Of a stretch of 53,402 nucleotides of DNA, positions 1 to 53,402 are shown in pieces. The stretch covers positions 1 to 53,402 of IMG/VR virus record IMGVR_UViG_3300015264_000030. One strand, given 5' to 3'. Made by a program: the position numbers and the translations under genes. How positions within the stretch are numbered: position 1 is the first letter of the stretch; each line of letters opens with the position of its first letter. Source of the stretch: a virus. Below the pieces are notes generated by a model. The model was not told the origin of the DNA and ran no database searches. It saw only the letters and a list, made by a program, of their open reading frames with translations.

Positions 1-66
1 AATTCAGTAGACTTGAAAAGATAATCTCGCGCGCAGTTCATTGATGGTTAGTACAGTTATTTCTCA
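1..66 (+). other. Sequence upstream of terminase nuclease ORF; possible 3' end of an intron or insertion
   Basis: The terminase frame has stops at 22-24 (TAA) and 49-51 (TAG), so the gene cannot be read continuously into the window from the left. The five codons at 52-66 just before the first ATG translate as YSYFS. Read on into MKKMME, this looks like the usual linker between the ATPase and nuclease domains of large terminases rather than untranslated leader. I infer that coding may resume near 52 after an intron or insertion ending around TTAG. Another frame is open from 3 to the TGA at 42-44 and could be the tail of an upstream ORF. No group I core could be established in so short a stretch. 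Confidence 0.35.
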
Positions 67-999
67 ATGAAGAAAATGATGGAGAGCACTATTTCAGACG
101 GAGAACAGTTGTCCCTTCTTTTACAGGGAGAAAAAGGTAAAAGATATATTCTTTCGATTGACCCTAACGCATCCAATTCTTCGACAGCGGATACTTTCGC
201 AATGACAGTCATTGAAATTGATGAGGATAAATTCAAGCAAGGCAAAGTGGGGGGAACTGTTGTTCACAACTATGCCAAGTTTGGTAAAGACTTGAAAGAC
301 AATGTTAAGTATTTGTTTTACCTTTGGACTAACTTCGATATTCACATGATTGTTATTGATTATGCTGGTTATCAGTTTATTGAATCAGCTAATGAAAATG
401 AACTTTTCAAAAAGGCTGGTGTTGAGTTTAAGATTTTGGAATTTCATGCTGAAAAAGATGGTTCGGAATTAGAAGTAGAATTGAAAAAAGCTCGAAGGGA
501 ATATAATCGTTCCATTCATAGAATTGTTTTTACACAATATTTTACAAGCGACTTCATCCGTAAGGGTAATGAATATTTACAAGGGTGCATTGATTACAAG
601 AAGATTTGGTTCGCAAGTAATATCAAGGCCGATGCCAATTCTTTCGACAGGGCAATTTCAGCAGACATTGATTTATCTCTTACTGGCGTTGAAGATATAT
701 CTCAAAAAGATGAAACAGACAGAGAAAAGAAAAGTGGTGGAATGACACAGTTGATTGACGACCAAGCTTTCCTCGTTAAACAACAGAAGTATCAATGCGC
801 CTCTATTGAGGTAAAAACAACGGCCAAAGGAACTCAAAGTTTTGATTTGCCTCAAGTAATGAAAAGAAACAACACTTCAACCAGAATGAGAAAGGACTCA
901 TATACCACTTTAATGTTGGGATGCTGGGCTTTGAAGCAGTATTTTGACTTGATGAATGTTCCGGAAGAAAGCAACACTTTCACACCGGAATTAGTATAA
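67..999 (+). CDS. terL: Terminase large subunit, nuclease domain (N-terminal ATPase part absent from this ORF)
   Basis: This is the C-terminal RNase H-like nuclease of the DNA-packaging terminase, which cuts concatemeric DNA at the portal. Candidate metal-binding acids are D32 in ILSIDPN, D98 in MIVIDYAG and D277 in RKDSYTTL, in the order and spacing expected for the family. At 310 aa the ORF is about half a normal large terminase, and no Walker A or B motif is present. Only 66 nt lie upstream and they carry two in-frame stops, so the ATPase must be encoded outside the window as a separate ORF or exon. The ATG at 67 is only the first available start; the terminase-like frame extends back to about 52. 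A fibre gene and then the portal follow, which fits a packaging module. Confidence 0.85.
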   Translation: MKKMMESTISDGEQLSLLLQGEKGKRYILSIDPNASNSSTADTFAMTVIEIDEDKFKQGKVGGTVVHNYAKFGKDLKDNVKYLFYLWTNFDIHMIVIDYAGYQFIESANENELFKKAGVEFKILEFHAEKDGSELEVELKKARREYNRSIHRIVFTQYFTSDFIRKGNEYLQGCIDYKKIWFASNIKADANSFDRAISADIDLSLTGVEDISQKDETDREKKSGGMTQLIDDQAFLVKQQKYQCASIEVKTTAKGTQSFDLPQVMKRNNTSTRMRKDSYTTLMLGCWALKQYFDLMNVPEESNTFTPELV

Positions 1000-1001
1000 A
1001 A

Positions 1002-1010
1002 GTGTAATAG
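1002..1010 (+). promoter_or_regulatory. Candidate late promoter motif GTGTAATAG
   Basis: GTGTAAT core 13 nt before the ATG of the collagen-like fibre gene, followed by AAAGGA, a fair Shine-Dalgarno. Variant of the GTGTAATTA motif found before many + strand genes here. No convincing -35 box. Confidence 0.5.
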
Positions 1011-1021
1011 TCTAAAGGATT

Positions 1022-3289
1022 ATGGCATTTGATTCAACAATTAGGCTCAAGCAGATAAATCAAACAGAACTGGCTAGTTTTGTTTCTGGGTTATTCTCCT
1101 CATTTCCTTGGCCTAATATTTCTGGCAATCTTATTCCCTCTGGTTCGGGAGTCTATAACGTCGGTTCTTCTATTTTTCCTTATGCACAACTTTTTGCCAA
1201 CCAACTTAATTTAGCATCTGGTAGTGGAATAAATTTTGGTAATACATCTTTTAATGCCTATACTTCGGGTGGAAATGCTTATGTAAATGTTGGAGGAATA
1301 TCAATCACTTCAAGTGGGGATGCAATTTATATCCAAGGCCCAAGTGGTGTTGCAGGGCCAAGTGGAGCTACTGGTCACACAGGAGCTACTGGTGTTGGAG
1401 TTACGGGTATCAATTATGATACATCAAGCCATATTCTTACTTTCTATCTTTCCAACGGTAATTCAAGTGGATTTAATTTTCAGGGATTGAGTGGTTCCAC
1501 TGGTGTTTCTGTAACTGGGTTTTTTCAGAGCGGTAATTTTATTTTTCCTCAATTTGACCATCTTAAAGGAACTGGTTCTCCTATATCTTTAATAGCTGGC
1601 CCAATCGGGCCACCGGGTTCGATTGAATTAGATTTTCAACAAAGCGGAACTGGATATATCAATTCTCCTTATCTGCCGCTTAATACTTTTCCAAATCAAA
1701 CGATTATCAATCCTTATTACAGTGGTAATGTCGCGCCAGATATTACTTTTATGAGGGGTATGGCTTATACCATTGATTCAAGCGGACTCAATACTCATGC
1801 TTTGACAAGTGGTGATTTGCAGTCTCTTTCTGGCTTTTTCTCTGGACAAAATATTCCATTCCATGTTGGCGACCAGACGAATTATTACAAGGATTCTAAT
1901 AATACTGGATATTGGAGATTCGTATTTTTTCCAAGTGGAACCCCTACTGGTGTCTATTCAACTAGCCATGACCCCTACAATATTTTTCCTGCGGCGGAAG
2001 CTGAGACAACTAATTTTTCTGTATATGGAAATAAATTGATTAACAATCTTTATCGAACAAAAATTTCTTTCTCTACCAGTTTTGCTTCTCAGAATTTATA
2101 TCAATATGGATTTATTGTCTATTCTCTTGGTCAAGAAGACACAACAACTGATACCGTCCTTCCAGCTTCATCTACATCCACTGGTTATGCAGTTGTCTTG
2201 GGTAATGCGATATTTGCTTCTCAAGCTGGCCCTGCTGGTTTGCAGGGTATTCCCGGCCCATCAGGTCAGATTGGCCCAACTGGACAAATTGGCCCAACTG
2301 GTTTAAGAGGCAATGACGGTGCTGATGTTGTCGGCTATATCTATTCTGGAAGTGGTAGTGCCATCTATATTCAATTTCAATTAGCGAATGGAATTCAACA
2401 GCCTTGGATTCCCTTGCCTCAAGGTGGGCCATCTGGTTCAGTCGGGCCAGCAGGGAGTATTTCAAATCATTTTTCTGGAAATTTCAATACGGGATATGTT
2501 TATGGAAATGATATTATTGTTTTTTATGCTGGTTCTAGTTTTGTAAATACAGGTTCTAATGTAAGTGGAATTTATCCACCAAATTCTCCGTGGCAAATGC
2601 TTTGTCAGTCTGGTGCTATTGGAGTTACGGGGGCAACTGGAACAACAGGAGCGACTGGCCCTGCCGGTTCTTTATCAAATCATTTTTCAGGAGTATATTC
2701 TGGCATCTATGGTTATCCAACGAATACAGTAGTTACTTATTCTGGTTCGAGTTTCATAAATACGGGCGCGACGACTATTAGTGGAGTGGCTCCAACTGGT
2801 TCTCCTTGGCAGACTTTGGCATCTGGTTCAGTCGGGCCACAAGGTTTATCTGGTGTTCCCGGCCCACTTAGACCACAAAATTTTTTCAGTTTGGTTTATG
2901 GTAATGGAACAGGTTCAGCGAGTAGTTCTGTTCTTTTAGACCCTAATTTGTATGATATGTATTCCCTTCAAATTAGTTCCGGCATATCTGGAAACGCTGC
3001 CGGTGTGAATCCAGTGGCGGTCAATATTTCAGGCAATAATTTTGCAACAGGACAATCAATAATTATTAAAATTAGGAATATCAATGTTCCTCAAAACAAT
3101 GGAACTAGCTCTCAGTTGTTCAATTTACAATCAGTTAGTGTAAATGGTAGTGGTGTGAACATTAAATGGCCTGCAAATCAGTATTCATTTCCAAACAGCG
3201 GGTCAGCCAATATTTACACGATTTTGAGGTTTCCTGACGAAACGGGGTCAGCTTCCTTCTATGGAAACTACTCTAATCCGTATTTTTAA
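1022..3289 (+). CDS. Collagen-like, carbohydrate-binding-like fibre/adhesin protein
   Basis: A 755-aa virion fibre candidate. Collagen-like Gly-X-Y runs lie at about residues 106-129, 192-200, 402-434, 468-479, 531-549 and 602-616. Two related modules of about 50 residues (480-530 and 550-600) each begin with SNHFSG and contain Y/V..GSSF.NTG and SPWQ. They resemble the CBM5/12-type modules that alternate with collagen repeats in many phage fibres. The N-terminus MAFDSTIRLKQINQTEL is nearly the same as that of the protein at 15063, so it is probably a shared attachment peptide. The rest is rich in SG and TG dipeptides. It sits between terminase and portal, an unusual place for a fibre; it could decorate the capsid or the tail. 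The start is supported by the AAAGGA ribosome site. Confidence 0.75.
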   Translation: MAFDSTIRLKQINQTELASFVSGLFSSFPWPNISGNLIPSGSGVYNVGSSIFPYAQLFANQLNLASGSGINFGNTSFNAYTSGGNAYVNVGGISITSSGDAIYIQGPSGVAGPSGATGHTGATGVGVTGINYDTSSHILTFYLSNGNSSGFNFQGLSGSTGVSVTGFFQSGNFIFPQFDHLKGTGSPISLIAGPIGPPGSIELDFQQSGTGYINSPYLPLNTFPNQTIINPYYSGNVAPDITFMRGMAYTIDSSGLNTHALTSGDLQSLSGFFSGQNIPFHVGDQTNYYKDSNNTGYWRFVFFPSGTPTGVYSTSHDPYNIFPAAEAETTNFSVYGNKLINNLYRTKISFSTSFASQNLYQYGFIVYSLGQEDTTTDTVLPASSTSTGYAVVLGNAIFASQAGPAGLQGIPGPSGQIGPTGQIGPTGLRGNDGADVVGYIYSGSGSAIYIQFQLANGIQQPWIPLPQGGPSGSVGPAGSISNHFSGNFNTGYVYGNDIIVFYAGSSFVNTGSNVSGIYPPNSPWQMLCQSGAIGVTGATGTTGATGPAGSLSNHFSGVYSGIYGYPTNTVVTYSGSSFINTGATTISGVAPTGSPWQTLASGSVGPQGLSGVPGPLRPQNFFSLVYGNGTGSASSSVLLDPNLYDMYSLQISSGISGNAAGVNPVAVNISGNNFATGQSIIIKIRNINVPQNNGTSSQLFNLQSVSVNGSGVNIKWPANQYSFPNSGSANIYTILRFPDETGSASFYGNYSNPYF
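2459..2821 (+). repeat. Duplicated carbohydrate-binding-like module inside the fibre gene
   Basis: Two copies, about 2459-2611 and 2669-2821, encode homologous modules separated by a collagen-like spacer. Shared residues include S-L/I-SNHFSG, the GSSF-NTG core and P-x-SPWQ near the end. The copies have diverged, so the duplication is not recent. Confidence 0.7.
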
Positions 3290-3299
3290 GTATAATAGT
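3288..3299 (+). promoter_or_regulatory. Candidate promoter, TATAAT immediately before portal start
   Basis: TATAAT at 3291-3296 overlaps the end of the fibre gene and ends 5 nt before the portal ATG. It matches the GTGTAATAG pattern with one change. If used, the mRNA would be leaderless. Confidence 0.4.
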
Positions 3300-3301
3300 T
3301 T

Positions 3302-5422
3302 ATGAAAAAGAAGTCATCACAGAAGTTAAAGGCTTTACACCAGCTTGGGGCAACAGTTGGTGCGCCAAAGTCTCTGGAAGATAAGAAAGCAAATAAAAAA
3401 ACAGGTAAGAGCGCGTCTGGACTACCAGAAATGGTTTCAGAGGCATCTGAGCGTTCTTCAAATCAAACCAGCATGAGACGAGATGTTGCTGGTTCAATAG
3501 AAAGGACAGATAGATTTGCAAATATTGATAATGGACTTGTTCCTTTTCGTAATTCAAATGCCATCTATGGCCCAAGTGCTTCTGCCGTTGATATTCGTGA
3601 TGCGGTTATCCTTTGCCAAAAGTGTTATTGGAACTTTGCCCTATTCAGGAACATTATTGATTTAATGACTGAGTTTTCCATTGATGATATTCTTTGGAAA
3701 GGCGGAAATAAGCAATCAAGAGCTTTCTTTGGGGCCTTATTCAATAAAATTGGCATTTGGGATTTGCAGGATAAATTTTTCCGTGAATACTATCGTAGCG
3801 GAAATGTATTCATCTATCGTTTTGATGCCGATGTTAAGCCGAATGATGTTAAAAAAATCATTCAAACATTAGCTTCCAAAAATACCAGCGTAGGTAATCC
3901 AGTAATAGAACAAAATCAACCAATGGGTGCGCCAGAAAATCACATGGGTTATCCTACCGGTAATCCAAAAGATAAAACTGGAGACTTTAATCCATTGAAT
4001 CAGGATGGAGATATTAAGCTTGAAATTGAGCCAATGAAAATGCCCGCACGTTATATTATTCTTAACCCAGCAGACATAAATATGTTGGGGACTGCAAATT
4101 TCTCATACGGTATTTACTATAAAGTCTTGACTGAATATGAAGTCTCACGTTTGCGTAATCTACAAAGTGAAGAAGATATTGAAGTCTATAATTCGCTTCC
4201 AAAATTTACCCAAGACCAGATTAGGGCTGGTGTGCGTAGTGTTTATATTGCATTGGATACCAAGAAAGTGAAAATTGTTTTTTACAAAAAACAAGATTAC
4301 GAGCCTTTTGCTGTTCCGATGGGATACCCAGTTTTGGAGGATATTAACGCTAAAATTGAAATGCGTAGAATTGATATGGCTATTACAAGAACAATGCAAC
4401 AGATTGTTCTTCTTGTTACCTGTGGCGCTGAACCCGATAAAGGCGGTATTAACCAAAAGAACATTGATGCCCTAAAGAAAATTTTCCAGAATCAATCGGT
4501 AGGAAGGGTATTAGTCGCTGACTATACGACTAAAGCAGATTTTATTATTCCCAAAATTGGAGAACTACTTGACCCAAAGAAATATGAAATCATTGATAAA
4601 GATATTAACATCGGTTTGAACAATGTATTCTTGGGGGGTGAAAAGTTTGCCAACCAACAAAAGAAAGTCGAAATTTTTGTTAAGAGGCTCGAACAAGCTA
4701 AAAAGGCTTTCTTGGAAATTTTCCTTATTCCTGAAATAAAGAGAATCTCAAAATCTTTGAATTTCAAAAACTATCCAACTCCTTATTTTGACGAAAATCA
4801 ATTTAAGGATGATGTTTCGTATGCCAAAGTCTATACGCAACTCGTTTCGATGGGCGTCCTTACTCCCGAACAAGGAATTGAAGCCATACAAAATAATAGG
4901 CTTCCAGAAGCAGATGCAATGGAAACAGCACAAGAAGCATATAAGGAATCAAGAGGGAAGGGACTTTATGTTCCACTTATTCCGCCTCCAATGGCTAAAG
5001 GTGACGGCCCAAGTGGTGCGCCTGCTTCCTCTGGTCGTCCAGTAGGTTCAACCGGCCCACAAGGAACCAAGAAAATTACCCCAATGGGAGCCAAGGGTAG
5101 CGAAACGATGGAATTTAGCGTAACAAAGCTAAGAGATAATGTGCTTATTGCCCAAGAAGCCGAAAAAAGTATCGTATCTTTCCTCAAAAAGAAATACAAG
5201 GTAAGGAAGCTTAATGAATTGCAACAAAGCGTCGCATCTGAAATTTTAACGGTCATTGTAGCAAACGAAGAAAGCAATAATTGGACAAGTGTTGCAAAAG
5301 AATACTGCGAAAATCCAGTTGACAAGAACAAAGAACGCGTCAATAACGTATTAAAAGTGGGAGCAGAACATCAAGTTGATAATTATTTGGCTTCTTTATT
5401 ATTTGCTTCAACAAAAACTTAA
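3302..5422 (+). CDS. Portal protein
   Basis: A 706-aa protein read as the portal, the dodecameric ring at one capsid vertex through which DNA is packaged. Supporting signs are its place after the terminase, its typical length, a conserved-looking block at about residues 85-175 (AVILCQKCYWNFALFRNIIDL followed by aromatic-rich helices), and a long helical C-terminal half (IDKDINIGLNNVFLGG, then KKVEIFVKRLEQAKKAFLE) like the stem and wing of other portals. Near the C-terminus a Gly/Pro/Ser-rich linker (GPSGAPASSGRPVGSTGP) separates a final charged helical domain. There is no Shine-Dalgarno; TATAAT lies just before the ATG. The family assignment is by architecture and context, with no motif as decisive as those of the terminase. 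Confidence 0.8.
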   Translation: MKKKSSQKLKALHQLGATVGAPKSLEDKKANKKTGKSASGLPEMVSEASERSSNQTSMRRDVAGSIERTDRFANIDNGLVPFRNSNAIYGPSASAVDIRDAVILCQKCYWNFALFRNIIDLMTEFSIDDILWKGGNKQSRAFFGALFNKIGIWDLQDKFFREYYRSGNVFIYRFDADVKPNDVKKIIQTLASKNTSVGNPVIEQNQPMGAPENHMGYPTGNPKDKTGDFNPLNQDGDIKLEIEPMKMPARYIILNPADINMLGTANFSYGIYYKVLTEYEVSRLRNLQSEEDIEVYNSLPKFTQDQIRAGVRSVYIALDTKKVKIVFYKKQDYEPFAVPMGYPVLEDINAKIEMRRIDMAITRTMQQIVLLVTCGAEPDKGGINQKNIDALKKIFQNQSVGRVLVADYTTKADFIIPKIGELLDPKKYEIIDKDINIGLNNVFLGGEKFANQQKKVEIFVKRLEQAKKAFLEIFLIPEIKRISKSLNFKNYPTPYFDENQFKDDVSYAKVYTQLVSMGVLTPEQGIEAIQNNRLPEADAMETAQEAYKESRGKGLYVPLIPPPMAKGDGPSGAPASSGRPVGSTGPQGTKKITPMGAKGSETMEFSVTKLRDNVLIAQEAEKSIVSFLKKKYKVRKLNELQQSVASEILTVIVANEESNNWTSVAKEYCENPVDKNKERVNNVLKVGAEHQVDNYLASLLFASTKT

Positions 5423-5423
5423 T

Positions 5424-5942
5424 ATGTTAAATCGTAATAATTTAGGACAAGTAATCGCCGATGATTTATCGGGAAAAATATTTGGAAAATTAACTGCAAT
5501 AAAACGAGTAGAAAACAAGAACCAAAGACCGGCTTTTTTATGTAAGTGTTCTTGTGGCAATGAAAAAGTCGTAATGAGTCAATCTTTGAGAAATGGCACG
5601 GTAAAAAGTTGTGGATGCCTTTTGAAAAGACATGGGAAAAATCATTTTTCATGGGAAGGTTATGAAGAAATTTCATTGAGTTTTTTTTCTGTTATTGAAA
5701 AGGGGGCAAAAACAAGAAATTTGGCATTTGATATTTCTATTAAAGAAATTTGGCATTTATTTTTGTTCCAAAAAAGAAAATGCGCTTTATCTGGAATGGA
5801 TTTACGCTTTCAGAGTCAAAATAGCGAAAGAGACGGAACAGCATCATTAGACCGCATTGATTCTAGTAAGGGATATGCTCTTGATAATATCCAGTGGGTT
5901 CACAAAGACATAAATTGGTTAAAAAATAACTGGCCTCAATAA
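5424..5942 (+). CDS. HNH endonuclease, probably homing/free-standing
   Basis: A 172-aa nuclease. The N-terminal part has a Cys-rich DNA-binding motif (C40-x-C-x-C44-G, then SCGC at 62-65) of the kind found in phage homing endonucleases. The HNH core runs from C120 (CALSGMDL) through SLDRIDSSKGY (141-151), N155 and IQWVHKDIN (156-164). I chose the ATG at 5424 rather than the in-frame one at 5376 because it follows the portal stop in the recurring TAATATG junction and avoids a 47-nt overlap. The gene lies between two structural genes and breaks the virion cassette, as expected of a selfish element. Expected activity is site-specific nicking or cutting of DNA lacking the insertion. Confidence 0.85.
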   Translation: MLNRNNLGQVIADDLSGKIFGKLTAIKRVENKNQRPAFLCKCSCGNEKVVMSQSLRNGTVKSCGCLLKRHGKNHFSWEGYEEISLSFFSVIEKGAKTRNLAFDISIKEIWHLFLFQKRKCALSGMDLRFQSQNSERDGTASLDRIDSSKGYALDNIQWVHKDINWLKNNWPQ

Positions 5943-5996
5943 GAATTCATTGAATTATGCTCTAGGGTCGCCAATCATAACCGTAAATAATATGTT

Positions 5997-6734
5997 ATGT
6001 CCTTCTCATCTTTTAGTTTCTTTAACTTTTATCAACAACCGAATACGGGGCATGAGCCTACGTCTTTGAATACTGGTATTGTTTTTTCTGGCAATGGTTC
6101 TTCTGGCACGGTTGCTGATTACAACTGGTATTTTCCCTATGTAACGACCAATATTCTTTACAACTCAATCCTTTCTCAAAGTCGTTTTGGATTTCATATT
6201 TGGGCTGACTCTTTTGGAGCCGTAGTTCCGGGTTTGCATTATGCCACAACATCCACTTCTTTATCTGGGAGTCTTGGGGCGAACAACGAATATATTTATT
6301 TTGCGGATAAACTTTATGGAACACTATATCCTCAAATGCACGAATTTGTGTCTTTCAAATCTTCATTTTCTGGTTTTCTTACTGGAACTCATTACGATTC
6401 TTTTTCAGAAAAAAATGTCACCAGCGGTAGATTCTCCGGCTTCAAATACGATACCGCTTATTTTTCAAATGCTTTTTCGGGGGATATTCGTTCATCAGCC
6501 GACCCGATGTATGTAAATTTTGTTATTTCTGGTATAATAAACAAAGTGTCACACGATGCTTTTTCGGGTCAACATTTGGTGAGCGGTAAATTTTGGCAAA
6601 CCAAAGATGACCTCTGTGAAATTGGATATTCTTTGATTGGATATTCCATTTCTTCTGGATTGTCGGTCGTTCCTATTACGCTTAATGATGTTGATGACAT
6701 TAGCTTTACGTTAATTGGATACCAAATCAACTAA
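5997..6734 (+). CDS. Virion structural protein, Ser-Gly rich, unknown
   Basis: A 245-aa protein of no recognised family. It has no signal peptide or membrane segment. Aromatic and Ser-Gly-rich sequence (FSSFSFFNFYQQ at the start) is followed by imperfect internal repeats: HYDSFSEKNVTSGRF, KYDTAYFSNAFSG and SHDAFSGQHLVSGKF at about residues 130-200. The C-terminus contains IGYSLIGYSI and later FTLIGYQI. Composition matches the neighbouring virion proteins, so I infer a structural role. It may have been next to the portal before the HNH gene inserted. The 54-nt gap in front contains no clear Shine-Dalgarno. Confidence 0.55.
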   Translation: MSFSSFSFFNFYQQPNTGHEPTSLNTGIVFSGNGSSGTVADYNWYFPYVTTNILYNSILSQSRFGFHIWADSFGAVVPGLHYATTSTSLSGSLGANNEYIYFADKLYGTLYPQMHEFVSFKSSFSGFLTGTHYDSFSEKNVTSGRFSGFKYDTAYFSNAFSGDIRSSADPMYVNFVISGIINKVSHDAFSGQHLVSGKFWQTKDDLCEIGYSLIGYSISSGLSVVPITLNDVDDISFTLIGYQIN

Positions 6735-6740
6735 GTTTAA

Positions 6741-6750
6741 GTGTAAATTA
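6741..6750 (+). promoter_or_regulatory. Candidate late promoter motif GTGTAAATTA
   Basis: Preceded by AA, ends 7 nt before the ATG at 6758. One extra A relative to the consensus GTGTAATTA. Confidence 0.45.
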
Positions 6751-6757
6751 CATTACG

Positions 6758-9343
6758 ATGAAATCGAATATTCAATGTGGGTTAAAGGGTCAATATAAAG
6801 TTGACATTTTTAGTGGAAACAAATTGGTTGAAACTACGGACTGGTTTTCAAATGATATTACCAATACCGGAGTCCTTTATCCTTTCATTTATCCATTTGC
6901 TCGTTGTTTCATGTTTCTTTCATTAGGTCATGGACAATTTACAACTCAAGTTGATGGACTTCAAAGTTATACAGGATTTGAAAGTGGAGCGTCAGCTATT
7001 ACTGGATTCACAACAGATGATGGAAATACTCAAACTGGCACATACATGGGTTGGCCTTTTTATGCCTCTGGTTCGGTTGGAAGTTCGGCGTGCGGAACCC
7101 AATTCACTCCAAGTGGAGTTAATTTTTTTAGAGCTTGGAATATTCCAACAGGAAATGTCGCAATCGGTGGAACAGGACTTCAGATTGATTCATTCATGGT
7201 TTCTCCTTCAAGCGGTTCCGACCCTACTGGAAAATACGCATTTAGCTGTGTAAATCAATCTGTTTCGATAGCATCTGGATATAATGCGACAATCTATTAT
7301 ATGCTTTCATTGAATTTCAATGATTATGCACGAGCATTTGTTTATTTTCCTACTGGCGCAAGTGGTAATGGATATTTTAATACAGGAAATGCTAATATTG
7401 GTGGAATTGATACTACTCTTGTAAGTGGATGGGCGAATATCAGTGGTATTTATCGTCAATTATTTCCGGGTCTTCAATGTGTTGATAATAATGGTGCGTG
7501 TGTTGTCTCTGACCACGGTGCTATGTTGGAACCTAATATGGTAAATGCGTCAAACTTATATTTTTATCTTTCTCCTGACATTTCTAATTATGCTGTTTCA
7601 AAATATGATGGAACTGGATTGTTGACAGAAAGTGGAGCTTATAATTCTTATGGACTTTCTGCAAATTATTCTGAATATTCATCTTATATTTCGCTTTCTA
7701 ATCCAACAGCAGCTATTACAAATGTGAGTAATACTGTCACGATTACCGACCCCAATACTTTTTATTATTCTGGTGATGCGAACCCTTCTTCTTCTGTCGC
7801 CCAATCTTATTTGAATCCGCCGGTTCTTACTCAGACAAATAAAAATATTCATTTGTCTAATCTTCCAAACTTATCTGGCTATTCAGGAATTTTATCTAGT
7901 AGTTCGTTCAAATACAATCAAACAAATTTTGTCAATGCAACTGGTCAACCGATTGCTTATGCTTCTCCCGGTGGAAGCCTGTTTAGTTCCGTAATTCCTA
8001 ATTATGGTCAACCAGCGGTATTTTCAACATCTTTAAGAAGGGTTCCTCCTACTATTGTCACTGGCAGAACTCAAAAATCAACTAAATCATCAAGAATATC
8101 TCCTATTCAATCTTTGGGTTGGAACGCTCGTTATGGCTCTTTAGTTCTTGCAAATATAAATGGACTAACATCTCTTGAAACTGTTCAGGCGTTTCCTTAT
8201 ATGGAATATCTTTTCTTTGATAATTCTGGAAGGGGTGCCAATATGCCACACTATCGAATCATTCCAGAAATCTATATGGTTGATAGAGGAACTGGCGTTT
8301 CTCAAGTTGTATTCAGCATTACTGGTCAAGGTATTGATGGAAGTCCTTCAAGTCCGATTCAAAGAATTTGGAGCGCAACAGGATTCATGGGGCCATATTC
8401 GGGAACATCATCTGGATTAAATCCAAATTATCCTTGGACTGGACTTTTCACTGGAACCGGCCCAAGTTTCGGAAATCCTCCATTGCAGAGCGGTATTGTA
8501 TTTAGCGGCAATAATCCATCTTCAAACTTAACTGGAACTTTTAGTGGACTATATGGAAATGGTGCTGTTTATGGTATCATTGCTCCTAATTCTGGATTTT
8601 ACGGATTACCTTATGACACTTGTTTGCTTGATAATCCAGTTTGGAGTGGTTTTTCTGGAGATTTAGGTTTTGGTAGTTTGCCAAATCCAACCGGTGAAAC
8701 AGGATTACTTTGTTGGCCTTCACAGGGTTCAAAGATTGGTCTTTCTATTACTGGTATGCAATATTCAGGAGCTTGGTCTGGAACAAATGTTGTTTGTTCT
8801 TTTTCTGATTTCTCTGATATTCTTGTTGGCACAAGTGGATACCAATTTATTTCAGATATACTTTTCAGTGGAAATTCTATTATCAATACTTTAAGTGGAA
8901 GTGGAGTGATTACTTTTTCAGATGGAACTCATACTACTCAAATGAACTTTTTGAGTGGTTCTTCTAAACTGGTAACTGGTTATAATTTCAATTCAACATT
9001 CACTCGTGGTTCTGGACAAAGTTTTGCTCGTGCTATTATTTTGGCTATGACTGGAAATGCACTTGTATCTGGAAATTTGAGTGGCACAGCAGGCGCAATT
9101 TCAATTCCTAATGGTGCATTATCATTGCTACCTACTAATTTTAAGAAACCAATAGGAAGAATTCATCATCTTGAATATTTCACCGGAAGTGGATATAGAC
9201 TACTTCCTAATTATGCTTCTGGAAATAATAATTTTACTGGATTAGATGGCAATACATATTCGCCAGTTTTAGGCGGGGCATTTCCGGGTTTGAGTTCTCA
9301 AAATGGTATGCAAATTTACTTTGATTTTATTTGGTCGGCATAA
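6758..9343 (+). CDS. Large Ser-Gly-rich structural protein, paralogue of the next gene
   Basis: An 861-aa probable virion protein. Residues 8-60 (GLKGQYKVDIF, then NDITNTGVLYPFIYPFARCFMFLSLG) align with the start of the protein at 9345 (KLHGQYKVDVF, FITNSGTLYPYYFAFADCFRYLSLG). The two genes therefore share an N-terminal domain, perhaps the part anchored in the particle, and differ downstream. The pattern (GQY-V---, then N-IT--G) is typical of N-termini of phage fibre and structural proteins. The remainder is dense in SG and TG dipeptides and aromatic residues and looks like all-beta adhesin sequence. No enzyme motif was seen. A late-promoter-like motif precedes the start, so it may head its own transcript. 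Confidence 0.6.
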   Translation: MKSNIQCGLKGQYKVDIFSGNKLVETTDWFSNDITNTGVLYPFIYPFARCFMFLSLGHGQFTTQVDGLQSYTGFESGASAITGFTTDDGNTQTGTYMGWPFYASGSVGSSACGTQFTPSGVNFFRAWNIPTGNVAIGGTGLQIDSFMVSPSSGSDPTGKYAFSCVNQSVSIASGYNATIYYMLSLNFNDYARAFVYFPTGASGNGYFNTGNANIGGIDTTLVSGWANISGIYRQLFPGLQCVDNNGACVVSDHGAMLEPNMVNASNLYFYLSPDISNYAVSKYDGTGLLTESGAYNSYGLSANYSEYSSYISLSNPTAAITNVSNTVTITDPNTFYYSGDANPSSSVAQSYLNPPVLTQTNKNIHLSNLPNLSGYSGILSSSSFKYNQTNFVNATGQPIAYASPGGSLFSSVIPNYGQPAVFSTSLRRVPPTIVTGRTQKSTKSSRISPIQSLGWNARYGSLVLANINGLTSLETVQAFPYMEYLFFDNSGRGANMPHYRIIPEIYMVDRGTGVSQVVFSITGQGIDGSPSSPIQRIWSATGFMGPYSGTSSGLNPNYPWTGLFTGTGPSFGNPPLQSGIVFSGNNPSSNLTGTFSGLYGNGAVYGIIAPNSGFYGLPYDTCLLDNPVWSGFSGDLGFGSLPNPTGETGLLCWPSQGSKIGLSITGMQYSGAWSGTNVVCSFSDFSDILVGTSGYQFISDILFSGNSIINTLSGSGVITFSDGTHTTQMNFLSGSSKLVTGYNFNSTFTRGSGQSFARAIILAMTGNALVSGNLSGTAGAISIPNGALSLLPTNFKKPIGRIHHLEYFTGSGYRLLPNYASGNNNFTGLDGNTYSPVLGGAFPGLSSQNGMQIYFDFIWSA

Positions 9344-9344
9344 T

Positions 9345-11108
9345 ATGGCTAGGGCGCACCTAAAATTACATGGTCAGTATAAGGTGGATGTTTTTGATGT
9401 AAGCGGGAATCTTTTAAGGACTTCAGATTACATTGATAACTTTATCACCAATTCTGGGACTCTATATCCATACTATTTTGCATTTGCCGATTGTTTTCGT
9501 TATTTAAGTTTAGGAACAGGAACAGGTAGAAATTCAACTGGGTTGAGTATGGCCGCCACTACTGGATTAAATAGTGGAGTTGATGGTTTCCAATATATTG
9601 ATTCAGGATTTTATACTACTGGTGGATTTTTAGGCGGTGGTTGCGGAAATTTCGTTGACCCATCTTCAAATACAATAACTCTAATCAGACAGTGGGGACT
9701 TCCAGATATTACTGGTGGATTTTTTAACTCAACAGTAAATTTCTCTGAGATTATGGTTAGTCCCGGCAGACCATACGTTACAGGATTTACTGACAATACT
9801 CATTCTACTCCTACTGGATTATGTTCATGTTCCGAACAGGGATATTCTATTTCTAATTTTGGTGTAAGCCCTGATTTAACTGGACTTGATTGTTCTCAAA
9901 TCGCGGTCTATTACTCACTTCTTCCAAACCTTCAAGAGACTGTCAACAATCAAGATGGTAGTCAGGGTGGACTAAGAAAAAGATTAAAACTTTGCGATGC
10001 ACCATTCGCCTTCTCAAGAATTACTGGAAATTTTCATGTCAACTCTGGCGAAGTTTTTGCCGTTACTTATAGACTTAATCTGATTTTTGATACGGGCATT
10101 CAATCCAATAAATTTTATTCTTCAATTCCAACTGGAACAGATTTGAACTTTAATGCACTTGGCTTTGCTTCTAATATCACAAATCCCGGTGTGAAGTTAA
10201 TTGTAGATAGTTATTTGAGCCAGAATAATTCAACGATATATGCTCCAAATTCTAATTTGAGGATGCAGCAAATAGACTTCATAAACAATGTAACTTGGCC
10301 TGTTTCAAGTTTGTATGGAGAATCCTTTGTCCCTTCTTTGGGTATCCCTCTTGAACCTTCGTGCATCTATGGTGACGGTGGTAATTTCGCTGTTTATGTT
10401 TCTGATGATAATACTCAATTTTTAGTTAGTCCGACGGGAGGTATATGTCCAACTGGATTATATCGTCCTTGGAATACCACTGGTAAAATCTTGCCTCAAA
10501 ATTCTGGATTGATGACTTTTCAAACTGTATTAAGCGGGAATGTCGCATCGGGGGCTGTTTGGAATGGAGGTGACTCTGAATATTGGTTTCGTAATCCATA
10601 TAATATCAGAACGACAAGTAGTTCAGTTGGATACCCAGATTCAGGTGATGTTTCTTCCTTGGGTTCTCAAACTCCAAATATCTATGCTGGAAAACAATCT
10701 CGTTCCTATTTTCAAAGCGGACACCGTGGAGGAAGCATCACTACAAATTACCAATTTCCAGACTATGCAATTAACGTAGGAATCGGAGCAGTTCAATATG
10801 TAAAAAGTTTCGTTGTGGGTTTTATTGATTCGGCGTTGATGTATTCTACCTATGGAAATGCGTATCAAAATGATATAACAAATGTTATGCCTTTCTTTGA
10901 CTGTTTATTTTCTGGTTTAAGCGGGTCTGGAATCTTTCTCCCTATCATTGAAACAGGAACAAATGATAATTTAACCACAACAAAGATATTGGATTCAGAT
11001 AATACGACTTATAATTATTTAACTGGTCAGAATGGAAGTATTTTTCCTACTTTTAATAATCAACTTTCTTGGACTGCTGATTGTCCTTCTGGTGTAGATG
11101 GTTGCTAA
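9345..11108 (+). CDS. Ser-Gly-rich structural protein, paralogue of the preceding gene
   Basis: A 587-aa probable virion protein. The start at 9345 is used instead of 9303 because it follows the previous stop in a TAATATG junction and gives an N-terminus (MARAHLKLHGQYKVDVFD) that aligns with the neighbour at 6758. The shared domain covers about the first 65 residues, including the conserved Cys in ADCFRYLSLG. Downstream is a long beta-rich, SG/TG-rich region with several cysteines (GGGCGNF, LCSCSEQG). No catalytic motif was recognised. The pair probably forms two related appendages or two parts of one appendage. Confidence 0.6.
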   Translation: MARAHLKLHGQYKVDVFDVSGNLLRTSDYIDNFITNSGTLYPYYFAFADCFRYLSLGTGTGRNSTGLSMAATTGLNSGVDGFQYIDSGFYTTGGFLGGGCGNFVDPSSNTITLIRQWGLPDITGGFFNSTVNFSEIMVSPGRPYVTGFTDNTHSTPTGLCSCSEQGYSISNFGVSPDLTGLDCSQIAVYYSLLPNLQETVNNQDGSQGGLRKRLKLCDAPFAFSRITGNFHVNSGEVFAVTYRLNLIFDTGIQSNKFYSSIPTGTDLNFNALGFASNITNPGVKLIVDSYLSQNNSTIYAPNSNLRMQQIDFINNVTWPVSSLYGESFVPSLGIPLEPSCIYGDGGNFAVYVSDDNTQFLVSPTGGICPTGLYRPWNTTGKILPQNSGLMTFQTVLSGNVASGAVWNGGDSEYWFRNPYNIRTTSSSVGYPDSGDVSSLGSQTPNIYAGKQSRSYFQSGHRGGSITTNYQFPDYAINVGIGAVQYVKSFVVGFIDSALMYSTYGNAYQNDITNVMPFFDCLFSGLSGSGIFLPIIETGTNDNLTTTKILDSDNTTYNYLTGQNGSIFPTFNNQLSWTADCPSGVDGC

Positions 11109-11127
11109 TACCAAATATCTAAAATTT

Positions 11128-11137
11128 GTGTAATTAT
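11128..11137 (+). promoter_or_regulatory. Candidate late promoter motif GTGTAATTAT
   Basis: Exact consensus copy 19 nt after the preceding stop; followed by CAGGG and the ATG of the protease-scaffold gene at 11146. No -35 box. Confidence 0.55.
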
Positions 11138-11145
11138 CAGGGATT

Positions 11146-12732
11146 ATGTTGGCTAGAGATTTACCATTTCATCAAATTTTTTCATCAGTCGTGCGACCAG
11201 TTGTTTCAGAAGAAAAAGACAAACTGCTTGCAATCGCTTCGATGGATGAACTTGCGAAATTTATTCCAAATATTGATGCCACGAGAAATATTGATTTGCT
11301 TCCTATCGCGTTTGATGCCTGTGTTGTAAATAGAGGAAATAAAAACGGCGATATAATGAACACTGATACTGGTCTTTCTACTTATAAGACTTTTATTCAT
11401 AAATTTATTGATACCGAACACAATCGTCAAAAAGTTATTGGAGTTATTTTAACTGCGTCTCTTAGTGAATTTGGTTCTAATAAAATTATCACGGAAGATG
11501 ACGTGAAAGGCACGGATAAGCCCTTTAACATTACTCTTGGTGGAGTTTTGTGGCGTGCGGTAAATGGTGATTTGTGCGATTTAGTTGAAGACTCAAATGA
11601 CCCCGATTCAGATAACTACCGTAAAGTTTCTGCAAGTTGGGAACTTGGTTTTTCTGGATACGACGTAGTGGAATTTGAACAGGGTGACAAAAGTTTATCG
11701 GATGGCAAGATTATTAAAGACCCAGACTTTATTAAGAAGATTGAAAAGTATCTAAAATCTTCTGGCGGTTCAGGTATGAAAGATGGAAAGAATTATTACC
11801 GTATGCCAAATGAAAGTGTAATAGCTATGGGTATAGGTCTTACTGAGAAACCAGCAGCGGAAGTTCAAGGAATTGTAGTAAAAACTGAGCATAAAGATGA
11901 TTCTGCTAAAGCAACATTAGATACTGCTGACGCTGTAATTAAAAAAAATATTATTTCCACAGCAGAAAATATTTCACAAATACCAGAAAACAATGTAAAA
12001 AGAGAAAGAAGCACGATTATGAAAATCAACTCCATCGAAGACATTACGGACGATAATTTGAAACAGTGTTCGGCATCAGTTGTCACTGAATTCATTCAAT
12101 CGGAACTCAAGAAGGCTAGTGAGACATTTACGACTGAAAAGACTCAGCAAGCTACGGCTGCTCAGAAACTTCAGGAGACAACTGTATCTCTTAATCAGAA
12201 GCTCGATGAAATGAAGGTTTCGCTTGATGCGATGGCAACAGAAAAGACAAACCGCGACAAGGTTGACGCTTTCAATGCTCGTATGAGCGAAACCGTTGCA
12301 TCCTATGAATTGCCAGATGATGTTGCAAAGATTGTTGCCGATGATTTGAAGAATATCGCTACTGCCGAAGCTTATGCAGTTTGGCAGACGAAGGCAGCTA
12401 CACTTTTGAAGCCATTTTCTAAGATTGCTATTGCGGCAGCAAAGAAAGCCAAGGCTGATGATGAAGAAGCTATGGCTAAGAAGAAAAAGGATGAAGACGA
12501 AGCCAAGGCTGCTCTTGAAAAGAAGGGCGATAAAAAAGACGATGATGACGCAGATGATAAGAAAAAGGGAGCTAAGGCTTCCGAAGCTGTGGCATCCGTA
12601 ATCGAAGAAGTCCTTGATAATGCTGACAAAGAAAAGGGCGGATTGCCAAACGGTTCAAGTGCAGCAGCACCAAATTTGAAGGAAAAGTTTAAGACTGCCT
12701 TCGCGGAAGAAAATTTCGTTATCAAACAGTAA
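11146..12732 (+). CDS. Prohead protease fused to scaffold-like C-terminal domain
   Basis: A 528-aa capsid maturation protein. The N-terminal half (about 1-200) resembles phage prohead serine proteases. A candidate catalytic His is H92 (DTEHNRQKVIGVI) and a candidate Ser is S164 (VSASWELGF), both in typical strand contexts. Residues from about 290 to the end form a highly charged region with coiled-coil character (Ala/Lys/Glu/Asp runs such as KKKKDEDEAKAALEKKGDKK), as expected of an internal scaffold. The protease would cut scaffold and perhaps capsid protein during head maturation. Decoration and major capsid genes follow directly. An in-frame ATG at 12019 may give a separate scaffold product. 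GTGTAATTAT and a weak AGG ribosome site support the start. Confidence 0.8.
   Translation: MLARDLPFHQIFSSVVRPVVSEEKDKLLAIASMDELAKFIPNIDATRNIDLLPIAFDACVVNRGNKNGDIMNTDTGLSTYKTFIHKFIDTEHNRQKVIGVILTASLSEFGSNKIITEDDVKGTDKPFNITLGGVLWRAVNGDLCDLVEDSNDPDSDNYRKVSASWELGFSGYDVVEFEQGDKSLSDGKIIKDPDFIKKIEKYLKSSGGSGMKDGKNYYRMPNESVIAMGIGLTEKPAAEVQGIVVKTEHKDDSAKATLDTADAVIKKNIISTAENISQIPENNVKRERSTIMKINSIEDITDDNLKQCSASVVTEFIQSELKKASETFTTEKTQQATAAQKLQETTVSLNQKLDEMKVSLDAMATEKTNRDKVDAFNARMSETVASYELPDDVAKIVADDLKNIATAEAYAVWQTKAATLLKPFSKIAIAAAKKAKADDEEAMAKKKKDEDEAKAALEKKGDKKDDDDADDKKKGAKASEAVASVIEEVLDNADKEKGGLPNGSSAAAPNLKEKFKTAFAEENFVIKQ
12019..12732 (+). CDS. Candidate internal start: stand-alone scaffold protein (237 aa)
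   Basis: In frame with the protease-scaffold gene. The ATG at 12019 (Met292) is preceded by a purine-rich stretch (AGAGAAAGAAG) 7-18 nt upstream that could pair with 16S rRNA. Codon choice and base composition change at this point: upstream is AT-rich, while downstream prefers AAG, GCC/GCT and GAA-rich codons like the strongly expressed capsid genes. Nested protease/scaffold genes (lambda C/Nu3) are the precedent. The product would be an acidic/basic coiled coil starting MKINSIEDITDDNLK. Inference; needs protein evidence. Confidence 0.45.
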   Translation: MKINSIEDITDDNLKQCSASVVTEFIQSELKKASETFTTEKTQQATAAQKLQETTVSLNQKLDEMKVSLDAMATEKTNRDKVDAFNARMSETVASYELPDDVAKIVADDLKNIATAEAYAVWQTKAATLLKPFSKIAIAAAKKAKADDEEAMAKKKKDEDEAKAALEKKGDKKDDDDADDKKKGAKASEAVASVIEEVLDNADKEKGGLPNGSSAAAPNLKEKFKTAFAEENFVIKQ

Positions 12733-12745
12733 AAAATAACACAAC

Positions 12746-12750
12746 AGGAG
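12746..12750 (+). promoter_or_regulatory. Strong ribosome binding site AGGAG
   Basis: AGGAG, 10 nt before the ATG at 12761. Among the strongest Shine-Dalgarno sites in the window, fitting a high-copy capsid component. Confidence 0.7.
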
Positions 12751-12760
12751 ACAACAAATT

Positions 12761-13354
12761 ATGCCATTACCATTACTCAGACCATTGAGAGACTACAACG
12801 AGAAGGACGTGTATAATCTTTACACTTTCTCCGGCCAAACCAGTTCCGGCCAAATCATTAACAAGGGAACGCTTGTCGCTGTTGCCCCAAACGCAGGTTG
12901 GAGAAATGACCAAGAGCCATTAAACATTATTGGTAACTATGGTGATTTCAGTGTCAATAACGTCCAAGCCCTTCGTTATGGAACGAACGCAGCCGTTACT
13001 TACTACGGCACTGGTTCCTCCGTTAGTGGATTTCCGGGCGAATATCCAATCGGTATTACTTTGTTCGATGTGCGCGAACTTGATGAAAATTTGATTCCTC
13101 TCAAGTATAATCCACGCAAAGCCGCTGAATTGGAAGCTTGTATTTCTGGTCAAACGGTTCCTATCGTTTCTCGCGGAACATTCCTTTACTCTGGTCTTAC
13201 TGGTTCATTTGGTGGTGGTTCACCAATCTACGGTGGTGTTTCCGGTGTTATTACCGCGCAAAACAACGCCACAGGCAACCTTGTGCAAGTCGGTATTGCG
13301 CTTGGCGGAACAGGAGCAGACGGTTCAGCCCTCATCAGGTTGGGTCTTTGGTAA
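12761..13354 (+). CDS. Probable capsid decoration/head stabilisation protein
   Basis: A 197-aa protein between the protease-scaffold and major capsid genes, the standard slot for a decoration or head protein. The sequence is beta-rich with many Gly, Ser and Thr, for example YTFSGQTSSGQIINKGTLVAV at the start and GGGSPIYGGVSGVITAQNN at about 155-175. The C-terminus (VQVGIALGGTGADGSALIRLGLW) resembles the end of small beta-barrel coat-binding proteins. A strong AGGAG site and capsid-like codon choice suggest high expression. Function is inferred from position and composition; no family motif is certain. Confidence 0.65.
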   Translation: MPLPLLRPLRDYNEKDVYNLYTFSGQTSSGQIINKGTLVAVAPNAGWRNDQEPLNIIGNYGDFSVNNVQALRYGTNAAVTYYGTGSSVSGFPGEYPIGITLFDVRELDENLIPLKYNPRKAAELEACISGQTVPIVSRGTFLYSGLTGSFGGGSPIYGGVSGVITAQNNATGNLVQVGIALGGTGADGSALIRLGLW

Positions 13355-13374
13355 TCTTAGTCATTTGAAACAAT

Positions 13375-13379
13375 AAGGA
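13375..13379 (+). promoter_or_regulatory. Ribosome binding site AAGGA of the capsid gene
   Basis: AAGGA 9 nt before the ATG. The leader AATAAGGAAAAACATTT is almost the same as the one before the gene at 14662 (one mismatch), so the two initiation regions look related. Confidence 0.7.
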
Positions 13380-13388
13380 AAAACATTT

Positions 13389-14564
13389 ATGCAAATCCAA
13401 CTTAAAAACACGCCAGAGCAAATCGAGTTAATCAAGGCTATGGGTTCGTCCAAGCAGTCTGTCGCTCGTGAAGCTACCGAGGCCATCGCAGCGTTCCTCG
13501 CACCAGTTCTCAAGAAAGTCTTGATGACTGCTGGAACTGCGTCCACAATTTATCGTGATATTGAATACGATGAAGATTCTGACCCATCCATCCCACTCGA
13601 CTTGTTTTACAATGAAGGTGCTGGATATGTTTCTGTATGGAGCCAGTCACAAGCTGGTGGTCTTCCAACCTCGCAAGTTGCAGGTATGGCTGAAATCAAG
13701 TTCGGAACCTACCGCCTTGACTCTGCCGTATCCTTCAATAAGAAATATGCGCGCAAGAGCCGTTTGGATGTTGTTTCCAAGGCTATTGAACGCATGGTCA
13801 ACGAAGTCCTTATTAAACAGGAACGTAATGCTTGGGCTGTTATCTTGAAGGCATTGGCCGAAGCTTACACCCCAATCTACGGTGCTGGTCAAACTGTCAC
13901 GACCCAATACGGCCACACTCTTGCTGCTGCACAGGCAGGTAGCTTTCTGTTGGCAGACTTGAACAACTTGATTGTTCGTATCAAAAGAATCAATGAATCA
14001 TACAGCGCAAATACGCCTGTTCAGCCTTACTCACACGGTATTACCGACTTATATGTTTCCCCTGAAATCAAGGCGATGATTCGTGCGTTTGCTTATAACC
14101 CAATTAACACAAGCTCGTCTGACTCGACAGCTATCGGTGGTATTCGTGGTCAATTCCTTTCTGACAATCTCCGCGACGAGATTTTTAGAAGTGCAGGTAT
14201 GCAGAGTATCTACGGTGTTAACATTGTTGAACTCGTCGAATTCGGTGGAAACCAGAAGTATAACGTCTTGTTTGACCAGTTCGCTAAGTCCGGTAATTCG
14301 GCTTCGCAAGTTCAGGGTTCAAATGGTGCGGCTACTTGGTCAAGCTCATCCACACAGCAAGTCTGTGTCGGTATTGACAATACTCGTGGTGCGTTTGTTC
14401 GCCCTGTTGCAGTTCAGGCTGAATCTGGCGGCACGTTCTCCGTTCTTCCTGATGGTCAATTCGATATGTATGGTTCCCGTGTCCAGAAGGTCGGCTTCTA
14501 CGGTTTCCTCGAAGAAGGCCGCGTCTGTTTGGACGCTCGTTCGACGGTCGGTATTGTTGTCTAA
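13389..14564 (+). CDS. Major capsid protein (HK97-like)
   Basis: A 391-aa capsid protein candidate, with the length and position expected of an HK97-fold major capsid protein. A helical N-terminus (QIELIKAMGSSKQSVAREAT) is followed by an E-loop/P-domain-like region (YDEDSDPSIPLDLFYNEGAG, then KFGTYRLDSAVSFNKKYARK) and a long helix (VVSKAIERMVNEVLIKQERN). The C-terminal part (FDMYGSRVQKVGFYGFLEEGR) resembles the A-domain/P-domain end of other capsid proteins. Expression signals are the best in the window: a strong AAGGA site, distinctive codon choice and an intrinsic terminator directly after. It has few SG/TG dipeptides (two SG), unlike the appendage proteins. Confidence 0.9.
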   Translation: MQIQLKNTPEQIELIKAMGSSKQSVAREATEAIAAFLAPVLKKVLMTAGTASTIYRDIEYDEDSDPSIPLDLFYNEGAGYVSVWSQSQAGGLPTSQVAGMAEIKFGTYRLDSAVSFNKKYARKSRLDVVSKAIERMVNEVLIKQERNAWAVILKALAEAYTPIYGAGQTVTTQYGHTLAAAQAGSFLLADLNNLIVRIKRINESYSANTPVQPYSHGITDLYVSPEIKAMIRAFAYNPINTSSSDSTAIGGIRGQFLSDNLRDEIFRSAGMQSIYGVNIVELVEFGGNQKYNVLFDQFAKSGNSASQVQGSNGAATWSSSSTQQVCVGIDNTRGAFVRPVAVQAESGGTFSVLPDGQFDMYGSRVQKVGFYGFLEEGRVCLDARSTVGIVV

Positions 14565-14580
14565 AAACAACTTCAATTCA

Positions 14581-14616
14581 AAAAAGACGGTGGGCTAAAA
14601 GCCCGCCGTTTTTTTG
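14581..14616 (+). terminator. Intrinsic terminator after the major capsid gene
   Basis: Nine-base-pair GC-rich stem (14587-14595 with 14601-14609, one G-T pair), 5-nt loop, then a run of seven or more T. It lies 22 nt after the capsid stop. Confidence 0.9.
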
Positions 14617-14641
14617 TTTATACATATAAGCTTTTTCCCAA

Positions 14642-14652
14642 TATAATAAGGA
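14642..14652 (+). promoter_or_regulatory. TATAAT box followed by AAGGA ribosome site
   Basis: TATAAT at 14642-14647 runs directly into AAGGA at 14648-14652, 9 nt before the ATG at 14662. It lies between the capsid terminator and the next gene, so a fresh promoter is expected here. Confidence 0.45.
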
Positions 14653-14661
14653 AAGACATTT

Positions 14662-15012
14662 ATGCCAAGAAAATCCAAAAAACTCGATTCTTTGAAACAG
14701 ACACATGGTAAAGTCAATACCTTTGAAGTTACTTCCCTTGACCAAATTTGGGGCGGTGGCGATAATTCCAAATTCGGCACAATGGATGAAAATGTATTTC
14801 AAAAAATGCTCACTGACTTCACTAGGGCTGATTTGGAAAATTATGCGCGCAAGCATGGGAGCGTTATTGTTGAAAGTTCTGAACGTATTCGTGCGGAATT
14901 GATGAAAGTTTTCCGTAACTATGTTTCTCTCTTGCAGAAACCAACTTCCAAGCCTCAACCAAGGCAAGTCGTTTCACCAGAAGCGCAGCGAGTTCTTAAC
15001 GAAGGCCGTTAA
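14662..15012 (+). CDS. Small conserved head-region protein of unknown function
   Basis: A 116-aa basic, mostly helical protein starting MPRKSKKLDSLKQTHGK. The central part (GGGDNSKFGTMDENVFQKML, then TRADLENYARKHGSVIVESSERIRAEL) resembles small proteins found beside the capsid gene in many large phages: a SAP/HeH-like helix-extended motif (LENYARKHG...RIRAELMKVF) that could bind nucleic acid. It could be a head completion or DNA-associated virion protein. It has its own TATAAT and a capsid-like ribosome site. No SG enrichment. Confidence 0.6.
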   Translation: MPRKSKKLDSLKQTHGKVNTFEVTSLDQIWGGGDNSKFGTMDENVFQKMLTDFTRADLENYARKHGSVIVESSERIRAELMKVFRNYVSLLQKPTSKPQPRQVVSPEAQRVLNEGR

Positions 15013-15045
15013 TATAAGATTCTTTCGTCGGTGGATGCCGTTGAT

Positions 15046-15055
15046 GTGTAATTAC
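15046..15055 (+). promoter_or_regulatory. Candidate late promoter motif GTGTAATTAC
   Basis: Exact GTGTAATTA copy, 7 nt before the ATG at 15063. It heads the fibre cluster. Confidence 0.55.
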
Positions 15056-15062
15056 ATTTATT

Positions 15063-15572
15063 ATGGCGTTCGATTCCACAATTAGGTTAAGGCAAATGAA
15101 TCAGGCAGAATTGTCTGGTTTTCTTATCCCAATTATTCTCACTTATTTAAGTAATACTGGCAATTTAAGTGGAGTTTTTTATCCATTATTAAATAATCCG
15201 AGCGGTTATCTTCAATCTGGCGCATTTATATCTCAGGTTGATTTAGATAGTGCGATTACCCAAGCTCTTTCTTTTGTATCCAATAATTTTTATCCTGATT
15301 CAAACCCTAGTGGATTTTTAAGAGCTTCGGATATTACTCATGCTACAAATTCTTTTTTGGTAAATTGTTCATCTGGCGTTGATACACAATTTGTTAATTT
15401 TCCATTTCCATTTACAGGAATTCCTAATATAAATTGTTCATTTCTCAATAATATTGATAATAACATTTATTATTTTGGCATCTCAGGTGTAAATACTACT
15501 GGATTTTATGTGAATTATAGCGATACGGTTGCCAAAACTGGGTATAAACTAAGCGTAATTACAGACTTATAA
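15063..15572 (+). CDS. Short fibre/adhesin with shared N-terminal anchor
   Basis: A 169-aa protein whose first 18 residues (MAFDSTIRLRQMNQAEL) nearly repeat those of the large collagen-like fibre at 1022. The middle has fibre-type motifs NNPSGYL and SNPSGFL. Residues about 95-169 (DTQFVNFPFPFTGIPNIN..., INTTGFYVNYSDTV-type end) look like a small beta-sandwich of the H-type-lectin sort: V-F---F---P followed by TGF-V-FS and a short hydrophobic strand. The protein at 20825 ends the same way. Seven SG and four TG dipeptides in 169 residues. It could be a receptor-binding tip or a chaperone-like short fibre. It abuts the next gene with one nucleotide between. Confidence 0.6.
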   Translation: MAFDSTIRLRQMNQAELSGFLIPIILTYLSNTGNLSGVFYPLLNNPSGYLQSGAFISQVDLDSAITQALSFVSNNFYPDSNPSGFLRASDITHATNSFLVNCSSGVDTQFVNFPFPFTGIPNINCSFLNNIDNNIYYFGISGVNTTGFYVNYSDTVAKTGYKLSVITDL

Positions 15573-15573
15573 A

Positions 15574-17352
15574 ATGAAAAGTTTATTCAAACAAATTCAG
15601 GCGGGTGAATTAAATATTACTACTGGAAAGGTGGGAATAGGAGTCATCAATCCTCAATATATTTTAGATATAAATGGCTCTATCGGTAATTCCCTAGGCA
15701 TGAATACGGGTAGTTATATTGATTTAGGGAATAGTATTTTTGTTGATAACACTGGCGCTATTTCTTTTGACTATAATCAAAAAATTTTATTTGGTAATTG
15801 GTCTGGTAATGGATTTTCTCTTGATGGGCCTATTACAATAAGTGGAAATAATGTTATTACTGAAGATGAGACTGGTCAATTTTATTCATCAAGTAATCCA
15901 TCTGGATTTATTACAGGAAACCTGAATCTTTATTCTCTTGATTCCAAAGTCGTTCACATTATAGGAAATGAAATAATTAGTGGGAATAAAACTTTTTCAA
16001 GTCAAGTTACGGCCAATGGAGTTAAGTCAAATGTATTTCAAGATTCTTCTTCAATCAACGGTATTATTCTTAATTTGGGGATATTGACTACTGGTAATGA
16101 TTTATCTACTGATATAACAATAGATATGGCTCATGGTAGATTATCTAGGACGGGTGTTGTCCATCTTGATTGGTTTAATAATAAATTAAGTGGAAATTGG
16201 ACTGCTGAATCTTTAATTATCAGTGGTCAACCAGTATTAACTGGTTCAACCATTTCATTTATTACCACTGGACAAACTGGACAATTTGCATCTAATAGTA
16301 ATTTGTCAGCAACAGGAAGTTCTTTATCAACTTGGACAGGAAATTCTACTGGACTTTACTATCCTCGTAATTCTAATCCTTCTGGATTTATAACTAGCGG
16401 TCAAACTGGAATATTTGCTATAGATTCTAATGTAGTGCATATTACAGGGGATGAAAATATTCATGGTCTAAAGACATTTTCAGCGATTCAATCCGATTAT
16501 TGGACGGACATATACAATAATAAAGTTTCAATCGGTGGGTATCTTATAGATTCCAATAATAATATTTCTGTAGCTTGGGACGGCAGAGTATTACAAGATT
16601 CAAATATTACAACAAGTTTAGATTGGAGCAACAGAACATTACAAGATGGAAATGGAATAATAAGTCTAGATTATAATAATAGAAGATTACTAACAACTGA
16701 TGGCAATCCAATTCTTGATTGGCAAAATGGATACATAAGTGTTTTTCAAAATCTAAATGTAGATGGAATCGCTAGTTTTTCAAATCAACTATTGATTTCT
16801 GGTAATGATATTACTACATATTTTTATCCTAAAAATAATAATCCTTCTGGTTATATTACGAGCGGTCAAACTGGAATATTTGCTTCTACTGGAAACTTAG
16901 CTTCAACTGGAAATTTTATTTCTTCTTGGACGGGTGTATCAACTGGACTTTACTATCCTCGTAATTCTAATCCTTCTGGATATATTACGAGCGGGAATGG
17001 GTGCATTATAATCCAAAGCCAAAAAATAAATTTCGCCCAGACTGGAAACTATAGCCTATTCACAGTTCCAAGCGGTCAATTATTTTTGATTGATACAATG
17101 GAAGTCATAACGACCAATATCACCTCCCCGAATCAGCCGCCATATGTTTCATTCGGAAATACATCCAGTTTTGGAAGTTATACTTCTTCAATACAGACCA
17201 CTTCAAATTCCCAATATGCTCGTCATATTTTTGACAATCCGCAGAACGCGATTATTTCTGGAATCATTTTGACCGCATCCATTACAGCCGCCTCGACAGC
17301 GACCGTGCAATCTGGATATTTATTATACAAGGGATTTTTTACTAATTCATAA
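15574..17352 (+). CDS. Long tail-fibre-like protein with repeated NPSG(F/Y)ITSGQTG modules
   Basis: A 592-aa fibre candidate. The N-terminus KVGIGVINPQYILDINGSIG (about 19-38) is the common beta-helix module of phage fibres (GIGT-P-Y-LDV-G). HIIGNEIISGNKTFSSQ and HITGDENIHGLKTFSAI (about 130 and 290) are copies of another well-known fibre repeat. YYPRNSNPSGFITSGQTG and variants recur several times. The last 110 residues differ (QTGNYSLFTVPSGQLFLID...) and form a probable receptor-binding or trimerisation tip. Near-identical DNA in the repeats would favour recombination and length change. The ATG follows the previous stop by one nucleotide and depends on coupling. Confidence 0.75.
   Translation: MKSLFKQIQAGELNITTGKVGIGVINPQYILDINGSIGNSLGMNTGSYIDLGNSIFVDNTGAISFDYNQKILFGNWSGNGFSLDGPITISGNNVITEDETGQFYSSSNPSGFITGNLNLYSLDSKVVHIIGNEIISGNKTFSSQVTANGVKSNVFQDSSSINGIILNLGILTTGNDLSTDITIDMAHGRLSRTGVVHLDWFNNKLSGNWTAESLIISGQPVLTGSTISFITTGQTGQFASNSNLSATGSSLSTWTGNSTGLYYPRNSNPSGFITSGQTGIFAIDSNVVHITGDENIHGLKTFSAIQSDYWTDIYNNKVSIGGYLIDSNNNISVAWDGRVLQDSNITTSLDWSNRTLQDGNGIISLDYNNRRLLTTDGNPILDWQNGYISVFQNLNVDGIASFSNQLLISGNDITTYFYPKNNNPSGYITSGQTGIFASTGNLASTGNFISSWTGVSTGLYYPRNSNPSGYITSGNGCIIIQSQKINFAQTGNYSLFTVPSGQLFLIDTMEVITTNITSPNQPPYVSFGNTSSFGSYTSSIQTTSNSQYARHIFDNPQNAIISGIILTASITAASTATVQSGYLLYKGFFTNS
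16348..16386 (+). repeat. Direct repeat, copy 1 (39 nt)
   Basis: Identical to 16942-16980; encodes the TGLYYPRNSNPSG motif of the fibre protein. Confidence 0.9.
16396..16419 (+). repeat. Direct repeat, copy 1 (24 nt)
   Basis: Identical to 16861-16884; encodes SGQTGIFA. Confidence 0.9.
16861..16884 (+). repeat. Direct repeat, copy 2 (24 nt)
   Basis: Identical to 16396-16419, within the same fibre gene. Confidence 0.9.
16942..16980 (+). repeat. Direct repeat, copy 2 (39 nt)
   Basis: Identical to 16348-16386, 594 nt downstream in the same frame. Confidence 0.9.
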
Positions 17353-17356
17353 AATT

Positions 17357-18820
17357 ATGAGCGTGTTTATAGGAGGATATTTTGGAGGATATAAATTTTC
17401 GTTAATTAGCGCAAACGCTCCTTCATTGATACTCAATACATCTGGTTCAATAATAACATCTGGGCATTTGATAGATGCTAATTTCATTACAACAACTTAT
17501 AGTAGAGTTATATCTGGAACACAGTATTTAGTTCAAGTAGTTCCTCAACAATATAACTTTTGGGGGAATACTCCGATTGTTAATTTATCAACGGATAATA
17601 CTGGAATCGCAACCATTGATAATCTTGGGAACGTAAGTTATGTGAATACTGGACATTTTAATGTAATAGCAAATACAAATTCTAATTCTTATTATAGTGG
17701 TCAAACTGCTATGTTGCCATTGACTAATATAAGTGGGGGAAGCGGATTAAGTTCTGTAAGCGTATTTGCTCCAGACGCAATTAGCATATCTAATCACGTT
17801 TTAATCATTTATAATACTAATTCTAACGATAGCATTAACTTAAAAAATTATTATACGGGTCACAGACCACTATTTTCAGGAGCGAATATTTTAGGTATTT
17901 CGTGTCCGTCTGGTCAAGAAAGCATATCTTCATCTGGATTTACGGGAAGCATAAGACAGCCGATAATAAATTACCTTACTGGAGTCTCTGGAACAAAACA
18001 GATACGTTATGCCGTTATGATGTGCGATATTCCAACTAGAATATCCGATAATGCACTGGCTCCTTCCATATTTTTCCCATATGGATATAGTGTATCTTAT
18101 GAACTTTATCTTTCTTATTGGAGATTAGGATTGAGAAGCGGATATGATTATAACCAGCAAAATAATCACTTTAATTTGGCACAATTCCAAAATAATACCA
18201 TTTTGACTTCATATATCAATTTCGGTTCATATAAAGATTGCACTTCATATATTGATAAAGTCACCTCAAATCAAACAGGAATTTATTTAACTGGTTCGCA
18301 AAATACTGGATATTATATCGAAGATATGGGGGCTTTTATCGGTTCTCTTACATATTTTTCGGGAAGAAATCTGCAACCATTGATTGAAGCTTTCCCATCT
18401 GTCAATTATACTTATCATTCAAGCAATCAATCTCATATAAATACTGGAAATAATTTAGCTGGATATTGTTCTTGGGGCAATGATGGTGGAATGGGCCAGT
18501 ATTATGCTATTGACGGAACTGTCAAATGGGGTCAGAATAATAACTGGTATCTAATCTTAACGGTTGATAGTTTTAATGGACAAAGAAATGGTGGAGGAAA
18601 TTTCATTGATTGGTTTAGTAGCGGGGCTTTTGGTGGAACTGGATATAATAATTGTCCAGTTGGCGCAGTTGGAAATGTCGAAGAACCTTTGCTTGGTCAT
18701 TCATGTCTTTCGGGATATTTTAATTTATGGCAAACTGGTTATCCATTTATTGAATGTGCTTGGCAATCAAGGCAAACGCCTTATTTTGCTGCATTTGGTG
18801 ACCCATTTTGTGTGATATAA
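17357..18820 (+). CDS. Virion-associated protein: Big2-like domain plus gingipain/caspase-like (TIGR03790-type) domain
   Basis: A 487-aa protein. Residues about 24-125 look like a Big2 immunoglobulin-like domain (STDNTGIATIDNLGNVSYVNTG). Residues about 137-487 match the pattern I know from TIGR03790, a family related to gingipain/C25 caspase-like folds: LIIYNTNSNDSINLKNYY (149-166), an I-YAVMM-DIPTRI strand (216-229), DNALAPS (231-237), LAGYCSWGNDGG (367-378), WYLILTVDSFNG (397-408), and the end with GAVGNVEEPLLG (436-447), GYPFIECAWQSRQTPYFAAFGDP (461-483). Candidate catalytic Cys/His residues (C371, H360, H448) are not assured. The gene lies among fibre genes, so I infer a virion enzyme or adhesin acting on host surface protein. 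The N-terminus has no signal peptide. Confidence 0.65.
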   Translation: MSVFIGGYFGGYKFSLISANAPSLILNTSGSIITSGHLIDANFITTTYSRVISGTQYLVQVVPQQYNFWGNTPIVNLSTDNTGIATIDNLGNVSYVNTGHFNVIANTNSNSYYSGQTAMLPLTNISGGSGLSSVSVFAPDAISISNHVLIIYNTNSNDSINLKNYYTGHRPLFSGANILGISCPSGQESISSSGFTGSIRQPIINYLTGVSGTKQIRYAVMMCDIPTRISDNALAPSIFFPYGYSVSYELYLSYWRLGLRSGYDYNQQNNHFNLAQFQNNTILTSYINFGSYKDCTSYIDKVTSNQTGIYLTGSQNTGYYIEDMGAFIGSLTYFSGRNLQPLIEAFPSVNYTYHSSNQSHINTGNNLAGYCSWGNDGGMGQYYAIDGTVKWGQNNNWYLILTVDSFNGQRNGGGNFIDWFSSGAFGGTGYNNCPVGAVGNVEEPLLGHSCLSGYFNLWQTGYPFIECAWQSRQTPYFAAFGDPFCVI

Positions 18821-18830
18821 GTGTAATTAT
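18821..18830 (+). promoter_or_regulatory. Candidate late promoter motif GTGTAATTAT
   Basis: Exact consensus immediately after the previous stop; only 4 nt before the ATG at 18835, so transcripts would be leaderless. Confidence 0.55.
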
Positions 18831-18834
18831 TGTT

Positions 18835-19602
18835 ATGAATGATGCTTTTAGAGAATCTGATACGATATTGTTCCGTAAATCTGTGACATTTCAAACTGGT
18901 TTTGGAATTATAGCGGATGAACCTTTTAACGTGGGTTCTTTGACCACTACTGGTTCTTTTCTTAATACTTATAATCAGATTAGGGCTTATGGGGGTATTA
19001 GTGGAACTGGTGGTTTTATAACAACTGGACAAACTGGAAATTTTTATCCATCTTCCAACCCCAATAATTACATTGATAATTCTGTCTTTAACGGAGATGG
19101 GAATCTTGTGACAATAGGAGGCGATGGCACTCAAGATGGCGTAGGATTTTTCTACATACTAAACTGTCAAGGAATAGGAGTTCTTAGTGCCGTGCAAAAT
19201 GCGTCACTCCCCGATATTGATTTCTTTAACGACCAATTATTGCAAGGAGGATACTTTGCAGACCCAAGTGTCCTAACTTTAGACTGGAATACTAAAGTTC
19301 TAACGGGTGGGGCATGGACGGCTCAAACGGGGTTTAATGTAGGGGGGTCAAATGCTATGACGATTTCTCAATATAGGGCTGGAACGATAAATATACCTAC
19401 TGCCACAACAAGTAAATTTGTGAATTTTTCTTCAAATTTTACGGGCATAAATTATGCAGTAAGTCTTACTTTCGACTCTAATCTTGCAACAGTGAATATG
19501 GCTTCATCAACAAGTAAAACGCTTAGCGGATTCACAATAGGACTTAATGCCGCCGTAGTAGGAGGAGTAAATATTGATTATATGGCTTTAATTTATAATT
19601 AA
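18835..19602 (+). CDS. Fibre-like structural protein
   Basis: A 255-aa protein. The start is the ATG at 18835 (MNDAFRESDTILFRKSV) rather than the TTG at 18808, because the latter lies within the previous gene and before the promoter-like motif. TTGQTGNFYPSSNPNNYI (about 66-83) is a copy of the fibre repeat seen in the gene at 15574. The C-terminal part (TTSKFVNFSSNFTGINYAVSL, then SKTLSGFTIGLNA) resembles the H-lectin-like ends at 15063 and 20825: V-F---F---- followed by GF-I. It is a probable appendage or receptor-binding component. Confidence 0.6.
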   Translation: MNDAFRESDTILFRKSVTFQTGFGIIADEPFNVGSLTTTGSFLNTYNQIRAYGGISGTGGFITTGQTGNFYPSSNPNNYIDNSVFNGDGNLVTIGGDGTQDGVGFFYILNCQGIGVLSAVQNASLPDIDFFNDQLLQGGYFADPSVLTLDWNTKVLTGGAWTAQTGFNVGGSNAMTISQYRAGTINIPTATTSKFVNFSSNFTGINYAVSLTFDSNLATVNMASSTSKTLSGFTIGLNAAVVGGVNIDYMALIYN

Positions 19603-19615
19603 ATCCTAAATTTAA

Positions 19616-19621
19616 TATAAT
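19616..19621 (+). promoter_or_regulatory. TATAAT box before the glycosyltransferase gene
   Basis: TATAAT between AAATTTAA and AATTCA, 6 nt before the ATG at 19628. No good -35 box. Confidence 0.35.
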
Positions 19622-19627
19622 AATTCA

Positions 19628-20284
19628 ATGAAAGCTCTTGCAATAGTATATGTAAAAGATACTAATGACATTCTACCTAGATGTTTGGAGGCGATAAAAA
19701 GTCAAACATATAAAGATTTCTCATTGGTTATACATGAAATGAAACCTATTCATTTTACGCATAATCAAAGTATAAATGGTTCTGAAAATGTAGTAAGAAA
19801 TAGAAATTATGTCAGAAAAATGGCTCTGGCTTCTGACGCTGAATATTTTATATGGATAGACGGTGATATAATTATCCCACCAAATACATTTGAAGATTTC
19901 ATTGATATATCCAAAAAACATGGGGAAAAATTATTAGGCGGATGGTATAAGGCAAGATATGGCGACATTTATGTTTCTGGAAGATGGGATGATAATGGAC
20001 TTTTAATAAAAACAAACCAAGTCCAAGAGGGAATAACTTGGTCTCATTTGATAGGCATAGGCTGTTCGATGATTCATCGTTCCCTGTTGGAAAAGCTTGA
20101 GTTTAGGACTGGATGCGACCAGCTCTCAAAAGATGAAAATGGTTTTACCTATTATGTGGGAGATTGTCTGGCCTTTTGCGAGGATTCAAGAAGACTTGGA
20201 GTTCTGCCAAAGTTGGTCGGGTCAATAGTTTGCGAACATATTCACGATAATCAAGACGGACATAAATTTTTGAAATCATCTTGA
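19628..20284 (+). CDS. Glycosyltransferase family 2-like (GT-A fold)
   Basis: A 218-aa enzyme candidate. The N-terminus KALAIVYVKDTNDILPRCLEAIKSQTYKDF is the usual GT-A opening (strand, then L-SI/QTY). A DxD metal/sugar-nucleotide motif lies at D78-G-D80 (YFIWIDGDIIIPP). GIGCSMIHRSLLEKLEF (about 140-156) and YYVGDCLAFCEDSRRLG (about 177-193) fit the acceptor-side motifs of family 2 enzymes, with ED as a possible catalytic base. It has no membrane segment, so it probably acts in the cytoplasm. Its place within the tail-fibre cluster suggests that it modifies virion proteins or host surface sugars. It ends with TGA. The protein contains only one SG dipeptide, unlike its structural neighbours. 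Confidence 0.8.
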   Translation: MKALAIVYVKDTNDILPRCLEAIKSQTYKDFSLVIHEMKPIHFTHNQSINGSENVVRNRNYVRKMALASDAEYFIWIDGDIIIPPNTFEDFIDISKKHGEKLLGGWYKARYGDIYVSGRWDDNGLLIKTNQVQEGITWSHLIGIGCSMIHRSLLEKLEFRTGCDQLSKDENGFTYYVGDCLAFCEDSRRLGVLPKLVGSIVCEHIHDNQDGHKFLKSS

Positions 20285-20317
20285 TGTTAGATTTGTGGAA
20301 TATATTGCGTTCTAAAT

Positions 20318-20470
20318 ATGTGTAATTATCAATATGTCAAAACGACTCAACTTTATTTAAGTGGACAAGATGTGACTGGATTAGCATTTGAATATCCTTC
20401 AATGGGAGTCGCAATGAGTGGACTATTACAAGATGCTCAAGACTTGATTTCTGGAAAAAAATTGTTCTAA
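20318..20470 (+). CDS. Small Ser-Gly-containing protein (50 aa), start uncertain
   Basis: An ORF below the usual size cut-off: MCNYQYVKTTQLYLSGQDV to DLISGKKLF. The body (TTQLYLSGQDVTGLAFEYPS) has the same composition as the phage's fibre proteins, and the frame fills an otherwise empty gap. Its ATG overlaps the GTGTAATTAT motif, so transcription from that motif would begin downstream of this start. The ATG at 20334, properly placed after the motif, opens a different frame that stops after eight codons (MSKRLNFI). A -1 shift at the AAAA run would join MSK to TTQLYLSG. Either a sequencing indel, a frameshift or an upstream-initiated mRNA could explain this. Confidence 0.45.
   Translation: MCNYQYVKTTQLYLSGQDVTGLAFEYPSMGVAMSGLLQDAQDLISGKKLF
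20320..20329 (+). promoter_or_regulatory. Candidate late promoter motif GTGTAATTAT
   Basis: Exact consensus copy, 4 nt before the ATG at 20334 and about 155 nt before the gene at 20485. Confidence 0.5.
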
Positions 20471-20484
20471 TATAACGCAAATTC

Positions 20485-20823
20485 ATGGCAAATTCTTTCG
20501 ACATTTGTATCGAACAGGGAGCCTCGCTGAATATTTCGCTGGTAGCCAGTGACTCAAGCGGGAACGCTATGAATCTGTCTGGTTATAGTGTTAGGGGTCA
20601 AGTAAAATATAGTTTTGGAAGCACGGGAATCATTCTGAACTTATCTCCAAAAGTTGACACAAGTTTCATAAGTGGAATTATCAATATTTCCGTCCCACCA
20701 GAAAATACGAGCGGACTGCCAATTACCAAAGCAGTCTATGACATAGAGGCTTTCAATAGTGGGGATTATTGTTTCAAAGTTATTAAAGGATACGCGAATA
20801 TTTTTCCGCAGGTTTCTTTCTAA
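20485..20823 (+). CDS. Small baseplate/tail beta-domain protein (BppU-N-like)
   Basis: A 112-aa protein beginning FDICIEQGASLNISLVASDSSG, then MNLSGYSVRGQVK and YDIEAFNSGDYCFKVIKGYANI near the end. This layout (QG-S-----, L-GY-----, YDIE----G------G----P-V) matches the small N-terminal beta-sandwich of phage baseplate upper proteins and related virion proteins. It stands alone rather than fused to a fibre. The downstream gene starts in a TAATATG junction and is likely co-translated. The role is inferred from this resemblance and context. Confidence 0.6.
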   Translation: MANSFDICIEQGASLNISLVASDSSGNAMNLSGYSVRGQVKYSFGSTGIILNLSPKVDTSFISGIINISVPPENTSGLPITKAVYDIEAFNSGDYCFKVIKGYANIFPQVSF

Positions 20824-20824
20824 T

Positions 20825-21214
20825 ATGGATATTGATGTTACAGTTAATACACAACCAATCAATGTTTCTGCAACGGTTTGTCCAGCAGTAAATATCAATG
20901 TTTCCACAATTCCCTCTTTTAATATTGAGGTTGGTATTAGAGGAATTCAAGGGCCTCCGGGTTCTGGTTGCTCTGGTTCATCTACCGGAGTAAATTTCCT
21001 CTACAATATCCCTAGTGGATTTGATAATTATTTGATTGGATTTCCTTTGAGTTTTTCTTCAATTCCTTTTGTTGAAACTACGTTGGAATTGCCCTCCGGC
21101 TCGAACAATTTATACACTTTCGCTACTCAAAATATCACGACAACTGGCTTTAATGTGGTATTTTCGGAGACAATTCAAGAAACTGGCTTAATTCTCAATA
21201 TCAAGTGTAATTAA
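20825..21214 (+). CDS. Short fibre/adhesin with collagen-like hinge and H-lectin-like tip
   Basis: A 129-aa protein. The ATG at 20825 is preferred to 20759 because it follows the previous stop in TAATATG and removes a 65-nt overlap. The N-terminal 45 residues are a repetitive beta strand region (INVSATVCPAVNINVSTIPS). A short collagen-like hinge GIRGIQGPPGSG (about 38-49) follows. The C-terminal domain (FLYNIPSGFDNYLIGFPLSF, then ITTTGFNVVFSETIQETG) is related to the end of the protein at 15063. The layout of anchor, collagen-like hinge and small globular tip is typical of short tail spikes or fibres. Confidence 0.6.
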   Translation: MDIDVTVNTQPINVSATVCPAVNINVSTIPSFNIEVGIRGIQGPPGSGCSGSSTGVNFLYNIPSGFDNYLIGFPLSFSSIPFVETTLELPSGSNNLYTFATQNITTTGFNVVFSETIQETGLILNIKCN

Positions 21215-21218
21215 CTAT

Positions 21219-21773
21219 ATGAAAGTGGTTGATATAGCTAATGAAATTTATCTTGAGAACGCCTCACCAAGCGATACGTCTATTCCGGCGATTGCTTTTT
21301 GGGTTCGTTCTAACGTGGGAAAATTAAATACGATTCTTTACGAAAACTTCTACATTGACCCAATTACATTAGATATTTACAAGTGTCCTGAATGGAGAAT
21401 TGGTATGATGGCTTCTTCTGTCATTAAGTTGATGTTTAAGATATATCGAATTGACTTGGATATTCGCAATATGCTTTATGCTGTAACTAATGACACCGTT
21501 TTGAAAGCAACCGACCAAGAATTCTCTATTGAGAAAGTCAACAAAAGTGAATTACTAAAAACGCTTACCGCTTTCAAAAAAGAAACTCTTAAAGAGCTTC
21601 AAGAATTAGTTCATAACTATCGCAGCTATCATGGAGAACCTGCTCAAGTCGCTGGCGATGATACTGTTGTCGGTCATTACGTTGGAATTACTTCTCAATA
21701 CACCCGTAATATTGTTGGAGGAGGCGGTGGGTCTAATGATTCAAGTCTTTATGATGAATTTGAGGAAACGTAA
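21219..21773 (+). CDS. Probable head-tail connector/adaptor protein
   Basis: A 184-aa mostly helical protein (DIANEIYLENASPSDTSIPA, FWVRSNVGKLNTILYENFY, then long charged helices at 95-145) with a Gly-rich, acidic tail (GGGGGSNDSSLYDEFEE). Helical adaptors that bind the portal (HK97 gp6-like) usually occupy this slot, directly before head-closure and tail-completion genes. No motif is definitive. It ends 2 nt before the next start, so translation is coupled. Confidence 0.55.
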   Translation: MKVVDIANEIYLENASPSDTSIPAIAFWVRSNVGKLNTILYENFYIDPITLDIYKCPEWRIGMMASSVIKLMFKIYRIDLDIRNMLYAVTNDTVLKATDQEFSIEKVNKSELLKTLTAFKKETLKELQELVHNYRSYHGEPAQVAGDDTVVGHYVGITSQYTRNIVGGGGGSNDSSLYDEFEET

Positions 21774-21775
21774 TT

Positions 21776-22231
21776 ATGCCAAGTCTTGTAACTGCCAACG
21801 AACAAAGTATCTTGACCGGACTTTTGGATAGCACATTCCAGACGTTTCAAAGAGATATTGTTGTTTGGAAATCTCCAATCAAGATACCTATTTCCGTAGC
21901 AAGCGAACCACAAGGCAGCTTTGGATTTGGAAATGCGCCTGTCGAACAAAAATACGAATATATTCCCGTAAGCGGAGTTTATCCAGCAGTTGTCCGTTAC
22001 GCAAGCACTCGTCATATTGGAGAAACAGAAGTCCTTCAAGGCACAAATTCTTTAAGTCACATTGGAGAAGTTAAAATTAAAGTCAGGCCAGATTGTTATG
22101 ACTTTATTGAGAATGGCATAACTGACAAAATTTCCTTTGATAATCTGGATTTTTATTTTGCTGGGAAGCCTCAAGCTAATCCATTTTTAGGCACACTATA
22201 TTATATTTATCAGTTGAAACCTAAAATTTAA
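21776..22231 (+). CDS. Probable head closure/neck protein
   Basis: A 151-aa beta-rich protein (RDIVVWKSPIKIPISVASEP; GEVKIKVRPDCYDFIENG; LYYIYQLKPKI). Composition and order, after a helical adaptor and before an HK97 gp10-like protein, suggest the head-closure (stopper) role between portal adaptor and tail. It is assigned by synteny rather than by motif. Starts 2 nt after the previous stop. Confidence 0.5.
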   Translation: MPSLVTANEQSILTGLLDSTFQTFQRDIVVWKSPIKIPISVASEPQGSFGFGNAPVEQKYEYIPVSGVYPAVVRYASTRHIGETEVLQGTNSLSHIGEVKIKVRPDCYDFIENGITDKISFDNLDFYFAGKPQANPFLGTLYYIYQLKPKI

Positions 22232-22232
22232 T

Positions 22233-22865
22233 ATGAGTCTTTTATATTTCAAACTAGACCAAAGAGCTATTCAAAAGTATCTCGAAGAAAGGGTTGCTTC
22301 TGCACCAGAAGTTCAGGCGAAGGTAAACCAAGTGATTGCTAGTCTTTTTGGCAGGGCGCATCAGGCTTTGATGAAGAATTTTTTAGAGCATCCAGTTACG
22401 ATGGAATTGAAAGAAGGTGTGGATGCATCTAATATCAGCAATACATTAAATGGAGAGGGAAATTTGTTTGGATTTTTAGGATTTTGGAATGGTCAAGACC
22501 CGACTTACGAACTTGAGGACTTATTGACGAAAATCAATTATGAAAAAAGTTCGATTCGTAAAAATGTAATCAATTATCGTATCATCGGAATTCCTTCAAA
22601 GAAGGACATTGAATATGCGACAGAAATGAATTGGGGTCATGGGACAAGTTGGGCTTACGCTATTGAGACAGGAATTTTTGAAGGTGATGCGGCATTGAGT
22701 CATTATATTTTCAAAAGTTGGGGAGGTAGCCGTTCCCAAGCTGGATTCCAGATTAAAGGATATGAATATAGTGAGGAGACATTTAATGCTACTCCCTATA
22801 TTTCTGATATTTTATCTAGGTTTCAGAATAGAGTAAGTAACGCAAATGGCAGATTTTTAATATAA
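22233..22865 (+). CDS. Probable neck/tail-completion protein (HK97 gp10-like)
   Basis: A 210-aa protein. The N-terminal helix (DQRAIQKYLEERVASAPEVQAKVNQVIAS) followed by FEHP/LEHPVTMELKEG and a mixed alpha/beta C-terminal part (YATEMNWGHGTSWAYAIETG) resembles tail-completion or HK97 gp10-like proteins. These join head and tail and contact the tube's terminator. Its position before the tail tube gene supports this. TAATATG junction with the gene before; no Shine-Dalgarno. Confidence 0.5.
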   Translation: MSLLYFKLDQRAIQKYLEERVASAPEVQAKVNQVIASLFGRAHQALMKNFLEHPVTMELKEGVDASNISNTLNGEGNLFGFLGFWNGQDPTYELEDLLTKINYEKSSIRKNVINYRIIGIPSKKDIEYATEMNWGHGTSWAYAIETGIFEGDAALSHYIFKSWGGSRSQAGFQIKGYEYSEETFNATPYISDILSRFQNRVSNANGRFLI

Positions 22866-22866
22866 T
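22861..22866 (+). promoter_or_regulatory. TATAAT box before the gene at 22877
   Basis: TATAAT overlaps the end of the previous gene (stop TAA at 22863-22865) and ends 10 nt before the ATG. Confidence 0.35.
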
Positions 22867-22876
22867 TAAATAAATA

Positions 22877-23710
22877 ATGATTGCACCACAATTAGATAAT
22901 TTGGTTGTTTCGAGCTTTTTGCTTTTTATTGACCACGAAATTCAGAGACAGGGCAACTCCTATTCCAATAAGAGCGGCTTGTTTTATCCTGAACAGAGTG
23001 ACGTTTCTGGACTTTATATTTACTCTTGTCCTTATCTTCAACTTTGTAATGATACTTCTATTAGTGGTGCGAATATCATGTCTGGTATTTATTTGAATGG
23101 TGTTTTTGTTAAAGTGGGACAAAGTGGATTGGTTGCAATAAATCATTATGATGGTGATGTTAAATTTAATACTCCATTGCCAAAAAATACAGTCGTAAGT
23201 GGAAATTTTGCAGTAAAAGATTTTAATATTTATCTTGCTGACCAGCCTGATTACAATATCATCTTATCTGATAAATATTCTTCAAATCCAAAATATGCAC
23301 AGCAGGCAACCGGTATTCCTCTTGGAAATAAAATTATGCCAGCCGTTTTCCTTGTTCCGAAAGAACAGGAGGCAAAAGACCTTGTTTTTGGCGGTATTGA
23401 TGATAATGCAATGAGAATTAGAGCAATGGTAGTATGCGAAAATGTATATCAAAGAGTGGCTGTATGTGGTATTTTGAAAAATTTCAAGTTAAGACAATTC
23501 CCGTTAATTGCATCAACTCCTTTTGATTACCTAGGAAATATGACAGGAATCAACTATAATTATACTGGTTTGCCTTATTACGGCCTATATTCTCCATTTG
23601 TTCGCAGGGCAAAAGTCAACGAAATACCAGAAGTAGGGTCATATACTGATGTAACCAAGCAGTTTGCAATGGTAGATTTCGATGTTTCTGTTTGGGCAAG
23701 CCACTTGTAA
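22877..23710 (+). CDS. Structural protein next to tail tube, possible tail terminator region
   Basis: A 277-aa protein of unrecognised family. MIAPQLDNLVVSSFLLFIDHEIQ at the start is a hydrophobic helix but not a clean membrane segment. A middle region with GLFYPEQSDVSGLYIY and ANIMSGIYLNGVFVKVGQ shows the phage's Ser-Gly style. The C-terminal part (IRAMVVCENVYQRVAVCGIL, VDFDVSVWASHL) is beta-rich. Position between the neck genes and the tube suggests a tail terminator/completion or tube-like protein. A TATAAT box precedes it. Confidence 0.45.
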   Translation: MIAPQLDNLVVSSFLLFIDHEIQRQGNSYSNKSGLFYPEQSDVSGLYIYSCPYLQLCNDTSISGANIMSGIYLNGVFVKVGQSGLVAINHYDGDVKFNTPLPKNTVVSGNFAVKDFNIYLADQPDYNIILSDKYSSNPKYAQQATGIPLGNKIMPAVFLVPKEQEAKDLVFGGIDDNAMRIRAMVVCENVYQRVAVCGILKNFKLRQFPLIASTPFDYLGNMTGINYNYTGLPYYGLYSPFVRRAKVNEIPEVGSYTDVTKQFAMVDFDVSVWASHL

Positions 23711-23737
23711 AAATCCTTTCTCAAAATCCTTATTTTA

Positions 23738-23746
23738 CTGTAATAG
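23738..23746 (+). promoter_or_regulatory. Candidate promoter motif CTGTAATAG
   Basis: TGTAATAG 32 nt before the tail tube ATG, giving a longer leader than elsewhere; the leader contains AGAAGAC as a weak ribosome site and a direct repeat AAAATCCTT at about 23710-23718 and 23724-23732. Confidence 0.4.
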
Positions 23747-23775
23747 ATTAAAGAAGACAGAAACAAATAATATTT

Positions 23776-24693
23776 ATGTCCACCACCATTAACAGAATCG
23801 CGTATTTCGCTCAATCTGGTATGCTTACATACGGAACTGGGCAAACAATCACCCTTCCAATTAACTCCGCTAATATCGAAGTAACTCGTCCAATCGAGGC
23901 CATTACTTCTTTCGGCACATTTAATTCTTTGAATGAAGCTCAAACAAATTTAACAACTTGTAAATCAACTTTGAAGGGATATTTGGGTTCTGGTTCTGGT
24001 TTGACAACTTTATCAGCCGCAGTCCTCTCTGGTTTGATTACTTCAACCCAAACTGGAACTGGTGCTGGCGGTATTTCTATTACTGTTTCTCCGGGTGGTT
24101 TTACAATGACTGGCATTCTTACGAACATCGGTCTTGATATTGCGATGGGTGGATTCGGTACGTTTGATTTGGGATTTGCGGGTGTTGGTCAACCAACCAT
24201 CGTTCCTCCAACCTCTGCTCAGGCTGTTGCTGGAACTGCTGCCTTGGCTATTTCTCCTATTACAACAATGTCAGTCGGAACACAGGGTCTTTTGTCTGGT
24301 GCCGCAGCTACATCAATCAAATTTGCTTACGATTTGCCAACGGATGTTCTTTCAGCTTTGGGTGATAATCCAAACGCTTCTCAAGGCAATTTGGTAAGTA
24401 TTATCGCTACAAAGGCTCCTTATAAAACGACATTGAGTGTTGAAGGTTATGGAGTTGACCCAACGATTCTTGATACAGCTTTGGCTGCTGGTGTTTCTAT
24501 TGGAACGATTAACATTGTTCTTCCTCACGGCAAGGTTAATGCTCGTTCATTTAATCAGGCCGCTGGTCAAGCTAGTGCGTCATTTAGTTATTCAGCAGAA
24601 GATGTTTCGGCTACCTTGACTGATATTGTCATTAGTGGTTATCAGCAATCAAACGCAAACATTGGTTCATTTGGCCCTGCTTACGGTGCTTAA
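23776..24693 (+). CDS. Major tail tube protein
   Basis: A 305-aa protein with the features of a tail tube subunit. It opens RIAYFAQSGMLTYGTGQTITLPINSANIEVTRPIEAITSFG, a beta-rich start like tube proteins. It ends with VLPHGKVNARSFNQAAGQASASFSYSAEDVSATLTDIVI. It lies before the tail chaperones and tape measure and is followed by a strong terminator, both expected of this abundant protein. A Ser/Thr/Gly-rich insert at about 60-180 (including TQTGTGAGGISITVSPGG) may be an extra surface domain. Codon choice is capsid-like. Confidence 0.75.
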   Translation: MSTTINRIAYFAQSGMLTYGTGQTITLPINSANIEVTRPIEAITSFGTFNSLNEAQTNLTTCKSTLKGYLGSGSGLTTLSAAVLSGLITSTQTGTGAGGISITVSPGGFTMTGILTNIGLDIAMGGFGTFDLGFAGVGQPTIVPPTSAQAVAGTAALAISPITTMSVGTQGLLSGAAATSIKFAYDLPTDVLSALGDNPNASQGNLVSIIATKAPYKTTLSVEGYGVDPTILDTALAAGVSIGTINIVLPHGKVNARSFNQAAGQASASFSYSAEDVSATLTDIVISGYQQSNANIGSFGPAYGA

Positions 24694-24710
24694 TCCTAGT
24701 GGAATTACTT

Positions 24711-24750
24711 CAAAAGCCCGCGACCCAAAAGGTTGTGGGTTTTTTGTTTT
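24711..24750 (+). terminator. Intrinsic terminator after the tail tube gene
   Basis: Stem of nine pairs (24717-24725 with 24731-24739, two G-T pairs), extended by AAAAG/TTTTT, followed by TTTTTTGTTTT. Separates the abundant tube transcript from the chaperone and tape measure genes. Confidence 0.9.
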
Positions 24751-24755
24751 AGGGC

Positions 24756-24761
24756 TATAAT
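24756..24761 (+). promoter_or_regulatory. TATAAT box restarting transcription after the tail tube terminator
   Basis: TATAAT just after the terminator; an AAGGA ribosome site follows 21 nt later, before the ATG at 24783. Confidence 0.4.
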
Positions 24762-24782
24762 AATGTAGGAACAAGGATTTTT

Positions 24783-25061
24783 ATGGTTGAAGACAATCTA
24801 ATAAAATTACAGGTAGAAAAAGAGATTACTTCTCTATTTAAGAATTATCTTGAACTGGCGGAACATCTTCATTTAGATGAAAAGCAGCACGCTGAACTTC
24901 GCAAGCGCGTGCTTGATAGAGGGAATGATACCATAAGAAATATTTTACTTTTTTTAGGATATTTTGACTTCCAAATCAATCCAGAAAGAGTTAATGAAGC
25001 CGCTAAGAGACAACAAGTAGTATTCAAAAAAACTTTCGTTTCTGAGCCGGTAATCATATAA
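24783..25061 (+). CDS. Small helical protein at the head of the chaperone cluster
   Basis: A 92-aa charged helical protein (LQVEKEITSLFKNYLELAEHLHLDEKQHAELRKRVLDRGND). It lies directly before two longer proteins that fill the usual tail-assembly-chaperone slot, so it may belong to that set. No SG or TG dipeptides, as expected for a non-virion assembly factor. AAGGA at 24773-24777 supports the start. Function unknown. Confidence 0.55.
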   Translation: MVEDNLIKLQVEKEITSLFKNYLELAEHLHLDEKQHAELRKRVLDRGNDTIRNILLFLGYFDFQINPERVNEAAKRQQVVFKKTFVSEPVII

Positions 25062-25065
25062 TAAG

Positions 25066-25908
25066 ATGACTATGGAAAAGGCACAGAATAAGTATATTTA
25101 CGAATCAACTGTTCTAAAACAGGTGGAAGATAAAGTCCCAGAAGACCGCATTGAAAATGGCGAAAAAATCGAAGTCATCAAGACTGTTAAGACTGTCAAA
25201 CCAATAAAGATTGCACTTTTGAGGCCAGACAGAAAACGCTATAAAGAGGCGGAAATTTTCTATGCCAAAAGACTTTCTCATTATCTCAAAGAGGGACTTC
25301 TTCCGCACTCTCTCGTTTCAAAGCGTTATCTAAATGATGGCGGGCCTCTTAGTGAGGATGAAAAGAGACTTGTTCAATCATTGCGAGATACCTATGTTCG
25401 ACTTCAAGAAGAATATTTCGATATGAAGTCTCCATTAACAGATATTCAAGCAGAACGTCGCGCAGGAATTATTCTTGAATTAAATGAAATTAACAAAACC
25501 TTACGAGACATTCAGAGTAATTATTCCGATATTTTCTCAAATACTGCTGAGGCCAAGGGAAAATCTGATACTATCGAATGGTGGATTCTGAACATTTCAT
25601 TGGTTGATTTGGAAAGTAAAGAATATAAGCCTCTTTTTGGCAATGGAGATTTTGAATCCCGCATGAAGTTACTTGATGACCTTGAAGCGAAGAATGATGA
25701 ATTCCTTAATGAAATTGTTAAGAAACTTTCATATTTCATTTCATTTTGGCATACGGCTGGCCCTGATATTTCAAATGATGATTTCAAATCAGCAGAAGAA
25801 AACTACAATCTAAGCGTCACTAAATACCGTCTCGAAGAAATTGCCCTTCCGTTAGAACCAAATCCAATGCTTTTAGAAACTATTACCCCTGAAATAAAGA
25901 CCTTCTAA
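25066..25908 (+). CDS. Probable tail assembly chaperone 1
   Basis: A 280-aa acidic, largely helical protein between the tail tube and the tape measure, the position of lambda G-type chaperones that coat the tape measure during tail assembly. Visible features are a repeated basic/acidic N-terminus (VIKTVKTVKPIKIALLRPDR), long helices and an WWILNISLVDLESKEYKPLF segment. It contains no SG or TG dipeptide in 280 residues, in sharp contrast to the virion proteins. A second ATG six nt downstream (25072) is an alternative start. The next gene begins one nt after its stop. Confidence 0.55.
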   Translation: MTMEKAQNKYIYESTVLKQVEDKVPEDRIENGEKIEVIKTVKTVKPIKIALLRPDRKRYKEAEIFYAKRLSHYLKEGLLPHSLVSKRYLNDGGPLSEDEKRLVQSLRDTYVRLQEEYFDMKSPLTDIQAERRAGIILELNEINKTLRDIQSNYSDIFSNTAEAKGKSDTIEWWILNISLVDLESKEYKPLFGNGDFESRMKLLDDLEAKNDEFLNEIVKKLSYFISFWHTAGPDISNDDFKSAEENYNLSVTKYRLEEIALPLEPNPMLLETITPEIKTF

Positions 25909-25909
25909 T

Positions 25910-26767
25910 GTGGAAAAAATCTACAAAACAATATCAGAGATTGATGAATTAAAACTCATTTATTTTGAGATACTGGATGGTTTCAGCTATGATGTAGGCT
26001 CCTCTCTATACATTAGGCATTTTTCTGATAAAGAGAGTCATTTAGTGCTTCAAAAACGAATTGAATTATCTCGTTATTATGCTTCTGAGGGCGTCCCACA
26101 TGAATCTCAATTATTGTCTAATGCCATTGAAAATGAAGAATGGTCTGATGAAAAAGAAACTCAAATTCTAACTCTAAAGTATCTCATTTCTGATAATGAA
26201 AGAAATTTACCAAATATTCTATGGCAACAGCGTCCATTGATTGAGAATATAATCAAGCAAAAGAAAAATGAACTTGCAGAGCTTCTCTTTGAGAGGAAGC
26301 ATACTTTGGGTAGAAATATTGAAGATTTGGTTGATGAGGACGTTAATGATTTTGTTGTTTATTTATCTATTTTCAAAGATGCTAATTTGAAGAATCATAT
26401 TGATAAGACTTATGATGATTTCCAGCAATGGGAACCCACAAAAATATCAGAATTAAATAATATTCTCATATCTCAATATTCAAAATTTTCAGAAGATAAA
26501 ATTAAAGGTATCGCTATTCTCCCGATGTTCCTAAATAAGCTAAGTTATTCAAAAGATAATATCGGTTCATTTCTAAAAAGACCTGTGGCCGATTTATCTC
26601 ATCATCAGAGTTATCTCTTTTCCTTGGGCGTCCGAAATCTTAATATCTTGGGTTACGCCAAAGGAAATCCACCAGACTTGAGTTTGGAAGCAAAAATCCA
26701 AGATGTAATCCAGTGGTATGACCTTCAATACTCGCTGAATATTGCCAAGAAAAACCAGCAAGAATAG
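25910..26767 (+). CDS. Probable tail assembly chaperone 2
   Basis: A 285-aa helical, charged protein with a GTG start, one nucleotide after the previous stop (TAATGTG, a variant of the usual TAATATG). Like its neighbour it has no SG or TG dipeptides and sits before the tape measure. In lambda-like phages the second chaperone is made by a ribosomal frameshift. Here the ORF is in the +1 frame relative to its neighbour, but no slippery site was identified and separate coupled translation is simpler. Ends with TAG. Confidence 0.5.
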   Translation: MEKIYKTISEIDELKLIYFEILDGFSYDVGSSLYIRHFSDKESHLVLQKRIELSRYYASEGVPHESQLLSNAIENEEWSDEKETQILTLKYLISDNERNLPNILWQQRPLIENIIKQKKNELAELLFERKHTLGRNIEDLVDEDVNDFVVYLSIFKDANLKNHIDKTYDDFQQWEPTKISELNNILISQYSKFSEDKIKGIAILPMFLNKLSYSKDNIGSFLKRPVADLSHHQSYLFSLGVRNLNILGYAKGNPPDLSLEAKIQDVIQWYDLQYSLNIAKKNQQE

Positions 26768-26773
26768 TGTAAT
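26767..26773 (+). promoter_or_regulatory. Candidate late promoter motif GTGTAAT
   Basis: GTGTAATG overlapping the stop of the chaperone gene; 20 nt before the tape measure ATG at 26794. Confidence 0.45.
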
Positions 26774-26793
26774 GACTATTGTTAGTTAGACTT

Positions 26794-29700
26794 ATGGCAC
26801 AGCCGTTAATGCAGATGGGTGTTTTAGTAACACCCTATATTAACCAACAAGGATTCAATGCGATGGCAAAATCGCAGGGGGCGAACTTCGCTGCCCAATT
26901 CCAAAATGGTATGGCGAGGGCTGCACAGCCTTTAGGTCGTATTACAGGCCAAGTTTCTGAATTTGAAAAGTCTATGGCTGCGGCCAATGCCCGTGTTTTG
27001 GCCTTCGGAGCTTCTGCTGGTTCTATTTATCTCGTCAAAGATGCTTTTGAAAAGATGATTTCTTCGACAATCGAAGTCGAAAAGAGTCTAGCCAACATCA
27101 ACACAATTTTGCAACTTGGTCAAGGAGCGTTAAAAACATTTTCTTCTGAAATGTTCAAAACTGCTTCAATGACTGGACAAACTTTCCAAACCGCTAGTCA
27201 AGTGGCACTTGAATTTGCTCGTCACGGTGTTAGTGCTTCTGAAACTGCAAAACGTATGACTTCTGCGATGCAGTTAATGAGAATTTCTGGATTAAGCGCG
27301 TCTGAATCTGTAAATGCTATTACTGCTGCAATCAACGCCTTCAATAAGGAGGGTCTTTCATCTGAGGATATTGTAGGTAGATTAACTGCTGTTGACACAA
27401 AATTCGCTGTGAGCGCGCAAGACTTAGCAAAAGCCATTGAGCGTGTGGGTTCAACGGCAACCGAAGCTGGCGTTAAATTTAATCAACTCTTGGGGCTAGT
27501 AACTGCTGTTCAAACGGCAACGGCGCGTGGTGGTGCTGTTATAGGTAACGCTTTCAAATCCATTTTTACGAGATTGGCTCGTCCAGAAGTTTTGAGTGAT
27601 TTGGAAGCTATTGGAATTACAACTAGGAACGCTTCTGGTCAAATTCTTCCGATGGTTGATTTATTAAAGAGACTGGCCTCCCAATACAATACTCTTAACT
27701 ATGCTCAGAAATCATTTGTGACCGAAGCTGTTGGAGGGGTTTATCAAGTCAATATTTTGAAGGCCGGACTAGCAGATTTGGGTCGAGGATTTTCAATCTA
27801 TGATAAGGCTGCTATTGCGGCAAGTCAATCTACTGGTCTTATCGAACAACGTATGGCATCTTTGAATGATACCATTGCTGCGAAACTTAATACAACCACG
27901 CTTCAATTCACAAGATTAGTTTCTTCATTTGGAACTACTGGTTTTGGTTCTGGAACAAAGAGTGGATTGGATTCATTCAACAAACAAATCGAAGCAATCG
28001 GAAATGGTCTTGATGATGTTTCCGAAAAATCTGGATTTGGAGATAAAATTGGTCATAGTTTGGCTCAGGGGGTTGCCAAAGGTTTGGGAGATATTGTCTC
28101 TGGGCCGGGAATTCAAATCGCAATGGCTCTTGTAACGAAAATTGCAAAAGGACTTGGTTCTTTCGCATATCAATCATCAAGGGAATTCATGGGACTCAAT
28201 GAACCCATGAAGCAACAGGCTGCTGTTCAGCAAAGTATTACAGGTTTCTTACAACAAAATGTTGGTTTAGTAAATCAATGGGCTAGAGGTCAACTCAGTT
28301 TGAACACTTTGGTTGGAGTCTATCTCCAAACAATGAAAAATGCTAGTATCGCTCAAGGGCAAATGACAAACATGGTTGGCCGAGCCACTCCTTTAGTTGG
28401 GGGAAGTGTCCATGCGGGTCATGTAGCCGGTTCAAATTTCGTTCCTAACTTTGGATTACCAAATATTCGAGTTGGGGATAAGGCATTAAGCGGATTAGAT
28501 TGGCTTTCAGAACAAGAAGCTATTAAAAAGGCTCTAGTTAGAGAAAAGTCTCCCACGGCAACCGTTGGTTTTTCATCTATAATTGCTTCACCACAAAATC
28601 CTTTGGGAGCATTGGTTTATGATAAAGCTTATCAAAAGAGTCCAGATGATGCTTTTCGTCAGCATTTATTTCTCGGACAAACTGATTTGAAAAATATGGG
28701 TTCTTCAATTAGCTCTAATAGGTTTGTTCCAAACTTCGGTATAGCAGACTCTCTTGCTCTAGGAGCTTTGCAAGGAACTTTTAATAATATCAATGGTGTT
28801 TTAAGTCCTCTTTCTTATCATTATAATAAACAACTTGAATTGGTAAGGAAAATGAATGAACAATATACAGCGTTGACAAGTCAAATTCGCGCCGGTGGTA
28901 TTGTTAAATATAATGGAAATGTTTATGATAATAAAACCGCTTCTGGTGGAATTAGCGTAGCTCAAAATCTACGCGATTTTATGTTGGATTTCAGACAGCA
29001 AAATCGTGGATTTACTGGTTCACCATTAGCTCAAGGTAATCAAAATACTGCGTATGACACATACCGTCAAAATGTTCAAAAGACTCAGGCTAAATTAAGC
29101 ACTTATGCAACATTTGGTATGGTCGGTGCGCCTTTGGCACTTGAAACTGGTGCTAGTTTTGCGAAAAATTTTGGAAAACTTGATTTATCAAAAGGACTTG
29201 AATCATTTTCGGCTGGCGTTACTGAAGCCGGACAACTTCTTTCAACTTTCCCTAATAAGTTGGGTGTTATGCTTGCTTCAACTGCCGGTATTAAGTCTTT
29301 CTCTGATTCTCTCTCAATCATGGTGTCTGGATTTGGAAAACAAGAAAGAGCTTTCGATTTAGCAAGCACTAAAGCTGAAAAAATGGCGAGTGCGGGAAAT
29401 TCAGTTCTTGAAACTTTTGAAAGACTAAGAACGGCTACAACTGATGCAACAGTTACTCTTGACGAGTATCAGTCTTTACAAACTAAATATGCTAAATCTT
29501 TAATGGAACTTGCATCAATTCAGCCTTATGGCGCAGGAATAGTTCAAAAACTTGCTGGTGCCGGAACTGCTGATGAAAAACGACAAATTATTAGTCAAGC
29601 TATTGATGCTCAATCACAAGCAAAGGGGGAGGCCGGTATTAAGATGCAGTTGGCTCAACTTATTGCCCAAAGCTCTGTTTTTGGAATAGGTTATGGAGAA

Positions 29701-32700
29701 AATCGTCGAGGGGGAATTTTCGCTGCTACTAATCCAACCGATTTGTTAGAGAAACAGAGTCTTCTTTCTGCAACAGCGGTTCAAATGGAACAGGGTGCGA
29801 TGAATTCTGACAGACTTCCAAAGGGTTTTGCTGAACGAATGAAGAATTTTGCTTTAACGAATGAAGATGTATCTTCGATTACTAGAGAAGCATCTAAAAG
29901 TCCTATCTTAGAAGGACTTGGAAAAAATTCTATCTCACAAATCATGGAACAATTTGGCTATGAGATTAGTAAATTTAAGATTCCTGCTGGTGTATCTCCT
30001 GATGATTGGAAGAAGCATATCCAATCTCTTAACGAATTAACTGCAAAAGAAACCTCTATTCGTTTGAAGTATAATCAGGAACTTCAAAATATTCTCCAAA
30101 GGGGAAATATCCTTTCTAACTTCGCCTTAACTAGCGGGGCCGGAATTATTGAATCAAAATACCGTGCAGATACTTTTGAAACATTTAAGCAGGGTCAAAC
30201 TAATCAACTTGCTGGATTAACGACTTCCGAAATACCCATGATTATCCGTCGTAGTCAAACCAAATCTCAAGAAATTAAAGACCAAATGACTCGTGATTTA
30301 GCTGTAAATACAAATAAAGGAGCAAGAGAACTTAGTTCCACTTTTGGTAAAACTATTAGCGAAGGATTACTTGCTGGATTAGATGCGACAGATGCGAAAA
30401 CAAATGCAGTTCTGTCTTTGCCAATAGATAAAATCAACGCAAGAAAATATCTTGATACCCGACAAACGATGTTTGCAAATAATCCATCTGCTTTAATTGA
30501 AGCGGCTAAAAATCCTATGACATTTGCCGAAAAATTCTTAGGAAAAAAGAATGATGTAATTGGTGGAGGAAATGGAATTAGCAGTAACCTATACGATACT
30601 ATCGCTAATAAATTAAATACTGCGGCAAATGGACAACAGGAGAATATAGCGAGTATTTTGTTTGAAACGAAACAAATCACCGAAAAGGGATTGAATGATA
30701 TTGCCCAACTTAATCTCGAACAAATTGCGGCAATTAAAGAAGCTAGATTCCAAGAACTTGCTCAAGGTATTAAGGGTATTGATGAATTAGCAAGAGGTGG
30801 TGCTAGAAGGGCGAGACGTGAACTTCGTAGGGATGAATATATCTATGGGCATAGTCGAAGCACAATCAGAAGGGGAGAAGCGGCAAGAGACTTGCTTAAT
30901 TATATTCCTTCTGACCAAAGAGATTACAATAATCCTCAGATTAGGGGACTTTATAATACTGCTCAATCTGGTTCAAGTGCGGCTTTTAATTATATTTTTC
31001 GTGGTTCAATGTTACAAAATTTCGCTAATAGTGATGAAAGGTCATTTGCAAGAACATTTGGAAATTATAAAGGCGTTAATACTCCGGCAATAGGACTAGG
31101 AGGTGCTGGATTTGGAGCGGCGGCAACGAAAGGAATTGATGTATCTGGATTAACTACGGCTACTACTCTGGCTCAACAAGATTTAACTAATTTTGCAAAG
31201 AGTCTTGAAAATATTGGTGGTAGTTTAGAAAAATTCAAACAAGAGCTTCAAGATGTTAGTGCTTCTAGGACTATTGAGGGTAATAGATATGGTAATACTA
31301 ATAGCAACAATGTAAATTCGCCAACACCGCCGCCAGCAAGCCCTTGGATGGATAATTTGAAACAATATGGTTTGCCAGCCCTTAATGCTATTATTCAGTT
31401 GGCTTTTATCGCTGCCGCTTTCAAAAGAGGCGGGGCGTCTGGTGGTGGTTCAGCCGGTGGATTAGGAGGATTAGCTTCAACGATTTCTCCAAAACTCTTT
31501 GGTGGTGGTGGAAAAGCGGGATTTTTTGCAAGCACTACTGGGGCATTTTCGAGAGGCATGAACGAAGAATCATTTATTGGAAAAGGAATGTCTGGACAAT
31601 CAGCGGGTTCATTTCAAAAAATGGCTTTTAATTTGGGGAGTCGAACCGGTAGAATTTTAGCCCCTATTAGTGGGATTACCAGCGAAGCAGGTGATACTAG
31701 CAAGGCTCTAACTAGGGGTCTTAGAGGCGGTAATTTTATCGGTGCGGAAATGGCGGGACAATCTGCTGGTGCGCTTCAAAGCACCGCTTTTAAGATGGGT
31801 GGTGGTATAAGGGATTTGAGTATGATGGCAAATCCTTTTGGTGGTTGGAAAAATGCTGGTGCATTTGGAAAATTTATGAGAGTCGGAGGGGTTTTGGGTG
31901 CCGGACTAGGAGCCTATAATTCCTATGATAGTTTTAGGCGTGGTGATTATTCTGGCGGTGTGGTTGGTCTTGGAACAACCGCTCTTTCTTTTGCTGGGCC
32001 AGTCGGTCTTGCTGGTTCGATTGGAGTCAATGCAGTTCAAGCCGGGACAAATAAATACATGGGTTATCGAAACCAGATTGGGAATGAGCAAGGAAGAAGT
32101 GTATCCCTTGATATACAAAGTAGATTTATGAATAAGTATGGTAGTCAATATATGACTGCTGTAAAGAAGGGAATAGATGCTACTGATGCAGACAAAGCTT
32201 TCATGGAGACTTATGAAAGGGCAACTGGAAGTAGCGCCTTTAGAACTAAGGGCGGTGTTATACAGAAACAAGCAACAGATTTTTTCACCTCAAACAAGAA
32301 TCTTTTTCTTAAAAATTCCGTTGCCCCAGTGGGAACTTTTGAAAAAGGAGGAGTCCTTTATGGATTTAATAGTAACAAAAGCTATTCTAAAATTGGAAAT
32401 ACTGGAGATGCAAACAAAGATGCAGAAATTAGGGCATATACTCAAAAACACGAAGCTGAAAGGGAAAGGATAATGGAAAACCTTACGAGAACTACCCAAG
32501 GAAAACAGTATCTCGATTCTTTGAATGGAAGGGCTGAAAATTATGCCTATGATGTTACTAATAAGAAATTTTTTCCTAATCAACAAGTTGCTACGACACA
32601 AGCACCAGCGCAAGCTCCAAGTCAAAAATCGCCAGTTCAAGATGTTAAAATTTTTGCCGAGCCAGCTACGGTTATAGTGAAACTTGAAGGAAATGATGGA

Positions 32701-32808
32701 ACTTTGTTGCAAACTATTCTAACAAAGTTAGCTTTTATGGAAACCCAAGTTAATGCACTCAAGGGGACTCCAAAACCTGCATCAGTTAATCAGGCCATTT
32801 CTCAGTAA
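26794..32808 (+). CDS. Tail tape measure protein
   Basis: A 2004-aa tape measure that sets tail length and is ejected into the host cell. The ATG at 26794 (MAQPLMQMGV) is chosen over the upstream TTG at 26779 because it fits the spacing after the promoter-like motif. Residues about 60-330 are a clear TP901-type tape measure core (VKDAFEKMISSTIEVEKSL, TASQVALEFARHGVSASETA, LVTAVQTATARGGAVIGNAF). Long helical stretches follow. FVPNFG occurs twice (about residues 547 and 643). Residues about 1530-1800 are Gly/Ala-rich and hydrophobic and include a repeated FIGKGMSGQSAGSFQ / FIGAEMAGQSAGALQ unit, possible membrane-interacting sequence. By length the tail would be about 300 nm. Confidence 0.95.
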   Translation: MAQPLMQMGVLVTPYINQQGFNAMAKSQGANFAAQFQNGMARAAQPLGRITGQVSEFEKSMAAANARVLAFGASAGSIYLVKDAFEKMISSTIEVEKSLANINTILQLGQGALKTFSSEMFKTASMTGQTFQTASQVALEFARHGVSASETAKRMTSAMQLMRISGLSASESVNAITAAINAFNKEGLSSEDIVGRLTAVDTKFAVSAQDLAKAIERVGSTATEAGVKFNQLLGLVTAVQTATARGGAVIGNAFKSIFTRLARPEVLSDLEAIGITTRNASGQILPMVDLLKRLASQYNTLNYAQKSFVTEAVGGVYQVNILKAGLADLGRGFSIYDKAAIAASQSTGLIEQRMASLNDTIAAKLNTTTLQFTRLVSSFGTTGFGSGTKSGLDSFNKQIEAIGNGLDDVSEKSGFGDKIGHSLAQGVAKGLGDIVSGPGIQIAMALVTKIAKGLGSFAYQSSREFMGLNEPMKQQAAVQQSITGFLQQNVGLVNQWARGQLSLNTLVGVYLQTMKNASIAQGQMTNMVGRATPLVGGSVHAGHVAGSNFVPNFGLPNIRVGDKALSGLDWLSEQEAIKKALVREKSPTATVGFSSIIASPQNPLGALVYDKAYQKSPDDAFRQHLFLGQTDLKNMGSSISSNRFVPNFGIADSLALGALQGTFNNINGVLSPLSYHYNKQLELVRKMNEQYTALTSQIRAGGIVKYNGNVYDNKTASGGISVAQNLRDFMLDFRQQNRGFTGSPLAQGNQNTAYDTYRQNVQKTQAKLSTYATFGMVGAPLALETGASFAKNFGKLDLSKGLESFSAGVTEAGQLLSTFPNKLGVMLASTAGIKSFSDSLSIMVSGFGKQERAFDLASTKAEKMASAGNSVLETFERLRTATTDATVTLDEYQSLQTKYAKSLMELASIQPYGAGIVQKLAGAGTADEKRQIISQAIDAQSQAKGEAGIKMQLAQLIAQSSVFGIGYGENRRGGIFAATNPTDLLEKQSLLSATAVQMEQGAMNSDRLPKGFAERMKNFALTNEDVSSITREASKSPILEGLGKNSISQIMEQFGYEISKFKIPAGVSPDDWKKHIQSLNELTAKETSIRLKYNQELQNILQRGNILSNFALTSGAGIIESKYRADTFETFKQGQTNQLAGLTTSEIPMIIRRSQTKSQEIKDQMTRDLAVNTNKGARELSSTFGKTISEGLLAGLDATDAKTNAVLSLPIDKINARKYLDTRQTMFANNPSALIEAAKNPMTFAEKFLGKKNDVIGGGNGISSNLYDTIANKLNTAANGQQENIASILFETKQITEKGLNDIAQLNLEQIAAIKEARFQELAQGIKGIDELARGGARRARRELRRDEYIYGHSRSTIRRGEAARDLLNYIPSDQRDYNNPQIRGLYNTAQSGSSAAFNYIFRGSMLQNFANSDERSFARTFGNYKGVNTPAIGLGGAGFGAAATKGIDVSGLTTATTLAQQDLTNFAKSLENIGGSLEKFKQELQDVSASRTIEGNRYGNTNSNNVNSPTPPPASPWMDNLKQYGLPALNAIIQLAFIAAAFKRGGASGGGSAGGLGGLASTISPKLFGGGGKAGFFASTTGAFSRGMNEESFIGKGMSGQSAGSFQKMAFNLGSRTGRILAPISGITSEAGDTSKALTRGLRGGNFIGAEMAGQSAGALQSTAFKMGGGIRDLSMMANPFGGWKNAGAFGKFMRVGGVLGAGLGAYNSYDSFRRGDYSGGVVGLGTTALSFAGPVGLAGSIGVNAVQAGTNKYMGYRNQIGNEQGRSVSLDIQSRFMNKYGSQYMTAVKKGIDATDADKAFMETYERATGSSAFRTKGGVIQKQATDFFTSNKNLFLKNSVAPVGTFEKGGVLYGFNSNKSYSKIGNTGDANKDAEIRAYTQKHEAERERIMENLTRTTQGKQYLDSLNGRAENYAYDVTNKKFFPNQQVATTQAPAQAPSQKSPVQDVKIFAEPATVIVKLEGNDGTLLQTILTKLAFMETQVNALKGTPKPASVNQAISQ

Positions 32809-32816
32809 AATAGAGT

Positions 32817-34586
32817 ATGCAAATTAGTGGTTTAATAACAGGGACGCTTGGATACGCGTTGCGAAGGGAATTTTTATCAAATGCTTTCGCAATACGCGAC
32901 GTTCAGACTTTCAATTATGAGATTTATTCTGTTGATTTTACTGGTGACGCAAATACCATTCAAACTCAAATAAAAAATCAATTCAGTCAAGTTTATTCCG
33001 GTGATGTTCATGTTATAGTTTTTAATACCCAAAATACTTTTCAATTTCCGAGTGATAGTATCCGAGCATCAAGATTTAATATCACCGTCGAAATAAAAAG
33101 TCCCCTAACAAATATTTCTTCTGGATTTCCAGAATTAAGTTCGGCATATTATTCTGGACTTAATACTACTTTCTGGACTAACTATGGACAATATTTACTT
33201 GATTTCAGAGAAGGTTTCGATTTTGCAATCAATTCAAATGGTCAAAGAGAATTCAATCACTCTATTTCTTTCGGTCTGCAAACTGGATGGTCAGGAGATA
33301 ATTCGGCGGCGGGTAGAAAGTCTTACGCGCAAAGTATTGTTAGTGGAATATTTGGAAATGACTCAAATACTACTTTCGGTTTATCGGTTTTAAGTGGTCA
33401 GATTAGTGGAGTTGGAAATTCTGGTATTTTTAGAAACTATTTTACAGAATCCTACGACTTAATTAAAAATGTCTATTCATTTGGACGAAAAAGAGAAGAA
33501 CTCCCCTTCGATGGCACAGGAATTATCTATGATTTAAGCAATTCTATCAATATGGCTAATGATGGAACTATTGATGTTTCTGAAAAGGCTTCGACGCAGG
33601 GTAAAATCAACTTTGCTTTAGCTGAATCAATACTTGAAAGTTATCTTGGCGCAGCATATCCGCGTTGTTCAGGAATTTATTCAAAATTTTATAATACTGG
33701 TATTATTTTGCAAGATAATCAATACTCTGTTATAACTGGCTCCCTTCTTCCATTGATAAATACGCCCATCAAGACAGTTAGGATTCTTGATGCAAATAGT
33801 CTTTCCGCCAGTTATGAAGTCACTTATACCAATAATCCGACATTTTCAGGTGATGGGACAGTTACTTCGCAAAATATAGAAGTCAAAATAAACACTTATA
33901 ATATGGTGGATATTTCTCATTCTTTTGATTATACTGTTAATAAGATAATCAATGATTCTGGATATTTTTCTACTTTAATGAATAATACTACCGGCTTGAG
34001 TCCATCTACTGTGAGCAACTATTATAATACGAATTTTAGTAATATTGTTTCTGTATATCCAAATATGAATTTGATTAAAACCAATTTTACTTGGCCGAAT
34101 ATCAAAACAAAAGCATCCGCGAAATTTGATTATAGCAATAATCCTTCATATTTTAATATTGTTAATGGTTTAACTTTTAATATTTTAGATTATTCTGTTA
34201 ATGACCAAAGACCAGTGGATATTATTAGCGAATATAAAGTTATCAACCGTCCGACAAAAACATCTGTTTTAAGTTATGGTTATCAATCTGAAAGAGGAAC
34301 AATTTCTATTTCGATTAAATCTCAAATTGGAAAGCAAAGCAATCAATTCTTCCCAGATGGAATAGGTAGTTTTTCGACAATAAATGGCAAAACTTTGGCT
34401 CAATATTTAATTGCGCTGTATTTATTTGGGGGACAAGTATTTTTGAAACAGTTTAATTATCCAACATTAGCGTTTAATTGGTTTATTTCTGATTCAAAAT
34501 ATACTTTTGATTCTGGCGGAAATTTGAATTTGGAATTAGATTATACCTATACTCTAAAAAAGAGATTGCCTTCTAATTTCCCATAA
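32817..34586 (+). CDS. Distal tail structural protein
   Basis: A 589-aa beta-rich protein directly after the tape measure, where distal tail proteins are usually encoded. FNYEIYSVDFTGDANTIQTQI at about 31-51 and REFNHSISFGLQTGW at about 142-156 are characteristic strands. The C-terminal third (NRPTKTSVLSYGYQSERGTISISIKSQ, NLNLELDYTYTLKKRL) is also all-beta. It shares an arrangement with the next gene product (YSVDF/YSVKL, N-H-IS, SIEIS-type strands), so the two may be distant paralogues. No known catalytic motif. Confidence 0.55.
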   Translation: MQISGLITGTLGYALRREFLSNAFAIRDVQTFNYEIYSVDFTGDANTIQTQIKNQFSQVYSGDVHVIVFNTQNTFQFPSDSIRASRFNITVEIKSPLTNISSGFPELSSAYYSGLNTTFWTNYGQYLLDFREGFDFAINSNGQREFNHSISFGLQTGWSGDNSAAGRKSYAQSIVSGIFGNDSNTTFGLSVLSGQISGVGNSGIFRNYFTESYDLIKNVYSFGRKREELPFDGTGIIYDLSNSINMANDGTIDVSEKASTQGKINFALAESILESYLGAAYPRCSGIYSKFYNTGIILQDNQYSVITGSLLPLINTPIKTVRILDANSLSASYEVTYTNNPTFSGDGTVTSQNIEVKINTYNMVDISHSFDYTVNKIINDSGYFSTLMNNTTGLSPSTVSNYYNTNFSNIVSVYPNMNLIKTNFTWPNIKTKASAKFDYSNNPSYFNIVNGLTFNILDYSVNDQRPVDIISEYKVINRPTKTSVLSYGYQSERGTISISIKSQIGKQSNQFFPDGIGSFSTINGKTLAQYLIALYLFGGQVFLKQFNYPTLAFNWFISDSKYTFDSGGNLNLELDYTYTLKKRLPSNFP

Positions 34587-34591
34587 AAGTT

Positions 34592-36235
34592 ATGACAACA
34601 GGAATATTCGTAACATACGATACAACGACGTTGAATCCAACACCGTTAGTGAACTATTCGCGTCAGCCGGTCAATTTCGGATATATCTATGGATATAATA
34701 CGGATATTGCTTTAGATGGTTTTTATACTGGAATCACCACCACTGGTGCGGCGATTTCTTACCTAACTGGAGTTTTTGCAAATCAATTCAAGGGTCTTAC
34801 TGTTACCGACGACCAAAGCAATATACTTTATCAATGGACGGGCGTTACTGTCGAATCAATCAATTTAGATACAAACCCATATTTTCAAGGCTCTTTTGTC
34901 AAATATTCTGTAAAATTGAAATCTTTTGATGTGCCTAGTGGTATTGTTGACCCATCCAATGAATATTCATTTAATCAAAATGATGATGGTTCTGTAAATG
35001 TCAATCATAAAATAAGTGCTAGGGCAGCTAGAAATATTAGTGGAGCTTTTCAAAATACAATTAGTTTCGTTAGACAGTTCACGGGACAAGACCCATTTTC
35101 AAATTGCGCGCCATACCTCGTCCCTAGTGGCAGTGGAATATTATTAAGCATCTCTGAGAATATCAATCGTGCTGATGCGATTTATTCTGTCAATGAGGTG
35201 TATAAATATAATACCGGAATATCGGCCCCTTATGTTAAAATTACTTCCATAGAAATTTCTGAAAGTCTTGACGCTGAATTTAGAACCATAGAACACACGA
35301 CAAAGATTCAGGGTTCTCCCGTTAATAATAATCTAAACTCTATTATTACAAATAATTTAAGTTATGGACTATTGGCCGATATTCAAAATGAATATGGATT
35401 CTTTATTTCTAATTGGGTAAAAAATACTTATTCAGCTAATGTAGATTCCGGTGCAGCCACAGTTGAAATCAAAGTGGGATATATGTCTGGTGCAAATCCA
35501 TCTGGATTTTTTGATTATGTTGTAAATTGTGATAAAGATTCTTTAGTTAATACCGAAGATTGGAAAGTAGAAGGAGAATTTAGATGTTTTGGCCCATTAG
35601 ATTATAGGTCAAATCAATTAACGGCTTTCAAACAGGCAAATAGCGGAAGTGATTGGCGAGCTTATCTTACTGGATTGATTACCAGTTCGCCTGTCTTTTC
35701 TGGCAATCATAATACTAGCATTATTTTCTCTCCAAATTGTGAAGTTCAGGTTATAGAAAATACTAAATTGGCGACACTTAGGATTTCTCTAGTTATGGAG
35801 AATGGTTATGAACCAACTGGATTTGATAATCTAAAATATTCTATTGATTCGACTCCTAGTAAATGGATTTATGAATTATTGCCTTCGGTCAATATCGAGG
35901 GTTCTTTCGTTATTCAAGATTTGCAAACTCAATCAATGGCAAAGCAAAAATTCTCTCTTGATGGAAAAGGAACTAACCCTGCGGCGGATTTGTCATTAGT
36001 AAGCGGATACTTAAATTCTTTAGCAAACATTTATGTTCTTTCTGGAACGCAAAATACAATGACCGCATTTTTAATTGGGGATGAAGTGATGACCGGGATT
36101 TATGACGTTAGCCGCTCAATAACATATCTTGGGAAAGACAATGGAATTAGCACGGGTCTTTTATCCTTACAAGCGATAGGAACAAATACGGCTTCAATTC
36201 CTGTTAGACCGGCGGGTTACAATTTTGGTTATTAA
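34592..36235 (+). CDS. Distal tail structural protein, possible paralogue of the preceding gene
   Basis: A 547-aa beta-rich protein. The block FVKYSVKLKSFDVPSG, the strand VNVNHKISARAARN and the segment YVKITSIEISESLDAEFRTIEHTTKIQGS run parallel to blocks in the protein at 32817 (FNYEIYSVDF, FNHSISFGLQ, DLSNSINMANDGTIDVSEKASTQGK). This suggests duplication. Position after the tape measure points to the tail tip or baseplate-like complex. Contains the NPSGFFDY motif also seen in fibres. Starts 5 nt after the preceding stop. Confidence 0.5.
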   Translation: MTTGIFVTYDTTTLNPTPLVNYSRQPVNFGYIYGYNTDIALDGFYTGITTTGAAISYLTGVFANQFKGLTVTDDQSNILYQWTGVTVESINLDTNPYFQGSFVKYSVKLKSFDVPSGIVDPSNEYSFNQNDDGSVNVNHKISARAARNISGAFQNTISFVRQFTGQDPFSNCAPYLVPSGSGILLSISENINRADAIYSVNEVYKYNTGISAPYVKITSIEISESLDAEFRTIEHTTKIQGSPVNNNLNSIITNNLSYGLLADIQNEYGFFISNWVKNTYSANVDSGAATVEIKVGYMSGANPSGFFDYVVNCDKDSLVNTEDWKVEGEFRCFGPLDYRSNQLTAFKQANSGSDWRAYLTGLITSSPVFSGNHNTSIIFSPNCEVQVIENTKLATLRISLVMENGYEPTGFDNLKYSIDSTPSKWIYELLPSVNIEGSFVIQDLQTQSMAKQKFSLDGKGTNPAADLSLVSGYLNSLANIYVLSGTQNTMTAFLIGDEVMTGIYDVSRSITYLGKDNGISTGLLSLQAIGTNTASIPVRPAGYNFGY

Positions 36236-36245
36236 GTGTAATTAT
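36236..36245 (+). promoter_or_regulatory. Candidate late promoter motif GTGTAATTAT
   Basis: Exact consensus immediately after the TAA of the preceding gene; an AAGG ribosome site and the ATG at 36262 follow. Confidence 0.55.
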
Positions 36246-36261
36246 CTGTGGGATAAGGCAA

Positions 36262-37962
36262 ATGAATATCGCGCCATTTTTACAATGTCTGGGAGCAACT
36301 GGAATAAATACCGGAGTATCTATTCTTGGATTATATTCTTTTGCAAGTGGAGACAATCTAGTAGCATATAATCAAATTTATTCAACTGGATTCCATTATA
36401 TCAGTGGTATTCCATACAACGATGCTGTTCCAATGATTTTCAACGGCTCTGGAAATCAACCAAGCGGCAAATTAACAGGAAATGGTTTTTATCAAGTTTC
36501 TGACCTTTTCTCTACGGATTTTTCTGTTATTATCTATTTGAATTATAGTGGCTGTAACTATTCTGGCAGTAATAACCAGTTGCTTGCTTCTACTAGCCTT
36601 TCTTCTGGTGCTAATTTAGGCATAACGCCTTCAAACAGATTATTCATAAAAACTCCAGATTATTCTTATACGATTCCAAAAGAAATTGGCGTTGGTGATT
36701 TTGCTTATTTCAGTGTGGTTGGTTCGAGATTTGTTAATTTTGGTTTGTTCAGCATGGCTGATAATGTTCTTTATAGTAAAAATTATGACGAAGGAAATCC
36801 TATTATTAGTTTAACTGATTTAACTTTTGGTGGGGCATTAACATATTCTTCAACTTTTACTGGATATTCTGGTAAATTAAATGAAATATATTTATTTAGC
36901 GGAGCATTAGGTTCAACTTCGGTTGGAGGATGTATTGCTTGCGCTTTCGCCACTGGATATACAACTGGTGCAAGTTCCTATAATTATATCACAACTCAGA
37001 TTACTGGTTCCTATTGGACAGGAATTACTTCATCTGGATTACTTTCGACCACTCAAGTCCTGACTTCATATCCAAAATTAACTGGTGGAACTGGTTATGT
37101 GTATTTTGATTTGGGGATTTCAGGCGCGATAACAATAGGTCAGGCACTCATTCCCCTTTCTCAAAGTGGGACTCAAACTGGTTTTATCAGTGGTCTATCT
37201 TTTGCTTTCGATACTTCTCAACCGATGAGCGGATTTTTATTTGATTTTTATTTTACTCAGGGACTTTCTTCTGGCGATATTGTCGAAATTTATACTTATC
37301 CAGTATTTAATACGAAAATTGGATTTCAGTTATCAAATCTGAATTATCCTTCCTCGACTGATGTGGTTCAACTTTATGGCAATGGCTTAGCCGAAACAAG
37401 CGGGATTGATTATTCAGTAGCATTTAATAATTTGATTCTTGGCTTTGATTCTCTTGATTTGCTTCAATATGACATTTATCCAGCAACTTATACTGGGCCA
37501 TACGCGACTGGATTTATTCAGACTGGAACGACTGGCGGTGGATTCGTTAATATTACGGGCGTCAGTGGGATGTCACTTTCTGGATTTAGTTCTGACATTT
37601 ATCTTAACGGACAAAAGATGGCAAGTGGATTAAATTTTTCTGTATCAGGATTAACATTGACCGTTTCTGGAAATGATTTTCAAGATTTTAATGACCCGTC
37701 TGGACATCTTTTGGAAATAAAGTTTATTCCTCAGTATAGCGGATTACTAAGGAATTTTACGATGATTTCAGGGAATCAATTTTATATTAGTGGGATTTCG
37801 GGATTTTCTGAACAGGTGTGGGTGAATGGACAAAGACAATTCAATGGTTTAGATTATTTCAAGTATCCAAGATGTCGCACTTGCACTGGAAATTTCGTGA
37901 ATCCCGGATTTCCATTTGTTTTATATGACAGTTCTATTGATACTATTGGCTTTTTTCAGTAA
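36262..37962 (+). CDS. Tail-tip adhesin with LamG/concanavalin-like domain
   Basis: A 566-aa protein rich in SG and TG dipeptides. Residues about 65-225 look like a LamG/concanavalin A-like beta-sandwich: FSTDFSVIIYLNYSG at the start, NRLFIKTPDYSYTIP in the middle, and FTGYSGKLNEIYLFSGALG at the end, the usual closing strand. Such domains bind sugars or proteins and are common in phage tail adhesins. The C-terminal part repeats a beta motif twice: SGMSLSGFSSDIYLNGQKM and ISGISGFSEQVWVNGQRQFNGLDY. CRTC near the C-terminus could bind metal or form a disulphide. A promoter-like motif starts this block. Confidence 0.6.
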   Translation: MNIAPFLQCLGATGINTGVSILGLYSFASGDNLVAYNQIYSTGFHYISGIPYNDAVPMIFNGSGNQPSGKLTGNGFYQVSDLFSTDFSVIIYLNYSGCNYSGSNNQLLASTSLSSGANLGITPSNRLFIKTPDYSYTIPKEIGVGDFAYFSVVGSRFVNFGLFSMADNVLYSKNYDEGNPIISLTDLTFGGALTYSSTFTGYSGKLNEIYLFSGALGSTSVGGCIACAFATGYTTGASSYNYITTQITGSYWTGITSSGLLSTTQVLTSYPKLTGGTGYVYFDLGISGAITIGQALIPLSQSGTQTGFISGLSFAFDTSQPMSGFLFDFYFTQGLSSGDIVEIYTYPVFNTKIGFQLSNLNYPSSTDVVQLYGNGLAETSGIDYSVAFNNLILGFDSLDLLQYDIYPATYTGPYATGFIQTGTTGGGFVNITGVSGMSLSGFSSDIYLNGQKMASGLNFSVSGLTLTVSGNDFQDFNDPSGHLLEIKFIPQYSGLLRNFTMISGNQFYISGISGFSEQVWVNGQRQFNGLDYFKYPRCRTCTGNFVNPGFPFVLYDSSIDTIGFFQ

Positions 37963-37970
37963 AATAATAT

Positions 37971-40900
37971 ATGATACAGGTTTTACAAGGAGTAAGTGTT
38001 ATGCCACGAGGCGGAAATAATCGTTTTGTTTCCCAGAATTGGCCGAATTCTTATGCCTTCGGAGGATGGATTTATAATGTATCAACTACGTTAGGATTTA
38101 ACGAAAAGCCAACCGAAGTCACTCTTAATATAATTCTTGAGACTTCTACATTTTCTCAAACAGCGGCTAAGTTTGATATTACTCAATCTGATTTGCATTG
38201 TGATGCTGGAATTGGTGGTTTTTCAAACGAAACTTGGTATGACATGAATATTGAAGGATTCCAACTCCAGAATTTCCTCCTTTATTCCTATAACTTTTCG
38301 ATTGAAAATGGACAAAAAATTCTGAATGTCACTTTCAAAGATTATTCGATTATCCTTGACAAAATCTATATTGGTTTATTTAAGAAACAGGGATACTTAA
38401 TGCCTCACACTGTAAGTTCTCAATTACAACTACCTATTCGTTGTCAAGATTGTGAATATACTGGTGCGGCAATTACTGGCACTGGATTTGCTTCGCGCGA
38501 TATAAATTTCGGATGCTATGTTGGTAATAATGGAAATACTGTTGATTTATTTTCAAATACTTATTACACTTCTGGGAATGTTTTTAATGTATGGCAGCAC
38601 AATATCTTGAATCCAGCATTATCAGGAATTGTGCGTAATCAATTTGACTTAAATGGTGGATATTTAATTATTGGGACGGAATCAGCCACGGAAGAAAGAT
38701 GCAATTCTGCCCCAAATATCAATTATAGTTTTATTGAATTGATTTCTGCTCTACGTCTAAATGGAATAGGCTTTTCAGGAAGTTTCCCTTCTGGGACTGG
38801 GGATTCTGATTATGTTTATCGTAATAATTATAATGGTAGCTTGAGAGAGGTGCTTCAAAACTGGTGTTCTGACTTGGCATATACATTTTATACGAGTGGG
38901 AGAACATTTATCGGAATCAATCTTCAAAATCCGATTGATATTTCCGCATTAACCAGCATCGCTGACCCAACAAGTTCTATTGGACAATATTTTGAGATAA
39001 ACTCATCTGGTTCGATTACTAGCGGAGGAAACTCAGCCATCCTAAACTTCAATTCAAGAACTTCATTAGAAAATACTTTTATACAAGCCGTCGTTTGTGA
39101 TAATAGTTATCCGATTACAGAAAAACAAATAACTAAAAGTGTTAAGAAATTTGTCGGTATTAGTCCTTTGCATCCAACTGCTCTTAATCAAATCAATAGT
39201 GAATTAGTTTCTGACAATAATCTTTATGGAACCAATTTCACAAGAAGCGGATATGAAATCCCTTGGTTTGATTCTGGATTCGATGCGGTTGGAAATAGCC
39301 TTTATACAGATGGTTATTTTGCAAACTTCGCAAGACTAGATGGAAGAAGTTATAATGACCTTGACGCCGCTATTGCTCTATCAAATTATGATGATACTTT
39401 GAGAGAACTTTTTGTTGCTCAACGCTGCCTATTTAATGCTTGGGATATTGGCGGCGCGTTATTTCCTCAAATTAACTGGACGCCAGAACAGGCTGGAAAT
39501 GGAAATACTTTTTGGCCTTTGAATAACGCCTATTGTCGTGCGAATTTTGCCGCACTTGGGCTATTTCCAATCATGGAAATTACGAATTCAGAACTGAAAA
39601 CCAATATCATTTATGACAATTTCAAAAATGCTGAAAAAGATGGAATTGCTAATATCAATACTGACCAAAGATACTTTCGAGTATTCCTTGGATACTCTTA
39701 TGAAGATTTGAAAAGTGATATTACGACTTGGGAGAAAAATGCCGCGAGAGCCATGTATAAATATGGTATAGTGACTCAGGGGCCTCTTACTGGTCAACCA
39801 TTTGCTCCAATCAATCAGTTGGATGATATTTCTCCGACTGCGGGTTTTTATGGCGCGAGCGGATTAGTTTATTCAAGGATAGAAAATAGCTTTACGCCAG
39901 AAACCAATCGTTATCAGGATGTAAAATACGCTCCCTACTTGGATGTGATGCTTTATTCCGGTTATGTTGTTACTACTGGTTCGACAGGTATCTATTATAG
40001 CGGAAGTAATAAATATAATCCATTTGTTCCACCGGGATTTTCAGATTATGCGGGAAGATTGCCAACTGGATTATGGGTTTCAACTTTAGATAATGATTGG
40101 GGAACAATTCAAGAAGCATTTCAGACTAGCCTTGCTTTTAATTTAAGTGACCCATGTGCCGAACAATATACATTAGACCAAGGAATCTCTCAAATTCTTA
40201 CTGAGACTGATAGAACTTTACAAGATTGGAGATTAGAATATTTCAAACCCATCGTTAATCCCGACCTTTCGACAATTTCTGAAATAATCCAGAGCGACCA
40301 ATTTAACTTTTCTGGTGTTGTTGATGAAATTTGGACAACATATACAAATACCCGATTGATTAACAAAAAAGAGTGCAAAAAACTCAATATTATAATCATT
40401 CCTGATACATTAAACCATCCGAATATTCAGTTGACTTTTTCTCCTCAACCTGTCAATGCAAATAATCCTGTGGTCTTGAGGTCTTATAAGCAAAAACTTT
40501 ATGAGGCCGATTTAAGAAAAAATACAACAGAAACACCAAGCATTTGTTCTATTTCCCTTTTGGATGAAATGTGTCGCAATGTTCTTTCTGGTGCATCAGG
40601 TTTTAGTCAAATATTCACTCCATCATTAACAAGTCAACAAACTGGTTGCGTTATCCTTGAAGATAAAAATAATTATCTGTTGGAAGGATTTAATACTGGC
40701 GTTTTATTTGGAAAGAATTCTAGGACTCTCGATGTTGCTATTACTAAAAATCCTAATCGAAATATTTATCCGACTTTCGATGAAAATGGAGATTATTATT
40801 ATGCTGACTTGAACTTAGGTAGCCTTATTTTGGATAATGTAACTGTCAACGCCTCGATTATCTATCCAATCCAATCTTTTCCAAATAGCATCGCCAACTA

Positions 40901-41399
40901 TTCTGGTATTTATGAATCTCAGATTACTACTGAATACCGAATTCCATCATTCACTCAGGTTTTTGGGACGCCAGTAAATCAAACAGGTAACAACACTTCA
41001 TCATTTAAGTTTGTAAGCAATCCAGTTGATAATTTACTTGACCCAATTCTCGACCCATTAACCAATGAAGTCAAATCATTTATTACTGTTCTGGATGGTT
41101 CTGGAAATAGCATCATTAAGACGCCTCAAGATTATTATAACTATATCAAAAATTTGAATAATTACAATTTGACTGCGCCAATGAAAGAAGTCAATCTTAC
41201 TTTAGCTGGGCCTCCAAGACAATTTGGTGCGTTTGTCAATTATTTAACTCCTGCATCTGGATTACAGTCACTCACGTTAAGTGTATCTGATAATGGAGTA
41301 AAGACGGATTTGATTTTTGCAGACAGGCCAAAGATTCTTCCAAAGCCAGAATCGCTTTTGAACAAGATTGGAGCAAGAATCAAAGGAACATACAATTAA
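37971..41399 (+). CDS. Tail hub/baseplate-like protein
   Basis: A 1142-aa tail protein downstream of the tape measure. About residues 95-130 (SYNFSIENGQKILNVTFKDYSIILDKIYIGL) and 285-320 (NYNGSLREVLQNWCSDLAYTFYTSGRTFIGINL) match the pattern of tail hub proteins, where a small domain computes a surface and a helix plus strand (L--VL--WC-DL---F) follows. Later sections are long beta/helical regions and a C-terminal helix-rich end (RPKILPKPESLLNKIGARIKG). It is the best hub candidate in the window, at the centre of the tail tip. No peptidoglycan hydrolase motif seen. Confidence 0.6.
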   Translation: MIQVLQGVSVMPRGGNNRFVSQNWPNSYAFGGWIYNVSTTLGFNEKPTEVTLNIILETSTFSQTAAKFDITQSDLHCDAGIGGFSNETWYDMNIEGFQLQNFLLYSYNFSIENGQKILNVTFKDYSIILDKIYIGLFKKQGYLMPHTVSSQLQLPIRCQDCEYTGAAITGTGFASRDINFGCYVGNNGNTVDLFSNTYYTSGNVFNVWQHNILNPALSGIVRNQFDLNGGYLIIGTESATEERCNSAPNINYSFIELISALRLNGIGFSGSFPSGTGDSDYVYRNNYNGSLREVLQNWCSDLAYTFYTSGRTFIGINLQNPIDISALTSIADPTSSIGQYFEINSSGSITSGGNSAILNFNSRTSLENTFIQAVVCDNSYPITEKQITKSVKKFVGISPLHPTALNQINSELVSDNNLYGTNFTRSGYEIPWFDSGFDAVGNSLYTDGYFANFARLDGRSYNDLDAAIALSNYDDTLRELFVAQRCLFNAWDIGGALFPQINWTPEQAGNGNTFWPLNNAYCRANFAALGLFPIMEITNSELKTNIIYDNFKNAEKDGIANINTDQRYFRVFLGYSYEDLKSDITTWEKNAARAMYKYGIVTQGPLTGQPFAPINQLDDISPTAGFYGASGLVYSRIENSFTPETNRYQDVKYAPYLDVMLYSGYVVTTGSTGIYYSGSNKYNPFVPPGFSDYAGRLPTGLWVSTLDNDWGTIQEAFQTSLAFNLSDPCAEQYTLDQGISQILTETDRTLQDWRLEYFKPIVNPDLSTISEIIQSDQFNFSGVVDEIWTTYTNTRLINKKECKKLNIIIIPDTLNHPNIQLTFSPQPVNANNPVVLRSYKQKLYEADLRKNTTETPSICSISLLDEMCRNVLSGASGFSQIFTPSLTSQQTGCVILEDKNNYLLEGFNTGVLFGKNSRTLDVAITKNPNRNIYPTFDENGDYYYADLNLGSLILDNVTVNASIIYPIQSFPNSIANYSGIYESQITTEYRIPSFTQVFGTPVNQTGNNTSSFKFVSNPVDNLLDPILDPLTNEVKSFITVLDGSGNSIIKTPQDYYNYIKNLNNYNLTAPMKEVNLTLAGPPRQFGAFVNYLTPASGLQSLTLSVSDNGVKTDLIFADRPKILPKPESLLNKIGARIKGTYN

Positions 41400-41401
41400 A
41401 A

Positions 41402-43288
41402 ATGCAGTTCACAGGAACAAGTTCGGTTCTTTTGCCTCAAGTCAGTCAGTTTGGTTTTTGTTTGACGGGGGTTAAGGTTTCAGATACGGGTGTCATCAAT
41501 TTTAAGTTTTTGGACACTGGGAGCGGCGCATTCTCTTTTTATTTTTCGGGTGGTTTAATTTCTTCTAATGCGCCCATTTGCACATACAATACTATTGAAT
41601 CAAATACAATTTCTGGATATTATCAAAGTGGGGTTTTGAGTTATTTGGTGAATGGAATCTTAGGGCAACAAAATGTGTCCTTTTCTAAATTGAAGAAGGT
41701 TACTGTTCAGGCTAATTCTTCAACTGTAATAGGTAATCTTTCTTTGAGTTCTAGTCAGATAAATTATTCTGTTGGATTTTCCCCAAATTATCAATGTTAT
41801 GGAAACTTAACTGGAACGATTGTCTCCGATATTCCATTTCCTATTTTAACACCTAATCTTTTCTTTTTTAATTCGCGTCAAAATCTGCTTGGTAATAATT
41901 ATACTGGCATCTCTATCCTTACTGGGAATAATTATTTATTATTTCCTGATATAGACCCATCACTATTTGAATATCAAGATAATTTCTATATTTCTCTACC
42001 AACCACATTTGGAAACATTGGAGGAAATTTTACTTCTTATCGTAGCGGCGTCATAAATCAATCAGTCGTATTATTTGCTCCCTCCAGTGGAAATATTTAT
42101 GCACAGACTTCCTTATTTGACGGAGAATGGAGCGGAAATCATTTCATTTATAGAGATAATCCTTTGACATACAATCTTGGATTTAATTATAGTAATTTTA
42201 CTTATAATGGTATTCCAAATAATTCTACTTTGAATATAAAATTCCAATCTCTTTCGCCTTTGAATGGGAGCGGTTATCAGGCCCAATATATTACTGGTTT
42301 TAATTTAGTTACTGGCGGTAGATATTCTTCCCCGCCGACGGTTCAGCTTTCGCAGTATTATTTTGTTACTGGTTTGCAAAATACATTACAAAGTTTCTTG
42401 TTTAGTTCTGGATGCACGGGTGCTTTGTCTGTAACTTTTACAGGTGGAACTCCCGTCTCTGATGCAAATGGCCGTCTTTATCTAAAGCCAGTCCGTTTGA
42501 GTGGAATTTACAATACTGGGATTGCTAATTTTATGATTGCAAGCGGTTATTCAGGGATTTCTAGCGGTCTTGGCTATCAATCCTCTCCAACCTTCATTTT
42601 AAGCACAGGAGGGGGCTGTTATAGCGTTCCTGATTTATCAGGGTATGAAACTCCACAATTCAGGTTCGCAAGCGGCTATGGGGCTGTATATGCTCAGGCC
42701 GCAGGGCTTGCGGGGTTAGTATTGACGAGTTTTGATGGGACAGGATACGCTGTTACTGGATTTGAGGTAACAAATATCGGATTTGGTTATTCCAACAGTT
42801 TTCCACCAAATATCTCTTTTCAAAGGATTTCGGGAGATTCTTTTACTGGAAATGCAAGTGGAAATTTTCTTTACAAGAGTTCGGGAACATACACTTTTGA
42901 CCAATTTTGGAAAATTGCTTATAATATCGGAACAGGTTTTACAAATTTGAACGATTACACTGGATACTATTCTGGTTCGTTGAATTTATATGGAAACGGA
43001 AATATCGGAATTCAGATTGGTTGTTCAAATCTTGACAATACGGCGGCAGTTTCGGGCTTGTTGATTATGAGTTTTTTGGCAGGTTCAACAACGATTACAC
43101 AACAACAAATTATTTACCAAACTAGAACATTCGATTTGAATACTGGGGCATTGCTGCCATTTTCTTCGCCAACAATTTCTCTAGTGCCTCTTTCAGATTT
43201 GACGTATATTTTGAATAATGACCCATCCGATATTCAATTTCAGGATATTTACAATGGCGGCATAGTAAGTAATATTATTTCATTTTAA
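41402..43288 (+). CDS. Beta-repeat structural protein, Ser-Gly rich
   Basis: A 628-aa probable tail protein. It contains three copies of a G-GY-S-P motif: TGGRYSSPPTVQLS, SGLGYQSSPTFILS and IGFGYSNSFPPNISF (about residues 305-465). This kind of repeat is common in beta-rich phage structural proteins. The last 150 residues (SSGTYTFDQFWKIAYNIGTGFTNL...) form a separate domain. High SG/TG content. It follows the hub gene by 2 nt and is probably part of the tail tip. Confidence 0.5.
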   Translation: MQFTGTSSVLLPQVSQFGFCLTGVKVSDTGVINFKFLDTGSGAFSFYFSGGLISSNAPICTYNTIESNTISGYYQSGVLSYLVNGILGQQNVSFSKLKKVTVQANSSTVIGNLSLSSSQINYSVGFSPNYQCYGNLTGTIVSDIPFPILTPNLFFFNSRQNLLGNNYTGISILTGNNYLLFPDIDPSLFEYQDNFYISLPTTFGNIGGNFTSYRSGVINQSVVLFAPSSGNIYAQTSLFDGEWSGNHFIYRDNPLTYNLGFNYSNFTYNGIPNNSTLNIKFQSLSPLNGSGYQAQYITGFNLVTGGRYSSPPTVQLSQYYFVTGLQNTLQSFLFSSGCTGALSVTFTGGTPVSDANGRLYLKPVRLSGIYNTGIANFMIASGYSGISSGLGYQSSPTFILSTGGGCYSVPDLSGYETPQFRFASGYGAVYAQAAGLAGLVLTSFDGTGYAVTGFEVTNIGFGYSNSFPPNISFQRISGDSFTGNASGNFLYKSSGTYTFDQFWKIAYNIGTGFTNLNDYTGYYSGSLNLYGNGNIGIQIGCSNLDNTAAVSGLLIMSFLAGSTTITQQQIIYQTRTFDLNTGALLPFSSPTISLVPLSDLTYILNNDPSDIQFQDIYNGGIVSNIISF

Positions 43289-43290
43289 TT

Positions 43291-44223
43291 ATGGCGACAC
43301 CTACATTGACATATATCCAGACAACGGACAAGAATCTTCAATCAAAGGATGCAGTATTCGATGCTACGGTTATTGCTAATTATGGCGACCCCGGACTTGC
43401 AGAAGATTATCATGCAGATATTCTAAGTAGATATGTAATTTGCAAATTGGAATCTTCAAATCGAACCCTAACTAGCGACAAATATAAAAATATGATTGTC
43501 GTTGTCAAAAGACCAGAACCATTATGGATAAATTATCAAGGGGGATTTCTTAATAATCCAGCCCTTCAACAGAGAGTTGACTTCAATCTAAATACCAATG
43601 TAGGGGGTTCGACGAATTATTCTGTAAATGCGATTCCCGAAATCAATTATCCATACCAATTAGGAGAAAAAATCAAAATCAAGTTAATAAAAGACGAAGG
43701 TTATTTTTACCTCTTAAATAGTGACCCATTCTTTTATTCTCAATGCAATGCTTGGAATCCGAACAGTTCCGCGATTGGTTATTATCGGGGCTGGCATAAT
43801 CAGGGATTAAATAGCAATTCCTATATTGTTGATAATAACGGTGTGAACGCATTGGAGGTAAAGACTATTTCTCCAACGTCAATATTCAATACTTATTATG
43901 CGATTACCCTTAATAAGATTCAATATGAGGCATTTTCTTTGACATTATTTCCAGATTTGGCATCAAATTTGGTTAGTTTATTCAATGGGACTTCTAATTT
44001 TGGATTTTATTACAGCGATAATGGTGGATATGCTTATCATAATCAGACCTCATTACAATTTAACTTTGTAAAATATGAGGATATGAATTTGGGGGGCAAA
44101 GCTCGAATTGCAAATACAAACTGTATGCCTTTGGTGGTAACTTCTCCAAACTCATTTACTACTCCGCAATCAAGGGCGGCTGGAACCGTCAACTATACTC
44201 CAACTTATATTACAAAATGTTAA
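43291..44223 (+). CDS. Structural protein of unknown function, last gene of the tail block
   Basis: A 310-aa protein starting MATPTLTYIQTTDKNLQSKD. The sequence is beta-rich with many Asn and aromatic residues, and FGFYYSDNGGYAYHNQTSL at about 245-265. It has little SG compared with its neighbours and no recognised domain. It begins 2 nt after the previous gene and its TAA overlaps the stop of the opposite-strand gene (shared TTAA at 44220-44223), so it ends the + strand tail operon without a visible terminator. Confidence 0.45.
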   Translation: MATPTLTYIQTTDKNLQSKDAVFDATVIANYGDPGLAEDYHADILSRYVICKLESSNRTLTSDKYKNMIVVVKRPEPLWINYQGGFLNNPALQQRVDFNLNTNVGGSTNYSVNAIPEINYPYQLGEKIKIKLIKDEGYFYLLNSDPFFYSQCNAWNPNSSAIGYYRGWHNQGLNSNSYIVDNNGVNALEVKTISPTSIFNTYYAITLNKIQYEAFSLTLFPDLASNLVSLFNGTSNFGFYYSDNGGYAYHNQTSLQFNFVKYEDMNLGGKARIANTNCMPLVVTSPNSFTTPQSRAAGTVNYTPTYITKC

Positions 44224-44996
44224 ACCGTATCTGTCTTGGTTTTTTCTTTTGCTTTCTTGTTCATTCGTCCAACCAGTTCAAATTGCTTTTCTGAATCAAT
44301 ATCAGAGACACTTTTTAGTTTGTCGGCATTAGGATAATTTTCTTTGATAAGAATTGTTTTGATTTTTTCAAATGTGACTCCATATTTCGCCATCGCAGAA
44401 ATCATAGATTCAGTATTTGGGTCAACAGTATTTGAATTTGAACCGAGAGGATTTTGATTTATTTCTTCTTGAGAAACGATGTTGATTTTCAAGAAATTAC
44501 GAACCGAACGGACGAAGGCGCGATTTTCAGCAATCGGCCCAAGATAATTTTTTCCGAAGTTATTTGTATTGTCTGGACTTGCATCACCAATGGCACTAAA
44601 ACTTACTTCGCGTCCTTCTGTTTCAAAATTAGGAATCCAAGAAATTTTGCAGGAAACGATAACATAGTTTGATGTTGGAGATACGATTGAATACGTTACT
44701 GATTCATAGCCTCTTATTTGAGCAAGCTCTTTAATTCCCGGCAAAAGAATTAGCAAATCTCTGTCATCGAGGCCGGAAACGGATTCTGGAATCGGTCTGC
44801 CCTTCTTTTCAAAGTTAAATTTATTGATGGCAAGATGTTTTGGGTTAATCATCGTTCTCCAATCAATTAAACCTTCTGGTGTATAGGCGTATTTAACATT
44901 GCCATTATTGATTAAACCGTGTGAGTTGCGGGTGATTAGTTTTGGCGGAATTGAAGTATCAATTACCTCAAAAGCTTTTTCAGTAGTATCGCTCAT
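44220..44996 (-). CDS. Possible Rad52/annealing-type recombination protein
   Basis: A 258-aa protein on the minus strand. The block GREVSFSAIGDASPDN (128-143) followed by IAENRAFVRSVRNFLKINIVSQEEI (155-179) resembles phage recombination-mediator or single-strand annealing proteins (G-----GDAS--N, then AE-RA--R--R). LLILLPGIKELAQIRGYESV (81-100) is also typical of this group in large phages. Role inferred: DNA recombination or repair in the host cytoplasm. The C-terminal 80 residues are charged and include a UBA-like helical section. It has its own host-type promoter, so it is likely expressed earlier than the virion genes. Confidence 0.4.
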   Translation of the reverse strand: MSDTTEKAFEVIDTSIPPKLITRNSHGLINNGNVKYAYTPEGLIDWRTMINPKHLAINKFNFEKKGRPIPESVSGLDDRDLLILLPGIKELAQIRGYESVTYSIVSPTSNYVIVSCKISWIPNFETEGREVSFSAIGDASPDNTNNFGKNYLGPIAENRAFVRSVRNFLKINIVSQEEINQNPLGSNSNTVDPNTESMISAMAKYGVTFEKIKTILIKENYPNADKLKSVSDIDSEKQFELVGRMNKKAKEKTKTDTV

Positions 44997-45002
44997 GTTT
45001 TA

Positions 45003-45031
45003 ATATTAAACCATTCTTCAGAAAAAGTCAA
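45003..45031 (-). promoter_or_regulatory. Sigma70-like promoter for the Rad52-like gene
   Basis: On the minus strand: -35 TTGACT (45026-45031), 17-nt spacer, -10 TAATAT (45003-45008). It ends 6 nt before the ATG, so the transcript should be leaderless. It lies right after the stop of the upstream gene. Confidence 0.7.
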
Positions 45032-45037
45032 GGACTT

Positions 45038-46222
45038 TTATTTCTTTTTGACAATGGTATAAAACTCGATTTCTTCCCAAAAACTAGGAGAATCAATGAC
45101 TTTTTGATATTCTTCGAGATTTTGAAGCGGAGTGTCTTTTTCGACAGCAGCTTGACTTGAATACATTTTATTCTTAGAAGCGGTTAATTTAGAAGAACGA
45201 TAATATAAATTAGAAGTATCTTTTCTCAAAGTTTCTACCATGTCTTTAGGGGATTCTTCAATTCGATTGATTATACCGTATTCATAATATTTGATTTTAA
45301 GTTCGTTAATTCTTTCTTGAGAAAGTGACGAAATCAAAATAAGTTTTACGCCAGTGGATTCCAATTCAGATAAGAAATCCTTATGGTCGTTCTCTGTTAT
45401 TTTGAAAGCGAGCATTTGAATATTTTGTTTGAATTGATGGATTATATTCAAATTTATTGGTTTATCTACGACGATAATGGATTTTCTATATTGAGCTAAA
45501 AGATGAAATAAATCTTCTTCTTTCATATCTGGCTTATCCGCTCGAATTTCTACCAATAATTCAGGATTAAAAATCAAATTTCGATGGTCTGGAATACATT
45601 CCTGAATCATAAAACTAGAATATTTTTTGCCAAAGAAAAGTGAATCAAATGGAATTTTATAATCAATATTTAATAATTTCAAAATCGCAGAGGCTATTTC
45701 CTCTGGCTTAATCATATTGATTGTCTTGGGATTTTCGTCATTAGAGAATGATGGTTTTTTCTGTTCGGTTCTATCGTAAGACGAAATAAAAATCTGTTTT
45801 TCTGGCGACCCAAAGTAAGGTCTGTCGCATCCAATAAAATTATTCGTGAAAATGCTTACGAATGGAATGTCAAATCCGCCAGCCAAGTGAGTTGGAAAAC
45901 CATCGGAACCAAAATGTAGTATTGAGTTTTGAATTATGTAAGCAACTTGATTAAGGTTTGCCGCCCCTTTTGCGTTAATACAATTAGAGAAATTTCTATC
46001 TTTTTGTCCACCAATTTGAACTATGCGAATTCCAGCCTCTTGCAATGGAAGCGAAATCATATTGATTACATCTTGAAGATAATCATAATTTTTTGCTGTT
46101 CCTTGGCTATCAGAATGAAAGGTGATATACTTCTCAATGGGGAGAGGGAAAAATGAAGTATAAATATACGGTTTTCCGATTTTTGCTCCACAATTTGCTG
46201 CGTATGTTTCTAAAGGGTGCAT
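45038..46222 (-). CDS. C-terminal half of a GT9-like glycosyltransferase plus unknown domain
   Basis: A 394-aa protein. Residues about 30-140 match the second Rossmann domain of GT9 (heptosyltransferase-type) enzymes: KYITFHSDSQGTAKNYDYLQ, AGIRIVQIGGQKDR and the donor-binding signature HFGSDGFPTHLAGGFDIP (103-120, with D107 and H112). No first domain is present here. That half lies at the end of the preceding gene in the same frame, separated only by two TAA codons. Residues about 200-394 are an unrecognised alpha/beta and helical region. It probably works with the upstream protein in sugar transfer; which sugar is not visible. Confidence 0.65.
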   Translation of the reverse strand: MHPLETYAANCGAKIGKPYIYTSFFPLPIEKYITFHSDSQGTAKNYDYLQDVINMISLPLQEAGIRIVQIGGQKDRNFSNCINAKGAANLNQVAYIIQNSILHFGSDGFPTHLAGGFDIPFVSIFTNNFIGCDRPYFGSPEKQIFISSYDRTEQKKPSFSNDENPKTINMIKPEEIASAILKLLNIDYKIPFDSLFFGKKYSSFMIQECIPDHRNLIFNPELLVEIRADKPDMKEEDLFHLLAQYRKSIIVVDKPINLNIIHQFKQNIQMLAFKITENDHKDFLSELESTGVKLILISSLSQERINELKIKYYEYGIINRIEESPKDMVETLRKDTSNLYYRSSKLTASKNKMYSSQAAVEKDTPLQNLEEYQKVIDSPSFWEEIEFYTIVKKK

Positions 46223-46225
46223 TTA

Positions 46226-48154
46226 TTATTGAAATTTCAAATCGCTTTTATCTTCGCTATTATGTGTGTATGTCCAAATTCTCTGAGTATTAACGTGGGG
46301 TAAATATGCAATATTAAAATATCCTTTATGGTCTGATTTCCCTTCAAGCCATAAAATATTATCCATAATTTGATTATATTGAATCCATTTGTCAACGAAT
46401 GGATTTCCGTCTAGGATACTGCGATATTGTGGCTGGGTTGCCACATAAAGTGTGTATTCGGGATAACGCTTTTTGATTGATTCAAATAAGCTGGTAATCG
46501 AATAAATATCTTTTTCATGTTCGGGCATAACAACAAGGACTCTGCCTTTATCATTTTGATTTAAGAAATCTTCAAATTTTACTCCACCAGCCTTTTGTTC
46601 CTCGATTGTCTTAAAAGCAACTTGACGAAAATATTGTTCAATTTGTTGACGAGGCAATTCTTTATTGATTCGTGCCATCCAATGTTTATGTCCTTCATCA
46701 TCTTTATCCACCTCTTTTCTTCCAAGGATTTTGTGATATAATTGCGTAATCCATTCTGAATCATCTGTTATTTCTGGCATTGCATAATACGGGTCTGGAT
46801 TAACTTTAACCGGCTCAAAAATAGAATAATCTTCGACTTTCGGTGATTTATCAATAAAGTCTTCCAAATATTTCCCAATAACTTCAATAGAAAAATTATC
46901 AATGACCCATTGACGGGACTTCTTTCCCATTTCTTTTCTTGTTTCGGGCTTCATTGCGAGGACTTTATTCAACTGCTTGCAAATTGAATTTGGATAGGTG
47001 CTTGCCTTAATAAACATCGTATCTGGTTCGCGGTATTCGCTCCAATCAAGGGGCAAAGAACCGGCTCCATCTTCACAAGAATCTTCTCCGCAACTATAAT
47101 TTGTCACCAATGTAATTAACTCCGTCAATTTTGCTTCTTGAATCGGAATTTCCTGACCACCGGAAGTAAATGGATGACAATAAACATCCATCAAATTATA
47201 AACTTCATTTAATTGCGATTCATTGACTCCAAATCCCGGCGATGTTGTAACTTGACTATTCTTGCCTTTGCAGTATGGACAATCTTCTTCGTGATTTGTG
47301 AAATTTTTGATTTGATATTTCCTACAATTACGACAAACATAAGTGGTAATAATATCAGAAATGGATATTTCGTGTTCTTCGCAGAGTTTTTTTATATTCC
47401 AGCCTTCGTTCCAATGGGTATGTAGAAGAAGTTTAGTCTTCAATGATGGATTATTCTGCTTGAACATCTTGAATCCCTTGATAAGATTTGGAACACTTTT
47501 GCGTAATTGATTGCGAAATACAAAGCCAATTACAAAGGTATCTGGGGTGATGCCATATTTTTGTCTTAAAATTTCTCTTTTTGATTTTTTAATCTTAAAG
47601 AAATTCTTGGTATCCAGTGAACCCCTGACTGTTTTGACGTGTTTATGACCCTGTGTATGCAAAGCCTTTGTAGCAAAATCGGCCCAACTCCAGAAATTCT
47701 TTGATTTCTTCGCTGCTAAAACGGCCTTATCGAGAATTGGCAAAGAATCAAGGGTCGTCCATAACGCGCATCCGATTTTATCAAACCAAGGGCGTTGTAG
47801 AGCATAGTCAATTCCACAAATATCTTGAATCGCAATATAAACATCAGGTTTAATTTCCGCAATAGCTTCGTCAATAGCAAACATTCCATATCCAGCCATT
47901 CTTGAAAGTCCATCCCAATTTTTTGGGTCATTTTGGTTGCGGAGAGCTTCAATTTTTTGTGGTTGAATTGTCCCGATGGTCTTCCACGGAGTTCTGCTCA
48001 ATTCTGGACTTCCAGCCATAGAACCTACTGCAAGATTGATAAGTTCATATTTATTTGTATTGTGCAAATACTCAAAAATATTACGAGCATTTTTACCAAA
48101 ACCCGTCATTGCCAACGGGAAGTCGGTATGAATCAGAACCTTTTTCTTTACCAT
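46226..48154 (-). CDS. Fused glycosyltransferase: GT4 with zinc-ribbon insert, DUF4214-like linker, and N-terminal half of GT9
   Basis: A 642-aa protein. The start at 48154 (MVKKKVLIHTDFP) is used rather than 48166 because it gives the TAATATG junction with the gene upstream. Residues 1-435 are a GT-B/GT4 enzyme: VLIHTDFPLAMTGFGKNAR at the start, FVIGFVFRNQLRKSVPNLIKG (207-227) and DVYCHPFTSGGQEIPIQEAK (323-342) as donor-site motif. A zinc ribbon (C274-x2-C277, C292-x2-C295) is inserted in the second domain. Residues about 467-520 (ITQLYHKILGRKEVD...) resemble DUF4214. Residues 536-642 (KGRVLVVMPEHEKD...) match the first domain of GT9 enzymes. The rest of GT9 is in the next ORF, in frame after TAATAA. 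Confidence 0.75.
   Translation of the reverse strand: MVKKKVLIHTDFPLAMTGFGKNARNIFEYLHNTNKYELINLAVGSMAGSPELSRTPWKTIGTIQPQKIEALRNQNDPKNWDGLSRMAGYGMFAIDEAIAEIKPDVYIAIQDICGIDYALQRPWFDKIGCALWTTLDSLPILDKAVLAAKKSKNFWSWADFATKALHTQGHKHVKTVRGSLDTKNFFKIKKSKREILRQKYGITPDTFVIGFVFRNQLRKSVPNLIKGFKMFKQNNPSLKTKLLLHTHWNEGWNIKKLCEEHEISISDIITTYVCRNCRKYQIKNFTNHEEDCPYCKGKNSQVTTSPGFGVNESQLNEVYNLMDVYCHPFTSGGQEIPIQEAKLTELITLVTNYSCGEDSCEDGAGSLPLDWSEYREPDTMFIKASTYPNSICKQLNKVLAMKPETRKEMGKKSRQWVIDNFSIEVIGKYLEDFIDKSPKVEDYSIFEPVKVNPDPYYAMPEITDDSEWITQLYHKILGRKEVDKDDEGHKHWMARINKELPRQQIEQYFRQVAFKTIEEQKAGGVKFEDFLNQNDKGRVLVVMPEHEKDIYSITSLFESIKKRYPEYTLYVATQPQYRSILDGNPFVDKWIQYNQIMDNILWLEGKSDHKGYFNIAYLPHVNTQRIWTYTHNSEDKSDLKFQ
47270..47335 (-). 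other. Zinc-ribbon insertion within the GT4 domain
   Basis: Encodes C274-RN-C277 and C292-PY-C295 with a 14-residue gap, a typical zinc ribbon. It interrupts the GT-B fold between the strand KLLLHTHWNEGW and the donor-site region. Confidence 0.65.
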
Positions 48155-48155
48155 A

Positions 48156-48656
48156 TTAAATTGCATCTGAGGACACTGCGCCTCTGGTGAATTGCGATTG
48201 AAGTGCGAAGATAAGATATTCCCTAATTAAACGTCCTTCGGGAAAAGTGATTCCAAGATATAAACTATTTTTTGAAGTGGAGTCTTGCTTGTCAGCGATT
48301 GAAATACTGAAAGAGAAACCCCTTTGAGTTGGTTTGCTAACGTCATCGTTAGATTTATTCATCCAAGGTTCAAATTTAATTGTCTTGATAGATTTGTCGC
48401 TATCGTGAACTGTTGAAAATGGCCTATTTCTATCTAAACAATCAAGAATCGCTGCTACCTCGACTTGGCCTAATTTGATATTAACGTGCTTTGTCGGGTC
48501 ATTACGACTATCCTTGAATGAACCAACGGATTTTTCTGCATCCCAACCAGCTTGTTTAATTAGAGTTGCGAAAATCGTCCCGTCTTTGTCGGATTGGGAG
48601 AAGGAGCAGGCAAAACCAGTGTTGTTTTTGTTGGGATGATAAATGTGGATTGGCAT
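48156..48656 (-). CDS. Conserved phage protein, possible ssDNA/RNA-binding
   Basis: A 166-aa protein (MPIHIYHPNKNNTGFACSFSQSDKDGTIFATLIKQAGWD...). GFSFSISIADKQDSTSKNSLYLGITFPEGRLIREYLIFALQ near the end is a beta-hairpin followed by an amphipathic helix, as in PC4/whirly-type single-strand nucleic-acid binders. VAAILDCLDRNRPFSTVHDSD (about 67-87) is another well-preserved-looking stretch. It sits in an operon with a glycosyltransferase and a small duplicated-domain protein. Function not established; binding is a guess from fold pattern. Confidence 0.45.
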   Translation of the reverse strand: MPIHIYHPNKNNTGFACSFSQSDKDGTIFATLIKQAGWDAEKSVGSFKDSRNDPTKHVNIKLGQVEVAAILDCLDRNRPFSTVHDSDKSIKTIKFEPWMNKSNDDVSKPTQRGFSFSISIADKQDSTSKNSLYLGITFPEGRLIREYLIFALQSQFTRGAVSSDAI

Positions 48657-48660
48657 AATA

Positions 48661-49146
48661 TTAGTCGTTGATTTTCGGTTCGTAACGTGTAAAATTTTCA
48701 GGACTTGGATTTCTTTTTTGACTGACTTCTTTTTCTTGAGAAGTCATTGATTTGATTGCTTTGCCAATTAAACGGCGAGTATCAAAATCATGCGCCGCAA
48801 CTACTTCGCCAGTTTCTTTGAGTTTTCCTTGTGGCTGAACGGTAACATCAACACATCCATTTATATGCAAACAAAGTGCAGAAGCGATTCCGGCAAAGCC
48901 ACTGGCGGAATCTTCGACTTCTGTTCCAAGAACTTCAAGTGGCAATTCTGGTTCTGGAATGATTTCTCCACCTTGTAGGCGTGTCTCGACGCACCAAAAT
49001 CTTTTTACTGGCGAACCGTCTTTGGGATTAAGGCCGCGTGGTTGGAATAAGTAATACTTATTTTGATTCATCTCAATTTGAAGTTGAGTAATCATTCCCG
49101 ATAATCCAGTCACCACATCCGTTACTTTGCTTCCAAGTTTAATCAT
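48661..49146 (-). CDS. Small phage protein with two copies of an LGSKVTD-VTG-type domain
   Basis: A 161-aa protein. Residues 4-20 (LGSKVTDVVTGLSGMIT) and 73-89 (LGTEVEDSASGFAGIAS) are two copies of a motif seen in many phage hypothetical proteins (LG--V-D-VTG--G); the second is followed by the usual GC-D-TVQPQG (97-107). The first copy has lost that Cys. Role unknown. First gene of the minus-strand operon, preceded by an extended -10 promoter. The C-terminal 35 residues are charged and probably disordered. Confidence 0.6.
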   Translation of the reverse strand: MIKLGSKVTDVVTGLSGMITQLQIEMNQNKYYLFQPRGLNPKDGSPVKRFWCVETRLQGGEIIPEPELPLEVLGTEVEDSASGFAGIASALCLHINGCVDVTVQPQGKLKETGEVVAAHDFDTRRLIGKAIKSMTSQEKEVSQKRNPSPENFTRYEPKIND

Positions 49147-49157
49147 AATGTTTGTTT

Positions 49158-49166
49158 ATTATACCA
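49158..49166 (-). promoter_or_regulatory. Extended -10 promoter for the minus-strand operon
   Basis: On the minus strand TGGTATAAT, with TATAAT at 49158-49163, 11 nt before the ATG at 49146. The -35 region is weak, as is common with extended -10 promoters. Confidence 0.6.
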
Positions 49167-49202
49167 AATTAGAGTTAATTTATAGGAAAAAGTTCAAAAT
49201 TT

Positions 49203-49210
49203 GTGTAATA
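49203..49210 (+). promoter_or_regulatory. Candidate late promoter motif GTGTAATA
   Basis: In the divergent gap between the minus-strand operon and the HNH gene; 9 nt before the TTG start at 49220. Confidence 0.45.
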
Positions 49211-49219
49211 ATATACAGA

Positions 49220-49909
49220 TTGAAAAAGAAATACATAAAATGGACTCCCGAAGAAGAAGAAGCAATCAATGAACACTACGAAAAAGATGGAGCAGAATTC
49301 TGTGCTAAAATATTAAATAGACCACAAAAACACATTGTTACGAAAGCTTTTCATTTGGGGAAAAAATTCAATTATGGTCTGAATGGTGGCCTTAAAAAGT
49401 GCAAAAAGTGTCTAAATGACAAACCGCTAGAACAGTTTCCGAAAAATAAAAAAATAAAATCTGGATTGGATTCTTGGTGTAAGGATTGTCACAAAGCAAT
49501 CAACCATATTAAATACTTTAATAATCGTGAAAAAATTTGGAGACAGCAGTTAGATAGAAAAAGAAAGAACCCTAATTTAAGGATTTTGCAAGTTTTAAGA
49601 ACGAGAAATCATGCTGCCATGCAGGGCAGAACGAAAGACGAAACAACCAAGATTTTGTTAGGATGTGATTTAGACTTTTTTTGGAATTATTTAGAAAAAA
49701 AATTCAAAAGTGGTATGACCAAAGAAAACTATGGAAAAATTTGGGTCATTGACCATATTACTCCTTGCCGAGCGTTTAATTTAATTGAACCTTTGGAACA
49801 ACGTAAGTGTTTTCACTATTCCAATCTTCAACCTTTGTTTAAGCAAGAAAATGAATCCAAAGGAGATTTATTGCCAGATGGAACTAGAGCGAGGTTATTA
49901 AAAGTGTAA
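49220..49909 (+). CDS. HNH homing-type endonuclease with N-terminal HTH
   Basis: A 229-aa nuclease. The start is taken as TTG at 49220 (MKKKYIKWTPEEEEAI) because upstream in-frame codons overlap the opposite promoter and encode a hydrophobic sequence unlike the family. Residues 6-50 look like a Myb/SANT-type helix-turn-helix (WTPEEEEAINEHYEKDGAEF). C61-x2-C64 and C87-x2-C90 form a zinc-binding treble clef (CKKCLNDKPLEQFPKN...GLDSWCKDCHKA). The HNH core is VIDHITPCRAF (176-186; D178, H179), FHYSNLQPLFKQEN (198-211; N202, N211) and ESKGD. It lies between the minus-strand island and the giant structural gene. The codons around its TAA form the promoter-like motif of the next gene. Confidence 0.85.
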   Translation: MKKKYIKWTPEEEEAINEHYEKDGAEFCAKILNRPQKHIVTKAFHLGKKFNYGLNGGLKKCKKCLNDKPLEQFPKNKKIKSGLDSWCKDCHKAINHIKYFNNREKIWRQQLDRKRKNPNLRILQVLRTRNHAAMQGRTKDETTKILLGCDLDFFWNYLEKKFKSGMTKENYGKIWVIDHITPCRAFNLIEPLEQRKCFHYSNLQPLFKQENESKGDLLPDGTRARLLKV

Positions 49910-49913
49910 TTAC
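49904..49913 (+). promoter_or_regulatory. Candidate late promoter motif GTGTAATTAC
   Basis: Exact GTGTAATTA copy that includes the HNH stop codon (49907-49909); an AAAGG ribosome site and the ATG at 49931 follow. Confidence 0.55.
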
Positions 49914-49930
49914 TCTAGGTAAAAGGCAAA

Positions 49931-52900
49931 ATGAACATTACAGGCGACAATTCAATAAAAAGCAATATTTTTGATGGAGGCTATTGGGGATGGATTGCAT
50001 CAGGCGGTCTTTCCTTTAACGGTAATGGCATTTTAGACACTGGAATTGCTCATATTTTGACTGGAATTGGCGAAAGTCCAACAGGAATTACAGGAATCTC
50101 TGTGTTTTTTCAATCTGGTAGTTTGAGCATTGATTCTGGCTTTTTAAGAAGTCCGACTGGTATTATTTCAGGAGCTACCGCCAATTCAACAAATTTAAGT
50201 GGATACCTTTATTATCGTATAAATCAACCGATTTACGGTTTATGTCATGGCGTCGGGAGGGATGAAAATGTCTGGTATAATGGCTATAATTTCTATAACG
50301 CTTTTCATCCTGATGGTTATTTTTCTCCACCATTCGGACAAAATGCCAGTGTATATCAAATGAACGAAGATGGATTTGAGGCATTATCCGAAAATGGAAA
50401 TTGTTCGACCCTTAATAATGATGAATTCAATGACCTTTTCGGAATTTGCACCCAACTTGACCCCGCGATAAATTCTTCCTCCGATAGTCCTACGGCTTTC
50501 ATAAATTCGCCAGCCATTGCTTGCCCTCAAGATTTAAGCGTGTCTTTTTATTGGCACGAAGTCCAATACAATATTATCGCTGGAACTGCTGGTTCGATTG
50601 CTGGAAATACTTATTACAACACTAATCCAATTCCAACCGCTTTAGATAATTTTGCTATTAGCACAGTTTATAGATACGCTTTTACCTCAACAGGATTAGG
50701 GAATATTAGTGATGGCAATGGCGGTAGTTCTTCACAAACATTAAACAAAATTACCTACGATAGTTCTGGAAAACCAGTTCCAAGTTATTCCATTGGAAAT
50801 CAATATTCTACTTTTAACGCTTTTCCTAGTTGTCCCGGTTTAGTTGCAGAAGGCGGGGTTTCTATCGGAACTTCTGTCGAAAGCTTTTTGCTAAATTCGC
50901 CCGATATTCTTCAAGACAATTCCACCGCAAATTTTGATTTTTTTAATTGGTGGAATATTTGGCATCTTCTTTATAAGGAAAATTCTGATGGATTTCCTTT
51001 TGATAATGGTCAGGATAATGGGGGCGGGAATATGGGGATTGTCGCAACTTCAAACCAACCCGCGCATGGCAGTCAACTTTTTGAACATGAACTTTCAAAT
51101 TCTGATGATTATTGGGCTAGGCGTCAATGTCCAGAAACAGTTAATTTTCTTCCTCATACTTTTGGAGCATCAATTTATTCTTGTCCTTCTTATTATTTTG
51201 ATATTCCTTATTATGCTGCCATAAAGAAATTCGGTTTTTACGGAACTCGATTTATGAATGGTTGCGTTAGTCTGCCTCTTGATTTTCCTTTGAGTGGAGA
51301 TAATGTCAATCATCCTGATGCTGTTGAAATTGAGACGGGAGTTTCTTATGTATCAACGGCTGGCTCCACTGACACAGAACTCAATACTGATAAAGGAATC
51401 AACTGGAGTTTTGCTGCTTATAATAACCTTCTGAAAATTGCCAAAGCAGAAGAACAAAGTGCTGATTTTTATGGTTTGAATCAAGCTTTATTTCTTTGGT
51501 CAAATTCTGGTTTAATTTCTCAAACTTCTGAGTTTTCTGCTTTGTCTAATAATCCAGATTTCCTTGTTCTTTACAATAATCTTTTCAATGGGTTGAGTGC
51601 TGTTTTTCCTAGCGGCATCTATTCGATTATTAGTGGTCAGCCACTTTTTGAAAGTGGGAGCGCGTCAACATTATACGCAACGGGAACAACATACGAAATT
51701 TTGGGAAATAACAAGACATATACGGTCTTCAAACAAAGTTTGAATAAAATTTTGGTAAATGAAGCGGACAATTTTAATTGGGCTTCTATCGAAAGAAATT
51801 ATGGATATGCAGTGCTTTCTTCGTTAAATAATATTGATTCTGGATTTTATTCTGCATTGTCAGCCGCGAAACAGAATAGGCTTTCCTCACGATATATGGA
51901 AAATTATGTAAAAGGTAATCCTATTGACCTTTATCCAACGAATAAAATCGCATTTGGTTTTGACAAGGCTGCTGGATTTATTGATAGCATTGCATGGGGA
52001 AAATCATACGCCGGTTTTGGGTTAAACCATTCTTTTAATGATACAGGTCTTAATCGAACATTCTTTTTGGGTGCATACGGTGATGGACAAGACGTTTCTG
52101 GCGTATCAAATTTCATTGGTCAAATCTCAAATATAAATAACTCGTCTTTTTATCCGGGGTATTTCAATTCAAATCTGGGTATGGAGCTTCCAATTCCAAC
52201 GTATGAGGCTGTTGTGACAGGAACAATATTATCTGGAAATTCTAAGACGGGGCTTGGAGACGGATGGCTTGCTATGGGGTATAATGGAGTTGGTTCCTTG
52301 AAAAGCAATTTTTCTTGTTTTACTCCAATCTTTATCCAGCAGCCATTTTCTATTAACTATTGTAAAATCGGTCAAGCTCCTACATTTAGAAGTTTGGCAG
52401 TTGATTATCATACTATCCCAGAGGATAAAATCAATGCCCGCTATCCAGAAATCGTTTATTGGACAACTAAATTAAAAATGGTTGATAAAAATTATAAGAA
52501 TCTTTACCCTTTGTCTTATAAATGGTATCGTATTTTGAAATCATACTGCACTGGAACTATCACTGGAAATAACTTTAAGAATTTTCTCTTAAATCCTAAT
52601 TGGGATTCTGTTGACGCCGGAAATCCCACCGGTTCTTGGTGCGCGTTAGAAGGCGATGGCCCGATTTGCACATTGATTCATCCACAAGAATGTATTCCGC
52701 CATATAATTCCTATAATCCAGCTTGGGGATACGAATTTCACAATACTCCCATGTATCAAACTGCTAAGCAAAATAATTTCTATATGACTTTGATGAAGGG
52801 TGCAAAGAAAGGCATTGATGACCAGTATTATTATTTTTGTATGGCTCGCGGGAGATTTGGTATTAGAATCAGCGAATCTTCACAACTTTTTGTCGAAGAC

Positions 52901-53402
52901 TGGCTTAAATTTGATTTATCTGTTTTGAACGGAGGGAATGTCGGGGCAACTCCTATCGTAAAGTTTGAAGCAAACGATTACTCGATTACGATGGATTCGA
53001 CTACCATACCTAAATATGGTGGATTTGTAAATGACCAATACGCTATTCCAGAAGACGTAGTTGAAAGACAATTACCACCACCAAACGCAGGATATGGCGA
53101 TGTTGAATCTTATAAATTCGTTGGGCTTTGGGGTTATAGGGGGGCAACACAAACTTATACACCGGGAACATTGAATGATACAAGGGGACTTATTGAGACT
53201 TGGGGAAGAATGTTGCATTATGGTTCTCTTGCAAAATATACCAAAACACTTTCTCAAACAGATGGCGATTTTCTTTATGGACGTAATCATTTGCCTATTT
53301 GTAATAATAATTTTTCAATGTCTTCGATGCAGGATGGAATTAAAGTCGTAATAGATGGGGTTGTCCATTGGGCAAATATGCAATATCCCATCGTAGATAC
53401 TG
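49931..53402 (+). CDS. Giant Ser-Gly/aromatic-rich virion protein (partial, runs off the window)
   Basis: An open frame from the ATG at 49931 to the last base, 1157 codons with no stop, so the protein exceeds 1157 aa. The first 100 residues are SG/TG-rich fibre-like sequence (GGYWGWIASGGLSFNGNG, ESPTGITGISVFFQSGSLS). Later parts are unusually rich in Trp, Tyr, Phe and Asn (FFNWWNIWHLLYKEN, NGYNFYNAFHPDGYF), with scattered Cys. Segments such as KFGFYGTRFMNGCVSLPLDF and LKFDLSVLNGGNVGATPIVKF look like folded enzymatic or binding domains, but no family is recognised. AAAGG and GTGTAATTA support the start. Probably a large tail-associated adhesin or depolymerase-type protein; that role is a guess. 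Confidence 0.7.
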   Translation, partial: MNITGDNSIKSNIFDGGYWGWIASGGLSFNGNGILDTGIAHILTGIGESPTGITGISVFFQSGSLSIDSGFLRSPTGIISGATANSTNLSGYLYYRINQPIYGLCHGVGRDENVWYNGYNFYNAFHPDGYFSPPFGQNASVYQMNEDGFEALSENGNCSTLNNDEFNDLFGICTQLDPAINSSSDSPTAFINSPAIACPQDLSVSFYWHEVQYNIIAGTAGSIAGNTYYNTNPIPTALDNFAISTVYRYAFTSTGLGNISDGNGGSSSQTLNKITYDSSGKPVPSYSIGNQYSTFNAFPSCPGLVAEGGVSIGTSVESFLLNSPDILQDNSTANFDFFNWWNIWHLLYKENSDGFPFDNGQDNGGGNMGIVATSNQPAHGSQLFEHELSNSDDYWARRQCPETVNFLPHTFGASIYSCPSYYFDIPYYAAIKKFGFYGTRFMNGCVSLPLDFPLSGDNVNHPDAVEIETGVSYVSTAGSTDTELNTDKGINWSFAAYNNLLKIAKAEEQSADFYGLNQALFLWSNSGLISQTSEFSALSNNPDFLVLYNNLFNGLSAVFPSGIYSIISGQPLFESGSASTLYATGTTYEILGNNKTYTVFKQSLNKILVNEADNFNWASIERNYGYAVLSSLNNIDSGFYSALSAAKQNRLSSRYMENYVKGNPIDLYPTNKIAFGFDKAAGFIDSIAWGKSYAGFGLNHSFNDTGLNRTFFLGAYGDGQDVSGVSNFIGQISNINNSSFYPGYFNSNLGMELPIPTYEAVVTGTILSGNSKTGLGDGWLAMGYNGVGSLKSNFSCFTPIFIQQPFSINYCKIGQAPTFRSLAVDYHTIPEDKINARYPEIVYWTTKLKMVDKNYKNLYPLSYKWYRILKSYCTGTITGNNFKNFLLNPNWDSVDAGNPTGSWCALEGDGPICTLIHPQECIPPYNSYNPAWGYEFHNTPMYQTAKQNNFYMTLMKGAKKGIDDQYYYFCMARGRFGIRISESSQLFVEDWLKFDLSVLNGGNVGATPIVKFEANDYSITMDSTTIPKYGGFVNDQYAIPEDVVERQLPPPNAGYGDVESYKFVGLWGYRGATQTYTPGTLNDTRGLIETWGRMLHYGSLAKYTKTLSQTDGDFLYGRNHLPICNNNFSMSSMQDGIKVVIDGVVHWANMQYPIVDT

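Follow-up and report, generated by a model that had tools for sequence, protein, structure and literature searches.

The late box of phage T4 is TATAAATA. In the T4 system, the sigma2 protein (gp55) is split from the sigma4 mimic (gp33), and a sliding clamp (gp45) is needed (PMC2988020). A late sigma of a fused gp55–gp33 type is not known in nature according to a review of the T4 system, which asks why this is the case (PMC2988020). Phage phiEco32 encodes a sigma factor, gp36, that is reported to lack region 4 and uses a single element (tAATGTAtA) at its middle/late promoters, with transcription starting 6–8 bp downstream (PMC8948821). The late promoters of phage 7-11 gp47 are bipartite and follow the pattern GTAAtg-(16)-aCTA (PMC8948821).

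Here we describe a short box, GTGTAA(T/A), that recurs ahead of the virion genes of a tailed phage and that we regard as a likely −10-like single-element late promoter, read by the host core polymerase together with a phage-encoded sigma factor of ECF size. The window, meaning the whole stretch of DNA that was analysed, is the 53,402-bp linear IMG/VR virus record IMGVR_UViG_3300015264_000030, and its content is a tailed-phage virion module. Its + strand carries a tail-fibre-like gene (1022–3289), a portal protein gene (3302–5422, with weak portal HMM matches), a tape-measure gene (ATG at 26794), an HNH endonuclease-like gene (TTG start at 49220, ending at 49909) and a last gene that is cut off by the end of the window (ATG at 49931). 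A glycosyltransferase island occupies the minus strand at 44.2–49.1 kb, and no tRNA genes were found in the window.

The ten box coordinates of the original prediction were all correct, and one further copy of GTGTAATTA, at 21205, had been missed. Seven exact copies of GTGTAATTA are present in the window, all on the + strand, where 0.58 would be expected, and none of 100 dinucleotide shuffles of the window gave seven copies. GTGTAAT is found 11 times on the + strand and three times on the minus strand. A gene start follows ten of the 11 + strand copies (the remaining one, at 11816, is intragenic), and the three minus-strand copies all lie antisense within genes.

The placement of the boxes just before + strand gene starts is borne out for most of them. 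GTGTAAT at 1002–1008 (+) lies 20 nt from the ATG of the tail-fibre-like gene, and the orthologue in the nearest relative (L008) also has the box 20 nt ahead. The variant GTGTAAA, followed by TTA, at 6741–6747 (+) lies 17 nt from the ATG at 6758, and GTGTAAT stands at the equal distance in the L008 orthologue. GTGTAAT followed by TA is found on the + strand at 11128–11134 (18 nt to the ATG at 11146; 14 nt ahead of the ATG in the L008 orthologue, as GTGTAAT), 15046–15052 (17 nt to the ATG at 15063), 18821–18827 (abutting the stop of gene 17357–18820, 14 nt to the ATG at 18835), 21205–21211 (overlapping the stop of 20759–21214, 14 nt to the ATG at 21219), 36236–36242 (abutting the stop of 34592–36235, 26 nt to the ATG at 36262) and 49904–49910 (within which the HNH gene terminates at TAA, 27 nt to the ATG at 49931). 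GTGTAAT without this extension occupies + strand positions 26767–26773, where it overlaps the stop of 25910–26767 and lies 27 nt from the tape-measure ATG, and 49203–49209, 17 nt from the TTG start of the HNH gene. The case of 20320–20326 (+, GTGTAAT followed by TA) is less clear: this box and the mechanical start of a 50-aa ORF overlap, and the gene that it probably serves is the next good one, 20485–20823, whose start assignment is uncertain and whose relatives carry the box directly ahead of the ATG.

The overlap with upstream stop codons that had been described is real at 21205, 26767 and 49904, with abutment at 18821 and 36236. These overlaps fall in different frames, so the box is not accounted for by constraint on coding. 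The absence of a −35 consensus likewise holds at both scales that were examined. At the window boxes the best match to TTGACA is 2–4 of 6 positions, similar to random positions, with the exception of 1002 (5 of 6). Among 209 gene families of the relatives no −35 hexamer was detected and TTGAC was present in one; some 24 nt ahead of the box there is a weak T-rich stretch.

Relatives of the window were identified with the portal protein, which retrieved more than 600 IMG/VR contigs and had no match among 50,697 cultured-phage records. In the best 80 of these more than 600 loci (45–72% identical), GTGTAAT occurs 251 times on the strand of the structural genes and 46 times on the other. Within the 40 nt upstream of predicted starts, GTGTAAT was the most enriched 7-mer in these 80 loci, with 159 occurrences against 0.5 expected from gene bodies. 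In a set of 159 loci, 152 contain at least one box, and 323 of 403 copies of GTGTAAT (80%) precede an ORF. The corresponding counts for control 7-mers in the same loci are 17 of 133 for CTGTAAT, 22 of 176 for GAGTAAT and 17 of 285 for TTGTAAT, and the share for controls that include GTCTAAT, GTGTTAT, ATGTAAT and GTGAAAT ranges from 6 to 17%. These single-substitution controls define the core as GTGTAA with T, or more rarely A, in the next position. The core is kept in the relatives, whereas the flanking TTA of the motif as first described is not conserved there and thus falls outside it. A chance origin of the box was rejected on the basis of the window counts, the 7-mer enrichment and the single-substitution controls. 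A literature search for GTGTAAT gave no relevant paper among those listed.

Conservation of the box extends to orthologues whose proteins are only about 30–44% identical. Among the relatives listed, the box precedes 10 of 10 orthologues of gene 20485, 8 of 8 orthologues of gene 21219 and 5 of 5 tape-measure orthologues; in L008 it also precedes the counterpart of 11146, as it does those of 1022 and 6758. Within genes, six large relatives contain 9 sense copies where 21.8 are expected from synonymous shuffles and 8 antisense copies where 38.5 are expected, an avoidance on both strands that would be expected if stray copies start transcripts. The claim that the box is rarer inside genes is thereby upheld in these relatives and finds no counterpart in the window, where one intragenic copy was observed and 1.4 were expected. 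The reading of the box as a phage-specific single-box late promoter gains strong support from its strand bias, position, conservation at orthologues, intragenic avoidance, confinement to the virion block and lack of a −35 element.

We considered whether the box could be a promoter whose recognition depends on the host, through one of its sigma factors or through its sigma70 assisted by a phage activator. TGTAAT matches TATAAT at five of six positions and the flanks of the box are AT-rich, which is the resemblance that this explanation would draw upon. Sigma70 requires A at −11, however, and TGTAAT has G at this position. TATAAT and GTATAAT are also far less confined to gene starts than GTGTAAT, preceding an ORF in 25% and 35% of cases in the 159 loci, compared to 80%. 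The box is moreover conserved over relatives that span 28–45% GC and probably infect different hosts, and the putative early block uses sigma70-type promoters. We thus consider recognition by a host sigma factor unlikely.

The division between the two promoter types is illustrated by a 133-kb relative (G001). The box precedes 19 of 60 genes at 0–50 kb and 2 of 58 genes at 100–133 kb of this record, whereas sigma70-like promoters precede 5 of 60 and 22 of 58 genes, respectively, and include a perfect TTGACA-17-TATAAT before 111543. Judged by these sequence counts, the box is a mark of the virion block of this relative and sigma70-type promoters are a mark of its putative early block. Box frequency is lower in a 178-kb relative (G016).

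TATAAT boxes at 3291, 14642, 19616, 22861 and 24756 had been suggested to be weaker or host-recognised relatives of the late box. All five exist, though the one at 14642–14647 (+), before gene 14662, is not a weaker relative. The orthologues of 14662 keep TATAAT together with a Shine–Dalgarno sequence and lack GTGTAA, which places this box in a separate conserved promoter class and rules it out as a late-box variant. The portal box (3291) behaves differently, being TATAAT-like in some of the nearer relatives and GTGTAAT in farther ones.

The distance from the start of the box to the ATG has a sharp peak at 14 nt (41 of 182 families), with six families below this value and a tail to about 37 nt; TATAAT and decoy boxes lack the 14-nt edge. 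Where the ATG is farther off, positions 14–17 from the box start are purine-rich. If initiation takes place 6–8 bp past the element, as in phiEco32, the transcription start and the ATG would coincide in many genes, and many late mRNAs are therefore predicted to be leaderless or nearly so.

This proximity to start codons, with its strong preference for 14 nt, could also be read as a sign that the box acts at the RNA level, in ribosome binding or in RNA processing. Against this, GTGTAA has no complementarity to the anti-Shine–Dalgarno sequence, and the spacing has a sharp minimum yet tails to 37 nt, with the longer-spaced genes often having a purine-rich stretch of their own. Genes such as that of the major-capsid candidate have AAGGAG-like sites and no box, and the avoidance of antisense intragenic copies indicates a signal at the DNA level. 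An RNA-level function is thus very improbable.

Following the suggestion that a late sigma factor be sought, we identified a candidate gene in the relatives. This gene is conserved, encodes about 225 aa and is located 3–4.5 kb upstream of the portal region. An ORF of about 200–250 aa with a Sigma70 region 2 is present in 13 of 15 large records, and tblastn detects this sigma at 50–100% identity in nearly all loci that extend far enough upstream of the portal. In L008 about 3 kb separate the gene from the downstream point that corresponds to window position 67. On its left, the window stops before the expected position of the sigma gene is reached, and the link between box and sigma thus comes from the relatives. 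The sigma protein had no match in cultured phages, in plasmids or, by sequence, in the PDB. As regards the host, a single match in a Flavobacteriales MAG, possibly a stray bin, was left out of the argument.

Region 2 (Pfam accession PF04542) is detected in 47 of 47 aligned sigma proteins (best 1.5e-9) and the Pfam region 4 in 0 of 47. An AlphaFold model (mean pLDDT 75, domains mostly 80–90) has a sigma2 fold at residues 1–77 and a C-terminal domain at residues 145–223 that is predicted to be sigma4-like. The latter matches sigma4 of SigD (Z 8.8, rmsd 1.9 Å over 62 residues) and region 4 of sigmaE (Z 8.5), with an rmsd of 1.9–2.7 Å over the matches, although in so small a helical domain a Z of about 8 does not amount to proof on its own. 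Sigma factors or polymerase complexes head the Foldseek results, with modest E-values (best 5e-3). The two domains are separated by a linker with five conserved cysteines (85, 88, 97, 104 and 107), which probably form a metal site. A Pfam-based reading of the protein as a gp55-like sigma without sigma4 was dropped once the structure had been predicted.

We infer from these sequence comparisons that the portal-linked sigma reads the box, and the start site, the timing and the presence of the sigma in the window phage are put forward on the same footing. The step from sigma to box draws on the conservation of both throughout the family, the single-box architecture and the published phiEco32 and T4 systems. 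Sigma4-like domains normally read a −35 element, and the pairing of such a predicted domain with promoters in which this element was not found would count against the proposed sigma. Other sigma-like ORFs, such as G001:102820–103449 (regions 2 and 4) and one around 94585 in G016, could read the box instead. These second ORFs were seen in few records, in contrast to the portal-linked sigma and the box, which occur across the family; most records are fragments, which makes absence weak evidence. We regard recognition by another phage factor of this kind as quite unlikely.

Under the proposed mechanism of a portal-linked sigma, early genes would be transcribed from ordinary TTGACA/TATAAT promoters. 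No box lies directly before the sigma gene in the loci inspected, so its first expression is probably driven by sigma70-type promoters as well. A search for an Rpb2-type phage RNA polymerase beta subunit found none, with the control responding in 14 of 14, and the host core polymerase is thus the likely partner. Accumulated sigma would bind this core and redirect it to the GTGTAA boxes of the virion genes, where transcription would start about 7 nt past the box, giving many late mRNAs that are leaderless or carry a leader of a few bases. A more specific version, in which one protein joins sigma2, a cysteine-rich linker and a sigma4-like domain that no longer reads DNA, and some half of the late genes are translated from leaderless or nearly leaderless mRNAs that begin at the AUG or immediately ahead of it, is offered tentatively, as a possibility that we would not favour.

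A comparison with the described systems reveals shared and divergent features. As in T4 late transcription, a single −10-type element without a −35 precedes virion genes and a sigma2-type factor would act on the host core. The T4 likeness that had been proposed is thus functional: the box is GTGTAA(T/A) rather than TATAAATA, both sigma domains (the sigma4-like one predicted) reside in one protein, and no similarity to gp55 is detectable (hhalign probability 0.2%, E 0.36, a weak test given the single sequence on one side). The portal-linked sigma, as modelled, may resemble a natural fusion of gp55 and gp33. A bacterial-type sliding clamp (PF02768) was absent from eight partial records in which the controls worked.

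The phiEco32 gp36 system shares with this one an ECF-size phage sigma, use of the host core, a single element at virion genes, the lack of a −35 and a 6–8 bp spacing (predicted here). It differs in its element, tAATGTAtA rather than GTGTAA(T/A), and in the reported lack of region 4, where a sigma4-like fold is predicted here; hhalign of the sigma family against gp36 gave a probability of 0.1%. Given the differing boxes, the lack of detected sequence similarity and the predicted sigma4-like domain, the sigma would belong to neither the T4 gp55 nor the phiEco32 gp36 class. With 7-11 gp47 it would have in common a region 4 (here a predicted fold) in a phage sigma that sends the host core to late genes, though a second promoter element is lacking here. 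Cellular ECF sigmas (SigE, SigD, SigL and SigW) provide the closest PDB folds to the predicted sigma, which differs from them in the five-cysteine linker inserted between its domains and in the absence of a −35 from its presumed target promoters.

These observations suggest a readable transcription programme, sigma70-type early and GTGTAA late, for a phage family of more than 600 contigs without a cultured member in the collection searched, and late operons could be annotated from sequence alone. The sigma family would be new, as would the −10 specificity, in which G takes the place of the A required by sigma70. The system could also be used to test why T4 has kept its late sigma domains unfused and to what extent late mRNAs of phages can do without a leader. 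Separately, the protein encoded at 11146–12732 retrieved no relatives in a collection search, and tblastn against the fetched loci returned 33.

The virion block contains a promoter-like element distinct from the late box, GTGTAA(T/A). A TATAAT box with a Shine-Dalgarno sequence lies at 14642-14662 of the window, ahead of the gene at 14662 that follows the major-capsid candidate (13389-14564). Relatives keep this arrangement before the orthologous genes, and the late box is missing at this site in the window and at its orthologues. This element is a predicted second promoter class within the virion block.

Late boxes are also found back-to-back (TTTACAC or ATTACAC ... GTGTAAT) in gaps between divergent genes, as at 62776-63370 in the 133-kb relative G001 and in the related locus L010 (+385 and -19823). 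These pairs appear to be bidirectional late promoters.

Two HNH/endonuclease VII-like genes are present in the window. The portal gene runs on into the first of them (5376-5942), and the second (49220-49909) has its own late box and a stop codon that forms part of the next one. The window proteins at 1022 and 15063 have similar N-termini, and both match one stretch of the nearest relative, L008 (57% over 44 residues); this common N-terminus is perhaps a virion-attachment module of fibre proteins.

A search of 84,980 bacterial and archaeal genomes recovered a single relative of the portal-linked sigma, on a 77-kb contig (L131; NZWA01000041.1) in a Flavobacteriales MAG, which represents either a hint of the host or a mis-binned phage. 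Sigma-like ORFs other than the portal-linked sigma occur in two large relatives, one in G001 (102820-103449; regions 2 and 4) and one in the 178-kb G016 (around 94585-94794), which is ~286 aa long and matches region 2 strongly.

The early block of G001 (L093/L094; 97.5-133.6 kb) encodes an adenylosuccinate synthetase, assigned to phrog_1211 ('2-aminooxy adenylosuccinate synthetase'), together with IMPDH/GMP reductase and dCMP deaminases. These enzymes could possibly function in the synthesis of a modified, 2-aminoadenine-like base.

Follow-up and report, generated by a model that had tools for sequence, protein, structure and literature searches.

Gingipains (family C25) and separases all belong to peptidase clan CD. 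TIGR03790 is an uncharacterised and widespread bacterial family, one criterion for which is that the host genome carries an exosortase; we found no open-access literature naming it and, as far as titles and abstracts tell, none connecting phage tails with domains of the gingipain or C25 type. Ig-like domains in phage fibres, on the other side, are represented by the short tail fibre of PDB entry 9cuy and by the tail-fibre family phrog_12846. The window that we analysed, a viral record of 53.4 kb (53,402 nucleotides) taken at its full length, contains an intact ORF of 487 codons (17357-18820, + strand) which appears to combine elements of both: a fibre-like N-terminal part and a C-terminal TIGR03790-type domain. 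The gene starts directly after a fibre-like gene with BppL_N repeats (15574-17352, + strand; Pfam PF18338, E = 3e-7), runs in the same direction as its neighbours and is AT-rich (34.5% GC), as is the rest of the island in which it lies. A preliminary description had proposed a gingipain- or caspase-like domain of this type joined to a Big2-like domain in a probable virion protein, and had offered three functions for it: cutting host surface protein, processing fibres, or acting as an adhesin that has lost catalysis.

The intact frame and the assignment of its C-terminal part to TIGR03790 were borne out. Profile and motif comparisons establish homology between the phage domain (residues 140-487; 17774-18817, + strand; delimited with NCBIfam, our own HMM, AlphaFold and Foldseek) and TIGR03790 over the whole domain. 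The NCBIfam model matches residues 147-314 with E = 7e-12 and 45.5 bits, which does not reach the curated cut-off of 67, and in a genome-level search the match covers profile positions 2-225 of 316. Members of the family were collected by means of a DNA probe for GYxSWGSND, which we take to be the family motif and which yielded at least 80 loci in bacterial and archaeal genomes; all ten of the genomes tested behind these loci were above the TIGR03790 cut-off, as was one viral contig (L211, discussed below). The phage protein scored 56.0 bits against an HMM of 52 members from bacteria or archaea in which it was not itself included, and the best of 200 shuffled sequences 2.2. The C-terminal half of the domain taken alone scores more weakly (E = 0.007), and GYCSWG-ND, GAVGNVEEP and GDP stand there in the order of the family. 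The alignment as a whole spans residues ∼147-485, continuing into the final residues of the protein, and N153, P226, G392, E443, P444, D482 and P483 correspond to positions invariant in the 52 sequences. Two of these residues, E443 and P444, end the GAVGNVEEP stretch (residues 436-444; 18662-18688, + strand; family motif GxxGxVxEP), while GDP (residues 481-483; 18797-18805, + strand) is, according to the family and C25 alignments, a motif found in C25 too. The phage copy could not be placed in the family tree because its branch is too long. Among loci from Verrucomicrobiota (L225-L253) we also noticed further TIGR03790 subfamilies in which the SWGSND loop is altered (YxGWY, MMGA) and a nearly invariant Ser is kept.

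A relation to C25 and clan CD, also put forward in the preliminary description, is supported by structure prediction. An AlphaFold model of the domain only, made with 37 sequences, had a pLDDT of 70 and a pTM of 0.80; a model of the full protein, for which 52 more diverse sequences were aligned, reached pLDDT values of 82-98 for residues 141-220 and stayed below 50 for residues 1-127 and 376-397. Since for both models the gingipains RgpB and Kgp were the top Foldseek matches in the PDB (best E = 2e-5 and 2e-6, probability 1.00), followed by separases (probability up to 0.98), the TIGR03790-type domain is predicted to adopt a Rossmann-like C25/clan-CD fold. TM-scores to the gingipains were modest, at 0.40-0.53 with an rmsd of 7-9 Å. 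Profile-profile alignment of TIGR03790 with C25 by hhalign was collinear and not significant, the C25 model of Pfam (PF01364) matched none of 37 members (the window protein and 36 relatives), and nothing in the BFVD library of viral structures matched at E ≤ 0.001. Weak hits of the family profile among PDB sequences, to pertussis toxin S1 (35 residues, E between 0.07 and 0.2) and to a lyase (E about 0.6), were judged to be due to chance, because no fold search backs them.

The mapping of the C25 active site onto TIGR03790 thus rests on motif order together with fold similarity. In 29 C25 members, all from Bacteroidota, x-G-H-G closes one strand and T-C the strand after it; TIGR03790 has, in the same order of elements, Y-x-S-W-G and then [VHT]-S. 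The phage equivalent of the YxGHG His loop, judging from the family and C25 alignments, would be GYCSWGND (residues 369-376; 18461-18484, + strand), with Trp373 in place of the His; that of the TC nucleophile loop is probably LTVDSFNG (residues 401-408; 18557-18580, + strand), with a Ser where C25 has its Cys, a placement based on motif order and the family alignment with a register uncertain by about 5 residues. Neither loop contains a His, and their sole Cys (C371) is part of the strand. Judged by its sequence and the order of its motifs, then, the phage domain is without the Cys-His dyad. The sampled members of the family do not conserve one either, their best Cys column being only 63% Cys and their best His column 73% His among the 52. 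H360, C371, C433, H448 and C450, which had been suggested as candidates for the dyad, all exist, but none of the five falls on a C25 His or Cys site and none is conserved in the family, so that this part of the preliminary description is not supported. The phage copy retains the structural Gly, Pro and GDP residues of TIGR03790, whereas several polar residues that are nearly invariant in bacteria are replaced or missing: Asp at 247, Arg at 286, the Ser of SND, Ser at 400, Arg at 404 and Gln at 413 (phage numbering). Some of these losses could be register errors, since residues 377-413 are aligned uncertainly and modelled with low confidence.

The N-terminal part is more difficult to assign. 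Residues ∼46-130 (17492-17746, + strand) probably form an Ig-like, Big_2-like beta domain, as weak sequence matches and strands in the low-confidence model suggest. The Big_2 assignment proper is weak, the Pfam model (PF02368) giving E = 0.05 and 14.0 bits for a gathering score of 22.8. Similarity of the N-terminal stretch to Ig-like parts of phage fibres is suggestive, with weak matches to 9cuy (E = 9e-4) and to phrog_12846 (E = 0.02). No Sec signal peptide was seen, by eye, at the N-terminus.

The placement among fibre-like genes was supported by the surroundings. Comparison by tblastn and through the ORF lists of related viral loci delimits a variable fibre island (15063-20284, + strand) between two conserved genes of the virion block, 14662-15012 and 20485-20823, whose homologues also flank a variable stretch in related viruses. 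These flanking genes adjoin with nothing between them in two loci (L013 and L014), two others (L007 and L008) have fibres of more than 1000 amino acids in the equivalent island, and the island of L012 (13707-18914) has several genes, one of which is a fibre with a GDSL/SGNH-esterase-like domain (E = 2.5e-4); two others are beta-helix-like and have N-termini resembling signal peptides. The neighbours in the window are fibre-like as well, with BppL_N, H-lectin-like and collagen-like features, and a further fibre-like gene lies just downstream (18835-19602, + strand), its likely start being the ATG at 18835 according to the ORF list and the related loci. The ends of genes 15063-15572 and 20759-21214 each resemble an H-type lectin (E = 0.003 and 1.6e-4). 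Three genes of the window resemble glycosyltransferases: 19628-20284 (GT2, E = 2e-7), 45041-46222 (GT9-like, E = 1e-3) and 46226-48166 (GT1-like, with DUF4214), and the first of them sits inside the fibre island. No homologue of gene 17357-18820 or of this glycosyltransferase was found by tblastn in 80 related viral loci, and the context cannot therefore be checked by conservation; nor did TIGR03790 occur in the 80 whole records, many of which are fragments, so that its absence there is not proof. The capsid-type gene (13389-14564) shares 88% identity with its counterparts in other uncultured viruses, has relatives on contigs of up to 203 kb and finds no match in the collection of annotated phage records. 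Right after the capsid gene, genes that look by eye like homing endonucleases are present in L002 (11283-13001) and L009 (11214-12098). As for expression signals, GTGTAATTA occurs seven times on the + strand of the window (at 11128, 15046, 18821, 20320, 21205, 36236 and 49904) and never on the - strand, with 0.58 occurrences expected by chance; most of the copies precede a late gene start by 14-27 bases. In a set of ten related loci that includes two near copies, the + strand has it 23 times and the - strand never; it may be a promoter or leader motif of late genes. A Shine-Dalgarno-like sequence within 21 bases before the start was seen for 8 of the 28 main genes of the window.

When 2.9 million viral contigs were scanned with guidance from the profile, one further TIGR03790 protein turned up, on the unrelated contig L211 (IMGVR_UViG_3300014208_000091); the scan depends on conserved peptides, and divergent copies would escape it. 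This protein has 1199 amino acids, a signal peptide and a score of 149 bits, and its contig carries DNA polymerase III genes. Its place in the tree is close to copies from Bacteroidota and archaea, so that it looks like an acquisition separate from that of the phage copy. Single-sequence searches of phage records, plasmids and viral contigs gave no match, and DNA-pattern scans of viral sequences returned 12 and 3 stretches, none of them TIGR03790 by profile. One match of these scans, with E = 0.03, was judged to be a chance one.

How might such a protein be used? The explanation that we favour, and to which we would give about an even chance, is an exchangeable virion fibre or adhesin whose TIGR03790 head, with a C25-like fold and no dyad, would bind the host surface. 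A beta-rich, probably Ig-like stalk would carry the C-terminal domain, the dyad-less clan-CD domain would serve as the binding head and contact a host surface protein or glycan through the cleft where related peptidases cut, and the gene would be a cassette of the island, exchanged with other fibres. As the cutting residues are missing, gripping seems more likely than cutting, and of the three functions first offered it is the adhesin with lost catalysis that fits best, the idea of a peptidase being unsupported in a domain with no dyad. That the phage made the head of a receptor-binding fibre from a clan-CD fold already dyad-less in bacteria, and that it trades this head for other fibres as a cassette, is a more tentative proposal. 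That the protein is a genuine cysteine peptidase of C25 type, its dyad displaced to a pair of the five Cys and His residues named above, is very improbable: the C25 fold is predicted and Cys and His do occur in the domain, but these residues are neither conserved in the family nor located in loops equivalent to GHG or TC, and Pfam's C25 model recognizes no member.

An enzyme acting through other residues deserves more thought. Ser405 together with Asp376 or Glu443, for instance, might cut a host surface protein or another polymer at entry. The invariant polar residues of the bacterial family (N, R, D, S-N-D, S..R, Q and E) are mostly found just after strands, as active-site residues would be, the phage retains N153, D323, N375, D376 and E443, and the SGNH-like domain on a fibre of L012 lies in the equivalent island. 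Yet the phage copy is without the invariant polar residues at 286, 404 and 413 and without the Ser of SND, and the sources found describe no activity for TIGR03790; we consider an active virion enzyme unlikely. Rather unlikely too is a gene that has no part in the virion and is merely located in the late operon, its product being, for example, cargo acting in or on the infected cell. The glycosyltransferase gene at 19628 indicates that not every gene of the island is structural, and the secreted-type protein of L211 stands outside any fibre context, but the Ig-like N-terminal part, the lack of a signal peptide and the position between fibre genes all speak against it.

If the adhesin reading is true, a peptidase-like fold joins the known tips of phage fibres. 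TIGR03790 gains a fold assignment (C25/clan CD) and, with it, grounds for regarding its members as something other than Cys-His peptidases, two elements that make its function testable. The phage copy, lacking several conserved polar residues, offers a natural contrast for finding the residues that matter.

Several known systems can be set beside the protein. The fibres represented by 9cuy and phrog_12846 are weakly like its residues ∼59-191 or 69-159 and, as far as the matches show, are without a TIGR03790 domain. L211 has in common with it the presence of TIGR03790 on a viral record; it differs in its signal peptide, its Cys-rich flanks, its nearby replication genes and its lack of a fibre context. 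Separases provide the next-best fold match, with no detected sequence similarity and a dyad that the phage domain does not have. Relative to the TIGR03790 proteins of Acidobacteriota, Verrucomicrobiota, Armatimonadota, Poseidoniales-type archaea and others, the phage copy is set apart by a score below the curated cut-off, a branch of 3.9 changes per column, and a fibre-like N-terminus with no signal peptide, while at ∼18-25% identity it keeps all main motifs in order. Finally, although, when set beside C25, it lacks the Cys-His dyad, is 8-11% identical and has no PF01364 match, it is the gingipains (RgpB, 4ief; Kgp, 4rbm and 6i9a) that give the best fold match and share with it the motif order GH/SW, TC/S, QS and GDP.
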